Part shown: positions 1 to 37,559 of the stretch, piece by piece
How the letters are laid out: every line of letters starts with the position of its first letter
How positions within the stretch are numbered: position 1 is the first letter of the stretch
Source: a virus
Direction: 5' to 3' (one strand)
Length of the DNA: 37,559 bases
Virus record (IMG/VR): IMGVR_UViG_3300022602_000234
Coordinates: 1 to 37,559 of that record
Notes under the pieces: generated by a model
What the model was told of the DNA's origin: nothing
Databases searched by the model: none
What the model saw: the letters and a program-made list of their open reading frames with translations, nothing else
Program-made: the position numbers and the translations under genes

Positions 1-195
1 CTCCCAGAGTTTATCTCTTACCTGAGCCATAGTATCAGTAAGAATTGGATCCTCTCTATCTGATGGATATTTGACAAAGTTTCTAAGATACTGATCTAGA
101 TCCCAAATAACAGAATAATACTTTGAAGCATTATTTGCTGTTTCGAATTCCTCTTGCTCCTCAGGGAGGTTATACTCTATGGTTACTCTGGACAT
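1..195 (-). CDS. Hypothetical phage protein, C-terminus cut by window edge
   Basis: The first 65 residues are visible, starting MSRVTIEYNLPEEQEEFE; the frame stays open to the window edge. The visible part is acidic and helical (IWDLDQYLRNFVKY), without a catalytic motif I can name. Its ATG at 195 lies inside the last codons of the preceding minus-strand gene (13-base overlap), so the two are probably translationally coupled. The start is supported by this overlap and by an uninterrupted frame. Function unknown. Confidence 0.75.
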   Translation of the reverse strand, partial: MSRVTIEYNLPEEQEEFETANNASKYYSVIWDLDQYLRNFVKYPSDREDPILTDTMAQVRDKLWE

Positions 196-1064
196 ATAAT
201 CTTTTGTGTATATTTTAATTGCTCTTCTAGCTTTGCAACTCTTAAAGCTAAATCAGATGCTGCCTCTTCCCAAGACTTTTCCTTCTTCTCAGCATATGCA
301 TCTTGGTAATACATATCATCATGGAATTGATTATATTGTTTTGTTTTCTCATGACAATCACCACAAGCACATTTGAGAAAAGCAGGCTCATCTTCTTTAT
401 CACATTGTTCATCTAAAGGTTTATCTAGGTCTACTTCAACACCCTCTGTTAAATCCTTAGCTTTTTGAAGTAAATTGTTAATTCTATCAGTATCCCCAAT
501 AACAGGTATCTGATCATATTCTTCTTTTGTAATAGATTTTAATCTATTAAACTCTTCTTCAAAAAAATTAACCTGATTATCCTTCTCAAAGACATAATCA
601 ACAATATCTTTTTTTAGCTTTTCATTCTCCTTCTGCAACTTATCCATATCCCTACAACTAAAACTCTTTGTATACTTGTCCTCCCAATCTCTTACTTTAC
701 TCTTCAATACAGCATTAGCATTCTTGAGAACTAAAATCTCATCATTAAGATCTCTAATTACATCACTATCAATCTCATTAACTCTATCTATCAACTCAAC
801 ATTCTTCTCCTTAAGATAACTAAGGTGTTTAATTTCCTTTAAGAGTTCATTATTTTTGTCTACTACTTCTTGATAAAGTGACATCCAATTTTGGTTACCT
901 TTACTATACTTTTCAATATCAATCTTTAACTGAGCATTTTCACTAATAAGCTCATGAATATAGATAGGCTTACCACCCCTATCAAGGGCAGTATGAGTAG
1001 TTGATGACCAGGTAACATTATCTGAACTTGGTGTAGTATCAAATTTTGGAAATAAATTGAACAT
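183..1064 (-). CDS. Hypothetical coiled-coil protein, 293 aa
   Basis: A long protein dominated by heptad-like charged helices (about residues 35-170), so a coiled coil is likely. Near residues 232-240 there is a CACGDCHEK segment (C-x-C-x2-C-H) that could bind a metal. No family is recognised. The ATG at 1064 is preceded by a sigma70-like promoter (TTGACT, 16 bp, TATTAT) with 7 bases to the start. It is divergent from the metallophosphoesterase at 1112 and overlaps the next minus-strand gene by 13 bases. Confidence 0.75.
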   Translation of the reverse strand: MFNLFPKFDTTPSSDNVTWSSTTHTALDRGGKPIYIHELISENAQLKIDIEKYSKGNQNWMSLYQEVVDKNNELLKEIKHLSYLKEKNVELIDRVNEIDSDVIRDLNDEILVLKNANAVLKSKVRDWEDKYTKSFSCRDMDKLQKENEKLKKDIVDYVFEKDNQVNFFEEEFNRLKSITKEEYDQIPVIGDTDRINNLLQKAKDLTEGVEVDLDKPLDEQCDKEDEPAFLKCACGDCHEKTKQYNQFHDDMYYQDAYAEKKEKSWEEAASDLALRVAKLEEQLKYTQKIICPE

Positions 1065-1071
1065 ATACTCT

Positions 1072-1099
1072 ATAATAGCTCAAATGGATAAGAAGTCAA
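1072..1099 (-). promoter_or_regulatory. Early-type promoter for the 183-1064 gene
   Basis: TTGACT at 1099-1094, 16-bp spacer, TATTAT at 1077-1072, then 7 bases to the ATG. It abuts the plus-strand late box at 1099-1106, so the two promoters are divergent. Confidence 0.6.
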
Positions 1100-1106
1100 A
1101 TAAATA
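1099..1106 (+). promoter_or_regulatory. Late-type box AATAAATA
   Basis: AATAAATA followed by 5 bases and the GTG start of the gene at 1112. The spacing matches other late-type boxes in the window and supports the GTG start. Confidence 0.5.
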
Positions 1107-1111
1107 GTATT

Positions 1112-1786
1112 GTGAAAGACAATGTTCTTGTAGTTTCTGATATTCATTTAGGAAGCCCAGTTTCTAAAGTAAAGGCATTAGCTAAAGTTCTAAAGAATGA
1201 AAAGTATAGTCATCTTATTATAAATGGAGATTTGTTTGATTCTAAGAATATTCATAGGTACAAGAAAGGTCATTGGAACATATTGAGTCTCATTAGAAAG
1301 GTATCTAAAAAGAAGAAAGTAACATTTATTCTAGGTAACCATGATTTGAAGTCTAAGAATATTATAAAGATATTAGGTTTAGAATTTGTTGAAAGATTAG
1401 AATTAACAATCAATAAAAAGAAGATGTTGTTTATTCATTTTCACCAGTTTGATCCATTTATTTTTAAGCATCCTTGGATAACTGATATAGCTGAAAGAAT
1501 CTATTATTTTTTTCAGAGTATTGATAGATCCAGAAAATTTAGTAGATGGTTAAAGAGGACATCAAAGTCATTCTTAAAGATTAAAGCTAATATAAGAGAC
1601 AAAGCTCTAAACTATATTAAAGACAAAAACTATGATGCCATTTTTGGAGGGCATATCCATTTTGCCGAAAGCTTTGTTTGTTCAGAATCAGGAAAAGAGT
1701 ATCACAATTCTGGGTCATTCTGTGATGAGCCTTGTCACTATCTTTTAATTGACAAGGAAGGTAAGGTTACTTTGAAAGAGATTTAG
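1112..1786 (+). CDS. Calcineurin-like metallophosphoesterase (LpxH-like subgroup)
   Basis: A 224-aa binuclear-metal phosphoesterase. The family signatures appear in order: D-x-H (residues 10-12, SDIHLG), GDLFD (39-43), GNHD (75-78), a histidine pair in FIHFHQFD (about 109-111) and GHIH (180-183). The IHFHQFD and GGHIHFAES segments recall UDP-2,3-diacylglucosamine hydrolase-like enzymes, but the substrate cannot be read from sequence. The start is GTG at 1112; an in-frame ATG upstream is absent. Its 3' end overlaps the convergent gene at 1783 by 4 bases. All ligands appear present, so it is probably active. Confidence 0.85.
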   Translation: MKDNVLVVSDIHLGSPVSKVKALAKVLKNEKYSHLIINGDLFDSKNIHRYKKGHWNILSLIRKVSKKKKVTFILGNHDLKSKNIIKILGLEFVERLELTINKKKMLFIHFHQFDPFIFKHPWITDIAERIYYFFQSIDRSRKFSRWLKRTSKSFLKIKANIRDKALNYIKDKNYDAIFGGHIHFAESFVCSESGKEYHNSGSFCDEPCHYLLIDKEGKVTLKEI

Positions 1787-2283
1787 ACTTTATTTTTTAA
1801 AGCAGGTGGGACTATAGTCTTACTATATCCTTCTCTCTCCAGACTATCTATAGAATCTATTTTATACTGTGGCCAAACTTTATTACCATCTTGATGTGTA
1901 TCAATGCCTACACCAAACTTTTGATAATCTTTCCAGTTATTAACAGGAGTAATCTTATAAGGTATATCTTTATTAACAAATTGACCATATGTGAAGTCAA
2001 TAATATTATTCTTATAGACAGGAGCAATATGAGCTACTTCCTTAAAGGATGGATTTAATTTAAGTGTTTCTTTACTAGGCCATGAAAATACAATAGCTTG
2101 TTCATCACCTCCTTTATCTTTAGCCCATTTACAAAAAGTTCTTGTAGCCCAAGCACAGTTTAAATGACCTTCACCATGAAGTGTATATTGATATTTTGAC
2201 AATACTTCACTTACAAACTTATTTGCTATATCATCAATTTTAGTGCCCTCTAAAATGAGATCTACCAATCTATCAAATTTCAT
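1783..2283 (-). CDS. Tagged late protein with possible papain/transglutaminase-type fold
   Basis: A 166-aa protein starting MKFDRLVDLILEG, one of the recurrent N-terminal tags in this window (I-L-E followed by G). After the tag, NCAWATRTFCKWAKDKG places a Cys at a helix start, followed by VAHIAPVYKNNIIDFTYGQF, giving a C...H...D/N order. That order is typical of papain-fold peptidases and transglutaminase-like enzymes, where the His precedes a D-x-T-x-x-Q-F strand. I infer a virion-packaged cysteine peptidase or acyltransferase; the family assignment is tentative. A late-type box lies 7 bases before the ATG. Confidence 0.6.
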   Translation of the reverse strand: MKFDRLVDLILEGTKIDDIANKFVSEVLSKYQYTLHGEGHLNCAWATRTFCKWAKDKGGDEQAIVFSWPSKETLKLNPSFKEVAHIAPVYKNNIIDFTYGQFVNKDIPYKITPVNNWKDYQKFGVGIDTHQDGNKVWPQYKIDSIDSLEREGYSKTIVPPALKNKV

Positions 2284-2289
2284 ATACTA

Positions 2290-2451
2290 TTATTTATTTA
2301 ACCTATTAAACTTCTTAAGTCTTCTACCAGCCTTTCTACCTCTCTTATAAACCTTCTTTGTTTTCTTAAAGATCATCCAAAAGAATATACCAAACCCTAT
2401 CACCATAAACAACATTGCTATATGGAATATAAACAATGTTGACTGGTACAT
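2290..2451 (-). CDS. Small basic membrane protein, 53 aa
   Basis: MYQSTLFIFHIAMLFMVIG begins a single transmembrane helix (about residues 5-28). It is followed by a strongly basic cytoplasmic tail rich in K and R (KKTKKVYKRGRKAGRRLKK). The start ATG at 2451 is 5 bases after a late-like ATTAAGTA. The gene fills the gap between 2283 and 2460 on the same strand as its neighbours. Function unknown; a membrane-anchored nucleic-acid-binding peptide is one possibility. Confidence 0.6.
   Translation of the reverse strand: MYQSTLFIFHIAMLFMVIGFGIFFWMIFKKTKKVYKRGRKAGRRLKKFNRLNK
2291..2298 (-). promoter_or_regulatory. Late-type box AATAAATA
   Basis: Seven bases before the ATG at 2283; it overlaps the stop region of the 53-aa gene upstream. 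Confidence 0.5.
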
Positions 2452-2459
2452 AATATTAC

Positions 2460-2837
2460 TTAATCTTCTTCCTCTTCCCCTGGTACTAATTCAAGTGTTC
2501 TCTTTTTATATTCTTCGAGCTCATCCTTACCAAGTGACTCATGTTCATAAGAAATACAATCTTCAGGTGGATTGAGAAACCATTCAATTTCATTCATGAT
2601 ACCTCTCTTAAGAACATGCTGAATAAGATGAACTTCAGCATCTTCAAGAGTACCAAATTCCTCTACTCCTATATCTCTCATAATATAACCATGATGCTCT
2701 ACTTCATACTCAACCTTATCTCCATAATAGTAATGAGTACTAATTCTAAAATGACAATCACAATCCTTATGATGGTCTCCCCCAATTAGGTCATACCAGA
2801 TTTTATTGAGCTCAATTATCTTTTCATGGTTTGTCAT
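2460..2837 (-). CDS. Hypothetical acidic protein, 125 aa
   Basis: No family recognised. The N-terminal third has GGDHHKDCDCHFRI, a His/Cys cluster that could bind a metal, followed by a mixed alpha/beta region and an acidic end (GEEEED). It starts one base downstream of the preceding gene's stop, so it is probably co-translated with 2839-3183. Confidence 0.65.
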   Translation of the reverse strand: MTNHEKIIELNKIWYDLIGGDHHKDCDCHFRISTHYYYGDKVEYEVEHHGYIMRDIGVEEFGTLEDAEVHLIQHVLKRGIMNEIEWFLNPPEDCISYEHESLGKDELEEYKKRTLELVPGEEEED

Positions 2838-2838
2838 A

Positions 2839-3183
2839 TTACATAAACCTTTTAATTAAATTATTACAGCTAATATAATATTCGTATGTTAGAGGGTCTC
2901 TAGAGTCTAAAGCTTCATGCATGTTATCAATATTTTCATCTAAACTTCCTTCTAAGTCTTTCTTATAATCAGGATTAAGCTTAGAACTAATTAAGTCAAT
3001 AATAGGAGAAACATCCTTATCAGACAAATGAAAAGTAATTTCAGACTGATCATATTCTGAACCGTAGTTAAACTTTAGTGTTAACTCGACTGGAGGATGA
3101 AACAACCCGCTGAAAGGTTGACCGGAAAAGTCAGAAAAGTAACTTGCTTCTTCGTGCTGTTTAGGTGTTATAATTTTTTTCAT
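2839..3183 (-). CDS. Hypothetical protein, 114 aa
   Basis: No family recognised; a mixed alpha/beta protein with FSDFSGQPFSGLFHPPVELTLKF near the start, in which the run SGQPFSGLFHPP is Pro/Gly-rich. I choose the ATG at 3183 (MKKIITPKQHEE) rather than the ATG three codons upstream because it forms a 4-base ATGA overlap with the phosphatase gene's stop, the coupling style common in this window. Confidence 0.65.
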   Translation of the reverse strand: MKKIITPKQHEEASYFSDFSGQPFSGLFHPPVELTLKFNYGSEYDQSEITFHLSDKDVSPIIDLISSKLNPDYKKDLEGSLDENIDNMHEALDSRDPLTYEYYISCNNLIKRFM

Positions 3184-4025
3184 TTGTTCCAAGATTGAGA
3201 ATCAATAGTTTTGATCATGTCATCAAATTGCTTTTGTTTTGCTTCGTAGTAAAAGTTCGGCAGATCTGTATCAATTGGACCTGCCGAACCATCTTCGTGA
3301 ATACGAAAAACTTGTTGAAGACCACAATCAACATTTACGTTAATTGAATCGTCGTCAAGCTTATCAATATCAATACCTGGTGATAGAGAACCAGAGTTTG
3401 GAGTATGTCCATAAACCTGTTTAATACCTCTAATGGGTTGACCTTCACGAAAATGATCATGCCAAAGGATTCCCCCGGCCTTGTGACCACCACCCCTACA
3501 TCTACCAGCAGAGCCAAGAAGATCGGAATACTCTCGGTTCTTATAAAGCTCTTCAGCCTTATTAATCTTCTCGACAATGCCTTCTGGTGTTATACCAAGA
3601 ACAGGATGTTCAAACCAGTAAGAGGAAATACCACCATGGGTAAAGAACCAGCCGTTCTCGTAATGATACATCTTAATCTTATCCCAATCTTCATTGGTCA
3701 TAATCCGATTAATAGCATCGTCTTTTTGCATTGAGTACCCAGAACAGTAATAGAGATTTTGAAGAGCTCCATTAGTATCCTTCCTATAATTCAAATAGGA
3801 ATAGTTAATATCGTGATTGCCCATCAAATGAATTCGATTAGGCTTAGTCAATGACTCCTTTAACCATCTAGCTGTCTGATCAGCATCAATAGCAGAGTCT
3901 CCAAAGTTATCAAAATAATCCCCGACAAAGATAATCGTATGATCATCGTACATCGGATTAGATGCAATAGCTTCAGCCTTAACCCAGTGATTATGAATAT
4001 CACCTATGACAAGAATTTTAGACAT
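3180..4025 (-). CDS. PPP-type metallophosphoesterase (Ser/Thr phosphatase-like)
   Basis: A 281-aa calcineurin-like phosphoesterase. Motifs in order: GDIH (8-11), GDYFDNFGD (35-43), GNHD (69-72), FTHGG and later YGHTP, plus NVDCG near the end. This full set is the PPP-family layout (D-x-H, GD-x-x-D, GNHD, H, H). The fold begins directly at MSKILVIGDIH, so I start at 4025 rather than ten codons upstream. Substrate unknown; lambda-type protein phosphatase or diadenosine tetraphosphatase-like activity is possible. Second of three such enzymes in the window. Confidence 0.85.
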   Translation of the reverse strand: MSKILVIGDIHNHWVKAEAIASNPMYDDHTIIFVGDYFDNFGDSAIDADQTARWLKESLTKPNRIHLMGNHDINYSYLNYRKDTNGALQNLYYCSGYSMQKDDAINRIMTNEDWDKIKMYHYENGWFFTHGGISSYWFEHPVLGITPEGIVEKINKAEELYKNREYSDLLGSAGRCRGGGHKAGGILWHDHFREGQPIRGIKQVYGHTPNSGSLSPGIDIDKLDDDSINVNVDCGLQQVFRIHEDGSAGPIDTDLPNFYYEAKQKQFDDMIKTIDSQSWNK

Positions 4026-4112
4026 GGAATAGTAAATAAATTGTTCTAAAGACAAGATACCATATTCCTATACAACTGGCAAATATAATAAGATTAAAAG
4101 GAATGTATTTCA

Positions 4113-4742
4113 TTACATGTTTTTTAATATCCAAAATTGTGCTTTACTAAAGTACGAAGACCACTTACAAAAGATCCTTGCTAAATTTCTCCAAAAAGTG
4201 TTCCAGTAATTAAATGTAATTTTATTCAATACTTTCTTAGTCTTTGTCCAAGGATGCTTTTCATGTGCTTCTAGCGTATCTTTCCAAGCTTTTTCATTAG
4301 CTGCATTTACTTCAGCAGTAGTAATAATCTTAGCACTATCAAGAACAAGATCAGTTAGTTTACCTTTAACAAAAATAGCAGTAAACTCTAAATCCCAGGT
4401 ATTATCATCTTTATCTTCTTCGTAAAAATAAAAGTTAACTGAGCCAGTATAATCGTACTTCTCATATGATCGACTTGTTTCAGTAAAGTCATACGGCCAG
4501 CAAAACTTACCTTGATTCTTTGCTTTCTTTTCTTCCTCTTCAGTAATTACTCGAACATGTTCACCTTCAACTTTAAGGATGGTGAGGTCTCCGCGTTTTG
4601 TAATACAATAAGTATCCATCGTACTATCAAGATCTTTAGTCTGAAAACTTTCTTTAGACCAATCCGTATCCGGAAAAGCTTTCTTGACCTCTTTAGTTAG
4701 AGGTAGTTTTCTTTCACAATGTATATAATCGAACATGCCCAT
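4113..4742 (-). CDS. Phage protein of the MGMFDYI-type family, 209 aa
   Basis: The opening MGMFDYIHCERKLPL resembles a widespread group of phage and prophage proteins that start MGMFDxxxCxxxLP and have no assigned function. The rest is acidic and beta-rich, with an aromatic/basic C-terminal region that could contact a membrane (NYWNTFWRNLARIFCKWSSYF). It has its own early-type promoter with exactly 6 bases to the ATG. Confidence 0.7.
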   Translation of the reverse strand: MGMFDYIHCERKLPLTKEVKKAFPDTDWSKESFQTKDLDSTMDTYCITKRGDLTILKVEGEHVRVITEEEEKKAKNQGKFCWPYDFTETSRSYEKYDYTGSVNFYFYEEDKDDNTWDLEFTAIFVKGKLTDLVLDSAKIITTAEVNAANEKAWKDTLEAHEKHPWTKTKKVLNKITFNYWNTFWRNLARIFCKWSSYFSKAQFWILKNM

Positions 4743-4748
4743 TCCTCT

Positions 4749-4776
4749 ATAATAGAAGAATTAAAATAAAATGCAA
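4749..4776 (-). promoter_or_regulatory. Early-type promoter for the 4113-4742 gene
   Basis: TTGCAT (4776-4771), 16-bp spacer, TATTAT (4754-4749), 6 bases to ATG. Confidence 0.6.
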
Positions 4777-5505
4777 CTACTGACAGTGATAATTGAGATA
4801 GCGTTGAGCAGCCTTGGCTGTTAACCCGCCTTTACCTTTTAACGTTCTAGCCTTACTACAGGTTAATTTACCTTTAACTTGACGTTTTAGAATTCCTGGA
4901 TGACGAGGTTCGTCTATAGACTTTTCAAAAAATAATTTAAAAGATTCGTGCATATTAATTTTATCAAATTCTTGATCAAGGTAAGTAGCTATAGAAGTGT
5001 TATCGTAAAGACTTGATTGAAGCTTAATAGCTATACCTCCATGCTCATTCCAATTTCTAACATACGGATCAAAGTCATCAATAAGAACATTTGGTGAACC
5101 GTCTTGATTAACTGCAAATATAGATTTATGTTTAGGAAATTCTATACCTAAAAGATGCTTACCATATTTTGGAATAATATGCTTACTAAGCCAATCCTGC
5201 TTTCCTCTTATACATTCTTCTGTCTCAATAGGAGAGGGATGAGTACAAATATAAAACCCTTCAAACTTCTCTATAACTTTTTTAATTAAAACATCGTTAG
5301 TTGGATAGGGATCAAGGTCGGCAAATACATTATAAGTACCGCCTAGCTTCTGATAAAACTCTTCTTTATTTTGCCAAATGCTTCGAGCCTTTTGCTTTTC
5401 TTCATCTGTAACCTGAGCGTAGTTTTTATGATAAATTTTTTGACCGATAAAGTCATAAAGGTTAGCAAGCAACCCATCCATGTCTAAGTAGCATTTAGGC
5501 TTCAT
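4777..5505 (-). CDS. HAD-superfamily 5'(3')-deoxyribonucleotidase-like protein
   Basis: A 242-aa protein. The N-terminus YLDMDGLLANLYDF gives the HAD nucleophile motif D-x-D-G (D8, D10). THPSP is a plausible motif II, and VLIDDFDPYV supplies the acidic motif IV. Together with the length this fits deoxyribonucleotidases that act on nucleoside monophosphates. Unusually, about 40 basic residues are appended at the C-terminus (KRQVKGKLTCSKARTLKGK, then TAKAAQRYLNYH), a segment I associate with T4-like phage virion-associated proteins. It overlaps the upstream gene by 4 bases. Confidence 0.7.
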   Translation of the reverse strand: MKPKCYLDMDGLLANLYDFIGQKIYHKNYAQVTDEEKQKARSIWQNKEEFYQKLGGTYNVFADLDPYPTNDVLIKKVIEKFEGFYICTHPSPIETEECIRGKQDWLSKHIIPKYGKHLLGIEFPKHKSIFAVNQDGSPNVLIDDFDPYVRNWNEHGGIAIKLQSSLYDNTSIATYLDQEFDKINMHESFKLFFEKSIDEPRHPGILKRQVKGKLTCSKARTLKGKGGLTAKAAQRYLNYHCQ

Positions 5506-6752
5506 TTGAGAGCAATTTTAGGATTACCCATTGATATACTTGTAATAACAACATGTTCACCGATTTTATCGGCAGGTATATATCTCCATCCATTTTTTGA
5601 CACAACAAACAATCCAGTAATACCGTTTTGATCAAACGGAAATAATTTTCTAATATTGTTTTCGTTTTCTAATTTCTCTTTGAGATCTTCAATTTTTTTT
5701 GATAATTTTAATTTTTTTATAGCTTTACAAAATTCACTATATGTTGCCCCGCCTTCTTTAGTTATATTAAGTTTCTTTACAGTAAGAGCTCTATCAACTT
5801 TATGAGCCTCATCATCTATCACATTATCTATTTCTTTAGATTTATTACTATCTTTAACTCCATAATATTTTTGAAGTGTATTTTTTATCGCTTGTACGCT
5901 TTCTTTGTCTTGTTCCTCATTATCATGTTCGTCTCTATTTACTTCTTTATGTAAATTTTCAATTGTTTTTAACAACGTTAAAATAGATGTAATAAAATAT
6001 TTTTTACGTTCAATAACATTTTCTGATGTTGTTTCATCTATATTTTTACCTAGTCTATAAGAATATTTTTCACTAGTTAAAAGAGATAAAGGTAATTCTC
6101 CTAAATTTTTAGTTACAGCATTTATAAAACCATCTAAGGACCAATCTTCTTTTTCTATTTGTAATTTTTTTAAAATTTCTTTATTTATAGTTTTTTGTTC
6201 TTCTGGAGCAAGAATTTCATATTCTTTTTTAATATTATCTAATACCTTCCATACTGTACCGGTTATTGTGTTACCGAGTTCTCTGCCCATTTTACCCACC
6301 CGAACATTACCTTCTTTTTTAACTTCAAATTTAAACTTAGGATCAGCTTCGCTAGGCCAAGAAACATCATAAGGGTTACCTTGACCGGAAATTAATTTAG
6401 CACAATCAGATACGGTTGTATAACCTGAAATTAAAGAAGCTACAGAATATTCACCAGGACCTACCCCTGTTAACGGTTTACCGCTTTTATCTCTAACTAC
6501 TGTTTCATCTGCACCTACAACATCCCCGCTATCTGTTTTATTTGTTACACTATATAAAACTTTTTGAGGGCCTTCCCAAGGCTTCTCATCAATAACAACT
6601 GTGTCTTTATCAAATCCATTTGCAAAAGGAGGTACCTCTTCTTTTTCGTAAACTAAACGATAAGATTCAGACAAAGAACGAAAAGGAGACTTAGCTTTGT
6701 TAGCTTTGTAAACAGCATCGTAGGTTTTCTTAAGGAAGTAATCCTGGGACAT
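5502..6752 (-). CDS. Large hypothetical late protein with tag-like N-terminus, 416 aa
   Basis: It starts MSQDYFLKKTYDAVYKAN and contains LSESYRLVYEKEE at about residues 27-39, which resembles the LAEAYxxI tag seen at the extreme N-terminus of other genes here. The body is lysine-rich and mostly helical in the middle (two Lys/Glu-rich stretches at about 245-350), with a globular end (ITGLFVVSKNGWRYIPADKIG). No enzyme motif seen. A late-type box is 6 bases before the ATG. I infer a virion-internal or core protein; function unknown. Confidence 0.65.
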   Translation of the reverse strand: MSQDYFLKKTYDAVYKANKAKSPFRSLSESYRLVYEKEEVPPFANGFDKDTVVIDEKPWEGPQKVLYSVTNKTDSGDVVGADETVVRDKSGKPLTGVGPGEYSVASLISGYTTVSDCAKLISGQGNPYDVSWPSEADPKFKFEVKKEGNVRVGKMGRELGNTITGTVWKVLDNIKKEYEILAPEEQKTINKEILKKLQIEKEDWSLDGFINAVTKNLGELPLSLLTSEKYSYRLGKNIDETTSENVIERKKYFITSILTLLKTIENLHKEVNRDEHDNEEQDKESVQAIKNTLQKYYGVKDSNKSKEIDNVIDDEAHKVDRALTVKKLNITKEGGATYSEFCKAIKKLKLSKKIEDLKEKLENENNIRKLFPFDQNGITGLFVVSKNGWRYIPADKIGEHVVITSISMGNPKIALK

Positions 6753-6758
6753 ATCTAT

Positions 6759-6766
6759 TATTTAAT
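6759..6766 (-). promoter_or_regulatory. Late-type box ATTAAATA
   Basis: Six bases before the ATG at 6752. Confidence 0.5.
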
Positions 6767-6781
6767 CCCTAATCGACTATA

Positions 6782-7030
6782 TTAATAGACGTCGCCGTTC
6801 TCTTCAATCTTTGTATCTTCGTACTTACTAACCAATCGACGATAGAATTCTAACTTACAGCTTTCCAGAGCTCCAATAATTTCATTTAATGTATTGTAGC
6901 TAAGACCGTGATCGGTAATATGATGCTGACAAATCTTAGTAATAAGATAATTTAATTCTCCAGCTGTAGCTGTTCCAGGAAGAACAATGTTTTCAAATAC
7001 TTCTCTAGTTTCTTTTTTGATATAAGGCAT
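6782..7030 (-). CDS. DUF6899-like protein, 82 aa
   Basis: The sequence pattern MPYIKKETRE ... GELNYLITKICQHH ... LSYNTLNEIIGALESCKLEFYRRLVSKYEDTKIEENGDVY matches a small conserved family of phage and bacterial proteins that I recall as DUF6899. Length and the terminal KIEENGDVY are typical. It is alpha-helical, without catalytic residues; role unknown. A TATAAAATA-like box lies 5 bases before the ATG, and tRNA-Tyr lies just upstream on the same strand. Confidence 0.75.
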   Translation of the reverse strand: MPYIKKETREVFENIVLPGTATAGELNYLITKICQHHITDHGLSYNTLNEIIGALESCKLEFYRRLVSKYEDTKIEENGDVY

Positions 7031-7035
7031 ATTTG

Positions 7036-7043
7036 TATTTTAT
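7036..7043 (-). promoter_or_regulatory. Late-type box ATAAAATA
   Basis: Part of TATAAAATA, five bases before the ATG at 7030. Confidence 0.45.
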
Positions 7044-7064
7044 ATTAGTTTTTAAATAATGCAA

Positions 7065-7151
7065 TGGTGGGCAGGAGTGGATTCGAACCACTGAAGGCAA
7101 TAGCCAGAAGATTTACAGTCTTCCCCGTTTGTCCAGCTTCGGTACCTACCC
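7065..7151 (-). tRNA. tRNA-Tyr (anticodon GUA)
   Basis: The reverse strand folds as a class II tRNA with a long variable arm. The acceptor GGGUAGG pairs with CCUGCCC. The anticodon loop CUGUAAA gives GUA, and the T arm is AGUGG-UUCGAAU-CCACU. A CCA end is encoded at 7067-7065. The 87-nt length and long variable arm are as expected for bacterial tRNA-Tyr. It sits in a short gap between two minus-strand protein genes. This is the only tRNA I found in the window. Confidence 0.95.
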
Positions 7152-7159
7152 CCATTAAA

Positions 7160-7765
7160 TTATGTCCAAAAATATTGCCTACGTTTTACAATTTCAGTTA
7201 ACACTTCTGTATCCCTATCTTCAATAAGTTGCTCAATACGATTTACTTCACCGTAAAGTTCTTCATACGTTTCTTTACGCTCTTTTAGTTTAAATGCTTT
7301 TTTACCCTTATACAATTCATCTGACTCTTCAAACATATCTTCAATAGGTCGTAGAGGAGGATAAGCATCATCTAATTCTTTTTCTAGCCTTGGACGATGA
7401 ACAGTTATGTAACGATAGGTTTCTTCCAACCAACGAGCAAACTTAATATGATCTTCACCGGATTGTTCCCAATCTACAATTCCATCAACATACTCTTCTT
7501 CGTAAAATTTCTTAACAAATTCAAAGTTTACAGTTTCAATAAGAGAAGAAATATCTATCCAGGTTTTTGGAATAACTTTTCTTAAACGTTTATTTTGAGG
7601 TTTAAAAATTGGTTTAATCTTGTCGTACCAATTTCGTTGCCAGCTATAAGGTAGTATATCCCAGATATCAAACTCCTTCAAAAATTTATATCTCCAATGC
7701 ACTTTACCAAAAACTGATAAAGGCTTAAGAGAATGATTTCTAGCCTTAAAGGATTCTGGCGTCAT
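7160..7765 (-). CDS. Hypothetical phage protein, 201 aa
   Basis: A helical, tryptophan- and charge-rich protein. Segments such as KVIPKTWIDISSLIETVNFEFV, GIVDWE and HRPRLEKELDDAYPP resemble an uncharacterised protein group I recall from large phages. No catalytic motif is evident. It has its own promoter with a perfect TATAAT and exactly 6 bases to the ATG, so it is probably expressed early. Confidence 0.7.
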   Translation of the reverse strand: MTPESFKARNHSLKPLSVFGKVHWRYKFLKEFDIWDILPYSWQRNWYDKIKPIFKPQNKRLRKVIPKTWIDISSLIETVNFEFVKKFYEEEYVDGIVDWEQSGEDHIKFARWLEETYRYITVHRPRLEKELDDAYPPLRPIEDMFEESDELYKGKKAFKLKERKETYEELYGEVNRIEQLIEDRDTEVLTEIVKRRQYFWT

Positions 7766-7771
7766 GCTTTA

Positions 7772-7799
7772 ATTATACACCGTACATAGAAGGTATCAA
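7772..7799 (-). promoter_or_regulatory. Early-type promoter for the 7160-7765 gene
   Basis: TTGATA (7799-7794), 16-bp spacer, TATAAT (7777-7772), 6 bases to ATG. Confidence 0.65.
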
Positions 7800-8041
7800 G
7801 AAGAGAGTTGACTAATAGCATAATCTCTATCGTCAGGGTCTATAACACCCTCATTACTTAAATACTCAAGCTGTTTTATACACTCATCGTATACGGGTGC
7901 TTTAACCGAACAGTACTCAATAATAAAATTGAAATCGTCAATTATATCATCAATTTGTACGAACCCTAAATCGAGTTCATCGTGTATAAAATTTTCAACT
8001 ACTTCTTCTATTTTATCTTTTATCGCTTTGTTAAGCGGCAT
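7796..8041 (-). CDS. Hypothetical acidic helical protein, 81 aa
   Basis: A small acidic protein (KDKIEEVVENFIHDELDLGF) with no recognised domain. It starts four bases after the stop of the 78-aa gene upstream, so co-translation is likely. Function unknown. Confidence 0.65.
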   Translation of the reverse strand: MPLNKAIKDKIEEVVENFIHDELDLGFVQIDDIIDDFNFIIEYCSVKAPVYDECIKQLEYLSNEGVIDPDDRDYAISQLSS

Positions 8042-8045
8042 AGAG

Positions 8046-8282
8046 TTAAGCCCAAGGAATAGCAGAAAGCTGAAGAACGGCAGTAGCCTGAGCTAAAGCA
8101 GTATCATTTGTCCAAATTCCTGCTGCAGCATACTGATCTGGTCCATCCCAAAGAATAATTGGTCGAGGAAGCCCTTGAATCTTTGCAACAATTTTCTTTT
8201 GAACAAAGAGATCTCTTACTGCTTCAATAACGAGAGGGTCGGCAAGTGTTACTACTTCTGCTTGTTGTACTGTAATGTCCAT
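8046..8282 (-). CDS. Hypothetical late protein, 78 aa
   Basis: MDITVQQAEVVTLADP begins a compact hydrophobic protein with GLPRPIILWDGPDQY and AGIWTNDTALAQA. It has no recognised domain; the low charge and small size would suit a structural or accessory virion protein. A CATAAATA late-type box is 6 bases before the ATG. Confidence 0.65.
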   Translation of the reverse strand: MDITVQQAEVVTLADPLVIEAVRDLFVQKKIVAKIQGLPRPIILWDGPDQYAAAGIWTNDTALAQATAVLQLSAIPWA

Positions 8283-8288
8283 ATATTA

Positions 8289-8296
8289 TATTTATG
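8289..8296 (-). promoter_or_regulatory. Late-type box CATAAATA
   Basis: Six bases before the ATG at 8282; no Shine-Dalgarno in between. Confidence 0.6.
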
Positions 8297-8305
8297 CTAA
8301 ATCAA

Positions 8306-8623
8306 TTAAAAGCCACGAGTTATTTTATTATGCATGTCTTCTAAATTAAATGCAATTTCACGAAGTTTTTCACCAGCTAGACCTTTAATATCACTACAAT
8401 GTTTTTTAAGCCAACGAGAGTCTCTTAATAATTGCTCATAAGGATCATCTTCAGGTTCAGGATTAATAGGATATTTTTTAAAATCTCTATCATCAGTTCC
8501 TAGAGGTACATAGGAAGGTGGTGAAAAAGAACGTTCAGGATTATTATCTTCAGAAGATTTTTCCTTAAGAACTTTTACTTTACTATAAGCTTCAATTAAA
8601 AATTCTGTTTCTCTATTTTTCAC
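8306..8623 (-). CDS. Tagged hypothetical protein, 105 aa (LIEAYSKV tag)
   Basis: It starts at GTG 8623 with MKNRETEFLIEAYSKVKVL, a variant of the LAEAY tag; a cut after L-I-E would match a T4 gp21-like prohead protease site. The remainder is charged and polar, with a Pro-rich stretch (FSPPSYVPLG, INPEPEDDP) and a helical end. No enzymatic motif. I infer a capsid-internal protein from the tag. Confidence 0.65.
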   Translation of the reverse strand: MKNRETEFLIEAYSKVKVLKEKSSEDNNPERSFSPPSYVPLGTDDRDFKKYPINPEPEDDPYEQLLRDSRWLKKHCSDIKGLAGEKLREIAFNLEDMHNKITRGF

Positions 8624-8637
8624 AGAAACAAATTAAA

Positions 8638-8901
8638 TTAGTGTCCAACAACGTGACTTACACCACTGTAATCATTAGGCTCTTCGTTATACTGATTAGC
8701 CTTACAATCTGTACAATCATCACAATCACATCCTTGATCAGCATGAGTACAATGACCAGGATCAGCGTTATCAATAGAAGTAGCTTCTGCATCTTCAGCT
8801 TGATCTTTATTAGTAAATTTTTCTGGATGCTTAGCGAGACTCTTACCGTAACGGATTTTTTCGTAAGCTTCAGCTAAGAGTTGGGCGTCTTTGTTAATCA
8901 T
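8638..8901 (-). CDS. Tagged Cys-rich protein, 87 aa
   Basis: The N-terminal tag MINKDAQLLAEAYEKI (L-A-E followed by A) is followed by a polar linker. Then comes a Cys/His/Asp cluster, C-x5-G-C-x-C-x2-C-x2-C-K-A-N (CTHADQGCDCDDCTDCKAN). The same spacing recurs in the 48-aa protein at 9981-10127, so this looks like a small metal-binding module (Zn or Fe-S). A late-type box is 6 bases before the ATG. Confidence 0.7.
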   Translation of the reverse strand: MINKDAQLLAEAYEKIRYGKSLAKHPEKFTNKDQAEDAEATSIDNADPGHCTHADQGCDCDDCTDCKANQYNEEPNDYSGVSHVVGH

Positions 8902-8907
8902 ATATTA

Positions 8908-8915
8908 TATTTATT
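8908..8915 (-). promoter_or_regulatory. Late-type box AATAAATA
   Basis: Six bases before the ATG at 8901. Confidence 0.6.
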
Positions 8916-9309
8916 AAAGTTTAATGCTATTAGGCTTAGTAGCGCGAATATAAACTTCGCCCCATACTTCTAATTCACCCATAAGAGCTTGAAATTCTTT
9001 TTGAGAAAGAGAGTCGAGATCTTTTAATTTTTCGTAAACCTCTTTTGCCTTAGCCTTATAATGATCTTCTTTACCTTCCTTATCATGCCACTTCTCTGAC
9101 TCAGCATACGGCTTAAGCTTTGCTTTATAGTGAATAGCTGTAAGAAGGCTAAACCCGCCCTTCTTTTGAGTCATTGCTTGAATTTTTTCAGCACCAGCTA
9201 GACGTTTGGTTAAAAAAGTTTCAAAAGCCTGTTCAGGAGTTTCTTTTTCTTCTTTCTTTTCGTGTATAGAAGAATAGGCTTCAGCTAAATATTGTAATTC
9301 TTTATCCAT
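8914..9309 (-). CDS. Tagged hypothetical helical protein, 131 aa
   Basis: The N-terminal tag MDKELQYLAEAYSSIHEKK (L-A-E followed by A) precedes a lysine-rich, mostly alpha-helical body with no recognised domain. The start is one base after the stop of the preceding gene, indicating coupling. Probably a virion-internal protein by tag; otherwise unknown. Confidence 0.65.
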   Translation of the reverse strand: MDKELQYLAEAYSSIHEKKEEKETPEQAFETFLTKRLAGAEKIQAMTQKKGGFSLLTAIHYKAKLKPYAESEKWHDKEGKEDHYKAKAKEVYEKLKDLDSLSQKEFQALMGELEVWGEVYIRATKPNSIKL

Positions 9310-9310
9310 G

Positions 9311-9748
9311 TTAAGAATGATCTACTCTCTTTGTTAAATAATCTTTTTCTTGTTCAGCAGCTTCCATATCACGTAAGCTATCTACATCTGCTGTTAAAAT
9401 TTTCTTCGCTAAGGGTAATACATGCTTTACAAATATTTCTTTACCTTCGTAATTACCTCTTTCTCCAAAATTAACAAGAGAGGAAAAAGCACGTCCGTTT
9501 TCTCTTCTTGCTCTTGTAAGAACTTTAAACAGTAATTTTTTATCTAAAACCCCATTTTCAATACAGCGGGCAATCTTATTAGCAGTTCTAGCCATTAAGC
9601 TATCAGCTTCAGGGCCCATTGCTCCTCCAAACATTGTAGAACCTGCTGATATAGCAGCAACAAGATCAACTAATAATTGATCAGGGTCTATATGAGACTC
9701 TAATACTTTACTATACGCTTCAGCAATTAATTTAACATCTTTGGACAT
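9311..9748 (-). CDS. Tagged hypothetical protein, 145 aa
   Basis: I start at ATG 9748 because it opens with the tag MSKDVKLIAEAYSKV (I-A-E followed by A). A CATAAGTA late-type box lies 5 bases upstream; a longer frame would run into the gene before it. The body has a small-residue loop (SAGSTMFGGAMGPEAD) and helices resembling a compact helical bundle. No enzyme motif. Confidence 0.65.
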   Translation of the reverse strand: MSKDVKLIAEAYSKVLESHIDPDQLLVDLVAAISAGSTMFGGAMGPEADSLMARTANKIARCIENGVLDKKLLFKVLTRARRENGRAFSSLVNFGERGNYEGKEIFVKHVLPLAKKILTADVDSLRDMEAAEQEKDYLTKRVDHS

Positions 9749-9753
9749 ACTAA

Positions 9754-9761
9754 TACTTATG
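9754..9761 (-). promoter_or_regulatory. Late-type box CATAAGTA
   Basis: Five bases before the ATG at 9748, overlapping the stop of the upstream gene. Confidence 0.5.
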
Positions 9762-9969
9762 TTTTTCTGTGACTTTTCTTCCACCACTTACACCAACCTT
9801 CTGGTTTTATATCTCCAGCTACAGCAGAACATTTATTTGGAGGTCGCCACATTGTACAACCATCACAGCGATGACCGTTTTTAGGATGAGCTACATAACC
9901 AGCTTCAATCTTTGAATGTTTAGGTTTGGATTCCTCCAATAAGGAATTTAACGTCTTATCAAATTCCAT
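9757..9969 (-). CDS. Tagged HiPIP-like iron-sulfur protein, 70 aa
   Basis: The N-terminal tag MEFDKTLNSLLEES (L-L-E followed by E) precedes a Cys module with C35, C38, C47 and C60, in the pattern C-x2-C-x8-C-x12-C ending GWC. The order CDGC...KCSAVAGDIKPEGWCKWW closely follows high-potential iron-sulfur proteins, where four Cys hold a 4Fe-4S cluster. At 70 aa it is a minimal HiPIP domain plus tag. The combination suggests an iron-sulfur protein carried in the virion (inference). Confidence 0.7.
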   Translation of the reverse strand: MEFDKTLNSLLEESKPKHSKIEAGYVAHPKNGHRCDGCTMWRPPNKCSAVAGDIKPEGWCKWWKKSHRKT

Positions 9970-9980
9970 AAACTGTATTA

Positions 9981-10127
9981 TTATTCGTCAAAACCGAAAC
10001 CAAATTCCTTAGCAGGGTTTTGAGTCTTTCTTTCAGCTTCAGCGTTAGCCTTACAATCTTCACAACCTGTGCACTTACATCCTTTAACAGCGTAAGGACA
10101 TTTTTCTTTTTTCTTTGTATCTTCCAT
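9981..10127 (-). CDS. Small Cys-rich protein, 48 aa
   Basis: MEDTKKKEKCPYAVKGCKC begins a module with the spacing C-x5-G-C-x-C-x2-C-x2-C-K-A-N, identical to that in the tagged protein at 8638-8901; an acidic, aromatic tail (FGFGFDE) follows. It lacks the N-terminal tag. The CTTAAATA box 6 bases before the ATG and the clear paralogy support a real gene. Metal binding is inferred. Confidence 0.7.
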   Translation of the reverse strand: MEDTKKKEKCPYAVKGCKCTGCEDCKANAEAERKTQNPAKEFGFGFDE

Positions 10128-10133
10128 ATATTA

Positions 10134-10141
10134 TATTTAAG
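10134..10141 (-). promoter_or_regulatory. Late-type box CTTAAATA
   Basis: Six bases before the ATG at 10127. Confidence 0.5.
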
Positions 10142-10146
10142 GAAAA

Positions 10147-10374
10147 TTATTTCTTTTTAAAATGTTTTTCCATTACTACTAAAGCATCCTTAGCACATTG
10201 AATCCAAGCATCATGATTGATACCTTTTAATTGATCCTTAATAGCACCAGGGTTACGATCTACCTGATCGGCGTATCTAAAAAGAGCTTCTAAAAGGAAT
10301 GCTTCGTTTAACGGTTCACCATTTAATATATAATCGACGATGGCTTTGTAGCCAGAGGAGTGTTTTCTACTCAT
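10147..10374 (-). CDS. Hypothetical small protein with internal tag-like segment, 75 aa
   Basis: MSRKHSSGYKAIVDYILNG is followed by EPLNEAFLLEALFRYADQV, which holds two hydrophobic-x-E-A sites (L-N-E-A and L-L-E-A) like the tags of neighbours, but about 20 residues further in. Helical, basic C-terminus (KHFKKK). The start is 4 bases after a CATAAGTA box. Possibly another prohead-protease substrate; function unknown. Confidence 0.6.
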   Translation of the reverse strand: MSRKHSSGYKAIVDYILNGEPLNEAFLLEALFRYADQVDRNPGAIKDQLKGINHDAWIQCAKDALVVMEKHFKKK

Positions 10375-10378
10375 ACCA

Positions 10379-10386
10379 TACTTATG
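10379..10386 (-). promoter_or_regulatory. Late-type box CATAAGTA
   Basis: Four bases before the ATG at 10374. Confidence 0.45.
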
Positions 10387-10403
10387 GCCTAACTACTTCA
10401 ATA

Positions 10404-10748
10404 TCAAGCGTTGCCTTCTTCTGGACACTCTTCGGTATTATGATCTCCACCGCAGATAGAACATTGAATTGTAGCAGGAACTTCTACAGGATTAGGTTCA
10501 TTAGTTTCAACCTTTTTCTTAGTAACAGCATCCTTAACTTCATGAGGTTCAAGACCTTCATGACCGAACATATCAACTAAATCCTTATGACGAGCCTTAA
10601 TCTTTTCGTAATCTTTCTTACCGTGTTGATCTTTATTATCTAAGAGCCATTTAGTAAGCTTCTTATACTCGTTATAGTGTTTCTTTTTAATAACAGATTC
10701 AACTATAGTTTGATAAGCCTCTGCTAAGAATTGAGCGTCTTTATTCAT
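10404..10748 (-). CDS. Tagged protein with zinc-knuckle-like end, 114 aa
   Basis: The N-terminal tag MNKDAQFLAEAYQTI (L-A-E followed by A) precedes a basic helical body (KKHYNEYKKLTKW). The C-terminus CSICGGDHNTEEC has the order C-x2-C-x3-H-x4-C, one residue shorter than a classical CCHC zinc knuckle, and may bind nucleic acid. The ATG overlaps the preceding stop by one base (TAATG), so it is coupled to 10748-11068. Confidence 0.7.
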   Translation of the reverse strand: MNKDAQFLAEAYQTIVESVIKKKHYNEYKKLTKWLLDNKDQHGKKDYEKIKARHKDLVDMFGHEGLEPHEVKDAVTKKKVETNEPNPVEVPATIQCSICGGDHNTEECPEEGNA

Positions 10749-11068
10749 TATTTTAATTTTTTATGAAGAGCATTTAAAGTACCTGTCCAAGCTTCTCCGT
10801 TAACATTAACGACAAATGTATCATCTAACTTTTTGTCAACAGTAACAACATCCTTACCTCGAACAAACTTATTAAGACTTTCGCCAGATTCAACTTGCTT
10901 AAACCCTTTTGACTTTAATATAAACATATAATTTTGAGATTTTTCTAAGTGACTATTTCTCATCTTTTCCATATCAGGATTATCTTCGTTATTATTAGAA
11001 GCGGGGATACCTTCACCTAAAATTTTAGAATAAGCTTCTGCAAGAAGTTTAGCATCTTTGTTAATCAT
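10748..11068 (-). CDS. Tagged hypothetical protein, 106 aa
   Basis: The N-terminal tag MINKDAKLLAEAYSKILGEG (L-A-E followed by A) precedes a polar linker and a small mixed alpha/beta domain, including FVRGKDVVTVDKKLDDTFVVNV. The domain is otherwise unrecognised. An AATAAATA box lies 6 bases before the ATG. Probably targeted to the virion by the tag (inference). Confidence 0.65.
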   Translation of the reverse strand: MINKDAKLLAEAYSKILGEGIPASNNNEDNPDMEKMRNSHLEKSQNYMFILKSKGFKQVESGESLNKFVRGKDVVTVDKKLDDTFVVNVNGEAWTGTLNALHKKLK

Positions 11069-11074
11069 ATATTA

Positions 11075-11082
11075 TATTTATT
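11075..11082 (-). promoter_or_regulatory. Late-type box AATAAATA
   Basis: Six bases before the ATG at 11068. Confidence 0.6.
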
Positions 11083-11401
11083 ACAATTCGTCAATTAATT
11101 TGTTAAACTTTTCTGCTGTTGACGGATTTACCTGTTTTCTAACATCCCAGTCTTGTACTGCTTTTATAAAAGGTTCAGTATAATAAGGTGAAGCTTCATC
11201 TCCTTCCATATCGCATAAGAAATAATCTCCTTCTTTATTTAGTGAAAGATAGTATTGAACCTCTCCATTGTTAAAGTGTTGAATAATAAGCCAAGCCCGT
11301 ACTATATCGTCTCCAAATAAATCTTGATCTGTTACATCTTCTATTTCAAGCATCCTAGGATCTATACGATAGGATTCAGTAAAAAATTGTTTAAAGCTCA
11401 T
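11081..11401 (-). CDS. Constant-tail family member with N-terminal tag, 106 aa
   Basis: The start MSFKQFFTESYRIDP resembles T4 internal-protein capsid-targeting sequences (MKTYQEFIAEA type), with F-T-E followed by S. It ends in NPSTAEKFNKLIDEL, the constant tail of the 16-gene plus-strand array at 24822-30317. The middle is divergent and beta-rich. I use ATG 11401 inside the preceding gene's tail (11-base overlap) rather than the TTG one codon earlier. As the last gene in this group, its penultimate Asp codon is GAC, so no further start is created. Confidence 0.7.
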   Translation of the reverse strand: MSFKQFFTESYRIDPRMLEIEDVTDQDLFGDDIVRAWLIIQHFNNGEVQYYLSLNKEGDYFLCDMEGDEASPYYTEPFIKAVQDWDVRKQVNPSTAEKFNKLIDEL

Positions 11402-11801
11402 CAATTAATTCTCCAAATTTATTTTGTGTATCTTTATTTAAGGTTTGTTTAGTTTTATACCTTTTAATTAAATCGGGTGCTATTTCATTTACAAATTTCT
11501 TCTCAAATAAAGCTCGTTCATATGATCTTTTGTAAGCAGCTTTTTCCCTTTTATACCAAGTAGGTTTTTGAATAATTTGATAGATAAGAGAACTACCCTG
11601 AGATTGTTTATCTTTCAGCCACCAAGTTCCGTTCTTACTATCTAAAAAACAATAAACAGGGGTAGACTCTGTACGCATTTTATCGAGAGTTAAGGTACCG
11701 GTTACATCATTCCACCAAGCCATATATTTTAACTGAAATGTTACATCATCATAGTTAGTCTTTTGAGCTTCAGCCTCTGTTACAAATTGTTTAAAGCTCA
11801 T
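11391..11801 (-). CDS. Constant-tail family member with N-terminal tag, 136 aa
   Basis: It starts MSFKQFVTEAEAQ (V-T-E followed by A), so like its downstream neighbour it carries both the tag and the family tail (NKDTQNKFGELIDEL, a more diverged version). The middle includes FLDSKNGTWWLKDK, matching the D-x-x-G-x-W motif common in the array proteins. It overlaps both neighbours by 11 bases. Tryptophan-rich. Confidence 0.7.
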   Translation of the reverse strand: MSFKQFVTEAEAQKTNYDDVTFQLKYMAWWNDVTGTLTLDKMRTESTPVYCFLDSKNGTWWLKDKQSQGSSLIYQIIQKPTWYKREKAAYKRSYERALFEKKFVNEIAPDLIKRYKTKQTLNKDTQNKFGELIDEL

Positions 11802-12105
11802 CGATTAACTCCTCAAATGTTTTAGCTGTAGAAGGATTTAGAGTTTGTTTCATTTCATGAGTTTCAATAGCTTTACCAACTAATGACACTAATCTTTTTG
11901 ATGTCCAGTTCTCTACAACAAAGCTATCACTCAAATTTGGAATAAGGTAGCGAAATCCGTCAAGCTCTTCTCCTAATACACCTTTATACCCATTGATAGT
12001 AAATATATATGCAAAGTGCTCTTCTTCAGCTCCCCATCCTTTAACTTCAGGATATTCATCAATAAGCAGAAACGGTCCTTTTATTATCTTTACATTAAAA
12101 TTCAT
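11791..12105 (-). CDS. Constant-tail family member, 104 aa
   Basis: MNFNVKIIKGPFLLIDEYP opens like array members at 27913 and 29702 (the KGP motif). The protein ends NPSTAKTFEELIDEL, identical to the array consensus. First gene of the three-gene minus-strand group. The ATG at 12105 follows an AATAAATA box by 6 bases; a TTG one codon earlier is less likely. Its DEL codons contain the start of the next gene. Confidence 0.75.
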   Translation of the reverse strand: MNFNVKIIKGPFLLIDEYPEVKGWGAEEEHFAYIFTINGYKGVLGEELDGFRYLIPNLSDSFVVENWTSKRLVSLVGKAIETHEMKQTLNPSTAKTFEELIDEL

Positions 12106-12111
12106 CAATCT

Positions 12112-12119
12112 TATTTATT
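12112..12119 (-). promoter_or_regulatory. Late-type box AATAAATA, overlapping a divergent box
   Basis: Six bases before the ATG at 12105. It shares three bases with the plus-strand box at 12117-12124, so two late-type promoters fire in opposite directions from one 13-bp element. Confidence 0.55.
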
Positions 12120-12124
12120 AAATA
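12117..12124 (+). promoter_or_regulatory. Late-type box ATTAAATA
   Basis: Five bases before the ATG of the SET-domain gene at 12130; overlaps the minus-strand late box. Confidence 0.5.
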
Positions 12125-12129
12125 TTATA

Positions 12130-12522
12130 ATGGTTGATATAGATAATGCTCCGGATACCTATATTGGATCTTCTTCTATACAGGGACAGGGTTTGTTTGC
12201 TTCTAAAGATTATAAAGAAGGAGATATTATCTTAGATTATAGACCTTGGAAAGAAACATTTAAAAAAATTGAATGGAGATTTTTAAATCAGTATCAAATA
12301 GATCATAATTGGTTTATTCCTGTAGATGATGATTGTTGTTTAACATCTGATCTTTCATCAAAAATTCATTATATTAATCATTCTAAAGAACCGAACGGTA
12401 ACTGGCTTATAAATGATCTTCTTATACTCGCTAATAAAGATATAAAGAAAGACGAAGAAATAACTATTGATTACCGTCTAGAGTATCGACCGACAAGAAG
12501 ATGTTGGCCTACTTGGATCTAA
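12130..12522 (+). CDS. SET-domain protein (putative lysine methyltransferase)
   Basis: A 130-aa protein with the main SET motifs in order: GQGLFASKDYKEGDII (about 18-33, SAM-binding N-terminal strand), YINHSKEPNGNW (81-92, the N-H-S-x-x-P-N core) and KKDEEITIDY (106-115, with the catalytic Tyr region). SET enzymes transfer methyl groups from SAM to lysines. At 130 aa it is a minimal SET domain without flanking domains. I start at ATG 12130, behind a late-type box, because the domain begins there. It is the only plus-strand gene in this late block. Confidence 0.8.
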   Translation: MVDIDNAPDTYIGSSSIQGQGLFASKDYKEGDIILDYRPWKETFKKIEWRFLNQYQIDHNWFIPVDDDCCLTSDLSSKIHYINHSKEPNGNWLINDLLILANKDIKKDEEITIDYRLEYRPTRRCWPTWI

Positions 12523-12739
12523 GGCCATTACCGGTAACGGATAGGCGATTGAGATCTCAATCTATAAACCTTCCGTTACCGGCCTAGTATCTTTTGATTC
12601 TGATACTAGTTAATGTCGTACGCCTCAGATTCTTTTCTACTGCTTCCCTCCGAAATTCATTTGTGTAGATTATGGCCGGGCCCGGGTCAAAATCAAGTAA
12701 AATATCCGGCCGAAGGCCCCAAAACCCGAACGTAGTTTT
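12523..12739. other. Non-coding, GC-rich, palindrome-rich stretch between convergent genes
   Basis: No gene seen in these 217 bases. Three structures are visible. (a) An 11-bp inverted repeat CCGGTAACGGA/TCCGTTACCGG (12531-12541, 12572-12582) encloses a perfect 16-bp palindrome (12547-12562). (b) A hairpin with CTAGTATC/GATACTAG arms (12584-12591, 12602-12609) has a 10-base loop. (c) GGCCGG/CCGGCC (12674-12679, 12706-12711) is followed by a small GGCC-GAA-GGCC hairpin. GC content is far above the surroundings. Without clear U-runs this is not a plain terminator; a structured RNA or DNA element is possible. Confidence 0.6.
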
Positions 12740-12922
12740 CTACTTTATATTCTGTATAATTTTTAATAAAAGATTGTTAAACTCTTTTTGATGCTCTAGA
12801 TCTGTTTGTAATTGATCTATAATCTTTTCTAATCTTTCAAGTCTTTCTAGTGGTGTTAGTGTTGTAGGTACTGCTAGTACTGGATCATTAGCTCTAAGAG
12901 CAGAAGTTGTTGAGTTAGACAT
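12740..12922 (-). CDS. Small coiled-coil protein, 60 aa
   Basis: The Ser/Thr/Ala-rich first 25 residues are followed by one amphipathic helix (LERLERLEKIIDQLQTDLEHQ), typical of an oligomerising coiled coil. It overlaps the end of the 162-aa gene upstream by 8 bases, so it is coupled. Function unknown. Confidence 0.65.
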   Translation of the reverse strand: MSNSTTSALRANDPVLAVPTTLTPLERLERLEKIIDQLQTDLEHQKEFNNLLLKIIQNIK

Positions 12923-13403
12923 TCTTTACACAATTATTAACTATCTTACCGGAGGGCAACTTCTTTGTACCTTTCTTCTTATAACCCTTCCAGCAATGCA
13001 TTTGTTTTTCTTGTAAAGAAGTTACTTCTGTTATCTTCGGTTTAAAATCTGAATATTTTATATAACGTAACTTACCATCTTTATTATTATTATAGATAAA
13101 GGTCTTAGCCTGATCCTCTGAAGCGGCTGTAGTCTTTTGATCTATACTTCTATTGGTCGGATAATGATACCATTTAACTCGATAAACTTTTCTAGTATCC
13201 TCTTCATTAACTAATGAATCTATAATACCTTTTATAGCTTGTTTATCTTCTAGGTTCTTAGCACTTCTTACAAGACCCTTTAAATGATCTAAAGCTACTA
13301 TCTTTTTAACTTTCTTTCGTCTTAGTCTATCGGCTACCTCTTGGGCCATAGCTAATAAAGAACCTTCCTCTAATATAGACTCTACTAGTCGATCGAATAT
13401 CAT
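12915..13403 (-). CDS. Tagged hypothetical protein with CWKGYKKKG motif, 162 aa
   Basis: The N-terminal tag MIFDRLVESILEEG (I-L-E followed by E) precedes a basic helical region and a small beta domain (KVYRVKWYHYPTN). The C-terminus MHCWKGYKKKGTKKLPSG...NNCVKN has two Cys around a basic loop. I recall similar CWKGY...GK...NCV segments from T4-like phage virion proteins. No catalytic motif. It overlaps the upstream gene by 4 bases. Confidence 0.7.
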   Translation of the reverse strand: MIFDRLVESILEEGSLLAMAQEVADRLRRKKVKKIVALDHLKGLVRSAKNLEDKQAIKGIIDSLVNEEDTRKVYRVKWYHYPTNRSIDQKTTAASEDQAKTFIYNNNKDGKLRYIKYSDFKPKITEVTSLQEKQMHCWKGYKKKGTKKLPSGKIVNNCVKNV

Positions 13404-13606
13404 AAGGTTTTTATTTTCTGGCCAATAGCTATAATCTTATCTCCAACCTTATCCATTCCTAGTTCTTGGACGGTGGACATTCTATTCTCAATCATAAAGG
13501 CTATTGTCTTTAATTGTTCGGCAAGCTCCTTTAATGTAGTACCCTTCTCTATAGGGGTAGGAGCGGATTCTTTTAATACCTTCTTATAAGCTTCACTTAA
13601 TGTCAT
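13400..13606 (-). CDS. Tagged small helical protein, 68 aa
   Basis: It starts MTLSEAYKKVLKESAP, a shortened tag (L-S-E followed by A), then two amphipathic helices. A CTTAAATA box is 6 bases before the ATG, and an intrinsic terminator for upstream minus-strand transcription lies just beyond it. It heads the 13606-12740 group. Function unknown. Confidence 0.65.
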   Translation of the reverse strand: MTLSEAYKKVLKESAPTPIEKGTTLKELAEQLKTIAFMIENRMSTVQELGMDKVGDKIIAIGQKIKTL

Positions 13607-13612
13607 ATAGTT

Positions 13613-13620
13613 TATTTAAG
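13613..13620 (-). promoter_or_regulatory. Late-type box CTTAAATA
   Basis: Six bases before the ATG at 13606, directly after a minus-strand terminator. Confidence 0.5.
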
Positions 13621-13621
13621 G

Positions 13622-13652
13622 AAAAAGCCGGTCTCAATTAAGAGACCGGCTA
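13622..13652 (-). terminator. Intrinsic terminator
   Basis: Perfect 10-bp stem AGCCGGTCTC/GAGACCGGCT with a 6-base loop, followed on the minus strand by TTTTTCC. It would end transcripts from the small genes at 13683-14112. Confidence 0.85.
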
Positions 13653-13682
13653 GGCTTCCCAAGCATCGTTCGCAATGAATCT

Positions 13683-13805
13683 TTAATGAGAGTATCTACG
13701 GGTTATATCCATAATACTATAGAAGAAGAGAGCCCAGCTATTGAAAGCAAATAGGTAGAAGAGCCAATTAGGAATGGTTATAGTTTCGTTAAGTTTTTTA
13801 AACAT
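13683..13805 (-). CDS. Small membrane protein, 40 aa
   Basis: MFKKLNETITIPNWLFYLFA begins one transmembrane helix (about residues 13-31: WLFYLFAFNSWALFFYSIM) with a basic end (TRRYSH). The ATG is preceded by an A/C-rich, G-less leader (CAACCAAACAACC) like that at 19390, and no Shine-Dalgarno. The gene ends just before the terminator at 13652. Function unknown. Confidence 0.5.
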   Translation of the reverse strand: MFKKLNETITIPNWLFYLFAFNSWALFFYSIMDITRRYSH

Positions 13806-13841
13806 AATGGTTGTTTGGTTGAGGATTAATATTAGAGAAGA

Positions 13842-13930
13842 GTCCCAGCTGGTTGATCAAACCACTATCCTATCAAGTATGTGTTCAAGGATTGGACCGT
13901 GTACTTTGGTACTGGGACGTTTTTCTTTTC
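13842..13930 (+). ncRNA. Candidate structured RNA (four-way junction) ending in a U-run
   Basis: GTCCCAG (13842-13848) pairs with CTGGGAC (13912-13918), closing a loop that holds three smaller hairpins: GGTT/AACC, ATCCT/AGGAT and ACC/GGT. On the plus strand the closing stem is followed by GTTTTTCTTTT, as in an intrinsic terminator. It lies between two small minus-strand genes. No clear plus-strand promoter is seen, so it could also be a structured element in the minus-strand transcript. The shape recalls a tRNA but lacks a T-loop and a normal anticodon arm. Confidence 0.4.
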
Positions 13931-13932
13931 TC

Positions 13933-14112
13933 TTATCTCTCTGCGCTTTCCGACTTGAGACGGTCGCCAGGAATGAACCCAAACGGTGGCATTACTAAGA
14001 GATGTTGTGTTGTTCTGAAGTTAATAGTATGAATCTTCTTATAGGCTTCATACCCATCCAGTATCATTCCTCCGAAGAGAAGGGTAAGACATATAACAGC
14101 TATTCGCTTCAT
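13933..14112 (-). CDS. Small exported or membrane-anchored protein, 59 aa
   Basis: MKRIAVICLTLLFGGMILDG is a short basic start plus hydrophobic core, like a signal anchor. It is followed by about 40 polar residues with a GDRLKSESAER end. It has a well-formed early-type promoter with exactly 6 bases to the ATG. No homologue recognised. Confidence 0.65.
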   Translation of the reverse strand: MKRIAVICLTLLFGGMILDGYEAYKKIHTINFRTTQHLLVMPPFGFIPGDRLKSESAER

Positions 14113-14118
14113 ACCATT

Positions 14119-14147
14119 AATATAGTATATAGAATAGGAACCGGCAA
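14119..14147 (-). promoter_or_regulatory. Early-type promoter for the 13933-14112 gene
   Basis: TTGCCG (14147-14142), 17-bp spacer starting GTTCC, TATATT (14124-14119), 6 bases to ATG. Confidence 0.7.
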
Positions 14148-14158
14148 CTGGAAACTTA

Positions 14159-14278
14159 TTAAGTCTTAGGGGTTAATTGTCCGCAATTAGGACAAACACT
14201 AGAGTCCTCTACTCCATCATTATCTTCTTCTACCCCGGCTACAGACTCTAGAATCTCTTCTATTAGTTCGTCAAACAT
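14159..14278 (-). CDS. Tagged mini zinc-binding protein, 39 aa
   Basis: MFDELIEEILESVAG is a tag of the FDRLVESILEE class (I-L-E followed by S). The end holds a single CPNCG knuckle, very like the CPHCG of the gene just upstream. The start codon overlaps that gene's stop by one base (TAATG). Complete from start to stop; possibly half of a dimeric zinc site or an assembly cofactor. Function unknown. Confidence 0.6.
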   Translation of the reverse strand: MFDELIEEILESVAGVEEDNDGVEDSSVCPNCGQLTPKT

Positions 14279-14643
14279 TATAGGCTATCTGTCATGTCTT
14301 CCATAGTATCTTTAGAAGGAGAAGTAAGCCCGGCTTTTAACTTAGCTTCTTGTTCCTTATAAGGCTGACCACAATGAGGACAAACTTTCTTATTCCTTTC
14401 ATTCCAAAGATGACGATACTTCTCAATTGTCTCATCATCCAACCCATCTTCTAAATCCTTAGCTTCATTCATAGCCTTTTCTGTATACTTCATGAGCTTG
14501 GCTTGAAGCTTCTTCTTCTCCATTGGAGACTTAGTCTTCTTGATCTCAGCCTTTAAAGCGGCAATGATATGGATATCCTTTCCCTTTTCTTCCTTGGCTT
14601 CGTTGATTGAATAGATTCTATTTCCGTATGAGTAGTATGACAT
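14278..14643 (-). CDS. Tagged helical protein with CPHCG knuckle, 121 aa
   Basis: The start MSYYSYGNRIYSINEAKEEK shares the YYxYGN...NEA layout with the 100-aa protein at 16961-17263; I-N-E followed by A would suit a prohead protease. A Lys-rich helical middle is followed by NKKVCPHCGQPYKEQE, a single CxxC knuckle. An AATAAATA box is 6 bases before the ATG. Function unknown. Confidence 0.65.
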   Translation of the reverse strand: MSYYSYGNRIYSINEAKEEKGKDIHIIAALKAEIKKTKSPMEKKKLQAKLMKYTEKAMNEAKDLEDGLDDETIEKYRHLWNERNKKVCPHCGQPYKEQEAKLKAGLTSPSKDTMEDMTDSL

Positions 14644-14649
14644 ATCTTT

Positions 14650-14657
14650 TATTTATT
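14650..14657 (-). promoter_or_regulatory. Late-type box AATAAATA
   Basis: Six bases before the ATG at 14643. Confidence 0.6.
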
Positions 14658-14677
14658 CTAATACAATTACTTTATTA

Positions 14678-15181
14678 TTAAGAACTATAACTGTCTTTAT
14701 AAGGATGAGGATCCCATTCTGAAGACTCTTCGTTTTCTAATTTGTCTTCATCAATGATAGGTAATAGAGTAGGTTCGTGTCCATCATCCCATCCGTGCTT
14801 ATCATGATTAACATTAGATGAATGATCATGACTAAAAACATTAGAAAATTCTTTAGATACTCTTGCCCAATTCTGTTCTGGTACAAAGCAAAAACTATAT
14901 ATATAACCATCATCTGATATACCTGAGTATACAGAGAAGCCATCAGACTTTGGTTGACCTTCAGATCTAAAATCATTATAAAACCCTTTCCTTTGTAATG
15001 ATTTTAAATAATCTAAAAAAGGTTTATATTTTGTTTTTAAAATAGTAAATGTTTTAGCTCTATAGATATTGGCATCATGTTCACCTTGTACTGTATAATG
15101 AACAATAATTCTCTTAGCTATAGCATTGTTTGTTAAAGCATTTTCTTGTAATATACTCTCCACTAATCGATCAAATAGCAT
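14678..15181 (-). CDS. Tagged hypothetical protein, 167 aa
   Basis: The N-terminal tag MLFDRLVESILQEN is nearly the same as at 12915. Then comes a mixed alpha/beta domain (RIIVHYTVQGEHDANIYRAKTF, FSVYSGISDDGYIYSFCFVP) and a His/Asp-rich end (HDHSSNVNHDKHGWDDGHEP) that might bind metal. No family recognised. A late-type box lies 6 bases before the ATG. Confidence 0.65.
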   Translation of the reverse strand: MLFDRLVESILQENALTNNAIAKRIIVHYTVQGEHDANIYRAKTFTILKTKYKPFLDYLKSLQRKGFYNDFRSEGQPKSDGFSVYSGISDDGYIYSFCFVPEQNWARVSKEFSNVFSHDHSSNVNHDKHGWDDGHEPTLLPIIDEDKLENEESSEWDPHPYKDSYSS

Positions 15182-15187
15182 ATATTT

Positions 15188-15195
15188 TATTTAAT
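15188..15195 (-). promoter_or_regulatory. Late-type box ATTAAATA
   Basis: Six bases before the ATG at 15181; overlaps the stop of the upstream gene. Confidence 0.5.
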
Positions 15196-15484
15196 CGAAT
15201 AGATGGATTAGATTATTGTCCTTATCATAGAACTCATAGTCTTTATACTCAACGTACGCTGTAGGGTAGACTTGTTCTAGGTATAGCTTATCACCATTAG
15301 ACATAGGATTAACGTATTCAAACCCATTCCTTCTAATAGGAGCTCTATTACAGATGTGACCTAATTGACAAGCTATTCGAAGAAAGGACTTATCCTTCCC
15401 CGTTCGTCCTACTTTCTTTTGAGCAGACTCAGTACTCTTTCGCTCGTTCCTGAGCCGTTTTTTTAATAGATTGAGTTCGTCCAT
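15191..15484 (-). CDS. Hypothetical protein, 97 aa
   Basis: I start at ATG 15484 (MDELNLLKKRLRNERK), which overlaps the preceding stop by one base (TAATG), rather than six codons upstream. A basic N-terminal helix is followed by CQLGHICNRAPIRRNGFEYVNP and an aromatic, acidic end. No domain recognised; co-translated with 15484-15855. Confidence 0.65.
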   Translation of the reverse strand: MDELNLLKKRLRNERKSTESAQKKVGRTGKDKSFLRIACQLGHICNRAPIRRNGFEYVNPMSNGDKLYLEQVYPTAYVEYKDYEFYDKDNNLIHLFD

Positions 15485-15855
15485 TAGATGGTCTTCAGCC
15501 AATTACGAATAGATTCTGTATAGCTTTGGGCTTGGAAGCCCCGACCGAGCTTACTATCATAGTCTAGTCCTAGATCATTACAGATACCACCAAGAACGGT
15601 CAATCCATAGACTCCCTTTAGCTTCTTAACCATCTTACCGTTATTCCAGATACTACCCTTATAAGAGCCATCGGACTCAATAGTATGAACAAACCTATCC
15701 TTAATAGCTTTTGGGAAGTCCTTTAGAATAGAATCCTTCCAGATTGTGTGGCCATCTCCTCCAATGTGCTCAACCAGAGCCTCAATAGCCGGCTTCATAG
15801 AGGCATCAAAACGAACGATCTCTTTCTTCTTTGTAGTAGGTGCTTTCTTAATCAT
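15484..15855 (-). CDS. Hypothetical early protein, 123 aa
   Basis: A basic N-terminus (MIKKAPTTKKKEIVRF) is followed by a mixed domain with IGGDGHTIWKDSILKDFP and LDYDSKLGRGFQAQSY. No family recognised. It stands out from the surrounding late-type block by having an early-type promoter (TTGCCG, TACTAT) with 6 bases to the ATG. First gene of a two-gene coupled unit. Confidence 0.65.
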   Translation of the reverse strand: MIKKAPTTKKKEIVRFDASMKPAIEALVEHIGGDGHTIWKDSILKDFPKAIKDRFVHTIESDGSYKGSIWNNGKMVKKLKGVYGLTVLGGICNDLGLDYDSKLGRGFQAQSYTESIRNWLKTI

Positions 15856-15861
15856 ACCTCT

Positions 15862-15890
15862 ATAGTATAGTCTATAGAAGGAAACGGCAA
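15862..15890 (-). promoter_or_regulatory. Early-type promoter for the 15191-15855 unit
   Basis: TTGCCG (15890-15885), 17-bp spacer beginning TTTCC, TACTAT (15867-15862), 6 bases to ATG. Confidence 0.6.
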
Positions 15891-15893
15891 GCC

Positions 15894-16943
15894 TTATTTA
15901 CCTCCGTATTTTTGGGTTAATTGATTTAATGTATTGCCCATTTTTGTTGAGGCACTATTAGTTCCTGTACCGGTGCCTATAACTGTCATAATACTATCTT
16001 TTATAGCATTAAAGTCTTGTCCTGCAGCCGGTCCCTGACCTTGAGTTAAGTTCTTTAGAACACTCTGAATATTATCTAAATCTTGTTTTGATACCTCTCC
16101 CTTTGATACTTTTTGTGCTAATGCATTTACATAAGTCTTCATATTAGGATTAAGATCCGGATTAGCTGCCGCGGCTGCCAATAATTTTTCACTATTACCG
16201 CCCATCATTAAGTTTTTAATTACAGAGGTTATATCTCCAGCTGCAGCTCCTAGACCTACAGCTGCCTGTTGTCCTACCTGACCTAGCGCTCCGCCCACAG
16301 CTCCCATTGCAGCTCCTTTTAAGCCTCCTACTGCTGTATCTTTTAAAGTTTGACCTACGTTTACCTTACCCTGATTGGCTATTTGACCTACAGCTGATTT
16401 AACACCTCCTACGGCCGCTCCGCCTATACCACCTGCTGCAGCGCCCGACAAAGCATGGGTACCCATAGCAGTAAGAAGAGGTACTACACCCCCGGCTCCG
16501 AATGTAGCTAGTCCCAGAACACCTAAAGCAGCTAATACACCGGCTGTTGTTAAACGAGGATGTCCTTTAATCCAGGTCCATACTGAATTAACTAAAGAAG
16601 GCTTTTGCTCTTCTTCCGAAACCATAGTTAAACATTCATGTGTTACTTGTTGGGTAATAGCATTCTGTTCTTGAGTTACCTCTGGAGAATTAAAAAGACT
16701 ATTTAAAGTATTTGTATCCTTAGATTGAATAGCTTGAGATACTTTATTATAGGTATCTGGATCAATCTCTTTAAGCTTATTGAGAAGATAGGTTACAGCC
16801 GGTTGTACAAGCTTTGTTTTAATATCGTCTCCAAGTCCTTCGTTTAAACGAGATTGACAATCATTCTTTAACAATGCTGCTAGTACATTTGTGTTTCTAA
16901 TTTGCTGATAGGACTCAGCCAGTAATACATTATCCTTCTTCAT
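15894..16943 (-). CDS. Tagged glycine-zipper protein, candidate ejection or internal virion protein
   Basis: A 349-aa protein opening MKKDNVLLAESYQQI (L-A-E followed by S), with a second possible cleavage site at RLNEGLGDD (about 33-41). Residues 55-85 resemble the body of the 100-aa neighbour downstream. The centre (about 130-230) is an Ala/Gly-rich run with repeated small-x3-small spacing (GAAAGGIGGAAVGG, GAAMGAVGGALG), typical of glycine-zipper membrane-inserting segments. The end is polar and Gln-rich. I infer an internal protein that inserts into or crosses the host membrane on ejection; this is not proven by sequence. Confidence 0.65.
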   Translation of the reverse strand: MKKDNVLLAESYQQIRNTNVLAALLKNDCQSRLNEGLGDDIKTKLVQPAVTYLLNKLKEIDPDTYNKVSQAIQSKDTNTLNSLFNSPEVTQEQNAITQQVTHECLTMVSEEEQKPSLVNSVWTWIKGHPRLTTAGVLAALGVLGLATFGAGGVVPLLTAMGTHALSGAAAGGIGGAAVGGVKSAVGQIANQGKVNVGQTLKDTAVGGLKGAAMGAVGGALGQVGQQAAVGLGAAAGDITSVIKNLMMGGNSEKLLAAAAANPDLNPNMKTYVNALAQKVSKGEVSKQDLDNIQSVLKNLTQGQGPAAGQDFNAIKDSIMTVIGTGTGTNSASTKMGNTLNQLTQKYGGK

Positions 16944-16950
16944 TGTATTA

Positions 16951-16958
16951 TATTTATT
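16951..16958 (-). promoter_or_regulatory. Late-type box AATAAATA
   Basis: Seven bases before the ATG at 16943. Confidence 0.5.
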
Positions 16959-16960
16959 AT

Positions 16961-17263
16961 CTATAGCCTATCACCAGCAGTGTTTGTATTTGCCTGATTA
17001 GGTGTTAAACCGGCTTGAGAAAACTTTCTAGAAGATTGAGTGTAGCTTACAACATTTTTAATGAGAGTATAGATATAAGGCACTTCTTTAGCTGTCTCCA
17101 ACAAAGCTGTATTAACTTTACTCAGAGTATCTGGATCTAATTTATTTAAAAATCTTACTAAAAATACCTGAATTTTTTTATGTAGTATATCTGCAGAGTT
17201 TTCTTCTACTGCTTCATTAAGATTATAGTTATGTTTATTGTTTCCATAATAATAATATTTCAT
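16961..17263 (-). CDS. Tagged paralogue of the glycine-zipper protein's N-terminal domain, 100 aa
   Basis: It starts MKYYYYGNNKHNYNLNEAVEEN (L-N-E followed by A), the same tag layout as 14278. The following VRFLNKLDPDTLSKVNTAL matches LLNKLKEIDPDTYNKVSQAI in the 349-aa protein, so the two share a domain but differ in tag and lack or have the glycine zipper. A late-type box is 8 bases before the ATG. Function unknown. Confidence 0.65.
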   Translation of the reverse strand: MKYYYYGNNKHNYNLNEAVEENSADILHKKIQVFLVRFLNKLDPDTLSKVNTALLETAKEVPYIYTLIKNVVSYTQSSRKFSQAGLTPNQANTNTAGDRL

Positions 17264-17271
17264 TGTAATTA

Positions 17272-17279
17272 TATTTATG
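17272..17279 (-). promoter_or_regulatory. Late-type box CATAAATA
   Basis: Eight bases before the ATG at 17263, a slightly longer gap than most. Confidence 0.45.
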
Positions 17280-17349
17280 CTAAAATAGATCCGGTTTTAT
17301 CGACTCCGGTAAACGCGTCTGACTCCTCATAGTATTCGGGTTTAACCAT
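17275..17349 (-). CDS. Possible 24-aa peptide gene
   Basis: A complete short frame MVKPEYYEESDAFTGVDKTG... fills most of the gap between 17263 and 17377 on the coding strand of its neighbours. It has no recognised family and no convincing ribosome site or promoter of its own, so it is weakly supported. Confidence 0.3.
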   Translation of the reverse strand: MVKPEYYEESDAFTGVDKTGSILA

Positions 17350-17376
17350 CCCGAGGTTCAGATCTCAGGTTAAAGT

Positions 17377-17574
17377 CTATTCAGGGTAGTATTCTAAAGA
17401 TCGTTGTCTTAATCCAGAGTCCATTATGGCTACGAGAATCCAGAAGGCTATTACGTTCTTAAAACTATAGTCTATGTTACAATGGAAGAGAACATTGATA
17501 GCCCATATCCCTAGCCAGATATCCAATACTCTACAGACTAGACAATAGAACGCTCTCTTTGTACTCTGTTCCAT
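17377..17574 (-). CDS. Small membrane protein, 65 aa
   Basis: Two hydrophobic segments (about 9-30, CLVCRVLDIWLGIWAINVLF, and 38-52, KNVIAFWILVAIM) suggest two transmembrane helices, with a polar C-terminus. The ATG overlaps the preceding stop by one base (TAATG). Function unknown; nothing marks it as a holin beyond size and hydrophobicity. Confidence 0.6.
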   Translation of the reverse strand: MEQSTKRAFYCLVCRVLDIWLGIWAINVLFHCNIDYSFKNVIAFWILVAIMDSGLRQRSLEYYPE

Positions 17575-17996
17575 TAGATAGGTTCGTTATTAATAATAGC
17601 TTCTAGAGCCACTCTATTAATATTAATCTCTTTTTCCTTCTCTATACACCAGTTCTGCCAATACTCCTTCTCTTCTTTAGTCATTGACTTCTCTGTAAAT
17701 AATATCTCAGATATGTCTGTAGCCGGAGCTGATGAAGCAGCCTGGACCATATTCTCCAGAGCCGATACGGTTACGTCGTCAGTATTATAATCCCTTTTTA
17801 TATACCTAGATTGTACAATCTCTTTTACCTTCTCAGTATCATTAGATAATTGACTATCCAGTCTCTCCAAAGCCTTTCTTGCTATCTTTGGAATAGGGTC
17901 CTTCTTAAAGAAGCCTAATTGAATAAACCCTGATCGATCCTTTTGAATAATAAGCTTACGTTCAAAGGGTAGGTTAAGATTAATATATGTCTTCAT
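17574..17996 (-). CDS. Hypothetical protein, 140 aa
   Basis: MKTYINLNLPFERKLIIQKD begins a beta-rich start followed by helical, charged regions. No family recognised. It is coupled to the membrane protein downstream. The AT-rich leader (TTTAAATTAATAGA) weakly resembles a late-type box. Confidence 0.65.
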   Translation of the reverse strand: MKTYINLNLPFERKLIIQKDRSGFIQLGFFKKDPIPKIARKALERLDSQLSNDTEKVKEIVQSRYIKRDYNTDDVTVSALENMVQAASSAPATDISEILFTEKSMTKEEKEYWQNWCIEKEKEININRVALEAIINNEPI

Positions 17997-18010
17997 TCTA
18001 TTAATTTAAA

Positions 18011-18124
18011 TCAATCTAGAGCCTTAATCAAGAAGGCTATTAAGAACGCCCATACTATAAGATGTAGAGGTAGAATCAATACAGCCAAGATAAGAAAACC
18101 AATAATAAGAATAGGATGATTCAT
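18011..18124 (-). CDS. Small membrane protein, 37 aa
   Basis: MNHPILIIGFLILAVLILPL begins an almost wholly hydrophobic peptide with one long or two short transmembrane helices, ending KALD. The ATG overlaps the stop of the 21-aa frame upstream by one base. Last gene of a four-gene coupled string (18523 to 18011). Function unknown. Confidence 0.55.
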   Translation of the reverse strand: MNHPILIIGFLILAVLILPLHLIVWAFLIAFLIKALD

Positions 18125-18189
18125 TATAGAGTCTTAGATGTCCAGATGATGAAGCCTAAAGCGAAGATACTGAATAGGATCGTTGTCAT
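18124..18189 (-). CDS. Very small membrane peptide, 21 aa
   Basis: MTTILFSIFALGFIIWTSKT is a single hydrophobic helix. It is linked by a 4-base ATGA overlap to the gene before and a TAATG overlap to the gene after. This tight packing is the main evidence that so short a frame is real. Confidence 0.45.
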   Translation of the reverse strand: MTTILFSIFALGFIIWTSKTL

Positions 18190-18311
18190 TTTCTCTTCTT
18201 ACCAGCATCTGAGCGTTGCTTCCTAGATGGAGTGCCGCAAGCCCTCCTGGTAGCTGCATGCTGTTTGGCATACACGTTACCCTTTACAATGAAGTTCTTT
18301 GTTGTAGCCAT
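18186..18311 (-). CDS. Small very basic protein, 41 aa
   Basis: MATTKNFIVKGNVYAKQHAA is followed by TRRACGTPSRKQRSDAGKKRK: about a third of the residues are K or R, suggesting nucleic-acid binding. It begins two bases after the stop of 18314-18523 and overlaps the next frame by 4. No family recognised. Confidence 0.55.
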   Translation of the reverse strand: MATTKNFIVKGNVYAKQHAATRRACGTPSRKQRSDAGKKRK

Positions 18312-18313
18312 AA

Positions 18314-18523
18314 TCAGCGAGCGTTGATGTCGGTGATCTCTTTAGTAAGCCTATATAGATGAGCCGTGATAGTATCCAACCTATTGGCCGGCGGGTAGGC
18401 TGACAGGCTATCAATAGCGTCGGCAATATAGCCGGCGTACTTGTTAATGGCCTCAGTCTTCTCTAGATCCCTTACCCTGTTCTTCAAACAATTAATCTCG
18501 TGTTCAGTAGTTGGTGTTGTCAT
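18314..18523 (-). CDS. Hypothetical small helical protein, 69 aa
   Basis: Mostly helical, starting with a coiled-coil-like segment (HEINCLKNRVRDLEKTEAIN). First gene of the short coupled string ending at 18011. Upstream, TTGCAT (18557-18552) and TATAAT (18537-18532) are only 14 bp apart, so the promoter is uncertain. The GC content of this gene is above that of its neighbours. Confidence 0.6.
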   Translation of the reverse strand: MTTPTTEHEINCLKNRVRDLEKTEAINKYAGYIADAIDSLSAYPPANRLDTITAHLYRLTKEITDINAR

Positions 18524-18543
18524 AGATTTATATTATAGTCTTC

Positions 18544-19023
18544 TTAGATTGATGCAAGAGCTTTCTTCTTGTATCGAGTATTATCTAGATCCCCATTGAT
18601 AAGGGTCTTGTACTTGTGACAGGAAGGGCAAAGGATCTGAAGATTGGAAGGATGATTGTATTCGTTTTTAGATCCATATCGTCCATCAATATGGTCTACC
18701 TCAAACTGTTTGATAGCTTGGATCATCTTAAACTCCTCTGTCATAGCCCTGAGCTCTAGATCATCATGAAAGGGTCTACAGCACTTGTCAAAGTGTTCTA
18801 GAAGAGTATCGTAACAGATCTTACACCGAACATCCTCTGGCTCCATTTGTCCGAAGGCTATCAATCGATGGGCGTCTCTGGTGGCTTGCTTCCCTACCCG
18901 AGCCTTATCATAGTACCAGTAATGGCGGGTACACAATTGATGATGAGGTCCTTGGGTTCTTTTTTTAGGAAGGCATTTCTCCGTGCACCCTTCCACCCTA
19001 CAATGAATGTTCTTAATTTTCAT
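18544..19023 (-). CDS. HNH endonuclease, 159 aa
   Basis: The C-terminal half holds the HNH core: FEVDHIDGRYG, HPSNLQILCPSCHKYK, giving D-H, N and the C-x2-C-H ending of zinc-stabilised HNH nucleases. Upstream Cys/His clusters (CRVEGCTEKC, LCTRHYWYYDKAR, CKICYDTL...CC) look like additional zinc sites. Such free-standing HNH proteins in phages are often homing endonucleases. It has a strong early-type promoter with 6 bases to the ATG. Confidence 0.85.
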   Translation of the reverse strand: MKIKNIHCRVEGCTEKCLPKKRTQGPHHQLCTRHYWYYDKARVGKQATRDAHRLIAFGQMEPEDVRCKICYDTLLEHFDKCCRPFHDDLELRAMTEEFKMIQAIKQFEVDHIDGRYGSKNEYNHPSNLQILCPSCHKYKTLINGDLDNTRYKKKALASI

Positions 19024-19029
19024 ACTATC

Positions 19030-19058
19030 AGTATAAAGTTTCTTTGTAGGGTGGTCAA
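19030..19058 (-). promoter_or_regulatory. Early-type promoter for the HNH gene
   Basis: TTGACC (19058-19053), 17-bp spacer, TATACT (19035-19030), GATAGT, ATG. Confidence 0.75.
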
Positions 19059-19066
19059 GCTCTTTT

Positions 19067-19390
19067 CTAGGATACTCTGAACGCTAGCACTCCCTTCTTA
19101 CAACGATGCTGACGATAGACAATACCTTCATCCTTAAGCTTTTTATAGACGGTTCCATTCATCTGATTCTTCATCATAAAGCCATTACCTACTGGAGTAT
19201 CGTAATAGGGGTAGATAGCCTTAGCCGACACCTTCCTTCTAGCCCTTGGCTTGTGCTTCAAAGGCTTCTTCGTTGTTGGCTTCTTCTTTACCTTTGGAGC
19301 TACCTCTTCCTCTTCTATTGGCTCAATGAAGACAATAGGAGTTGGAGCACTGAAGAAGGACCTGATGACGGTTTTGATGTAGTTTAGCAT
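19067..19390 (-). CDS. Hypothetical basic protein, 107 aa
   Basis: An N-terminal hydrophobic segment (MLNYIKTVIRSFFSAPTPIVF) is followed by an acidic patch (EPIEEEE), a very basic linker (KVKKKPTTKKPLKHKPRARRK) and a compact end with YRQHRCKKGVLAF. No domain recognised. The leader is A/C-rich and G-less (repeated CAA), with no Shine-Dalgarno; see also 22655 and 22905. Confidence 0.65.
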   Translation of the reverse strand: MLNYIKTVIRSFFSAPTPIVFIEPIEEEEVAPKVKKKPTTKKPLKHKPRARRKVSAKAIYPYYDTPVGNGFMMKNQMNGTVYKKLKDEGIVYRQHRCKKGVLAFRVS

Positions 19391-19409
19391 GTTGTTGTTT
19401 GGTTGTTGT

Positions 19410-19613
19410 TTATTTGATTTCTTCGATTGTTACTTTGAATGATTGATCGGCTGTATTCCATTGTCCGGACTTCAGAACGAACTCCGTCTTTGATCCATTA
19501 GAAGCTACTGTAGATACAGAAGCCCATCCGACATCATGGTCGGTGATAGAGCTAATGATGGATTCAGTAATCTGATCCTTGGTTAGGACGGTTGGTTCTT
19601 TCTTAATTTTCAT
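19410..19613 (-). CDS. Hypothetical small protein, 67 aa
   Basis: MKIKKEPTVLTKDQITESII begins a small alpha/beta protein with no recognised family. Early-type promoter with exactly 6 bases to the ATG; the A-rich start ATGAAAATTAAG is shared by many genes with this promoter type. Confidence 0.65.
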   Translation of the reverse strand: MKIKKEPTVLTKDQITESIISSITDHDVGWASVSTVASNGSKTEFVLKSGQWNTADQSFKVTIEEIK

Positions 19614-19619
19614 ACGATC

Positions 19620-19648
19620 AGTATAAAGGATCTTTATAGGATCGGCAA
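19620..19648 (-). promoter_or_regulatory. Early-type promoter for the 19410-19613 gene
   Basis: TTGCCG (19648-19643), 17-bp spacer, TATACT (19625-19620), GATCGT, ATG. Confidence 0.75.
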
Positions 19649-19686
19649 GCCTTAAAGGCCATAGCCATCAAAGTCTTCGTCCATAG

Positions 19687-19872
19687 CTATTCTAGGGTAC
19701 TATAAAGGTGATATACGTGTCGACCGATATGACCATTGAATGTCATACGCTCTACCCAAGAACCATGGGTCGTATCCATCATGGACATAAAGAGCAATGA
19801 TGGCTTCCGTACTTCATAGCCTAGAAGGCGAAGGAAGAAGGTATAAGGATTATTCAGGAATGATTTAAACAT
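19687..19872 (-). CDS. Hypothetical small protein, 61 aa
   Basis: MFKSFLNNPYTFFLRLLGYE has an amphipathic, aromatic start that may associate with a membrane; the rest is polar with several His and Met. No family recognised. Early-type promoter with 6 bases to the ATG. Confidence 0.6.
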   Translation of the reverse strand: MFKSFLNNPYTFFLRLLGYEVRKPSLLFMSMMDTTHGSWVERMTFNGHIGRHVYHLYSTLE

Positions 19873-19878
19873 ACATTA

Positions 19879-19907
19879 ATAATAGCAGCAGCTGCAGGAT
19901 ACGGCAA
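19879..19907 (-). promoter_or_regulatory. Early-type promoter for the 19687-19872 gene
   Basis: TTGCCG (19907-19902), 17-bp spacer, TATTAT (19884-19879), TAATGT, ATG. Confidence 0.7.
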
Positions 19908-19915
19908 TAGGAAAT

Positions 19916-19985
19916 TGCCTACAATAGCTAGTTTCTGTCATGAACACTACTTGCAAGATATCCTTGAAAGCTGCTATTGTAGGCA
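19916..19985 (+). repeat. 13-bp inverted repeat in front of the plus-strand HNH gene
   Basis: TGCCTACAATAGC (19916-19928) and GCTATTGTAGGCA (19973-19985) are perfect inverted copies around a 44-base loop. The right arm ends inside the late-type box at 19984-19991. Long transcripts through here would fold; transcripts starting from the late box would not contain the stem. Confidence 0.75.
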
Positions 19986-19991
19986 TAAATA
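19984..19991 (+). promoter_or_regulatory. Late-type box CATAAATA
   Basis: Eight bases before the HNH start at 20000 and overlapping the right arm of the inverted repeat. Confidence 0.5.
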
Positions 19992-19999
19992 TTATAGTC

Positions 20000-20647
20000 A
20001 TGAACAATACAAATGCTACGCAGGAACTATCTTATTACGAAAAGAATAAAAAACGAATAACAGCACGTAGAGCTGCGAATAGAGAGCTGCTTAGAATTAA
20101 GGCTAATGAATTCTACGCAAGAAATAAAGAGAAAGTAAAGGCTAAAAATAAGCAATACCGTTTAAGCAATTTAGAAAAGGTAAGAGAGTATTTTAAAACT
20201 AATAAAGAAGTATTAAAGGAACAAAGGCAAAAACATTATATTGAGAATAGAGACCGTATTCTAGCTAGAAGAAGAAAACTTATTAAGCATAGACTCAACA
20301 ACGATCCTTTATTTAAAATAGCTCACACACTAAGATGCAGAGTTTTAGATGCTCTTAAAGGAAGATATAAGAGTGCTCCTACTCTAGAGCTTCTAGGATG
20401 TTCTATTGAAGAAGCCAAAAAGCATATAGAAACTCAATGGCTGCCTGGTATGACTTGGGATAATCATTCTCTACATGGATGGCATATAGACCATATTATA
20501 CCTATCGATACTTTTGATCTAGCCGACTATAAACAACAGAAGGTGTGCTTTCACTATTCTAATCTCAGACCTCTTTGGGCTACTGATAATCTTTCTAGAC
20601 CTAAAGACGGTTCAGATATCGTCGTTGATAATCTCGTATTGAAATGA
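20000..20647 (+). CDS. HNH homing-endonuclease-like protein, 215 aa
   Basis: The N-terminal half is a long Arg/Lys/Asn-rich helix with repeats of the YxxNxExxRAxxxxYR type (ELLRIKANEFYARNKEKVKAKN, YIENRDRILARRRK). The C-terminal half has LLGCSIEEAKKHIETQW and the HNH core GWHIDHIIPIDTFDL ... FHYSNLRPLWATDNLSR. This is a known phage HNH architecture. I start at ATG 20000, after the late box, not at the ATG 20 codons upstream, which lies in the hairpin loop. Its last 36 bases overlap the opposing gene at 20612. Confidence 0.85.
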   Translation: MNNTNATQELSYYEKNKKRITARRAANRELLRIKANEFYARNKEKVKAKNKQYRLSNLEKVREYFKTNKEVLKEQRQKHYIENRDRILARRRKLIKHRLNNDPLFKIAHTLRCRVLDALKGRYKSAPTLELLGCSIEEAKKHIETQWLPGMTWDNHSLHGWHIDHIIPIDTFDLADYKQQKVCFHYSNLRPLWATDNLSRPKDGSDIVVDNLVLK

Positions 20648-20818
20648 TTCAATAGAACATTCGTAAGCATCAGCTATAGCATCTCCTAGATCCTCTTCTA
20701 GGTTACAACTATCAGGAAAGACAAATTCAATCTCTACTGGCAGTTCGGCCAACAGATCCTCATCGGTTGTATCCCAGTAGATATCCGTGACCTTGATCTT
20801 ATTGGTTAGCTCAGGCAT
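20612..20818 (-). CDS. Hypothetical acidic protein, 68 aa
   Basis: MPELTNKIKVTDIYWDTTDE starts a strongly acidic small protein, beta then helical, with no recognised family. It overlaps the upstream gene by 8 bases and runs 36 bases into the opposing HNH gene, so its C-terminus may have been altered when the HNH gene arrived. Confidence 0.6.
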   Translation of the reverse strand: MPELTNKIKVTDIYWDTTDEDLLAELPVEIEFVFPDSCNLEEDLGDAIADAYECSIESFQYEIINDDI

Positions 20819-21065
20819 ACAGTTCCTCCATAGTTGATTGATTGCACACCTTCTGAATGTTCTCCATCCTACCAGCTAACAAAGCCTTATCTGTGTAGTA
20901 TTTAACACCAGAATCAATATCATTCTGAATTGTATAACCCTCTACAACGTATCCAGAGGCGTTTGCTTGGATCATACTTGAAAGCCATCCAATAATGTAG
21001 GTTGAAGACTCTCCGGCCTCTTCCATAAGCCCGATGAGATGTTTTACGGTGTTCTTATTTTTCAT
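20811..21065 (-). CDS. Hypothetical helical protein, 84 aa
   Basis: I start at ATG 21065 (MKNKNTVKHLIGLMEEAG) because the early-type promoter places its TATACT exactly 6 bases upstream; a longer frame would cross that promoter. Helical with a GYVVEGYTIQNDIDSG segment. No family recognised. Confidence 0.65.
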   Translation of the reverse strand: MKNKNTVKHLIGLMEEAGESSTYIIGWLSSMIQANASGYVVEGYTIQNDIDSGVKYYTDKALLAGRMENIQKVCNQSTMEELYA

Positions 21066-21071
21066 ACGATC

Positions 21072-21100
21072 AGTATAAAGGAAGGCAAAAGGAACTTCAA
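21072..21100 (-). promoter_or_regulatory. Early-type promoter for the 20811-21065 gene
   Basis: TTGAAG (21100-21095), 17-bp spacer, TATACT (21077-21072), GATCGT, ATG. Confidence 0.75.
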
Positions 21101-21111
21101 GCGGAAAAGTA

Positions 21112-21483
21112 CTATCTCTTGGAGGCAGCCAGAAGAGCAGATTGAGGATCCATGTAAAGATCTCCAACCTTATTACCACTTCCTGGGGCTACATCCTTAG
21201 CAATAACAGCGAAAGCAGTATCAGTACCCATCTTCAAAGGACGGACAATAGACTTCGTAGTAGGACCTTTAACCAAAAGACCATCGAATTCAGGAGTATT
21301 AAGCTTCTTAAGAGTAGCTACTACCTGATCAATAGGAGCTGATTGATACTTCTGATTCCCGCCATTAAAAATAACGTAAGTAATGTCCTTGCTTACGCCC
21401 TCGTCTCCAGAAAAACTGCCTATTGTTTCGTTAACAAAATTATTGAATTTATTCATATTATTATTTATGTTCTTATTTTTCAT
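21112..21483 (-). CDS. Hypothetical protein with nested early and late starts, 123 or 114 aa
   Basis: Two starts are plausible. ATG 21483 follows an early-type promoter (TATACT, 6 bases). ATG 21456, nine codons in, follows a CATAAATA late-type box by 5 bases and gives MNKFNNFVNETIGSFSG, which resembles the MSFKQFVTEA tag (V-N-E followed by T). The body is a beta-rich globular domain (DITYVIFNGGNQKYQSAP, TAFAVIAKDVAPGSGNKVGDLY). No enzyme motif. Both products may be made at different times (inference). Confidence 0.65.
   Translation of the reverse strand: MKNKNINNNMNKFNNFVNETIGSFSGDEGVSKDITYVIFNGGNQKYQSAPIDQVVATLKKLNTPEFDGLLVKGPTTKSIVRPLKMGTDTAFAVIAKDVAPGSGNKVGDLYMDPQSALLAASKR
21462..21469 (-). 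promoter_or_regulatory. Internal late-type box CATAAATA
   Basis: Lies inside the first codons of the longer frame, 5 bases before the in-frame ATG at 21456. Confidence 0.5.
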
Positions 21484-21489
21484 ACGATC

Positions 21490-21518
21490 AGTATATTGGA
21501 TTTCTGTTGGAACCTCAA
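21490..21518 (-). promoter_or_regulatory. Early-type promoter for the 21112-21483 gene
   Basis: TTGAGG (21518-21513), 17-bp spacer, TATACT (21495-21490), GATCGT, ATG. Its -35 overlaps the stop of the gene upstream. Confidence 0.75.
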
Positions 21519-21706
21519 GCAGGAAGTTCAATAAAGAGAACCTCCTCTCCATGATAACTTATATAGCCATCCTTGGATGTTTTTTTATCATAACCCTCAA
21601 AGAACTCATCCTTGGTAATTCCCTCCTCATCCAGAACTTCCTGGAGATCAAAGTTGGTGGTCTTGCCAGTGTAGAGATCTACTTCTAGGTATTTCTTATT
21701 TTTCAT
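21515..21706 (-). CDS. Hypothetical acidic protein, 63 aa
   Basis: MKNKKYLEVDLYTGKTTNFD begins a small acidic protein (EVLDEEGITKDEFFEGYDKK) with no recognised family. Early-type promoter with 6 bases to the ATG; its stop overlaps the next promoter. Confidence 0.65.
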   Translation of the reverse strand: MKNKKYLEVDLYTGKTTNFDLQEVLDEEGITKDEFFEGYDKKTSKDGYISYHGEEVLFIELPA

Positions 21707-21712
21707 ACTATT

Positions 21713-21741
21713 ATTATGGCTTGGTTATAAGGAAAGGTCAA
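21713..21741 (-). promoter_or_regulatory. Early-type promoter for the 21515-21706 gene
   Basis: TTGACC (21741-21736), 17-bp spacer, CATAAT (21718-21713), AATAGT, ATG. Confidence 0.7.
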
Positions 21742-21743
21742 GT

Positions 21744-21962
21744 CTATTCTTCGTCAGAGTCTTCTTGAGCCTCTTTAATAGCTCCCTTTACATCCTTAAC
21801 CCTATCATTCTTACACAATATACCATCCTTCAGGAAGATGAGATCGTATTGATCGTCAGCAATAATCTCAGCTACTACATCGATATCTACTCCTTTAGGG
21901 ATAGAAACAAGAGTAACTCCGAGCAGTTCAAAGTCCGACTTGATGGTGTTCTTATTTTTCAT
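21744..21962 (-). CDS. Hypothetical acidic protein, 72 aa
   Basis: MKNKNTIKSDFELLGVTLVS begins a small alpha/beta protein with acidic C-terminus (EAQEDSDEE). No family recognised. It has an early-type promoter with exactly 6 bases to the ATG. Confidence 0.65.
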   Translation of the reverse strand: MKNKNTIKSDFELLGVTLVSIPKGVDIDVVAEIIADDQYDLIFLKDGILCKNDRVKDVKGAIKEAQEDSDEE

Positions 21963-21968
21963 ACGTTC

Positions 21969-21997
21969 AGTATATTGGAATTTGGAAGGAACTGCAA
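21969..21997 (-). promoter_or_regulatory. Early-type promoter for the 21744-21962 gene
   Basis: TTGCAG (21997-21992), 17-bp spacer, TATACT (21974-21969), GAACGT, ATG. Confidence 0.75.
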
Positions 21998-21999
21998 GC

Positions 22000-22197
22000 T
22001 TAAACCTCTACATCATACTCCTCCATAAGATCTTGAAGAGAGTCCAAAGCATACTCTACAACCCAGGCCTTAAAAGACTCTCTATCCTTTAGGTTATGTC
22101 CACCTTTAGTAGCGTTCTTTTGAAGCTGTTTTAGAACATCATCTCCCCAATGATTTTGAAGTTGAAGATAGATGGTGTCGGTGTTCTTATTTTTCAT
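22000..22197 (-). CDS. Hypothetical helical protein, 65 aa
   Basis: MKNKNTDTIYLQLQNHWGDD begins a helical protein ending LQDLMEEYDVEV. No family recognised. Its promoter is nearly identical over 40 bases to that of 21744-21962, so the two units may derive from a duplication of the promoter cassette. Confidence 0.65.
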   Translation of the reverse strand: MKNKNTDTIYLQLQNHWGDDVLKQLQKNATKGGHNLKDRESFKAWVVEYALDSLQDLMEEYDVEV

Positions 22198-22203
22198 ACG
22201 TTC

Positions 22204-22232
22204 AGTATATTGGAATTTGGTTGGAACTGCAA
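22204..22232 (-). promoter_or_regulatory. Early-type promoter for the 22000-22197 gene
   Basis: TTGCAG (22232-22227), 17-bp spacer, TATACT (22209-22204), GAACGT, ATG. Confidence 0.75.
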
Positions 22233-22242
22233 GTCTAGATTA

Positions 22243-22273
22243 GGGGATCCAGACCCTTATCGTCTGGATCCCC
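22243..22273. repeat. Perfect 12-bp hairpin after the GC-rich gene
   Basis: GGGGATCCAGAC (22243-22254) and GTCTGGATCCCC (22262-22273) with a 7-base loop. It follows the stop of the minus-strand gene at 22299 and could end its transcript or protect its 3' end, but no strong U-run follows on the minus strand. Confidence 0.7.
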
Positions 22274-22298
22274 ATTGGGCGGCTTCTTGGCAGAATTC

Positions 22299-22655
22299 TT
22301 ATGCCGTGACGGCCTGAGCCTTCTCAGCGGCCCGAGCTGCGATGGCGGCCTTCGATCGTGAAGGACGAGCCTTCTTGGCCGTCTGAACCTCTGTACGAAC
22401 CTCTTGGATCTTCTCGTCCAGGGTCTTCTTCGCCTTCTCTTTAACCTTGGCGCCTCGGCCTACGAAGGTCTCAAGGAGCTGACGAATGCTTCCAGCCTTC
22501 TGGATCTTGTTCTTCAAGTTCGAACCAAAGCAAGTATAAGAACCCGAGCCTTGGTTACACTCGATGACCGGGGTCGGGAGCGTATTATAGGTCTCGAAGT
22601 AGTTCTCAAGATACTCGATGACTTCGACTGGTACTGCGTTGTTGTTTGTCTGCAT
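22299..22655 (-). CDS. GC-rich gene, degenerate paralogue of the zinc protein at 30505, 118 aa
   Basis: Residues about 25-70 (LPTPVIECNQGSG, TCFGSNLKNKIQKAG, RQLLETFVGRG) align with LKIPCSKCDGSSTAFGSNLEGKIKKAG...LLDTFTCRAC of the 30505 gene, but most zinc Cys are lost. The C-terminus is a Lys/Ala/Arg-rich helix (RPSRSKAAIAARAAEKAQ), suggesting nucleic-acid binding. Base composition is clearly GC-richer than its neighbours, a sign of separate origin or codon adaptation. The leader is the CAA-type, about 36 bases from the promoter's expected start. Confidence 0.65.
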   Translation of the reverse strand: MQTNNNAVPVEVIEYLENYFETYNTLPTPVIECNQGSGSYTCFGSNLKNKIQKAGSIRQLLETFVGRGAKVKEKAKKTLDEKIQEVRTEVQTAKKARPSRSKAAIAARAAEKAQAVTA

Positions 22656-22697
22656 GGTGGTGTTGTTTTTGGGTTGGTTGTTTTATTCTACTCTTCT

Positions 22698-22726
22698 ATT
22701 ATGATTGATCTTTAAAGGAACTTCAA
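22698..22726 (-). promoter_or_regulatory. Early-type promoter with a real 5' leader
   Basis: TTGAAG (22726-22721), 17-bp spacer, CATAAT (22703-22698). Expected start near 22691, about 36 bases before the ATG at 22655, unlike the other early promoters here. Confidence 0.65.
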
Positions 22727-22728
22727 GC

Positions 22729-22962
22729 TTAATCCTCGTCTCCATCTTCATCCTCGTCTCCGTCTTGAAGAACGAGATAAACATCCACACCCTCTCCTTC
22801 TAGAGTGAATACATCTTCAGTGAATTCATCACTAAGATAGACTGTCTGATTGAGGTCCTCTTCTGAGCACTTATTGAGTTGATCACGTAGGTCTTTGTAT
22901 GTCATGGTGGTGTTGTTTTTGGGTTGGTTGTTACTGCCGGAAACGTTGTTCTTATTTTTCAT
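22729..22962 (-). CDS. Small acidic protein with MTYKDLRDQLNKCSEEDLNQ core, 77 aa
   Basis: From Met 20 onward (ATG 22905) the sequence MTYKDLRDQLNKCSEEDL resembles a widespread small bacterial and phage protein type of unknown role, ending in a run of Asp/Glu (QDGDEDEDGDED). The early promoter sits 6 bases before ATG 22962, which adds an in-frame MKNKNNVSGSNNQPKNNTT. That extension is a translation of the CAA-type leader, identical for 30 bases to the untranslated leader of the 22655 gene. Either start may be used. Confidence 0.65.
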   Translation of the reverse strand: MKNKNNVSGSNNQPKNNTTMTYKDLRDQLNKCSEEDLNQTVYLSDEFTEDVFTLEGEGVDVYLVLQDGDEDEDGDED

Positions 22963-22968
22963 ACATTC

Positions 22969-22997
22969 ATTATGGCTCATTGATGGAGGAACCGCAA
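22969..22997 (-). promoter_or_regulatory. Early-type promoter for the 22729-22962 gene
   Basis: TTGCGG (22997-22992), 17-bp spacer, CATAAT (22974-22969), GAATGT, ATG. Confidence 0.7.
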
Positions 22998-22999
22998 GA

Positions 23000-23176
23000 T
23001 TATTCGCAGGAACCTTCATCGATGTCGATAACCACAGCCTGACAATCTACATCGATAGAAACATCTCGGATCTGATACTGATAGCCATTAGGATCAATAA
23101 TAGCAATCTCCATATCAGCAAGTTGATTCTTCTGGTTCCGCTCTTCTAGGTACTGAATGAATTCTTTAATTTTCAT
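23000..23176 (-). CDS. Hypothetical acidic protein, 58 aa
   Basis: MKIKEFIQYLEERNQKNQLA begins a helix, followed by beta-like YQYQIRDVSIDVDCQAVVID. Acidic end. No family recognised. Early-type promoter with exactly 6 bases to the ATG and the usual ATGAAAATTAAA start. Confidence 0.65.
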   Translation of the reverse strand: MKIKEFIQYLEERNQKNQLADMEIAIIDPNGYQYQIRDVSIDVDCQAVVIDIDEGSCE

Positions 23177-23182
23177 ACGATC

Positions 23183-23211
23183 AGTGTATTGGAGTTCAGA
23201 AGGAACTGCAA
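23183..23211 (-). promoter_or_regulatory. Early-type promoter for the 23000-23176 gene
   Basis: TTGCAG (23211-23206), 17-bp spacer, TACACT (23188-23183), GATCGT, ATG. Confidence 0.7.
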
Positions 23212-23215
23212 GCCT

Positions 23216-23329
23216 TTAATGCTTGGAAATTTCAATGCCAAGGAAGACTAGAAAGCCTACGCAGGTCATTCCACCGAGGATCAGGGCTCCTATCAAGATG
23301 TCTAATGAATCGATGTCTTTAATTTTCAT
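23216..23329 (-). CDS. Small membrane protein, 37 aa
   Basis: After MKIKDIDSLD comes one hydrophobic helix (ILIGALILGGMTCVGFLVFL) and a short polar end. It has a full early-type promoter with 6 bases to the ATG, which is the main reason to accept so short a gene. Function unknown. Confidence 0.65.
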   Translation of the reverse strand: MKIKDIDSLDILIGALILGGMTCVGFLVFLGIEISKH

Positions 23330-23335
23330 ACGATC

Positions 23336-23364
23336 AGTATATTGGAGGTTGAAAGGAACTGCAA
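23336..23364 (-). promoter_or_regulatory. Early-type promoter for the 23216-23329 gene
   Basis: TTGCAG (23364-23359), 17-bp spacer, TATACT (23341-23336), GATCGT, ATG. Confidence 0.75.
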
Positions 23365-23366
23365 GC

Positions 23367-23519
23367 TTAATCTTCCCAAACAGCTAGATCACTTACCCAA
23401 TCGGAAATTAAATCGTTAATCTTTCGTTCAAGATCTTGTTGATTAACTTCTTTATTATGATCTTCAAGGAGAGCATTTTTGAGGGCTTGGATCGTTGTAT
23501 CAGGTATTTCAATTTTCAT
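23367..23519 (-). CDS. Hypothetical small helical protein, 50 aa
   Basis: I start at ATG 23519 (MKIEIPDTTIQALKNALLED) because the early-type promoter lies 6 bases upstream. The open frame continues 70 codons further but crosses this promoter. Two helices, acidic, Trp at both ends of the C-terminal helix. Function unknown. Confidence 0.65.
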   Translation of the reverse strand: MKIEIPDTTIQALKNALLEDHNKEVNQQDLERKINDLISDWVSDLAVWED

Positions 23520-23525
23520 ATATTC

Positions 23526-23554
23526 ATTATGGCGGAAAAGGAAGGAAACGGCAA
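23526..23554 (-). promoter_or_regulatory. Early-type promoter for the 23367-23519 gene
   Basis: TTGCCG (23554-23549), 17-bp spacer, CATAAT (23531-23526), GAATAT, ATG. Confidence 0.7.
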
Positions 23555-23792
23555 TTAAAAAATACTTTGGAATTCTTTTTCCTTTCCTATTGCCGGTTAC
23601 TCCAGAAGCCTTCATAATAGAAAGATCATTAAGAAAGGAGCGTTGAGCAGGGCTCCAAGTTAAAAACAGCTCGAAGGGAGAGTAATATCTTGCTACGTTT
23701 GTTAGCTGCACCCACCCTAATATACTCATATCAGAAAATGAAGTTAATAGGCCCTCGAGGAGGACATTAGATGAAGTGAAAGAATTTCCTGC
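23555..23792. other. Stretch without a clear gene
   Basis: An open minus-strand frame covers most of it but has no promoter or ribosome site in keeping with its neighbours. I see no hairpin terminator. It lies just before a group of tiny plus-strand frames. Confidence 0.5.
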
Positions 23793-23821
23793 TTGCTAAC
23801 TTCTAAAAAAACATATAGTAT
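23793..23821 (+). promoter_or_regulatory. Early-type promoter, plus strand
   Basis: TTGCTA (23793-23798), 17-bp spacer, TAGTAT (23816-23821), then 11 bases to the ATG at 23833. Confidence 0.5.
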
Positions 23822-23832
23822 ATAAGAATCAA

Positions 23833-23889
23833 ATGAACCAATTGAACGTACCTTACTATAACATTAACTTCAAAGAAGAAGTAAAATAG
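23833..23889 (+). CDS. Possible 18-aa peptide inside an inverted repeat
   Basis: A short frame MNQLNVPYYNINFKEEVK sits behind an early-type promoter. Its second half is enclosed by an 11-bp inverted repeat (23854-23864 with 23890-23900), so the RNA may be a regulatory hairpin rather than a message. Weakly supported as a gene. Confidence 0.3.
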   Translation: MNQLNVPYYNINFKEEVK

Positions 23890-23900
23890 ATGTTATAGTA
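23854..23900 (+). repeat. 11-bp inverted repeat
   Basis: TACTATAACAT (23854-23864) and ATGTTATAGTA (23890-23900) around 25 bases. Followed by an A/G-rich run rather than T, so not a plus-strand terminator. Confidence 0.7.
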
Positions 23901-23914
23901 GAGAGAAAAAAAGC

Positions 23915-23943
23915 TTGTAGAAATCGGAGAGAGAAACTACTAT
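23915..23943 (+). promoter_or_regulatory. Early-type promoter, plus strand
   Basis: TTGTAG (23915-23920), 17-bp spacer, TACTAT (23938-23943), 9 bases to the ATG at 23953. Confidence 0.5.
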
Positions 23944-23952
23944 ATATTCCTT

Positions 23953-24072
23953 ATGATCCATTACCTAACATCCCATAAAGAAGATATAATAGCCGTTGTC
24001 TGTTATGTTCTAGGAGTAGTTCTAGTCTTTAGTCTTCTTAGTAAGGCTACCCAGATCAGAGAGAGAAAATAG
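23953..24072 (+). CDS. Small membrane protein, 39 aa
   Basis: MIHYLTSHKEDIIAVVCYVL leads into one transmembrane helix (IIAVVCYVLGVVLVFSLL) and a basic end (KATQIRERK), a typical single-pass N-out topology. An early-type promoter lies 9 bases upstream. The stop falls inside a series of AGAGAGAAAA repeats. Function unknown. Confidence 0.5.
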   Translation: MIHYLTSHKEDIIAVVCYVLGVVLVFSLLSKATQIRERK

Positions 24073-24102
24073 AGAGAGAAAAACTATAGAGAGAAAAACC
24101 TA
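24054..24102 (+). repeat. AGAGAGAAAA tandem-like repeats
   Basis: The unit AGAGAGAAAA occurs three times within about 45 bases, and related copies lie at 23900-23910 and 30954-30964. In the last place it directly precedes an ATG, so it might serve as a purine-rich ribosome site. Confidence 0.5.
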
Positions 24103-24198
24103 GTAAAAGCCCTAGCTAGCATCCCGGCTCCATTGGATGTCTAAGTTAAAAGGAAGCCGTAAAACACTTAGATAGGCAAAATAATAACTAAGTAATAT

Positions 24199-24279
24199 AT
24201 GCACGATTTCATATCTGATGTAGCTTTGCCTATATTATTCTTAGTATCTATATATTTCTATATAAGAGCTAATAGATAA
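24199..24279 (+). CDS. Possible 26-aa membrane peptide
   Basis: MHDFISDVALPILFLVSIYF is one hydrophobic helix with a basic end (YIRANR). No strong promoter, only an AT-rich leader (AACTAAGTAATAT). It resembles the other single-helix peptides nearby but support is weak. Confidence 0.35.
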   Translation: MHDFISDVALPILFLVSIYFYIRANR

Positions 24280-24313
24280 AGAAGAATTCGCCTAGATGGA
24301 CTAAGCAAAATCT

Positions 24314-24514
24314 TTATCGATTAATAAACTTGCTTAAACGCTCTTTGAACTGATCGTTGAACTGACTAACAAACTTATCTAAAGCAGCGTTGGCACCCTG
24401 TAAACCGCTATTCTTTGCAACATTTGCTAATTGATCAATATCTAAAACAACTGTATAAACATCTTTCTTTGTATCTGTATCATTCTTTAAGTTAATTTCT
24501 ATAAAAGTTTTCAT
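24314..24514 (-). CDS. Hypothetical protein, 66 aa
   Basis: MKTFIEINLKNDTDTKKDVY begins a beta hairpin, followed by two helices with GLQGANAALDKF. No family recognised. The leader TAAATAACAACGAAAT weakly resembles a late-type box. Last minus-strand gene before the switch to plus-strand genes. Confidence 0.6.
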   Translation of the reverse strand: MKTFIEINLKNDTDTKKDVYTVVLDIDQLANVAKNSGLQGANAALDKFVSQFNDQFKERLSKFINR

Positions 24515-24621
24515 ATTTCGTTGTTATTTAGCTTGCTTTCTTCTCTATTTCCACTATTCTTTTGTATACCCGTCTATTTCTATGTATTCTTTTATCTTTT
24601 ACTCATTATTTTATCCTTTAA

Positions 24622-24629
24622 CTTAAATA
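24622..24629 (+). promoter_or_regulatory. Late-type box CTTAAATA
   Basis: Eight bases before the ATG at 24638. Confidence 0.4.
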
Positions 24630-24637
24630 TATTCAAT

Positions 24638-24811
24638 ATGTTAGGTCTATTTCTCCTCCTCTTCTTTGTTCTTCTCTTTCTTACTAAATCTTATAGTAAT
24701 CTTTCAAATTTCATAGATTTTCTCTTAAAATACAGTCTTTTTATCCTAATTTACACCATTCTTCCATTGCCTATATTCCTTATTTGCTGTTTGTTTGTTG
24801 TATTTTTATAA
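24638..24811 (+). CDS. Very hydrophobic membrane protein, 57 aa
   Basis: MLGLFLLLFFVLLFLTKSYS begins two hydrophobic helices separated by a short polar loop (TKSYSNLSNFIDFLLKYS). I use ATG 24638, behind a late-type box, rather than the TTG 39 codons upstream, although the upstream frame stays open and hydrophobic because the strand is T-rich. Holin-like size and topology, but not assignable. It ends 10 bases before the first array gene. Confidence 0.45.
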   Translation: MLGLFLLLFFVLLFLTKSYSNLSNFIDFLLKYSLFILIYTILPLPIFLICCLFVVFL

Positions 24812-24814
24812 GTA
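24807..24814 (+). promoter_or_regulatory. Late-type box TATAAGTA (array gene 1)
   Basis: Seven bases before the ATG at 24822; its TAA is the stop of the upstream membrane-protein frame. Confidence 0.55.
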
Positions 24815-24821
24815 CTCTTAT

Positions 24822-25142
24822 ATGAATGTTGTTATTACTAATATTAAATTAGCTACTCCTAGTGAAGTTGATTCTATTAGAACATCTTGGAGAAACATTC
24901 CAGAACGTGTTTATAAGGTAACTTTCTCCGATAATAAAGTTTATTTAGTTTATAGGATAGATGAACCTAAACATGTCCGTGTTAGTCAGCCTTGGGAAGC
25001 CATTAACCTTAAAACCGGCTATACTGCTGGTCATTTTGATGAAGAATCCCCTGTTGCTAAGGCTATTAAGCATTTTGAACTCAGAAACGAACTCAATCCA
25101 TCCACCGTTAAAGCTTTTGAGGAGTTAATCGACGAACTATAA
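24822..25142 (+). CDS. Constant-tail array gene 1, 106 aa
   Basis: First of 16 tandem paralogues. Head: MNVVITNIKLATPSEVDSIR, then VYKVTFSDNKVYLVYRID. Linker KAIKHFELRNEL and tail NPSTVKAFEELIDEL. I start at ATG 24822, after the late box; codons further upstream are in the promoter. The Asp codon of the tail is GAC, so no start lies inside it. Function unknown; the late box suggests late expression. Confidence 0.75.
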   Translation: MNVVITNIKLATPSEVDSIRTSWRNIPERVYKVTFSDNKVYLVYRIDEPKHVRVSQPWEAINLKTGYTAGHFDEESPVAKAIKHFELRNELNPSTVKAFEELIDEL

Positions 25143-25145
25143 ATA
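25138..25145 (+). promoter_or_regulatory. Late-type box TATAAATA (array gene 2)
   Basis: A perfect TATAAATA 5 bases before the ATG at 25151; it contains the stop codon of gene 1. Confidence 0.7.
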
Positions 25146-25150
25146 CTCTT

Positions 25151-25546
25151 ATGGATTTCAATCAATTAGTACTAGAAGAAATAAATCCCTTTGAACCTAA
25201 TTATACTGTTCTTCGTATAGCTACTAAAGAAGATAAAGATACACTAATTAAAGGATTAAAATATTCTGCAGATAAGGAACACAAACAGCAAATTTATGAT
25301 ACTAAGTATTTTGTTGTTGAAGACCAAGAAGGTACAATCATGGCTGTTCACTGGAATACAAGCAATGAAACATTTTATATACGGAATTTAAATAAACCTA
25401 ACATTCCCCGTCTCGGGAGTACACTATTTAACGTTAAGAGTATTGAGGGAGTTGAGCTCTTAAAGGCTATTGAACATTGGGAACTTAAACATTCCCTGAA
25501 CCCCTCTACCGTTAAAGCTTTTGAGGAGTTAATCGACGAACTATGA
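25151..25546 (+). CDS. Constant-tail array gene 2 with N-terminal tag, 131 aa
   Basis: It starts MDFNQLVLEEINPFEP, resembling the MSFKQFVTEA tags (V-L-E followed by E), so this member may carry signals at both ends. Head: TVLRIATKEDKDTLIKGL and FVVEDQEGTIMAVHW, which carries the D-x-x-G motif. Tail NPSTVKAFEELIDEL, like gene 1. Overlaps gene 3 by 4 bases (ATGA). Confidence 0.75.
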   Translation: MDFNQLVLEEINPFEPNYTVLRIATKEDKDTLIKGLKYSADKEHKQQIYDTKYFVVEDQEGTIMAVHWNTSNETFYIRNLNKPNIPRLGSTLFNVKSIEGVELLKAIEHWELKHSLNPSTVKAFEELIDEL

Positions 25547-25905
25547 ACGAATATCAAGTTATTAGAGATGCTAATGAACAAGAGTTATCTCTCCTTAGCA
25601 AGAGGATGTCCGGAGATCTAAAGAGGCCTTTTGATAAAGGATGGCTAGTAAGATTAATAGATAGAGAGCGCTTAATTGTACCTAACCTTACAACAGGTAG
25701 TGATGTTAGAGTAACTGGCTGGAAGTATATTGTTTTTACTATGAGAGGAGGGTTTGATCATTATACTACCGATAAAACTAAAGTAACTTCAAAGAAGGGA
25801 GCCAATACTATCTTACTTGATAAAGCTATTAAACATTGGGAATTCAAAAAGACTCTCAATCCTTCTACAGCTAAGACTTTCGAAGAGTTAATCGACGAAC
25901 TATAA
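25543..25905 (+). CDS. Constant-tail array gene 3, 120 aa
   Basis: Head MNEYQVIRDANEQELSLLSK with KGWLVRLIDRE and VFTMRGGFDHYTTDK is clearly related to gene 12 (VVRDANIQELAEADD, KGWIVNCKG, VMFTKHGRWINYSTD). Tail NPSTAKTFEELIDEL. Its last 66 bases (25840-25905) are identical to those of gene 4, although the heads are unrelated. Starts by ATGA overlap with gene 2. Confidence 0.75.
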   Translation: MNEYQVIRDANEQELSLLSKRMSGDLKRPFDKGWLVRLIDRERLIVPNLTTGSDVRVTGWKYIVFTMRGGFDHYTTDKTKVTSKKGANTILLDKAIKHWEFKKTLNPSTAKTFEELIDEL

Positions 25906-25908
25906 ATA
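25901..25908 (+). promoter_or_regulatory. Late-type box TATAAATA (array gene 4)
   Basis: Contains the stop of gene 3; 6 bases before the ATG at 25915. Confidence 0.7.
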
Positions 25909-25914
25909 ACACAT

Positions 25915-26247
25915 ATGGATATTAAAGTAATAGGAATAGCTAAAGACGGTTGGGGTATGAGGTATTCCGATAGTATTATCTATAATGTTAACATCAATAA
26001 CGTTCCTACTTTAGTTGAATTCCTTCCCGGGGGGTCTGGTGATAGTGATTGGCTAAGCATTAGACTTATTAACGGCAAGTCTTGGGGGAATGCTGGTAAC
26101 CTCTATAAACTACTTCATCTTGATGACAATTTACCTCTCCAGGAACTTACCCTCAGTATAGAAAAGGCTATTAAAGACTTTGAATTCAAAAAGACTCTCA
26201 ATCCTTCTACAGCTAAGACTTTCGAAGAGTTAATCGACGAACTATAA
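25915..26247 (+). CDS. Constant-tail array gene 4, 110 aa
   Basis: Head MDIKVIGIAKDGWGMRYSDS, then VEFLPGGSGDSDWLSIRLIN. Linker KAIKDFEFKKTL and tail NPSTAKTFEELIDEL. The 66-base 3' end (26182-26247) is identical to gene 3, pointing to recent duplication or gene conversion of the tail. Own late box. Confidence 0.75.
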   Translation: MDIKVIGIAKDGWGMRYSDSIIYNVNINNVPTLVEFLPGGSGDSDWLSIRLINGKSWGNAGNLYKLLHLDDNLPLQELTLSIEKAIKDFEFKKTLNPSTAKTFEELIDEL

Positions 26248-26250
26248 GTA
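26243..26250 (+). promoter_or_regulatory. Late-type box TATAAGTA (array gene 5)
   Basis: Contains the stop of gene 4; 5 bases before the ATG at 26256. Confidence 0.65.
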
Positions 26251-26255
26251 CTATA

Positions 26256-26561
26256 ATGACATATAAACAAATATTATCTAAGGTCAAAATAGAAGAGATT
26301 ATTCCTACATTAGGAGGAAAGGTATTTGAAGTTGACTTTACTTTAGACGGGGAATGGTATCAGTTTATGTACTATCCAGATTATCCTTCAGATAATTACT
26401 TCTCCGATCTTCCAGAAGAATTCGAGCCTTATACTAGTCCTTACGCTCAAGGGGAAAGTGTTGAAGAAGCATTTGTTAACCTTATTAAACACTATCAGTT
26501 AAAAAAGTCTTTATCTCCGGGAACAGCTAAGACATTCTCTGAGTTAATCGACGAACTATAA
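26256..26561 (+). CDS. Constant-tail array gene 5, 101 aa
   Basis: It starts MTYKQILSKVKIEEIIP, similar in layout to T4 capsid-targeting sequences (MKTYQEFIAEA), with I-E-E as a possible cut. Head is acidic and aromatic (EVDFTLDGEWYQFMYYPDYP). The tail is slightly diverged: LSPGTAKTFSELIDEL. Tail Asp codon GAC. Confidence 0.75.
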   Translation: MTYKQILSKVKIEEIIPTLGGKVFEVDFTLDGEWYQFMYYPDYPSDNYFSDLPEEFEPYTSPYAQGESVEEAFVNLIKHYQLKKSLSPGTAKTFSELIDEL

Positions 26562-26564
26562 ATA
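26557..26564 (+). promoter_or_regulatory. Late-type box TATAAATA (array gene 6)
   Basis: Contains the stop of gene 5; 5 bases before the ATG at 26570, with the same flank as at gene 2. Confidence 0.7.
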
Positions 26565-26569
26565 CTCTT

Positions 26570-26896
26570 ATGGATTTTAAAGTTGAAAGAAGAGCTACAG
26601 AAGAAGAGCTAGGACATGTAAAAAGGAAGCGGAACCACGCTTATTCAAACAGAGACATAAAGGATATAGAGGGCTGGGTAGTTGATACTTTTGGTTTAAA
26701 CAAAAAGCTTGTTATTATTAGTAATAACGATGAAAATGGAAGAATGTATAACTACATTGACCCCGATGATTTACTATACATTGGTCTTTGGAGTTGGGAT
26801 GATAAATTAGGTCAGGCTATTAAAAAATGGGAACTTAAACAATCTGTAAATCCTTCTACAGCTAAAACTTTCGAAGAGTTAATTGACGAGCTATAA
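26570..26896 (+). CDS. Constant-tail array gene 6, 108 aa
   Basis: Head MDFKVERRATEEELGHVKRK recalls genes 2, 3 and 12 (A-T/N-x-x-E-L), followed by IEGWVVDTFGLNKKLVIISN. Linker QAIKKWELKQSV and tail NPSTAKTFEELIDEL. Tail Asp codon GAC; own late box. Confidence 0.75.
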   Translation: MDFKVERRATEEELGHVKRKRNHAYSNRDIKDIEGWVVDTFGLNKKLVIISNNDENGRMYNYIDPDDLLYIGLWSWDDKLGQAIKKWELKQSVNPSTAKTFEELIDEL

Positions 26897-26899
26897 GTA
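26892..26899 (+). promoter_or_regulatory. Late-type box TATAAGTA (array gene 7)
   Basis: Contains the stop of gene 6; 5 bases before the ATG at 26905. Confidence 0.6.
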
Positions 26900-26904
26900 T
26901 CTAG

Positions 26905-27246
26905 ATGGAGCCTTCTATTAAAATCATTAGTCGTTTGGAGGGAAGTGAAACACCTTATTGGTCTATTGGTGAAAAGGCTTATTATAAGCTCATTGTTAAT
27001 AATAAAAAGTGTCACTTTTCCTACAGAGATGACGGAACTTGTATGCTTTTTGTTGATGGTTATAAGAAGCCTGGGTTAGATGTTGATAACGCCATTTATG
27101 ATAATAAGGAATGTGAAAAACTATTCCATATTCGGGCATTAGATCTTGATAACCTTATTGTTAAGGCTATTAAAGATTGGGAACTTAAACAGTCTTTAAA
27201 TCCATCTACAGCTAAAACTTTCGAAGAGTTAATCGATGAACTCTAA
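26905..27246 (+). CDS. Constant-tail array gene 7, 113 aa
   Basis: Head MEPSIKIISRLEGSETPYWS, then YYKLIVNNKKCHFSYRDDGTCMLFVDG; linker KAIKDWELKQSL; tail NPSTAKTFEELIDEL. Here the tail Asp codon is GAT, which creates the ATG of gene 8 (11-base overlap). Internal head sequence unlike the others. Confidence 0.75.
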   Translation: MEPSIKIISRLEGSETPYWSIGEKAYYKLIVNNKKCHFSYRDDGTCMLFVDGYKKPGLDVDNAIYDNKECEKLFHIRALDLDNLIVKAIKDWELKQSLNPSTAKTFEELIDEL

Positions 27247-27556
27247 ACCTTCTCCAATTACTTTTACAAGTGTTACAAACGACTTAGTTGGTCGTAGAAA
27301 AGAGCAGGGGTATCGTTTAGTTGATAACGAGGGAGGGATTTGGGAATATGTACTTGAACAAGGAGCTAATAGAAGATTTTTAGCCTTTATTAAAGTTCCT
27401 AAAAAATACAAACCTTTATTAGGTCTTAGTACTGCTATAAGCATGTTTAATAGTATTGAGAAGGAAGCTTTTAAAGCTATTGATAAACATAACTTCAAAA
27501 AAGAGCTCAATCCTTCTACAGCTAAGACTTTTGAGGAGTTAATTGACGAGTTATAA
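27236..27556 (+). CDS. Constant-tail array gene 8, 106 aa
   Basis: Starts inside the tail of gene 7 (M-N-S), with the tail-encoded GAAGAG 7 bases upstream as ribosome site. Head: YRLVDNEGGIWEYVLEQG, a clear D-x-x-G-x-x-W motif, then VPKKYKPLLGL. Tail NPSTAKTFEELIDEL with GAC Asp codon. Confidence 0.75.
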   Translation: MNSKPSPITFTSVTNDLVGRRKEQGYRLVDNEGGIWEYVLEQGANRRFLAFIKVPKKYKPLLGLSTAISMFNSIEKEAFKAIDKHNFKKELNPSTAKTFEELIDEL

Positions 27557-27559
27557 ATA
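27552..27559 (+). promoter_or_regulatory. Late-type box TATAAATA (array gene 9)
   Basis: Contains the stop of gene 8; 4 bases before the ATG at 27564. Would serve genes 9-12. Confidence 0.65.
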
Positions 27560-27563
27560 ATAT

Positions 27564-27923
27564 ATGGATCTTTCCGATTTAACAATTGATGATATTAAGC
27601 TTCACACCCGAGGCAATATTACTAGTAGTAACACTTATTGGAAAGAGTTTTATTTTACTTTAAACGGTAAGAAATATAGAGTAGAGATTCGAGCATTTGA
27701 AGATGGTACTCCGTTTCACTTTAAATGGGAGCCAATTACTCCTTACAAGATTAATAAGTTTTACGAATTTGATAATGGTTGGAAGAAAACAGGTATGGAA
27801 GGCTCACCTTTTTCTATACGTCTTATAACCGAACTACTAAAGAAAGAAGAAGCGTATAATCTTAAGAAGACTGTTAACCCGACAACAGCTAAAACATTTG
27901 AGGAATTAATCGATGAGCTCTAA
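27564..27923 (+). CDS. Constant-tail array gene 9, 119 aa
   Basis: Head MDLSDLTIDDIKLHTRGNIT, then WKEFYFTLNGKKYRVEIRAF; tail NPTTAKTFEELIDEL. GAT Asp codon creates the start of gene 10. First of four genes joined by 11-base overlaps (9-12). Confidence 0.75.
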   Translation: MDLSDLTIDDIKLHTRGNITSSNTYWKEFYFTLNGKKYRVEIRAFEDGTPFHFKWEPITPYKINKFYEFDNGWKKTGMEGSPFSIRLITELLKKEEAYNLKKTVNPTTAKTFEELIDEL

Positions 27924-28245
27924 TATAATTATAAAAGTAATAAAGGGACCTTATTCTGATATTTGGAGAGATCCAACTTTTGATTCAAAAGAATTTTCCG
28001 ATCATTTATACGATATCAATATGTGGGATAGTGACATCACGTGGGATCGTAGCGGTAATTGGTTAATAGCAAAATCAAAGGATTATATGAAATGGTATCA
28101 TAACTATTGGAAGTTTAAAGAAGTGAATCCAAGAATTGACATAGCAGAAATAATTAATGATAAAATTGATTTTATACATAATCTTAAACAATCTGTTAAT
28201 CCTGATACAGTTAAAACATTTGAGGAGTTAATCGATGAACTTTAA
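27913..28245 (+). CDS. Constant-tail array gene 10, 110 aa
   Basis: Head MSSNIIIKVIKGPYSDIWRD resembles the minus-strand member at 11791 (NVKIIKGPFLLIDEYP). Tail NPDTVKTFEELIDEL. Starts inside gene 9's tail and contains the start of gene 11. Confidence 0.75.
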   Translation: MSSNIIIKVIKGPYSDIWRDPTFDSKEFSDHLYDINMWDSDITWDRSGNWLIAKSKDYMKWYHNYWKFKEVNPRIDIAEIINDKIDFIHNLKQSVNPDTVKTFEELIDEL

Positions 28246-28564
28246 TATTATAAAAGAGGCTATACATAATGAGTATGTAGACTTTAAAGTAAAAGTTAAC
28301 GCTGGTCCTTTCCCTGGTGATCATTATGGATATATACCTGAGGCAAAAATATATAAGGGCACTATATTAAGCAATGAACACGTTACATTTATATTAAACC
28401 CTAATACTAATCATGTAACTATACAAAACTTTGGTGCCCATTGGTTTGGACCAAAGGCTGAACTTGATAAACAAGTTTTAGATGCTATTCATACTTACGA
28501 CCCTCGACTTGTTATACAACCCTCAACACTAAAAGCCTTTGGAGAGCTAATCGATGAGCTCTAA
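28235..28564 (+). CDS. Constant-tail array gene 11, 109 aa
   Basis: One of the most diverged members: head MNFNIIKEAIHNEYVDFKVK with GDHYGYIPEAKIYKGT, linker DAIHTYDPRLVI and tail QPSTLKAFGELIDEL. Starts inside gene 10's tail; the upstream site is GAGGAG. Contains the start of gene 12. Confidence 0.75.
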   Translation: MNFNIIKEAIHNEYVDFKVKVNAGPFPGDHYGYIPEAKIYKGTILSNEHVTFILNPNTNHVTIQNFGAHWFGPKAELDKQVLDAIHTYDPRLVIQPSTLKAFGELIDEL

Positions 28565-28928
28565 TAAAACATGTACAGTAGTTCGAGATGCTAACATTCA
28601 GGAACTCGCTGAAGCTGATGATTACTTTTTACAAGGTGGACAAGGTATGTTAGTTAAACCAATAGATAAGGGTTGGATAGTTAACTGTAAAGGAGCTGAA
28701 TATAGAATATTTCCTAACTATGTTAATCATATGCAACCCTATTTAGATGATGGTACTTTTGTTATGTTTACTAAACATGGTCGCTGGATTAATTACTCTA
28801 CCGATCGAGTACCAACAAACATCTTACAAAACTCTGAACTAAAAAGAGCTATTAAAGTTTGGGAAGTAAAGAAGCATATTAATCCAACAACAGCTAAAAC
28901 ATTCGAAGAGCTTATTGAAGAACTTTAA
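28554..28928 (+). CDS. Constant-tail array gene 12, 124 aa
   Basis: Head TCTVVRDANIQELAEADDYF is the closest relative of gene 3. Tail NPTTAKTFEELIEEL is the only one with Glu in place of Asp/Asn (GAA codon), and it is followed by a 51-base gap instead of an overlapping gene. Starts inside gene 11's tail. Confidence 0.75.
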   Translation: MSSNKTCTVVRDANIQELAEADDYFLQGGQGMLVKPIDKGWIVNCKGAEYRIFPNYVNHMQPYLDDGTFVMFTKHGRWINYSTDRVPTNILQNSELKRAIKVWEVKKHINPTTAKTFEELIEEL

Positions 28929-28962
28929 AGTAGTTCTTGTATTTCTTTTTCTATTCCTTTAT

Positions 28963-28970
28963 AATAAATA
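28963..28970 (+). promoter_or_regulatory. Late-type box AATAAATA (array gene 13)
   Basis: In the only real gap of the array, 9 bases before the ATG at 28980. Would serve genes 13-16. Confidence 0.5.
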
Positions 28971-28979
28971 CTTTGATAG

Positions 28980-29420
28980 ATGGACTATAAAGATACAACG
29001 TTTAAAGTTAAAAGAAAATACTTTTGTTCATCTAAAGATGGTTCTCTACATAGAACAAAACAGGGTAAGTATGATTCTCCTTACTATATGATCAAGGATA
29101 GTAAGGGCGGGGAATGGGAGTTTATGAATTCAGCTACTGAGGAAGAACGTAAACAAGGTCATGAAACATATAGTTATGGGAAGATTATAGAAAGTTTTCC
29201 AGATTGGTTTAGAGATCTTTTTAATAAAGAACATAAAGAGACATTACCTCCCAGCTTTAACTTTGGTTATGAGAAGATAGAATATAAACACCCTTATTGG
29301 AAATATTTAAATCATTTAGCTATTGAGGTATTTCCTAAATTAGTTAAGAACTGGGAGATTAGTAAAGATTTAAATCCATCTACAGCTAAAACTTTTGAGG
29401 AGTTAATCAATGAACTTTAA
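28980..29420 (+). CDS. Constant-tail array gene 13, 146 aa
   Basis: Longest member. Head MDYKDTTFKVKRKYFCSSKD, then YYMIKDSKGGEWEFMNSATE with the D-x-x-G-x-x-W motif and an extra loop (PSFNFGYEKIEYKHPYWKY). Tail NPSTAKTFEELINEL has Asn (AAT) in place of Asp, still creating the ATG of gene 14. Confidence 0.75.
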   Translation: MDYKDTTFKVKRKYFCSSKDGSLHRTKQGKYDSPYYMIKDSKGGEWEFMNSATEEERKQGHETYSYGKIIESFPDWFRDLFNKEHKETLPPSFNFGYEKIEYKHPYWKYLNHLAIEVFPKLVKNWEISKDLNPSTAKTFEELINEL

Positions 29421-29712
29421 AGTAATACATTCTAGACCAAGAACATCTATAGAAACTGATTATTTCTTAAAAGATGAAGATAATAATGATTGGACTTTTA
29501 GATTAACAAAAACAAAAGCAGGAGGGTTAAGAGAGTTTGCTATGTATCCTAAACATTGGAAAGCTTTGTTAACATCTAACTCTTTAGCTAATTTAACTCG
29601 AAAGAGTTATTTGTATGATTTAGCTATGAAAGCTATTGAGGCCTGGAATGTAAAGAACCAAATTAACCCATCTACAGCAAAAACATTTGAGGATTTAATC
29701 GATGAGTTATAA
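29410..29712 (+). CDS. Constant-tail array gene 14, 100 aa
   Basis: Head MNFKVIHSRPRTSIETDYFL, then KDEDNNDWTFRLTKTKAGG and YPKHWKALL, related to genes 8 and 13. Tail NPSTAKTFEDLIDEL. Starts inside gene 13's tail (GAGGAG upstream) and contains gene 15's start. Confidence 0.75.
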   Translation: MNFKVIHSRPRTSIETDYFLKDEDNNDWTFRLTKTKAGGLREFAMYPKHWKALLTSNSLANLTRKSYLYDLAMKAIEAWNVKNQINPSTAKTFEDLIDEL

Positions 29713-30055
29713 TATTAAAATAGAAGAAAAGAAAGGACCTAGTTATAGTCCCTATAATGATAGTGAGTATTATCAGTATTACTTTAAGATACCTGATAGG
29801 GAAGGTAAAGTAACTGAGTATTTGATTGAAACAAGTACTAATCCTCATACTGAACGTACTAACTATTCTGTCTTTGAAAGATTAAAGGAAGGTGCTAAAG
29901 AGTATATGTACATTAACCCATCAGCTCAATGGGCTGTAGATAGATTACCGTTCACTCTAAAGGAAGCTGAAAAGGCTGTAGAAACTTACGAACTTAGAAA
30001 TCAACTCAATCCTGATACTGTTAAGAAATTTGGAGGATTAATCGATGAATTGTAA
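29702..30055 (+). CDS. Constant-tail array gene 15, 117 aa
   Basis: Head MSYNIKIEEKKGPSYSPYND with YYFKIPDREGKVTEYLIETS; it shares the KGP motif with gene 10. Tail NPDTVKKFGGLIDEL, somewhat diverged. Overlaps both neighbours by 11 bases. Confidence 0.75.
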   Translation: MSYNIKIEEKKGPSYSPYNDSEYYQYYFKIPDREGKVTEYLIETSTNPHTERTNYSVFERLKEGAKEYMYINPSAQWAVDRLPFTLKEAEKAVETYELRNQLNPDTVKKFGGLIDEL

Positions 30056-30317
30056 AGTAATACATGTTGAAAAGGAAAATGAAGAACGCCCCGGACTCAC
30101 TATCTATACTATAGAACGTCAACCTGTTGGTTTTAAGTTTAAAGTTAACATGTGGGATATTGGTATGTTTACTATTAAGTCTTTAGAAAATAAAACAATC
30201 GGTTATAGTACCGAATTAAGAAATAAAGCTCTGGAAGCTATTAATAAATATAAGTTAAAACAAGATCTAAATCCAAGTACTGCTAAAACTTTTGAAGAGT
30301 TGATTGACGAGCTTTAA
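30045..30317 (+). CDS. Constant-tail array gene 16, 90 aa
   Basis: Shortest and last member. Head MNCKVIHVEKENEERPGLTI resembles gene 14 at its start. Linker KAINKYKLKQDL, tail NPSTAKTFEELIDEL with GAC Asp codon, fitting the absence of an overlapping next gene. An early-type promoter follows directly; no terminator seen. Confidence 0.75.
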   Translation: MNCKVIHVEKENEERPGLTIYTIERQPVGFKFKVNMWDIGMFTIKSLENKTIGYSTELRNKALEAINKYKLKQDLNPSTAKTFEELIDEL

Positions 30318-30319
30318 GC

Positions 30320-30348
30320 TTGCCAGTTCCTTCTGCTCCATTCATACT
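30320..30348 (+). promoter_or_regulatory. Early-type promoter for the 30355 gene
   Basis: TTGCCA (30320-30325), 17-bp spacer, CATACT (30343-30348), AGGAGC, ATG. Confidence 0.7.
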
Positions 30349-30354
30349 AGGAGC

Positions 30355-30486
30355 ATGAAAATTAAAACAATCAAGATTGTCTTGAAAGACATCAAGGTTC
30401 GACAACCATGGGCTCCTCCAACGAGGAAGATCCAGTCCAAAAAAATCTACAAGCGATCGGAGAATAGACTTGCTTGTTCCTTCTGA
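30355..30486 (+). CDS. Small basic protein, 43 aa
   Basis: MKIKTIKIVLKDIKVRQPWA is followed by PPTRKIQSKKIYKRSENRLA: strongly basic, possibly nucleic-acid binding. The early-type promoter ends 6 bases before the ATG. Its last codons double as the -35 region of the next promoter. Function unknown. Confidence 0.6.
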   Translation: MKIKTIKIVLKDIKVRQPWAPPTRKIQSKKIYKRSENRLACSF

Positions 30487-30498
30487 AGCCCTTATACT
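30470..30498 (+). promoter_or_regulatory. Early-type promoter for the 30505 gene
   Basis: TTGCTT (30470-30475), 17-bp spacer, TATACT (30493-30498), AATAGT, ATG. The -35 lies inside the upstream coding end. Confidence 0.75.
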
Positions 30499-30504
30499 AA
30501 TAGT

Positions 30505-30948
30505 ATGAAAATTAATAAAGAAGAGTGGATCAAATCTTATAACGAAACCAAAAAGCTTCCAAGCTTAAAAATTCCTTGCTCAAAGTGCGATGGAAGCTCA
30601 ACAGCGTTTGGTTCTAACCTTGAAGGAAAGATTAAGAAGGCTGGCGGTCTCGATATACTTCTTGATACTTTTACTTGTCGGGCTTGTAACAGTACCGCTA
30701 AGCCGAAGACGGTTAAGGTGACTGTTAAGCGAGAGAAAATCGAAGAGAAAGAAGAGGTCGTTTATGTCATTCCTAAGATGAAGGGTTTCATTCCGACTAA
30801 CGCTTTCTTGAAAGATACTCCTGAACTGGTGCAGTCGATGACGAACTTTAGCTGCGTATCACCTCAGCTTTACTTGAATAATAATCGCGGATGCCGAGGA
30901 TGCGTTTACTTCGATAACTGCAACTGCGCCCTGAAGAAGGCCGCCTAA
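30505..30948 (+). CDS. Zinc-ribbon-like protein, 147 aa
   Basis: Residues about 24-65 hold IPCSKCDGSSTAFGSNLEGK ... FTCRACNS, i.e. two C-x2-C knuckles about 35 residues apart, as in a zinc ribbon. The C-terminus has a second Cys cluster (FSCVSPQLYLNN, NRGCRGCVYFDNCNCALKK). The first module is shared, without most Cys, by the GC-rich gene at 22299. It is GC-richer than most neighbours. A DNA- or RNA-binding role is plausible. Confidence 0.7.
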   Translation: MKINKEEWIKSYNETKKLPSLKIPCSKCDGSSTAFGSNLEGKIKKAGGLDILLDTFTCRACNSTAKPKTVKVTVKREKIEEKEEVVYVIPKMKGFIPTNAFLKDTPELVQSMTNFSCVSPQLYLNNNRGCRGCVYFDNCNCALKKAA

Positions 30949-30966
30949 CCCTCAGAGAGAAAATAT

Positions 30967-31143
30967 ATGAATAAGATTAAAAAAGGTATGACAGTTGAAA
31001 CAATTGATAGAAAGTATATCATTAGAGATATAAATCGATCAATGACCCCAGCCCTTGTTATGCTGACGGAGAAGTATAAGAAGAAAGGTATGGGAAGGCG
31101 AATGTACATGAGAGAAAATCTATTTGAATTTGTTAATGATTGA
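30967..31143 (+). CDS. Hypothetical basic protein, 58 aa
   Basis: MNKIKKGMTVETIDRKYIIR begins a small basic protein ending RRMYMRENLFEFVND. The start is preceded by AGAGAGAAAATAT, possibly a purine-rich ribosome site. It overlaps the next gene by 8 bases. No family recognised. Confidence 0.6.
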   Translation: MNKIKKGMTVETIDRKYIIRDINRSMTPALVMLTEKYKKKGMGRRMYMRENLFEFVND

Positions 31144-31426
31144 TCAAAAGACAATCAATGAGCTTGAGTTGTCTATTAGCTTTGGACAAAGGCTAATGGA
31201 GTATAAGAGAGATTGTCTTATGAAGATGCTCGAACAAATGCACGACAATGATAAGATTCGTCAGCATTATGAAGCTGATAGACTCTATATTCAAGATGTT
31301 GTTACAGCTTTAGAGTGTGGTGAGAATATGTACAATCTATCTTCTATTAAGAATCGTTTGACTGTTGTAGGTCAGATGTTCTTTAAGAAAGAGTTTAAGG
31401 CTTTGAAGGAATTACTAAATGAATAA
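31136..31426 (+). CDS. Hypothetical helical protein, 96 aa
   Basis: I start at ATG 31136 (MIDQKTINELELSISFG), overlapping the preceding stop by 8 bases. All-helical with Met/Leu-rich heptads; a four-helix bundle or coiled coil is likely. It overlaps the HAD gene by 8 bases. Function unknown. Confidence 0.65.
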   Translation: MIDQKTINELELSISFGQRLMEYKRDCLMKMLEQMHDNDKIRQHYEADRLYIQDVVTALECGENMYNLSSIKNRLTVVGQMFFKKEFKALKELLNE

Positions 31427-31850
31427 TCAAAAACCGGTAGTGACTTGCGATTTTGACGACACGCTTTTTGAGGATCCATCCTATAAGTCTGCATCAGGTG
31501 CTCTTTGGATATCAGCTGGATTCGATGCTGAGCCTGTAAAGAGAGTTCATGACTTCATTCATGAAAAGGCTAAAGAAGGATTTGAGATTCATGTAGTGAC
31601 AGCTAGGGAGGAGAAGCATGTATCTGAATGTTGGGACCTTATTAAACTCTATGATCTTCCTATTAAGTCTGTAGTAGCTGTTGGAGGAAGGAACAAGACT
31701 CCAACTCTTCTATCTCTTAGAACTACTCTTCATATTGATGATAATGTTCAGGTTTGTGTACTAGCTCGTCAGGCAGGTATTAAAGTACTTCTAGTTGATT
31801 GGGGTCAGGAAGATACAAACTCTACAGCGAAGCTTTTCCTAAAGATATAG
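31419..31850 (+). CDS. Small HAD-superfamily phosphatase, 143 aa
   Basis: CDFDDTLFEDP (about 10-20) is HAD motif I (D-x-D), VVTAREEKH supplies motif II (T) and HIDDNVQVC motif IV (D-D); a Lys before GGRNKTP could be motif III. With no large cap domain it resembles short nucleotidase or polynucleotide 3'-phosphatase-like HADs; substrate unknown. AAGGA lies 8 bases before the ATG. Confidence 0.8.
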   Translation: MNNQKPVVTCDFDDTLFEDPSYKSASGALWISAGFDAEPVKRVHDFIHEKAKEGFEIHVVTAREEKHVSECWDLIKLYDLPIKSVVAVGGRNKTPTLLSLRTTLHIDDNVQVCVLARQAGIKVLLVDWGQEDTNSTAKLFLKI

Positions 31851-31851
31851 C

Positions 31852-31880
31852 TTGCTAGTTCCAATTAGAGACTCTATTAT
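31852..31880 (+). promoter_or_regulatory. Early-type promoter for the 31890 gene
   Basis: TTGCTA (31852-31857), 17-bp spacer, TATTAT (31875-31880), 9 bases to ATG. Confidence 0.65.
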
Positions 31881-31889
31881 CTTTAGATC

Positions 31890-32450
31890 ATGCACAATAT
31901 TTTCTTACTAGGAGATCCTCATCTGAGTCATCAGGGAATGGTTATGTTTAAGAGGGACGATGGTACTCCTCTTAGACCATTTACTACTGTTGAGGAGCAT
32001 GATGAGAAGATGATTGAGAACTGGAACTCTGTTGTTCGCCCAGTTGATAAGGTCTACGTTCTAGGTGATGTAGTAATGAAGGCTAAGAAGCAAATACCTA
32101 TTATGGATAGATTAAATGGGAAGAAAGTTCTCATTAAGGGTAACCATGATATCGGAGAGCTTAAAGTGTATCTTCCTTATTTCTATGACATCAGAGCATT
32201 CCATATTCTGGATAACTTTGCTATCACGCACATTCCTATTCATCCAGATTGCTTGGGTAGGTTTAGAGGTAACATTCACGCTCATACTCATCAGAGAAGT
32301 ATGATGATGCTAGATGGGGATGAGTTCAGAGTAGAGGACCCTCGATACTTTTGTGTATCAGCTGAGCAGATTAACTATACCCCTATTGAGTGGAATGATC
32401 TGAGAAAGAAGTTCTACAAGAAGCTTGGATTAGAAATAACAAACAACTAA
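31890..32450 (+). CDS. Metallophosphoesterase, phage type, 186 aa
   Basis: Motifs: LLGDPHLSHQG (D9, H11), VLGDV (59-60), KGNHD (83-87), THIPIHPDCLGRFRGNIHAHTH (113-134) with the final H-x-H-x-H. This compact form with MVMFKRDDGTPLRPF near the start is common in large phages. All metal ligands appear present. Substrate unknown; cyclic-nucleotide or nucleic-acid phosphodiesterase is possible. One-base overlap with the next gene. Confidence 0.85.
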   Translation: MHNIFLLGDPHLSHQGMVMFKRDDGTPLRPFTTVEEHDEKMIENWNSVVRPVDKVYVLGDVVMKAKKQIPIMDRLNGKKVLIKGNHDIGELKVYLPYFYDIRAFHILDNFAITHIPIHPDCLGRFRGNIHAHTHQRSMMMLDGDEFRVEDPRYFCVSAEQINYTPIEWNDLRKKFYKKLGLEITNN

Positions 32451-33091
32451 TGAAATATAAACTGAATCAGTATCCAAACGAAGAACATATCTACGTTGTC
32501 ACTACAGACAATCAATACGATCTTGCTATGCTCTTCTTTAGAGCTCAAGAGTATTATGAGTCTCCCTTTAAGCAAATTAAGGGCAAAGAGTTTACTATTA
32601 TGAAAGCTATGGAGCTTTATTCTAAGAAGCTCGGCAATGGAGCCTTTACGTATGCTGCTGACTGGGCAGGGTTTAATGTACCTGGTAAGGTTCTTGATAC
32701 TCTCTACGGCCCTGGTTACAAATATTCTATTACTGATCCTAATGAGTATGATGGTCATATGGAAGAGATTCTTAATACGATAAAGTCTAAAGAGTTCTAT
32801 CTTATTGGAGCTGTTAAGAAGGATGCTAGTACTATTGAGCATGAACTCTGTCATGCTCGTTTTGCTCTTGACAAGAACTACAAGAAGAAAGTTCGTGATA
32901 TTCTAAAGAAGCTTCCAGAGAAGATTAAAAAGAAGATTGAAGACTATCTATTGTCTATAGGTTACTGTAAGGGTGTACTTGAAGACGAACTACAAGCCTA
33001 TATTGCTAATGACTTTCATTATCTTGTTGAGAATATTAAATTCACAGCAAAAGAAGATAAGAAGCTTTGGGAGGTTCATTGCTCCTTTTAG
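32450..33091 (+). CDS. HExxH-containing protein, putative zinc peptidase, 213 aa
   Basis: The segment STIEHELCHARFALDKNYKKK contains H131-E-L-C-H135, the zincin HExxH motif, and GVLEDELQAYIAND about 45 residues later offers the third (Glu) ligand. That is a gluzincin-like layout. I recall similar proteins from large phages, uncharacterised. The N-terminal half is unrecognised. No signal peptide, so it would act in the cytoplasm. Confidence 0.6.
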   Translation: MKYKLNQYPNEEHIYVVTTDNQYDLAMLFFRAQEYYESPFKQIKGKEFTIMKAMELYSKKLGNGAFTYAADWAGFNVPGKVLDTLYGPGYKYSITDPNEYDGHMEEILNTIKSKEFYLIGAVKKDASTIEHELCHARFALDKNYKKKVRDILKKLPEKIKKKIEDYLLSIGYCKGVLEDELQAYIANDFHYLVENIKFTAKEDKKLWEVHCSF

Positions 33092-33092
33092 C

Positions 33093-33121
33093 TTGCGTTT
33101 CCTTTCTAAACCAACCATAAT
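33093..33121 (+). promoter_or_regulatory. Early-type promoter for the 33129 gene
   Basis: TTGCGT (33093-33098), 17-bp spacer, CATAAT (33116-33121), 7 bases to ATG. The -35 follows the upstream stop. Confidence 0.7.
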
Positions 33122-33128
33122 AATACCT

Positions 33129-33455
33129 ATGAAACTTAAAACCGTCGCATTAACCCTACTACTTGCTCTTACCTTTACTCCAGCTTCTAAGGCTTGGGTA
33201 GCTTATGGAGGAGGATATCGAGGAGGCTATGGCTACGGAGGAGGTTATGGTTATCGAGGAGGCTATGGGTATGGAGGAGGGTATGGGTATGGAGGATACG
33301 GTTGTGGAGCTTATGGAGCTCTTCCTTGGATTGCTCTTGGTGTTGGAGCTGCTGCAGCTCTAGCTCCTATCATTGCACCTCCTGTCTATGTAACTCCTCC
33401 TGCTCCAGTCTACGTTCAACCTGCTCCAGTCATTAACAATTATTACAGTCGCTAG
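33129..33455 (+). CDS. Secreted Gly/Tyr-rich repeat protein, 108 aa
   Basis: A standard Sec signal peptide: basic start MKLKTV, hydrophobic core ALTLLLALTF, and cleavage after TPASKA. The mature part begins with about ten GGYGY/RGGYGY repeats, then a hydrophobic Ala-rich stretch (ALGVGAAAALAPIIAPP) and a Pro/Val end (VYVTPPAPVYVQPAP). Similar proteins occur in bacteria; a periplasmic or surface role in the infected cell is likely. Its own early promoter. Possibly host-derived. Confidence 0.75.
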   Translation: MKLKTVALTLLLALTFTPASKAWVAYGGGYRGGYGYGGGYGYRGGYGYGGGYGYGGYGCGAYGALPWIALGVGAAAALAPIIAPPVYVTPPAPVYVQPAPVINNYYSR

Positions 33456-33462
33456 AATAGGC

Positions 33463-33491
33463 TTGCGTTTCCTTTCTGAACCTTCTATACT
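33463..33491 (+). promoter_or_regulatory. Early-type promoter for the 33498 gene
   Basis: TTGCGT (33463-33468), 17-bp spacer, TATACT (33486-33491), GATAGT, ATG. Confidence 0.75.
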
Positions 33492-33497
33492 GATAGT

Positions 33498-33659
33498 ATG
33501 AAAATTAACGAATCGGATATTGCAGCAGAGTTTGAAACTCTGCGAGAAGAGATCAATGAACTGCGTCAGCACGTTCTAAGTCTAACCGAAGTTGTTCAGG
33601 GCATTAACGGTGTCTTGCACGATCTTAACAAGCAGATACTTATTAACTCTAAACTCTAA
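33498..33659 (+). CDS. Small coiled-coil protein, 53 aa
   Basis: MKINESDIAAEFETLREEIN begins a single long amphipathic helix running to the end (LRQHVLSLTEVVQGINGVLH). Early-type promoter with exactly 6 bases to the ATG. Its last 4 bases overlap the opposing GIY-YIG gene. Function unknown; oligomerisation likely. Confidence 0.65.
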   Translation: MKINESDIAAEFETLREEINELRQHVLSLTEVVQGINGVLHDLNKQILINSKL

Positions 33660-34315
33660 ACGTATTTAACAGTCCATCCTTTATGGTATTGTTTTTTACC
33701 TAAAGCTACTGCAGACATAGCTCCTTGATTAAGATTATTATCTCTACAAAATTGAGATAGATTATAAAAAATATACTCTTTACCGCTAGGATCAACTGCT
33801 ATACAATTAGCAGATTTCTTTCTAATAGTACTTTCTTTAGCTTTTGTACCTAATCTCTTTTGTCGTATATGTTCTTTTTGTTCAGGTGTTCTTCTTTTAA
33901 GACTATTAGCTAAACCTATCTTACGTTTTGTTTCTTCTGAAGGAGGTCCGTTTTTCTTCCCTCTATTTGCTGAACCCATTTTATATCTTGCTTCTTCGCA
34001 AAGCATATTATTACCCTCTCCTCCGTATGTCATATTATAACCATGCCCTTCGTCTACATGCGTATTAAAATGACGAATATAATGTTCTTCCATTACATTT
34101 AGAGTATGTTCTTTATCTTTTGATTGATAAACAACACTCCATTCAAAGTTATTCCAACCATGCTTTCTTATAGCATTATAAAAAACAGTATTAAACTTCT
34201 CGTATTTATGAAACTGCTCATGGTTTTTATAACGAGCAGGCCAATTAGAGTCAAACCCTATATAGCTTTTACCATTAACTTTATTTGTAGCTTTATAAAT
34301 TGTATAAGTATTCAT
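33656..34315 (-). CDS. GIY-YIG homing endonuclease, 219 aa
   Basis: The N-terminal domain has TIYKATN...KSYIGFD (the GIY and YIG elements), then a conserved Arg/His helix and the catalytic Glu region (LNVMEEHYIRHF). The middle has NUMOD3-like DNA-binding repeats (EEARYKMGSANRGKKNG, EETKRKIGLANSLKRRT), and the C-terminus resembles a NUMOD1/IENR1 helix-turn-helix (FYNLSQFCRDNNLNQGAMSAV). I start at ATG 34315 (MNTYTIYKATN). Antisense to the surrounding early genes and without a visible promoter, as for an inserted mobile gene. Confidence 0.9.
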   Translation of the reverse strand: MNTYTIYKATNKVNGKSYIGFDSNWPARYKNHEQFHKYEKFNTVFYNAIRKHGWNNFEWSVVYQSKDKEHTLNVMEEHYIRHFNTHVDEGHGYNMTYGGEGNNMLCEEARYKMGSANRGKKNGPPSEETKRKIGLANSLKRRTPEQKEHIRQKRLGTKAKESTIRKKSANCIAVDPSGKEYIFYNLSQFCRDNNLNQGAMSAVALGKKQYHKGWTVKYV

Positions 34316-34348
34316 GCTGGTACAGTCCTTCAAACTGTTTGTACTAGT

Positions 34349-34388
34349 GCCTGTGGGTATTCCAGTACCGCGACAGGCTCTTTTTATT
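34349..34388 (+). terminator. Intrinsic terminator
   Basis: GCCTGT (34349-34354) pairs with ACAGGC (34373-34378), with an inner GGTA/TACC stem, then TCTTTTTATT. It probably terminated the 33498 transcript before the GIY-YIG gene separated them. Confidence 0.8.
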
Positions 34389-34401
34389 ATTTATTCTTTT
34401 C

Positions 34402-34430
34402 TTGCCGGTTCCTACAAGACTCTATATTAT
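34402..34430 (+). promoter_or_regulatory. Early-type promoter for the 34440 leader frame
   Basis: TTGCCG (34402-34407), 17-bp spacer, TATTAT (34425-34430), 9 bases to the ATG at 34440. Confidence 0.65.
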
Positions 34431-34439
34431 AAAAGGATA

Positions 34440-34475
34440 ATGAAAACAACAACCGAAAGGAACCAAAACGTATGA
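34440..34475 (+). CDS. 11-aa upstream leader peptide
   Basis: MKTTTERNQNV starts 9 bases after the -10 box and its TGA overlaps the ATG of the main gene (ATGATG at 34472), so ribosomes ending here can restart. Its codons are A/C-rich (ACAACAACC, AACCAAAAC) like the CAA-type leaders at 19390, 22655 and 22905. Probably a translation-coupling device, not a functional peptide. Confidence 0.5.
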   Translation: MKTTTERNQNV

Positions 34476-34942
34476 TGGAAAAAGGAACTTGGTGGATTGG
34501 CGACTTGTGTTACGTTCTGGATAATGACTGGGACGAAGTGTGCGGGCTTCTCTTTAATAAGAACAAAGAGAGTAAGCGCTTGGGAGGAGAGTTTGAACTT
34601 GAGGACGGTATTAAGTTCGCCCTCTATAGTACGGCTTGGGGTGATGGATGCTATGATGACAACAAGGGTAATCGGTATGGAGTAGATGCTGGTGTCATTG
34701 GTTGCATTAAAGTATCTGATCTTTATAAGATGGGAGAGTCTCCTTCTACCCTTGGAACTGTTCATACCTTTGAAGAGGACTTCGTTACTGGTTATGATAA
34801 CGGAGATATCTTCTTCGGTAGCTTGCGTATTGAAACTGATCCTCAAGCTGACGAAGAGGATGAGACTTGTTCTAATTGCGGTAACCCTACATATTCTCTA
34901 GCTTGTCATTGTGACGGTTGGGATGAAAAGGAGGAAGAGTAA
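34472..34942 (+). CDS. Conserved phage/bacterial protein with CxxC end, 156 aa
   Basis: MMEKGTWWIGDLCYVLDNDW and later TAWGDGCYDDNKGNRYGVDAGVIGCI resemble a widespread uncharacterised family with the pattern GxxxIGDxCYV ... GDGxYxD...YxVDxGxIG. The C-terminus adds a zinc-ribbon-like end (CSNCGNPTYSLACHC). Function unknown. Coupled to the 11-aa leader frame. The next gene starts two bases after the stop with a strong GGAGG upstream. Confidence 0.7.
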   Translation: MMEKGTWWIGDLCYVLDNDWDEVCGLLFNKNKESKRLGGEFELEDGIKFALYSTAWGDGCYDDNKGNRYGVDAGVIGCIKVSDLYKMGESPSTLGTVHTFEEDFVTGYDNGDIFFGSLRIETDPQADEEDETCSNCGNPTYSLACHCDGWDEKEEE

Positions 34943-34943
34943 A

Positions 34944-35276
34944 ATGGGCGCGTACGTTTATCGTCTAAAAGGAACCAAGGCTTTCGAACTCATGGAGGTC
35001 GAAGGTAAGATGGAGAAGGTTTACGACTACGTCTATTGGTACAAGCCTTATTACGCTGGTATGTTTGATAAGGAGCCTTCTTGGATGAAGCCTATTCATA
35101 TGCTTGATGCTAGGCTCAGGAAAGCATTTGCAAATATTGACCCTGTCAAGTGGGTTCGTCACGTTGATGATAAGGGTATGAAGGATGACGAGATTATGGA
35201 ATGGCCTGGAGGTATTTGTATTAGTGATTACAATGATCGTTATCAAAACGCTCGAAGGATCTCTATTAAGAAATAA
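34944..35276 (+). CDS. Hypothetical protein, 110 aa
   Basis: Start ATG 34944 (MGAYVYRLKGTKAFELMEVE), with GGAGGAAG 7-14 bases upstream inside the preceding gene's end, the clearest Shine-Dalgarno in this part. Aromatic-rich (YDYVYWYKPYYAGMFD), then helical and acidic. No family recognised. Confidence 0.7.
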   Translation: MGAYVYRLKGTKAFELMEVEGKMEKVYDYVYWYKPYYAGMFDKEPSWMKPIHMLDARLRKAFANIDPVKWVRHVDDKGMKDDEIMEWPGGICISDYNDRYQNARRISIKK

Positions 35277-35277
35277 T

Positions 35278-35532
35278 ATGCTTAAAAGAGACAATTGGAG
35301 TAATGATGAGGTAATAGATATCATCGAAGGATTGATGATACCTATGAAGATGGACGAAGCCAAGAATTGGAGTAAAGAAAGGTATGATTGTACAGAAAAC
35401 TGGAATACTTCTCTTCAAATGGCAGCATCAACCTTTTATGACTTCAAAGCTAAACCAGATGCATGGGTAGCTAAAGCACTGGATACAACCACGGGACAAA
35501 TTGTTGTCATTAGTAAGCCTCTACCTCAATAA
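35278..35532 (+). CDS. Hypothetical protein, 84 aa
   Basis: Start ATG 35278 (MLKRDNWSNDEVIDIIEGLM), one base after the preceding stop. Helical first half, then AKALDTTTGQIVVISK. No family recognised; part of the coupled run 34440-35743. Confidence 0.65.
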   Translation: MLKRDNWSNDEVIDIIEGLMIPMKMDEAKNWSKERYDCTENWNTSLQMAASTFYDFKAKPDAWVAKALDTTTGQIVVISKPLPQ

Positions 35533-35533
35533 T

Positions 35534-35743
35534 ATGGCTAAAGAAATATCCTATATTAAGACAATTGACTTTAAGTTTGAACCTTCGTTTGATGAACGTG
35601 AGTCTATTGTTCGTAGAGCTATTATCAGGGAACAGAACGAACATAATAAGATTCGTTGGATTGTTGTTGAGAAAGATATGAAGAAGGCTCGAATCAAATT
35701 CTTTAGAAAAGAAACAAAGAAGAAGCTTGCCCGTTCCAAATAA
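35534..35743 (+). CDS. Small basic protein, 69 aa
   Basis: Start ATG 35534 (MAKEISYIKTIDFKFEPSFD), one base after the preceding stop. The end is very basic (KKARIKFFRKETKKKLARSK), and these last codons also hold the -35 of the next promoter. Possibly nucleic-acid binding; no family recognised. Confidence 0.65.
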   Translation: MAKEISYIKTIDFKFEPSFDERESIVRRAIIREQNEHNKIRWIVVEKDMKKARIKFFRKETKKKLARSK

Positions 35744-35755
35744 AAACTATATACT
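35727..35755 (+). promoter_or_regulatory. Early-type promoter for the 35762 gene
   Basis: TTGCCC (35727-35732) inside the upstream gene, 17-bp spacer, TATACT (35750-35755), GAACGT, ATG. Confidence 0.75.
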
Positions 35756-35761
35756 GAACGT

Positions 35762-35965
35762 ATGGAAAATAAAGACTACGAAATTATTGTAACAGGTTAT
35801 AACAATCAGCTCCTTCGCTGGGATGCTCGAAAGAAGGTTCTAGATGAGATGATTAAGAATCTAGTCGATCAGCATCATGCAGCATGCAGTGAATGGGATG
35901 ATGTCTGGAGAGAGCGTCAGCAATACATCAACGAACGGGAAGAAAAGCTTGCAGCTTCCAAATAA
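35762..35965 (+). CDS. Hypothetical helical protein, 67 aa
   Basis: MENKDYEIIVTGYNNQLLRW begins a mostly helical protein (HHAACSEWDDVWRERQQYIN). Its last codons (KLAASK) contain the next promoter's -35. Early-type promoter with 6 bases to ATG. Function unknown. Confidence 0.65.
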   Translation: MENKDYEIIVTGYNNQLLRWDARKKVLDEMIKNLVDQHHAACSEWDDVWRERQQYINEREEKLAASK

Positions 35966-35977
35966 TTCAGCCATAAT
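35949..35977 (+). promoter_or_regulatory. Early-type promoter for the 35984 gene
   Basis: TTGCAG (35949-35954), 17-bp spacer, CATAAT (35972-35977), AATCGT, ATG. Confidence 0.7.
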
Positions 35978-35983
35978 AATCGT

Positions 35984-36418
35984 ATGAAAATTGAAAACGC
36001 ACCACTCCTAGAATATACAGCAACCTCTTCGATGGATAGCCTTCAGAAGGCAGTTCATGCAATGTGCAAACATAAGAGCAAAGAAGGTAACATTGGACTT
36101 GACTTTGCTATCTGGGAAACCTCAAAGGTAGGTCATCATCCAGGAGATTGGATTGTTAAGCACCCTGACATTTGGTCTGATGAGCCAGTCTTTGAAGGAA
36201 ATTGTGTGTTCTTCTCAAACTATTGGAGGATTGCTGACCATCAAGTAGAGAGTGAGATCATGCCTCGACCTCGTTGGTCTGAGATTATTAATGAGGCTGG
36301 TCGTCAGCTAATTGATCCTGAAGAAGGTGACACGGCTTGTCTTTTTCTAGAAGGCTTTAGGGTACTAGATCCTAGGTCAGATGGTGTTACATTTATTGAA
36401 CTAGTCTGGGGTAGTTGA
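35984..36418 (+). CDS. Hypothetical protein, 144 aa
   Basis: MKIENAPLLEYTATSSMDSL starts a globular, Trp- and His-rich protein (AIWETSKVGHHPGDWIVKHP, VFFSNYWRIADHQ). No family recognised. It has its own early promoter and is followed one base later by the next gene. Confidence 0.65.
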   Translation: MKIENAPLLEYTATSSMDSLQKAVHAMCKHKSKEGNIGLDFAIWETSKVGHHPGDWIVKHPDIWSDEPVFEGNCVFFSNYWRIADHQVESEIMPRPRWSEIINEAGRQLIDPEEGDTACLFLEGFRVLDPRSDGVTFIELVWGS

Positions 36419-36419
36419 T

Positions 36420-36653
36420 ATGAAGAACGAATGGAAAGAAGCAATCATTGAAGAGCTAGATTGTATTGGTATCTATACAGAGGAGTGGGCAAAGGATCCT
36501 AAGAAGGCTCTACATCATATTGCTTGTTGGTATACAGAGGTAGGGATGCATTATGAGAGGGAGAGTAGATGGACATATAAACTTAGAGTAAGGCTTGAAT
36601 ATTATTGGTATAAGACTGTATGGAAGTTGTTTAAGATTCAACCTCCCTTTTAA
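36420..36653 (+). CDS. Hypothetical protein, 77 aa
   Basis: MKNEWKEAIIEELDCIGIYT starts a helical, Trp/Tyr-rich protein (HIACWYTEVGMHYERESRW). It starts one base after the preceding stop and is followed by a gene one base after its own stop. No family recognised. Confidence 0.65.
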   Translation: MKNEWKEAIIEELDCIGIYTEEWAKDPKKALHHIACWYTEVGMHYERESRWTYKLRVRLEYYWYKTVWKLFKIQPPF

Positions 36654-36654
36654 T

Positions 36655-36894
36655 ATGACAACAGATATAGAATGGCTTAAACAGGTTAATGCCCTTAAGG
36701 AGCAAAGGGACAAATTGATTGAAATAGCTGAAGATGCTATTAGACTAGCTGACCTTGATTATGAAAATGACAAGTTTGGTAAGGTAACTATGCTAAGAGA
36801 AGAGCTAAAGGAGATTCAAGATGAATTAAGAGGACAATCATTAAATCAGTTGACTAAACAGGCACAAGAGCTTAAAATGGGCTATGAATTATGA
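36655..36894 (+). CDS. Small coiled-coil protein, 79 aa
   Basis: Start ATG 36655 (MTTDIEWLKQVNALKEQRDK). One long helix with heptads through most of the length, ending TKQAQELKMGYEL. Overlaps the next gene by 4 bases (ATGA). Function unknown. Confidence 0.65.
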   Translation: MTTDIEWLKQVNALKEQRDKLIEIAEDAIRLADLDYENDKFGKVTMLREELKEIQDELRGQSLNQLTKQAQELKMGYEL

Positions 36895-36995
36895 AACAAC
36901 TTAAGAACCTTTTATATACAGTCATTACAACTATTGCAGCACTCTATGTTTATTATCTGATCTCTGGTGAAGTAATTTGTTTTAAGCATCTTTAA
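36891..36995 (+). CDS. Small membrane protein, 34 aa
   Basis: MKQLKNLLYTVITTIAALYV has one transmembrane helix (about 6-25, LLYTVITTIAALYVYYLISG) and a short end (EVICFKHL). Joined to its neighbours by an ATGA overlap upstream and a one-base gap downstream, which supports it as a gene. Confidence 0.6.
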   Translation: MKQLKNLLYTVITTIAALYVYYLISGEVICFKHL

Positions 36996-36996
36996 T

Positions 36997-37314
36997 ATGA
37001 TTGGATATCAAGATAAGATAAATCAAATCCTTAGAGGAGCAGAGACTATAAAGAATATGAATGAAACAGATAAAAATGGTAGATTAGTTAAGAAATGGGA
37101 TGTAAAAGATGTTGAAGAATTAAAAAGTTTAGTAGAGGAGCTAGAGGAGGCTGAACTAGAGAAAGATAAGCTCTTGAAAGCTCTAAAGCACCTAGTCATT
37201 GTAGCACAGAAAGATGAGATCAATAAGGATCATTTGGATCAAGCATTGAGAAAGGCTAGAAATGTCATTGCAGATATTGATCCAACTGTTGAGAAGTGTG
37301 ACTGTTGTTATTAA
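36997..37314 (+). CDS. Hypothetical coiled-coil protein, 105 aa
   Basis: MIGYQDKINQILRGAETIKN begins a helical protein with a Glu/Lys/Leu heptad region (LKSLVEELEEAELEKDKLLK) and a CDCCY end that could bind metal or form disulfides. Last gene of the 35984-37314 unit. Function unknown. Confidence 0.65.
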   Translation: MIGYQDKINQILRGAETIKNMNETDKNGRLVKKWDVKDVEELKSLVEELEEAELEKDKLLKALKHLVIVAQKDEINKDHLDQALRKARNVIADIDPTVEKCDCCY

Positions 37315-37318
37315 AAGC

Positions 37319-37347
37319 TTGACACCTCCTCCTAAAGCATATAGAAT
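37319..37347 (+). promoter_or_regulatory. Early-type promoter, perfect -35
   Basis: TTGACA (37319-37324), 17-bp spacer, TAGAAT (37342-37347), AAGATT, ATG. Confidence 0.75.
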
Positions 37348-37353
37348 AAGATT

Positions 37354-37559
37354 ATGAATGATTCCAAAAAATTAGAAAGGATTTATGAATCTATTTCTAA
37401 TCCTAATTTCTTGAATAAAAATTATTTGGATGAAGATTTTGATTGGGAGTATTTCTTTGAAAGAGCATCTTTACTCAATATGTTTAATACTTTGATTGAG
37501 AGTGTTGAACTTATTGATACTATTGAAGACACAAATCAAAAAGAAGAGAAATATGAAAT
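37354..37559 (+). CDS. Hypothetical protein, C-terminus cut by window edge
   Basis: The first 68 codons are visible (MNDSKKLERIYESISNPNFL ...). The frame is open to the window end; acidic, helical, with LDEDFDWEYFFERA. The start is exactly 6 bases after the -10 of a strong promoter. No family recognised. Confidence 0.65.
   Translation, partial: MNDSKKLERIYESISNPNFLNKNYLDEDFDWEYFFERASLLNMFNTLIESVELIDTIEDTNQKEEKYE

Follow-up and report, generated by a model that had tools for sequence, protein, structure and literature searches.

The window, i.e. the whole stretch of 37,559 nt that was analysed (IMG/VR record IMGVR_UViG_3300022602_000234), is a fragment of a large uncultured phage with a GC content of 35%. 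An octamer of the late type ([ACT]ATAAATA, HTTAAATA or HATAAGTA) is located 4-8 nt 5' of the ATG in 22 of its 91 open reading frames (ORFs), compared with a mean of 0.49 and a maximum of 4 in 500 dinucleotide-preserving shuffles. The plain frequency of the octamer is at chance level, as the window contains 137 copies of TATAAATA if one mismatch is allowed and the shuffles contain 135.6, i.e. it is placement, not overall abundance, that sets the octamer apart. Within 50 nt 5' of the 91 ORFs there are 13 copies of [ACT]ATAAATA, 12 of them ending 4-8 nt before the ATG. On both strands together this motif is present 20 times: 15 copies are followed after 4-9 nt by the ATG of an ORF that has 50 codons or more, the copy at 1099 lies 5 nt ahead of the GTG start of ORF 1112-1786, and the remaining four (30243+, 34388-, 34203-, 6182-) have no such ORF start nearby. 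The best matches of the 1112-1786 protein in three related contigs (G008, G005 and G025) align from residues 1-4.

If all four octamer types ending 4-9 nt before a start are taken as one class, termed "late", it comprises 23 of the 91 ORFs, two of which (12130-12522 + and 24638-24811 +) may be non-genes. Three extra starts are preceded by a box, GTG 1112 and the in-frame internal ATGs 20000 + and 21456 -, the former ATG possibly being the real start of 19940-20647 and the latter lying within 21112-21552 downstream of an in-frame early-type start. After adding and dropping these starts about 24 box genes are counted (Table 1), which bears out the original observation of about 25 genes with an octamer usually 4-8 nt before the start codon; the condition set for refuting it, an octamer no commoner at this distance than AT content predicts, is clearly contradicted by the shuffles. 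The series of boxes runs beyond 24,629, where the span first described ended, up to about 29 kb. Starts of a second, σ70-like class are found before e.g. 19410-19613, 21744-21962, 22000-22197 and 23000-23176. Those of the window's box-gene proteins that were scanned against PHROG and Pfam gave no virion family, and only 1112-1786 and 19940-20647 had matches. Searches of viral contigs for relatives of the window's proteins gave no useful result, nor did searches of phage records for near DNA matches to the window or to a piece of contig G003; of the protein match searches for the window one gave no match and one a single weak match, and a host search via genome contigs found no host.

Table 1. 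Late-type boxes of the window and the region of early-class starts.
Box	Position	Strand	Context
AATAAATA	1099..1106	+	5 nt before GTG of 1112-1786 (metallophosphoesterase-like)
AATAAATA	2291..2298	-	7 nt before ATG of 1783-2283
ATTAAATA	6759..6766	-	6 nt before ATG of 5502-6752
CATAAATA	8289..8296	-	6 nt before ATG of 8046-8282
AATAAATA	8908..8915	-	6 nt before ATG of 8638-8901 (MINKDAQLLAEAY...)
CATAAGTA	9754..9761	-	5 nt before ATG of 9311-9748
CATAAGTA	10379..10386	-	4 nt before ATG of 10147-10374
AATAAATA	11075..11082	-	6 nt before ATG of 10748-11068; start of box within stop codon of 11081-11401
AATAAATA	12112..12119	-	6 nt before ATG of 11791-12105
CTTAAATA	13613..13620	-	6 nt before ATG of 13400-13606
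AATAAATA	14650..14657	-	6 nt before ATG of 14278-14643
ATTAAATA	15188..15195	-	6 nt before ATG of 14678-15181
AATAAATA	16951..16958	-	7 nt before ATG of 15894-16943
CATAAATA	17272..17279	-	8 nt before ATG of 16961-17263
CATAAATA	19984..19991	+	8 nt before in-frame internal ATG 20000 of 19940-20647 (endonuclease VII-like)
CATAAATA	21462..21469	-	5 nt before nested in-frame ATG 21456 (114 aa) within 21112-21552
TATAAGTA	24807..24814	+	7 nt before ATG of 24822-25142
TATAAATA	25138..25145	+	5 nt before ATG of 25151-25546; overlaps previous stop codon
TATAAATA	25901..25908	+	6 nt before ATG of 25915-26247; overlaps previous stop codon
TATAAGTA	26243..26250	+	5 nt before ATG of 26256-26561; overlaps previous stop codon
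TATAAATA	26557..26564	+	5 nt before ATG of 26570-26896; overlaps previous stop codon
TATAAGTA	26892..26899	+	5 nt before ATG of 26905-27246; overlaps previous stop codon
TATAAATA	27552..27559	+	4 nt before ATG of 27564-27923; overlaps previous stop codon
AATAAATA	28963..28970	+	9 nt before ATG of 28980-29420
TTGC..., TATACTGATCGT-ATG	18524..23210	-	Several early-class leaderless σ70-like starts, not late boxes

The same placement is found in relatives. Seven related contigs, one of them the window (1153 ORFs in total; G002 omitted), contain 101 copies of ATAAATA at d = 5-7, compared with 27 at d = 20-89, d being the number of nt between the end of the box and the start codon. ATAAATA also ranks first among 21 anagrams at d = 5-7, the next three (59, 32 and 29) being shifted registers of it and the others reaching at most 14; some of the remaining anagrams still exceed their own background. 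The contigs of a second set (21 of 80 loci, all >32 kb) were chosen for the presence of gp55 and irrespective of promoters, and matches to the forward pattern outnumber those to the reversed pattern in each of the 21 (227 vs 39 in total). Eight of these contigs (867 ORFs), picked after this test and mostly for length, have 6 boxes at d = 0-4 and 47, 28 and 14 at d = 5, 6 and 7, respectively, with TAAATA ending 5 nt before the ATG as top positional hexamer (88 vs 1.06 expected). The distance distribution has a sharp edge at 5 nt in both sets. G002 has [ACT]ATAAATA at 4-8 nt in none of its 198 ORFs but contains early-class starts; it was kept apart, i.e. out of the anagram test, base tables, orthologue counts and start-codon counts. 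Duplicates (G001 is identical to G008, and G009 lies within G002) were dropped, except in the 50-nt count of [ACT]ATAAATA. Seven contigs (G002, G007, G010, G013, G023, G025 and G026) were cut to whole 20-kb tiles, so that a few contig ends were unread, and the contigs are partly non-independent, as G023 and G030 share 20 kb at 78% and G004 and G012 share 10 kb at 74%. A bias of the gene finder was also considered: at d = 6, 9 or 12 the TAA of the box itself is in frame with the start codon, and "first ATG" starts might arise from this. It was rejected because the TAA is out of frame at d = 5 and d = 7, and d = 5 has one of the highest counts.

Transcription generally prefers a purine at its start site. 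Behind the boxes at d = 5, 6 and 7 in 15 contigs the start codon is ATG in 89, 68 and 37 cases, GTG in 20, 5 and 1, and TTG in 1, 0 and 0, respectively, GTG being more concentrated at d = 5 than ATG (p = 0.003). The use of ATG and GTG and the near absence of TTG are expected if the first base of the codon is a purine +1. In the numbering of T4 late boxes the first base is -13 (PMC2988020), so that with d = 5 a box spanning -13 to -6 places +1 on the start codon. Boxes located 8-13 nt away would leave a leader of a few bases, which the original observation allowed for. From this geometry and the start-codon usage we infer that late messages would be leaderless or nearly so. A Shine-Dalgarno (SD) motif is present in none of 190 box ORFs, where its absence is partly forced as the box fills that place, and in none of 182 early-class ORFs. 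One SD-like tetramer is located inside a 6-nt box-to-start spacer. Among the other ORFs of the window 12 of 48 have an SD-like motif, eight of these 12 being overlapping starts in a repeated array whose Glu codons supply the motif; in all contigs but G002 the ratio is 77/781 vs 58/781 in a control stretch. An A at -2 and a T at -1 are frequent in the other ORFs as well, and the T preference at -1 (403 of 781 other ORFs) does not separate the classes. IF3 was not found in 16 contigs.

Homologues of the late σ factor gp55 (phrog_234) were identified in G001/G008 (the same phage), G003 and G004 among ten records, the E-values in relatives ranging from 7e-25 to 3e-27, and, with a profile, in 11 out of 16 environmental contigs, eight of which had been chosen for gp55. 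None was found in the window, which is a fragment, or in G002. One search alone matched 213 gp55 relatives. At a loose E<=1 the sigma profile also matches 7 of 14 cellular control genomes. L54, Y97 and T99, which belong to the DNA-pocket residues of T4 gp55 (PMC7892883), are kept in 11 of 11 homologues, and N13, R57, E77 and H95 of T4 gp55 are not kept. With an iterated profile a gp45-type clamp gene was detected in 9 of the 16 environmental contigs (presence of the gene only); phrog_223 gave no match in 10 of 10 records and PF02916 none in 6 of 6. Where families match, the box genes of the relatives code mainly for sheath, tube, baseplate wedge, sheath stabilizer, head-tail adaptor, protease and fibres, with PhoH, thymidylate kinase and endonuclease genes as non-structural exceptions. 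The second leaderless class, in which TATACT or TATAAT ends 6 nt before the ATG, contains mainly replication genes (DNA polymerase, UvsX, UvsY, SSB, RNR). Late-late orthologue pairs number 92 (24.5 expected) and early-late pairs 2 (58.8 expected); in 103 pairs the partner of a late gene belongs to neither class, indicating that many boxes either lack conservation or escape the strict motif or the choice of start. The T4-type identity assigned to the boxes originally agrees with the gp55 homologues, the clamp, the mainly structural box genes of the relatives and a missing -35 signal: 34 of 190 box ORFs have TTG at the -35 position, vs 37 of 190 in a background stretch, and base frequencies show no clear peak there.

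We therefore consider it very probable that the boxes represent late promoters of the gp55 type which are fused to start codons and give rise to leaderless or nearly leaderless late mRNAs. A phage gp55-type σ factor would direct the host RNA polymerase to the boxes late in infection, transcription would start on the start codon or a few bases from it, and late structural and head proteins would be made from mRNAs that have no room for an SD site. That gp55 reads the boxes, the position of +1 relative to them and the assignment of the window's own box genes to the late phase are probable readings of the sequence data, and ribosomes would presumably start directly on a 5' AUG or GUG.

Alternatively, the boxes could be -10 elements of a host or other σ factor and the messages leaderless anyway, as many σ factors use a TATA-type -10 element some 10 nt upstream of +1 and the same contigs hold the σ70-like leaderless starts. 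We regard this as unlikely, since the box ORFs resemble T4 late promoters in lacking a -35 signal, orthologues seldom belong one to the early and one to the late class, the division between the classes is mainly functional, and gp55 is present in the three long box-bearing contigs of the first set (G003, G004, G008) but not in the box-less G002. Even less probable is an A+T-rich translation-initiation element, unstructured or S1-binding, in a leader from an upstream promoter: start regions are often A-rich and unstructured, and the -2 and -1 preferences extend to other ORFs, but such an element is at odds with the anagram ranking, the sharp edge, the association of the box mainly with the structural gene class and the same box lying mostly 12-38 nt away in T4, S-PM2 and P-SSM2. 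Finally, a chance product of low GC and of the codons of the repeated gene array is hardly conceivable, for although the plain count equals chance and the box overlaps conserved C-terminal codons and the stop in the array at 25-27.6 kb, AT content is ruled out as the cause of the positions by the shuffles, the anagrams and the same peak in the gp55-selected contigs.

Beyond start-fused gp55 promoters, we tentatively speculate, with rather more doubt than confidence, that this T4-type lineage may largely dispense with SD initiation, using leaderless σ70 starts early and start-fused gp55 promoters late, so that the σ change would switch promoters while the ribosomal start mode would be unchanged, and that phage-encoded bS21 might retune host ribosomes to such mRNAs. 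bS21 is above the cut-off in the four longest box-bearing contigs (G003, G004, G008, G010) and in the cultured pelagiphage HTVC008M, below it in KVP40, and was not found in T4, S-PM2, P-SSM2, phiM12, Cr30, G002 or 24 shorter contigs including the window (~1.3 Mb together). Only in G003, among five bS21 genes, is the gene preceded by a clear late-type box. This patchy presence implies that bS21 is not universal and makes its link to leaderless starts weak. With HTVC008M bS21 in the ribosomes the GFP yield was ~5% of the wild-type level; the main text of that paper does not contain the word "leaderless" (PMC6375957). The fusion of box and start makes a role of phage-encoded bS21 testable, would be of use in annotating true starts and promoters of uncultured phage genomes, and may explain why late-promoter prediction was reported as unsuccessful in pelagimyophages (PMC7029224).

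T4 late transcription is the textbook viral σ switch, with gp55 as σ factor, gp33 as co-activator and the sliding clamp gp45 as activator. In leaderless genes of mycobacteria and other bacteria a -10 element likewise lies close before the ATG or GTG and an SD site is missing, but there it is host σ factors that recognize the promoters, and no phage late σ factor is involved; leaderless transcripts also occur in Thermus phages. For leaderless late genes of T4-type phages no report was found in titles and abstract openings of the open-licence literature. The T4 late system is similar in its 8-bp TATAAATA-type box without a -35 element, in structural genes on both strands and in encoding gp55 and a gp45-type clamp, which here are encoded by relatives. 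It differs in spacing, as originally proposed: in the 73-123 kb stretch of T4 the boxes lie 12-35 nt before the ATG (two more at 70 and 73), here 5-7 nt, and 31 of 54 ORFs of this T4 stretch have an SD-like motif whereas the box genes here have none. Most boxes of the T4 stretch leave room for a leader, and more than half of its ORFs have an SD-like motif. The C-terminus of gp55 here has, by eye, no obvious counterpart of the T4 hydrophobic tail, and the same applies to gp55 of S-PM2 and P-SSM2. These marine T4-like cyanophages have a NATAAATA late box and gp55 (PMC2984593), both also seen in our analysis, but their boxes are mostly 16-38 nt from the ATG, with one P-SSM2 box at 5 nt, and in KVP40, too, the boxes are further from the start codons. 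HTVC008M has eight boxes exactly 5 nt before the ATG; of seven box genes looked up four code for virion proteins (tape measure, DNA end protector, tail-tube-associated baseplate protein and baseplate wedge), the other three for a dioxygenase, a curli component and a hypothetical protein. This phage differs in that SD-like motifs precede 83 of its 183 ORFs, so that a leaderless appearance is limited to part of its genes. In all 21 environmental contigs tested that carry gp55 and, in part, in a single cultured pelagiphage, a T4-type promoter is apparently fused to the start codon.

Taken as a whole, the octamer is no more frequent in the window than expected: TATAAATA with at most one mismatch occurs 137 times versus 135.6 in shuffled sequence, so that any claim about it is decided by position alone. 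Of the 13 [ACT]ATAAATA boxes lying no more than 50 nt upstream of the 91 ORFs, each opened at its first ATG, 12 end 4-8 nt before the ATG, and with the variants HTTAAATA and HATAAGTA added 22 of the 91 ORFs have a box at this distance, as compared to a mean of 0.49 and a maximum of 4 in 500 shuffles. Thus the original prediction, i.e. that some 25 genes on both strands carry the octamer close before their start codons, is borne out by the count against shuffled sequence proposed as its check, although the total count is ordinary. Counted from the boxes, 16 of the 20 [ACT]ATAAATA on both strands have an ORF starting with ATG or GTG 4-9 nt downstream and four do not. The window is 37,559 bases long; up to ~24.5 kb most of its genes are encoded on the minus strand, and from there on most are on the plus strand. 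A search of 50,697 phage records with bases 1-25,000 gave no close match.

By eye, the window contains a second start type, GCTTGC..TTCC....TATACTGATCGT-ATG, a sigma70-like promoter that likewise runs up to the start codon. Scanning for the 3' part of this promoter yielded nine contigs (G001 equals G008, and G009 lies in G002), all of which contain WATAAATA-N6-ATG; the reversed control is absent from eight of the nine records, the count in G005 being 3 against 4. In seven contigs including the window and excluding G002 (1153 ORFs), ATAAATA is found 101 times at 5-7 nt versus 27 times across the 70 positions 20-89. In G002, a related environmental contig of 140 kb, [ACT]ATAAATA stands at 4-8 nt in none of 198 ORFs (shuffles 1.81) and TTGACA-type -35 elements are prominent. 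Early leaderless starts are present in G002 and no gp55 match was found there; it may rely on a different late system, or the contig may be missing the late region.

A second set of contigs was picked solely for encoding a relative of gp55, the T4 late sigma factor (best 80 of 213 relatives kept). ATAAATA-N5..7-ATG exceeds the reversed pattern in all 21 contigs tried, each >32 kb, with totals of 227 versus 39. Full histograms were made for eight of the 21 (867 ORFs), chosen by us after this comparison and mostly for length, and give 6 boxes at 0-4 nt, 47 at 5, 28 at 6, 14 at 7 and few beyond 13; in a search over any hexamer in these eight contigs, the top positional hexamer is TAAATA at 5 nt (88 versus 1.06 expected). 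The box arrangement is real and occurs in many contigs; in the best reading, the boxes are predicted gp55-type late promoters placed directly against start codons, which would make late mRNAs leaderless or nearly so.

The spacing fits this reading. In a review of T4 late transcription the first base of the box is numbered -13 (PMC2988020); on this numbering the box extends to -6, and a start codon placed 5 nt after it begins at +1. A sharp edge at 5 nt is then the expected picture, provided that no start codon can precede +1. In 15 contigs, start codons at 5/6/7 nt after the box are ATG in 89/68/37, GTG in 20/5/1 and TTG in 1/0/0 cases, with a GTG excess at 5 nt (p=0.003), and no other called ORF covers more than half the length of any of the 26 GTG ORFs. 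Polymerases favour a purine at +1, and therefore ATG and GTG, but not TTG, are the expected signature.

The two promoters precede mainly different gene classes. Among the 130 box ORFs of the related contigs G003, G004 and G008 (75 longest usable scanned) 71 families were matched, the 25 shown including tail sheath, tail tube, sheath stabilizer, head maturation protease, head-tail adaptor and tail fibres, with PhoH, thymidylate kinase and endonucleases as non-structural exceptions. When 20 box ORFs were scanned one by one, 11 matched (eight virion families, two PhoH, one HNH endonuclease). In the early class, 75 of 117 ORFs were scanned and 49 families matched; DNA polymerase, UvsX, UvsY, SSB, ribonucleotide reductase and dUTPase are among the 25 shown. 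In 851 reciprocal-best orthologue pairs with <85% identity and aligned starts, late-late pairs number 92 (24.5 expected), early-early 95 (35.2 expected) and early-late only 2 (58.8 expected), the remainder being late-neither (103), early-neither (154) and neither-neither (405). Box spacing is the same in 50 of the 92 late-late pairs, and 3 of 190 late ORFs also meet the early definition.

Of the records searched, G003, G004 and G008/G001 encode gp55-family sigma factors and the remaining six gave no match; next to the sigma factor genes lie genes that look gp46/gp47- and helicase-like on inspection. The G004 protein has 631 phage-record matches, the twelve listed being mostly cyanophage late sigma factors. 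L54, Y97 and T99, named among the T4 gp55 pocket residues in a structure paper (PMC7892883), are conserved in all 11 environmental homologues; N13, R57 and H95 of T4 gp55 are not conserved across these 11. The sliding clamp gave no match with two profile families and was recovered by an iterated profile in 9 of 16 contigs, and gp44 was found in G003, G004 and G008. Ribosomal protein bS21 is encoded by the four longest box-bearing contigs and the cultured pelagiphage HTVC008M, and was not found in G002, 24 shorter contigs and six other phages (KVP40 below cut-off); a link between phage bS21 and the leaderless arrangement is a lead, not a result.

In the window, the shared tail ...LNPSTAKTFEELIDEL ends 16 tandem genes (24.8-30.3 kb) and three at 11.1-12.1 kb; a search with their alignment found no relatives of these 19 genes in viral contigs. 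In six plus-strand array genes directly followed by a box, the tail ends GAC GAA/GAG CTA/TTA TAA with the stop codon inside the box, and a seventh case is similar (see table), whereas in eight cases the following gene overlaps by 11 nt, its ATG spanning the Asp codon, which then has to be GAT. Tail codon choice thus provides either a promoter or an overlapping start.

Many box genes at 8306-17263 begin with short peptides whose ends resemble the cleavage site of the T4 prohead protease gp21, and these genes may encode internal head proteins. Near the N-terminus, [LIVF]xE[AGS] occurs in 10/23 late, 1/20 early and 9/48 other ORFs of the window, and in 30/167, 14/162 and 72/733, respectively, in six other contigs.

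Features in the window and bS21 loci in related contigs and HTVC008M
Position	Strand	Feature	Observation
1099		box before GTG of metallophosphoesterase-like gene	alignments to three matches from other contigs begin at residues 1-4
5502-6752	-	416-aa box gene	no PHROG or Pfam family, viral-contig relative or phage-record match
7065-7151	-	tRNA-Tyr gene (gta)	
8306-17263	-	many box genes	N-terminal peptide ending LAE-A, ILE-G, VTE-A or LNE-A
11081-12105; 24822-30317	-; +	19 small genes	common C-terminal tail (~KAIKHWELKKSLNPSTAKTFEELIDEL), bodies otherwise unlike
11081-11401		array gene	ends GAC GAA TTG TAA; box starts inside stop codon
21112-21552	-	early-type start in frame	late box and second ATG at 21456 downstream; the protein may have an early and a late form with different N-termini
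25151-25546		array gene	4 nt overlap with neighbour through CTATGA
33656-34333	-	GIY-YIG/HNH homing-endonuclease-like gene	strand opposite to neighbours
G003:15862		bS21	
G004:167046		bS21	
G008:190936		bS21	
G010:82208		bS21	
HTVC008M:91228		bS21	

The contrast with T4 drawn in the original prediction stands: in T4 (73-123 kb) the boxes sit 12-35 nt before the ATG, with two more at 70 and 73 nt, whereas the peak here is at 5-7 nt. In S-PM2, P-SSM2 (first 240 kb) and KVP40 (first 200 kb), most boxes are 16-38 nt away; isolated closer ones occur at 5 nt in P-SSM2 and at 2 and 3 nt in S-PM2. An SD-like motif is present before 69 of 134 ORFs in the T4 stretches and before 83 of 183 ORFs of HTVC008M; in the eight gp55-selected contigs this holds for only 42 of 867. 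HTVC008M shows part of the arrangement, with eight boxes at exactly 5 nt; seven of the genes behind them were looked up, of which four encode virion proteins (tape measure, DNA end protector, baseplate proteins) and the others a dioxygenase, a curli component and a hypothetical protein.

What the first reader, a model, noticed from the sequence alone, without database searches (positions are those of the whole stretch)
24822..30317. Tandem array of 16 paralogues with variable heads and a nearly invariant C-terminal tail
Sixteen consecutive plus-strand genes (90-146 aa) end in the same roughly 27-residue block: a helix (K-A-I-K-x-W-E-x-K) followed by NPSTAKTFEELIDEL. Their N-terminal parts are so diverged that only weak common motifs remain (a first strand like F-K-V-I, and D-x-x-G-x-x-W). 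Three more members sit at 11081-12105. Constant tail plus variable head is the pattern expected of a sorting, docking or assembly signal on a diversified cargo set. I know of no described phage family with this layout. Possible roles: virion-packaged effectors, or a set of inhibitors facing different host targets.
Basis: partly seen in the sequence, partly recalled or inferred. Interest (0 to 1): 0.95.

Follow-up and report, generated by a model that had tools for sequence, protein, structure and literature searches.

The report
C-terminal capsid-packaging tags on phage effectors
A phage fragment carries 19 different small proteins that all end in the same short tag; the tag looks like the signal phage T4 puts at the front of proteins it packs into its head and injects into bacteria, so this is probably a large set of injected proteins labelled at the opposite end.

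Summary
Sixteen plus-strand genes (24822-30317) and three minus-strand genes (11081-12105) end in ...NPSTAKTFEELIDEL. T, F, L, I, E and L are invariant in all 19, and the last 11 codons show strong protein-level constraint (pN/pS 0.15 with near-saturated pS). The heads are weakly related paralogues with no match in any library searched.

Best reading: the tail is a C-terminal version of the T4 capsid targeting sequence (CTS). F-x-x-L-I-x-E falls on CTS positions 4, 7, 8 and 10 of MKTYQEFIAE. A tail profile puts six of eight known gp21-processed T4 head proteins in the top 10 of 245 T4 N-termini (0 of 5000 column-permuted profiles did). The two members with a clear extra N-terminal CTS have the two most degraded tails. 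Every array gene with its own start (8/8) has a T4-type late promoter box, as do 11/16 genes with N-terminal CTS-like starts, against 3/33 others.

Inferred only: packaging, injection and anti-defence function. The contig holds no head genes. Cleavage at I-D-E|L would remove one residue, so canonical CTS processing is not met. The tail was found nowhere else searched. Verdict: new variant of a known kind, testable.

The parts
24822..25142 (+). array member 1, 106 aa, C-terminal tail LNPSTVKAFEELIDEL
   Evidence: late box TATAAGTA 7 nt before ATG
25151..25546 (+). array member 2, 131 aa; also has N-terminal CTS-like MDFNQLVLEE extension
   Evidence: TATAAATA 5 nt before ATG
25543..25905 (+). 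array member 3, 120 aa; AlphaFold2 model, tail = separate helix 107-119
25915..26247 (+). array member 4, 110 aa
   Evidence: TATAAATA 6 nt before ATG
26256..26561 (+). array member 5, 101 aa
   Evidence: TATAAGTA 5 nt before ATG
26570..26896 (+). array member 6, 108 aa
   Evidence: TATAAATA 5 nt before ATG
26905..27246 (+). array member 7, 113 aa
   Evidence: TATAAGTA 5 nt before ATG
27236..27556 (+). array member 8, 106 aa; start codon lies 11 nt inside the previous tail
27564..27923 (+). array member 9, 119 aa
   Evidence: TATAAATA 4 nt before ATG
27913..28245 (+). array member 10, 110 aa; 11-nt overlap with previous tail
28235..28564 (+). array member 11, 109 aa; 11-nt overlap
28554..28928 (+). 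array member 12, 124 aa; 11-nt overlap; head related to member 3 (E 1e-11)
28980..29420 (+). array member 13, 146 aa
   Evidence: TAAATA box 9 nt before ATG
29410..29712 (+). array member 14, 100 aa; AlphaFold2 model, tail = helix 87-99
29702..30055 (+). array member 15, 117 aa; 11-nt overlap
30045..30317 (+). array member 16, 90 aa; 11-nt overlap
11791..12105 (-). outlying member 17, 104 aa, consensus tail, no N-terminal CTS
   Evidence: TAAATA box 6 nt before ATG
11391..11801 (-). outlying member 18, 136 aa; N-terminal CTS-like MSFKQFVTEA plus degraded tail (worst of 19)
   Evidence: head matches member 13 (E 2.5e-6)
11081..11401 (-). outlying member 19, 106 aa; N-terminal CTS-like MSFKQFFTES plus degraded tail (second worst)
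10404..10748 (-). candidate packaged protein with N-terminal CTS-like MNKDAQFLAEAY
10748..11068 (-). candidate packaged protein, N-terminal MINKDAKLLAEAY; late box
8914..9309 (-). candidate packaged protein, N-terminal MDKELQYLAEAY; homologues in contig G001 and Flavobacterium phage immuto begin with other CTS-like starts
9311..9748 (-). candidate packaged protein, N-terminal MSKDVKLIAEAY; late box
8638..8901 (-). candidate packaged protein, N-terminal MINKDAQLLAEAY; late box
8306..8623 (-). candidate packaged protein, N-terminal MKNRETEFLIEAY
15894..16943 (-). candidate packaged protein, N-terminal MKKDNVLLAESY; late box
14678..15181 (-). candidate packaged protein, N-terminal MLFDRLVESILQE; late box
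12915..13403 (-). candidate packaged protein, N-terminal MIFDRLVESILEE
1783..2283 (-). candidate packaged protein, N-terminal MKFDRLVDLILEG; late box
9757..9969 (-). candidate packaged protein, N-terminal MEFDKTLNSLLEES
13400..13606 (-). candidate packaged protein, N-terminal MTLSEAYKKVLKES; late box

Best explanation
The shared tail is a C-terminal capsid targeting signal. During late infection the 19 small proteins are made and their last ~11 residues (KTFEELIDEL, an amphipathic helix) bind the assembling prohead core, as the first 10 residues of T4 internal proteins do. The variable heads are thereby trapped in the phage head, co-packaged with DNA and injected into the next host, where they most likely act at once on host targets such as restriction or other defence proteins, each with its own target. 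Shown here: the tails, their protein-level constraint, the sequence match to the T4 CTS, late-type promoters, and the erosion of the tail in two members that also carry an N-terminal CTS. Inferred: binding to the core, packaging, injection, and anti-defence activity of the variable parts.
For: (1) Invariant F-x-x-L-I-x-E in all 19 tails falls on positions 4, 7, 8 and 10 of the T4 IPIII CTS MKTYQEFIAE, which mutational work assigned to targeting (4, 7) and processing (8, 10) (PMC9026906). (2) Tail profile against T4: IPIII, IPII, gp23, IPI, Alt and gp24 rank 1, 2, 4, 8, 9, 10 of 245 N-termini; 0 of 5000 column-permuted profiles reach six in the top ten, mean 0.8. (3) Reverse test: with T4 MKTYQEFIAEA as query, array tails fill the top of 9,915 window 11-mers, and N-termini of other window genes (MNKDAQFLAEA, MDKELQYLAEA) also rank high. 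(4) Members 11081 and 11391 have an extra N-terminal SFKQF[FV]TE signal and the two worst leave-one-out tails of 19. (5) Tail pN/pS 0.15, pS 0.79. (6) TAARTA late box 4-9 nt before ATG in 8/8 independently started array genes and 11/16 N-CTS genes, against 3/33 others (P 2e-6 and 4e-5). Contig G001 has TATAAATA before virion structural genes. (7) N-terminal CTS-like motifs are enriched in the window, 9 against 1.3 expected. (8) Predicted tail is a distinct C-terminal helix. (9) T4 IP1-3 are non-homologous injected GmrSD inhibitors sharing only the signal (PMC12373910).
Against: Every described short CTS is N-terminal and is removed by gp21; here cleavage at I-D-E|L would remove only one Leu. 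The contig holds no prohead protease, scaffold or capsid gene, and none was found in its nearest relatives, so a T4-type head is inferred. With the four invariant columns alone the T4 test is weak (2 of 8 in top 10, P 0.11). The T4 N-terminal ranking does not pick gp22 or gp68. A third member with an N-terminal CTS (25151) keeps a good tail, so the erosion test weakens to P 0.04. Unlike T4 internal proteins, most members are not basic. The tail was found in no other record searched.
Confidence: 0.68

Rival explanations
1. The tail does target the prohead core, but the proteins are structural core or head-assembly fillers and not injected effectors with host targets.
For: T4 IPIII loss gives aberrant heads (PMC9026906); 19 paralogues with one targeting tail could pack the core.
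Against: Heads are so diverged that only 12 of 171 pairs are detectable, more like arms-race diversification than a structural role; T4 IP1-3 are injected inhibitors.
Confidence: 0.12
2. The tail docks the proteins onto some other phage or host protein (sliding clamp, RNA polymerase, a takeover complex), not the capsid core.
For: A short conserved C-terminal helix is a generic docking module; T4 clamp-binding peptides also sit at C-termini.
Against: T4 clamp-binding C-termini rank 61, 77 and 147 of 248 with the tail profile while head-processed N-termini rank at the top; late-type promoters point to virion timing.
Confidence: 0.1
3. The tail is just the conserved C-terminal helix of one fast-evolving paralogous domain, with no signal function.
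For: Heads are weakly homologous and the helix before the tail is part of the predicted domain.
Against: pN/pS is 0.15 in the last 11 residues but 0.74 just upstream; a core helix would not be expected to match T4 CTS N-termini position by position, nor to decay where an N-terminal CTS is present.
Confidence: 0.07
4. The tail is conserved because its DNA serves as ribosome binding site, start codon, promoter or recombination site for the next gene.
For: In seven array junctions (and in the outlying trio) the next ATG lies 11 nt inside the tail with GAGGAG-like codons upstream; in others the stop codon forms part of TATAARTA.
Against: Synonymous sites are near saturation while amino acids are kept; members whose following gene does not overlap keep the same tail.
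Confidence: 0.03

Closest known systems
T4 internal proteins IPI, IPII, IPIII with capsid targeting sequence (Tequatrovirus)
   Same: Small, mutually diverged cargo sharing only a short terminal amphipathic signal; hydrophobic residues at CTS positions 4, 7, 8 and Glu at 10
   Different: Signal is C-terminal here, is not obviously removed by cleavage, is on 19 genes of one fragment with 16 in tandem, and most proteins are not basic
T4 Alt (ADP-ribosyltransferase) and its C-terminal 63-residue propeptide
   Same: Packaged, injected head protein processed by gp21 at both ends (PMC5694885); precedent for C-terminal processing
   Different: Alt's C-terminal propeptide is long and cleaved, its end has no resemblance to this tail (rank 245 of 248), and its role is unknown
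SPN3US prohead protease gp245 C-terminal propeptide
   Same: A C-terminal segment inferred to target a protein into the prohead (PMC5694885)
   Different: Self-cleaved part of one enzyme in a giant Salmonella phage, A-X-E specificity, not a shared tag
Encapsulin cargo-loading peptides and the P22 scaffold C-terminal helix (from memory, not tested)
   Same: Short C-terminal peptide brings unrelated cargo into a protein shell
   Different: Different shells and sequences; no homology tested
Flavobacterium phage immuto (T4-like head genes annotated)
   Same: Shares a small candidate packaged protein (gp082) and a basic C-terminal domain (gp080) with the window; several N-termini CTS-like
   Different: No tail-bearing proteins

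Membership tests
T4-type internal proteins with CTS | Short terminal signal with hydrophobics at 4, 7, 8 and Glu at 10 | tested here: met
   F-x-x-L-I-x-E invariant in 19 of 19; tail profile recovers T4 head-processed N-termini
T4-type internal proteins with CTS | Signal at the N-terminus | tested here: not met
   Signal is C-terminal in all 19; only 11081, 11391 and 25151 also have an N-terminal one
T4-type internal proteins with CTS | Signal removed by prohead protease at (L/I)xE | tested here: inconclusive
   I-D-E is present but followed by a single Leu, so cleavage would leave the signal on the protein
T4-type internal proteins with CTS | Diverse cargo sharing little beyond the signal | tested here: met
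   12 of 171 head pairs detectable
T4-type internal proteins with CTS | Basic proteins | tested here: not met
   Whole-protein pI ranges 4.2-9.4; 4 of 19 above 8.5
T4-type internal proteins with CTS | Late expression | tested here: met
   TAARTA late box in 8/8 independently started array genes; sequence evidence only
T4-type internal proteins with CTS | Genome encodes T4-type prohead core and gp21 protease | tested here: inconclusive
   Not in the 37.6-kb fragment; not found in relatives G001-G006, themselves fragments; present in the distant relative immuto
T4-type internal proteins with CTS | Protein found in the virion and injected | not testable with these tools
   Needs mass spectrometry
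Sliding-clamp-binding C-terminal peptides (T4 gp43, gp55, gp33) | LDFL-like C-terminus | tested here: not met
   T4 clamp-binding C-termini rank 147, 77 and 61 of 248 with the tail profile

The most novel reading that the evidence does not exclude
A phage carries a cassette array in which a C-terminal, uncleaved capsid-packaging tag is fused to fast-diverging injected effectors. The tag's own codons provide the next gene's ribosome site and start, or part of a late promoter, so each unit of variable part plus tag is a swappable module. With about 16 further N-terminally tagged genes, this phage would load some 35 different proteins into its head.
Probability: 0.45. Interest if true: 0.87.

Novelty: new variant of a known kind. 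Interest (0 to 1): 0.74.

Why it matters
If true, capsid targeting by a T4-type signal works from the C-terminus and without removal of the signal, which bears on what part of the CTS binds the prohead core. It also gives a sequence handle for finding injected effectors in phages whose cargo has no homologues, and one locus with 19 candidate inhibitors to screen against bacterial defence systems. A C-terminal tag would be useful for loading proteins into T4-type heads.

Tried and rejected
Pfam and PHROGs scans of ten tail-bearing proteins: only sub-threshold matches. Tail and heads against 50,697 phage records, IMG/VR and GTDB genomes: no relatives; the few pattern hits read as chance. Foldseek of one model against PDB and BFVD: nothing with E below 0.1. 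Profile against PDB sequences: nothing significant. Clamp-binding tail: rejected. DNA-level conservation as main cause: rejected. Tail search in relatives G001-G006 and in 80 further loci: absent. The 605-aa structural protein of G001 turned out too widespread to place the phage. MCP and protease families sought in relatives: not found, so T4 kinship of the head could not be shown directly. With the tail profile, general enrichment at N-termini was weak in the window and absent in G004.
Full report
WHAT IS THERE. The window is a 37.6-kb linear fragment of an uncultivated phage. Sixteen plus-strand genes (24822-30317) and three minus-strand genes (11081-12105) end in the same tail. T(-13), F(-9), L(-6), I(-5), E(-3) and the terminal L are invariant in all 19 (positions counted with the stop codon as -1). 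The strongly constrained part is the last 11-16 residues: pN/pS is 0.15 for the last 11 codons, 0.21 for the last 16, and 0.74 for the 12 codons before that, with pS near saturation. The tails are therefore old copies kept by selection on the protein. The heads are weakly related: 12 pairs at E<0.05 against about 1 in shuffled controls.

WHAT THE TAIL RESEMBLES. In T4, internal proteins carry a 10-19 residue N-terminal capsid targeting sequence. For IPIII (MKTYQEFIAE) positions 4 and 7 govern targeting, and 8 and 10 processing (PMC9026906). Aligned as AKTFEELIDEL, the invariant F, L, I and E of the tail fall on exactly these positions. Two tests support this beyond the eye. A profile of the 19 tails scored the N-termini of 245 T4 ORFs: IPIII, IPII, gp23, IPI, Alt and gp24 took ranks 1, 2, 4, 8, 9 and 10. 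That is six of the eight known gp21-processed head proteins in the set, while 5000 column-permuted profiles averaged 0.8 and never reached six. The four invariant columns alone are much weaker (two of eight, P 0.11), so the signal is in the whole motif. In reverse, the T4 IPII/IPIII CTS as query puts the array tails at the top of 9,915 window 11-mers, followed closely by N-termini of other window genes. The related tails count as one event in that second test.

INTERNAL CONSISTENCY. Members 11081 and 11391 begin with MSFKQFFTES and MSFKQFVTEA, CTS-like N-termini; in 11391 this stretch precedes a head homologous to that of 28980. These two have the two most degraded tails of 19 in a leave-one-out score, while their neighbour 11791, without the N-terminal motif, has the perfect consensus tail. 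This is what redundancy between the two signals would give. A third member (25151, MDFNQLVLEE) keeps a good tail, so the formal test is P 0.04.

SURROUNDINGS. About 16 other minus-strand genes have CTS-like N-termini: MxKDxxLLAEAYxxI, MxFDRLVESILEE, and a mixed remainder. The regular-expression form of the motif occurs at 9 of 72 non-array N-termini (11081 and 11391 included) against 1.3 expected. One of these genes (8914) has homologues in contig G001 and in Flavobacterium phage immuto whose N-termini differ but are also CTS-like (MRLEALMEA, MRLLELLREA). Immuto has annotated T4-type portal, prohead protease and major capsid genes.

EXPRESSION. All eight array genes that do not start inside the previous gene have TAARTA 4-9 nt before the ATG, seven of them the T4-type late box TATAARTA. 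So do 11 of 16 N-CTS genes, against 3 of 33 others (Fisher P 2e-6 and 4e-5). G001 has TATAAATA 6-10 nt before virion structural or fibre-like genes. Genes on both sides of the array instead carry a repeated CTTGC-GTTCC ... TATACT element just before ATG, which reads as an early promoter. The promoter assignments come from sequence only. At seven other array junctions the next ATG lies 11 nt inside the previous tail, preceded by GAGGAG-like codons (one further junction is a 4-nt overlap), so tail codons double as translation signals.

STRUCTURE. AlphaFold2 models of two members (mean pLDDT 75, pTM 0.62-0.65) show a beta-sheet head, one long helix, a break at NP, and a separate terminal helix formed by the tail. 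Confidence is moderate, and exposure of the helix was not measured. Fold and sequence searches found no relative.

MECHANISM. Shown: shared tail, its constraint, its match to the T4 CTS, late-type promoters, erosion with an N-terminal CTS. Inferred: the tail binds the prohead core, the proteins are packaged and injected, and the variable parts act on host targets. The last step leans on T4, where IP1, IP2 and IP3 each block a different GmrSD restriction enzyme and share only the signal (PMC12373910).

LIMITS. No head gene, scaffold or protease lies in the fragment, and none was found in the nearest relatives, which are fragments too. Cleavage at I-D-E|L would remove one residue, so the processing half of the CTS role is unexplained. 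Absence of the tail from IMG/VR, GTDB and phage records is qualified by the tool note that near records of the same genome may be left out, and by the weak power of short queries.

VERDICT. It works like a T4 capsid targeting signal but fails the N-terminal criterion, so it is not filed as a member of the T4 internal protein family. New variant of a known kind; interest 0.74.

Noticed in passing
window 19008-23375 (10 copies), also near 30317-30505: A 62-nt element ending in TATACTGATCGT-ATGAAAAT with CTTGC.GTTCC about 20 nt upstream precedes many genes; it looks like a strong early promoter giving nearly leaderless mRNAs.
   Followed up: partly
window 4777-5505 (-): A 5'-nucleotidase (NT5C) carries a C-terminal basic domain preceded by ESFKLFFEKSIDE; in contig G001 the same domain is a separate gene starting MTFKEYVLEKSIDE, a CTS-like start, and G001/G002 NT5C proteins end in ESFN[ED]YV plus about ten residues.
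   Followed up: partly
T4 gene e.7 (NC_000866 69968-70303; locus L016 9968-10303): Its C-terminus, IEAINAFIDELDEE, is the best match to the tail among 248 T4 C-termini; it lies near ipII and ipIII and might be a C-terminally tagged T4 protein.
   Followed up: no
window 7065-7151 (-): tRNA-Tyr(GTA) gene; a defence system (Septu) that cleaves tRNA-Tyr has been described (abstract of PMC13096335), so this could be a counter-measure.
   Followed up: no
window 32973-33455 (+): Glycine/tyrosine-rich protein (GGYGYGGGYGYRGGYG repeats) with a signal-peptide-like segment.
   Followed up: no
window 12915-13403 (-): C-terminus MHCWKGYKKKGTKKLPSGKIVNNCVKNV resembles a basic end I recall from marine T4-like phage proteins (from memory, not tested).
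   Followed up: no
window 8914-9309 (-), G001 and immuto homologues: Homologous cargo with different N-terminal CTS-like starts in three phages, suggesting the signal is exchanged or evolves separately from cargo.
   Followed up: partly
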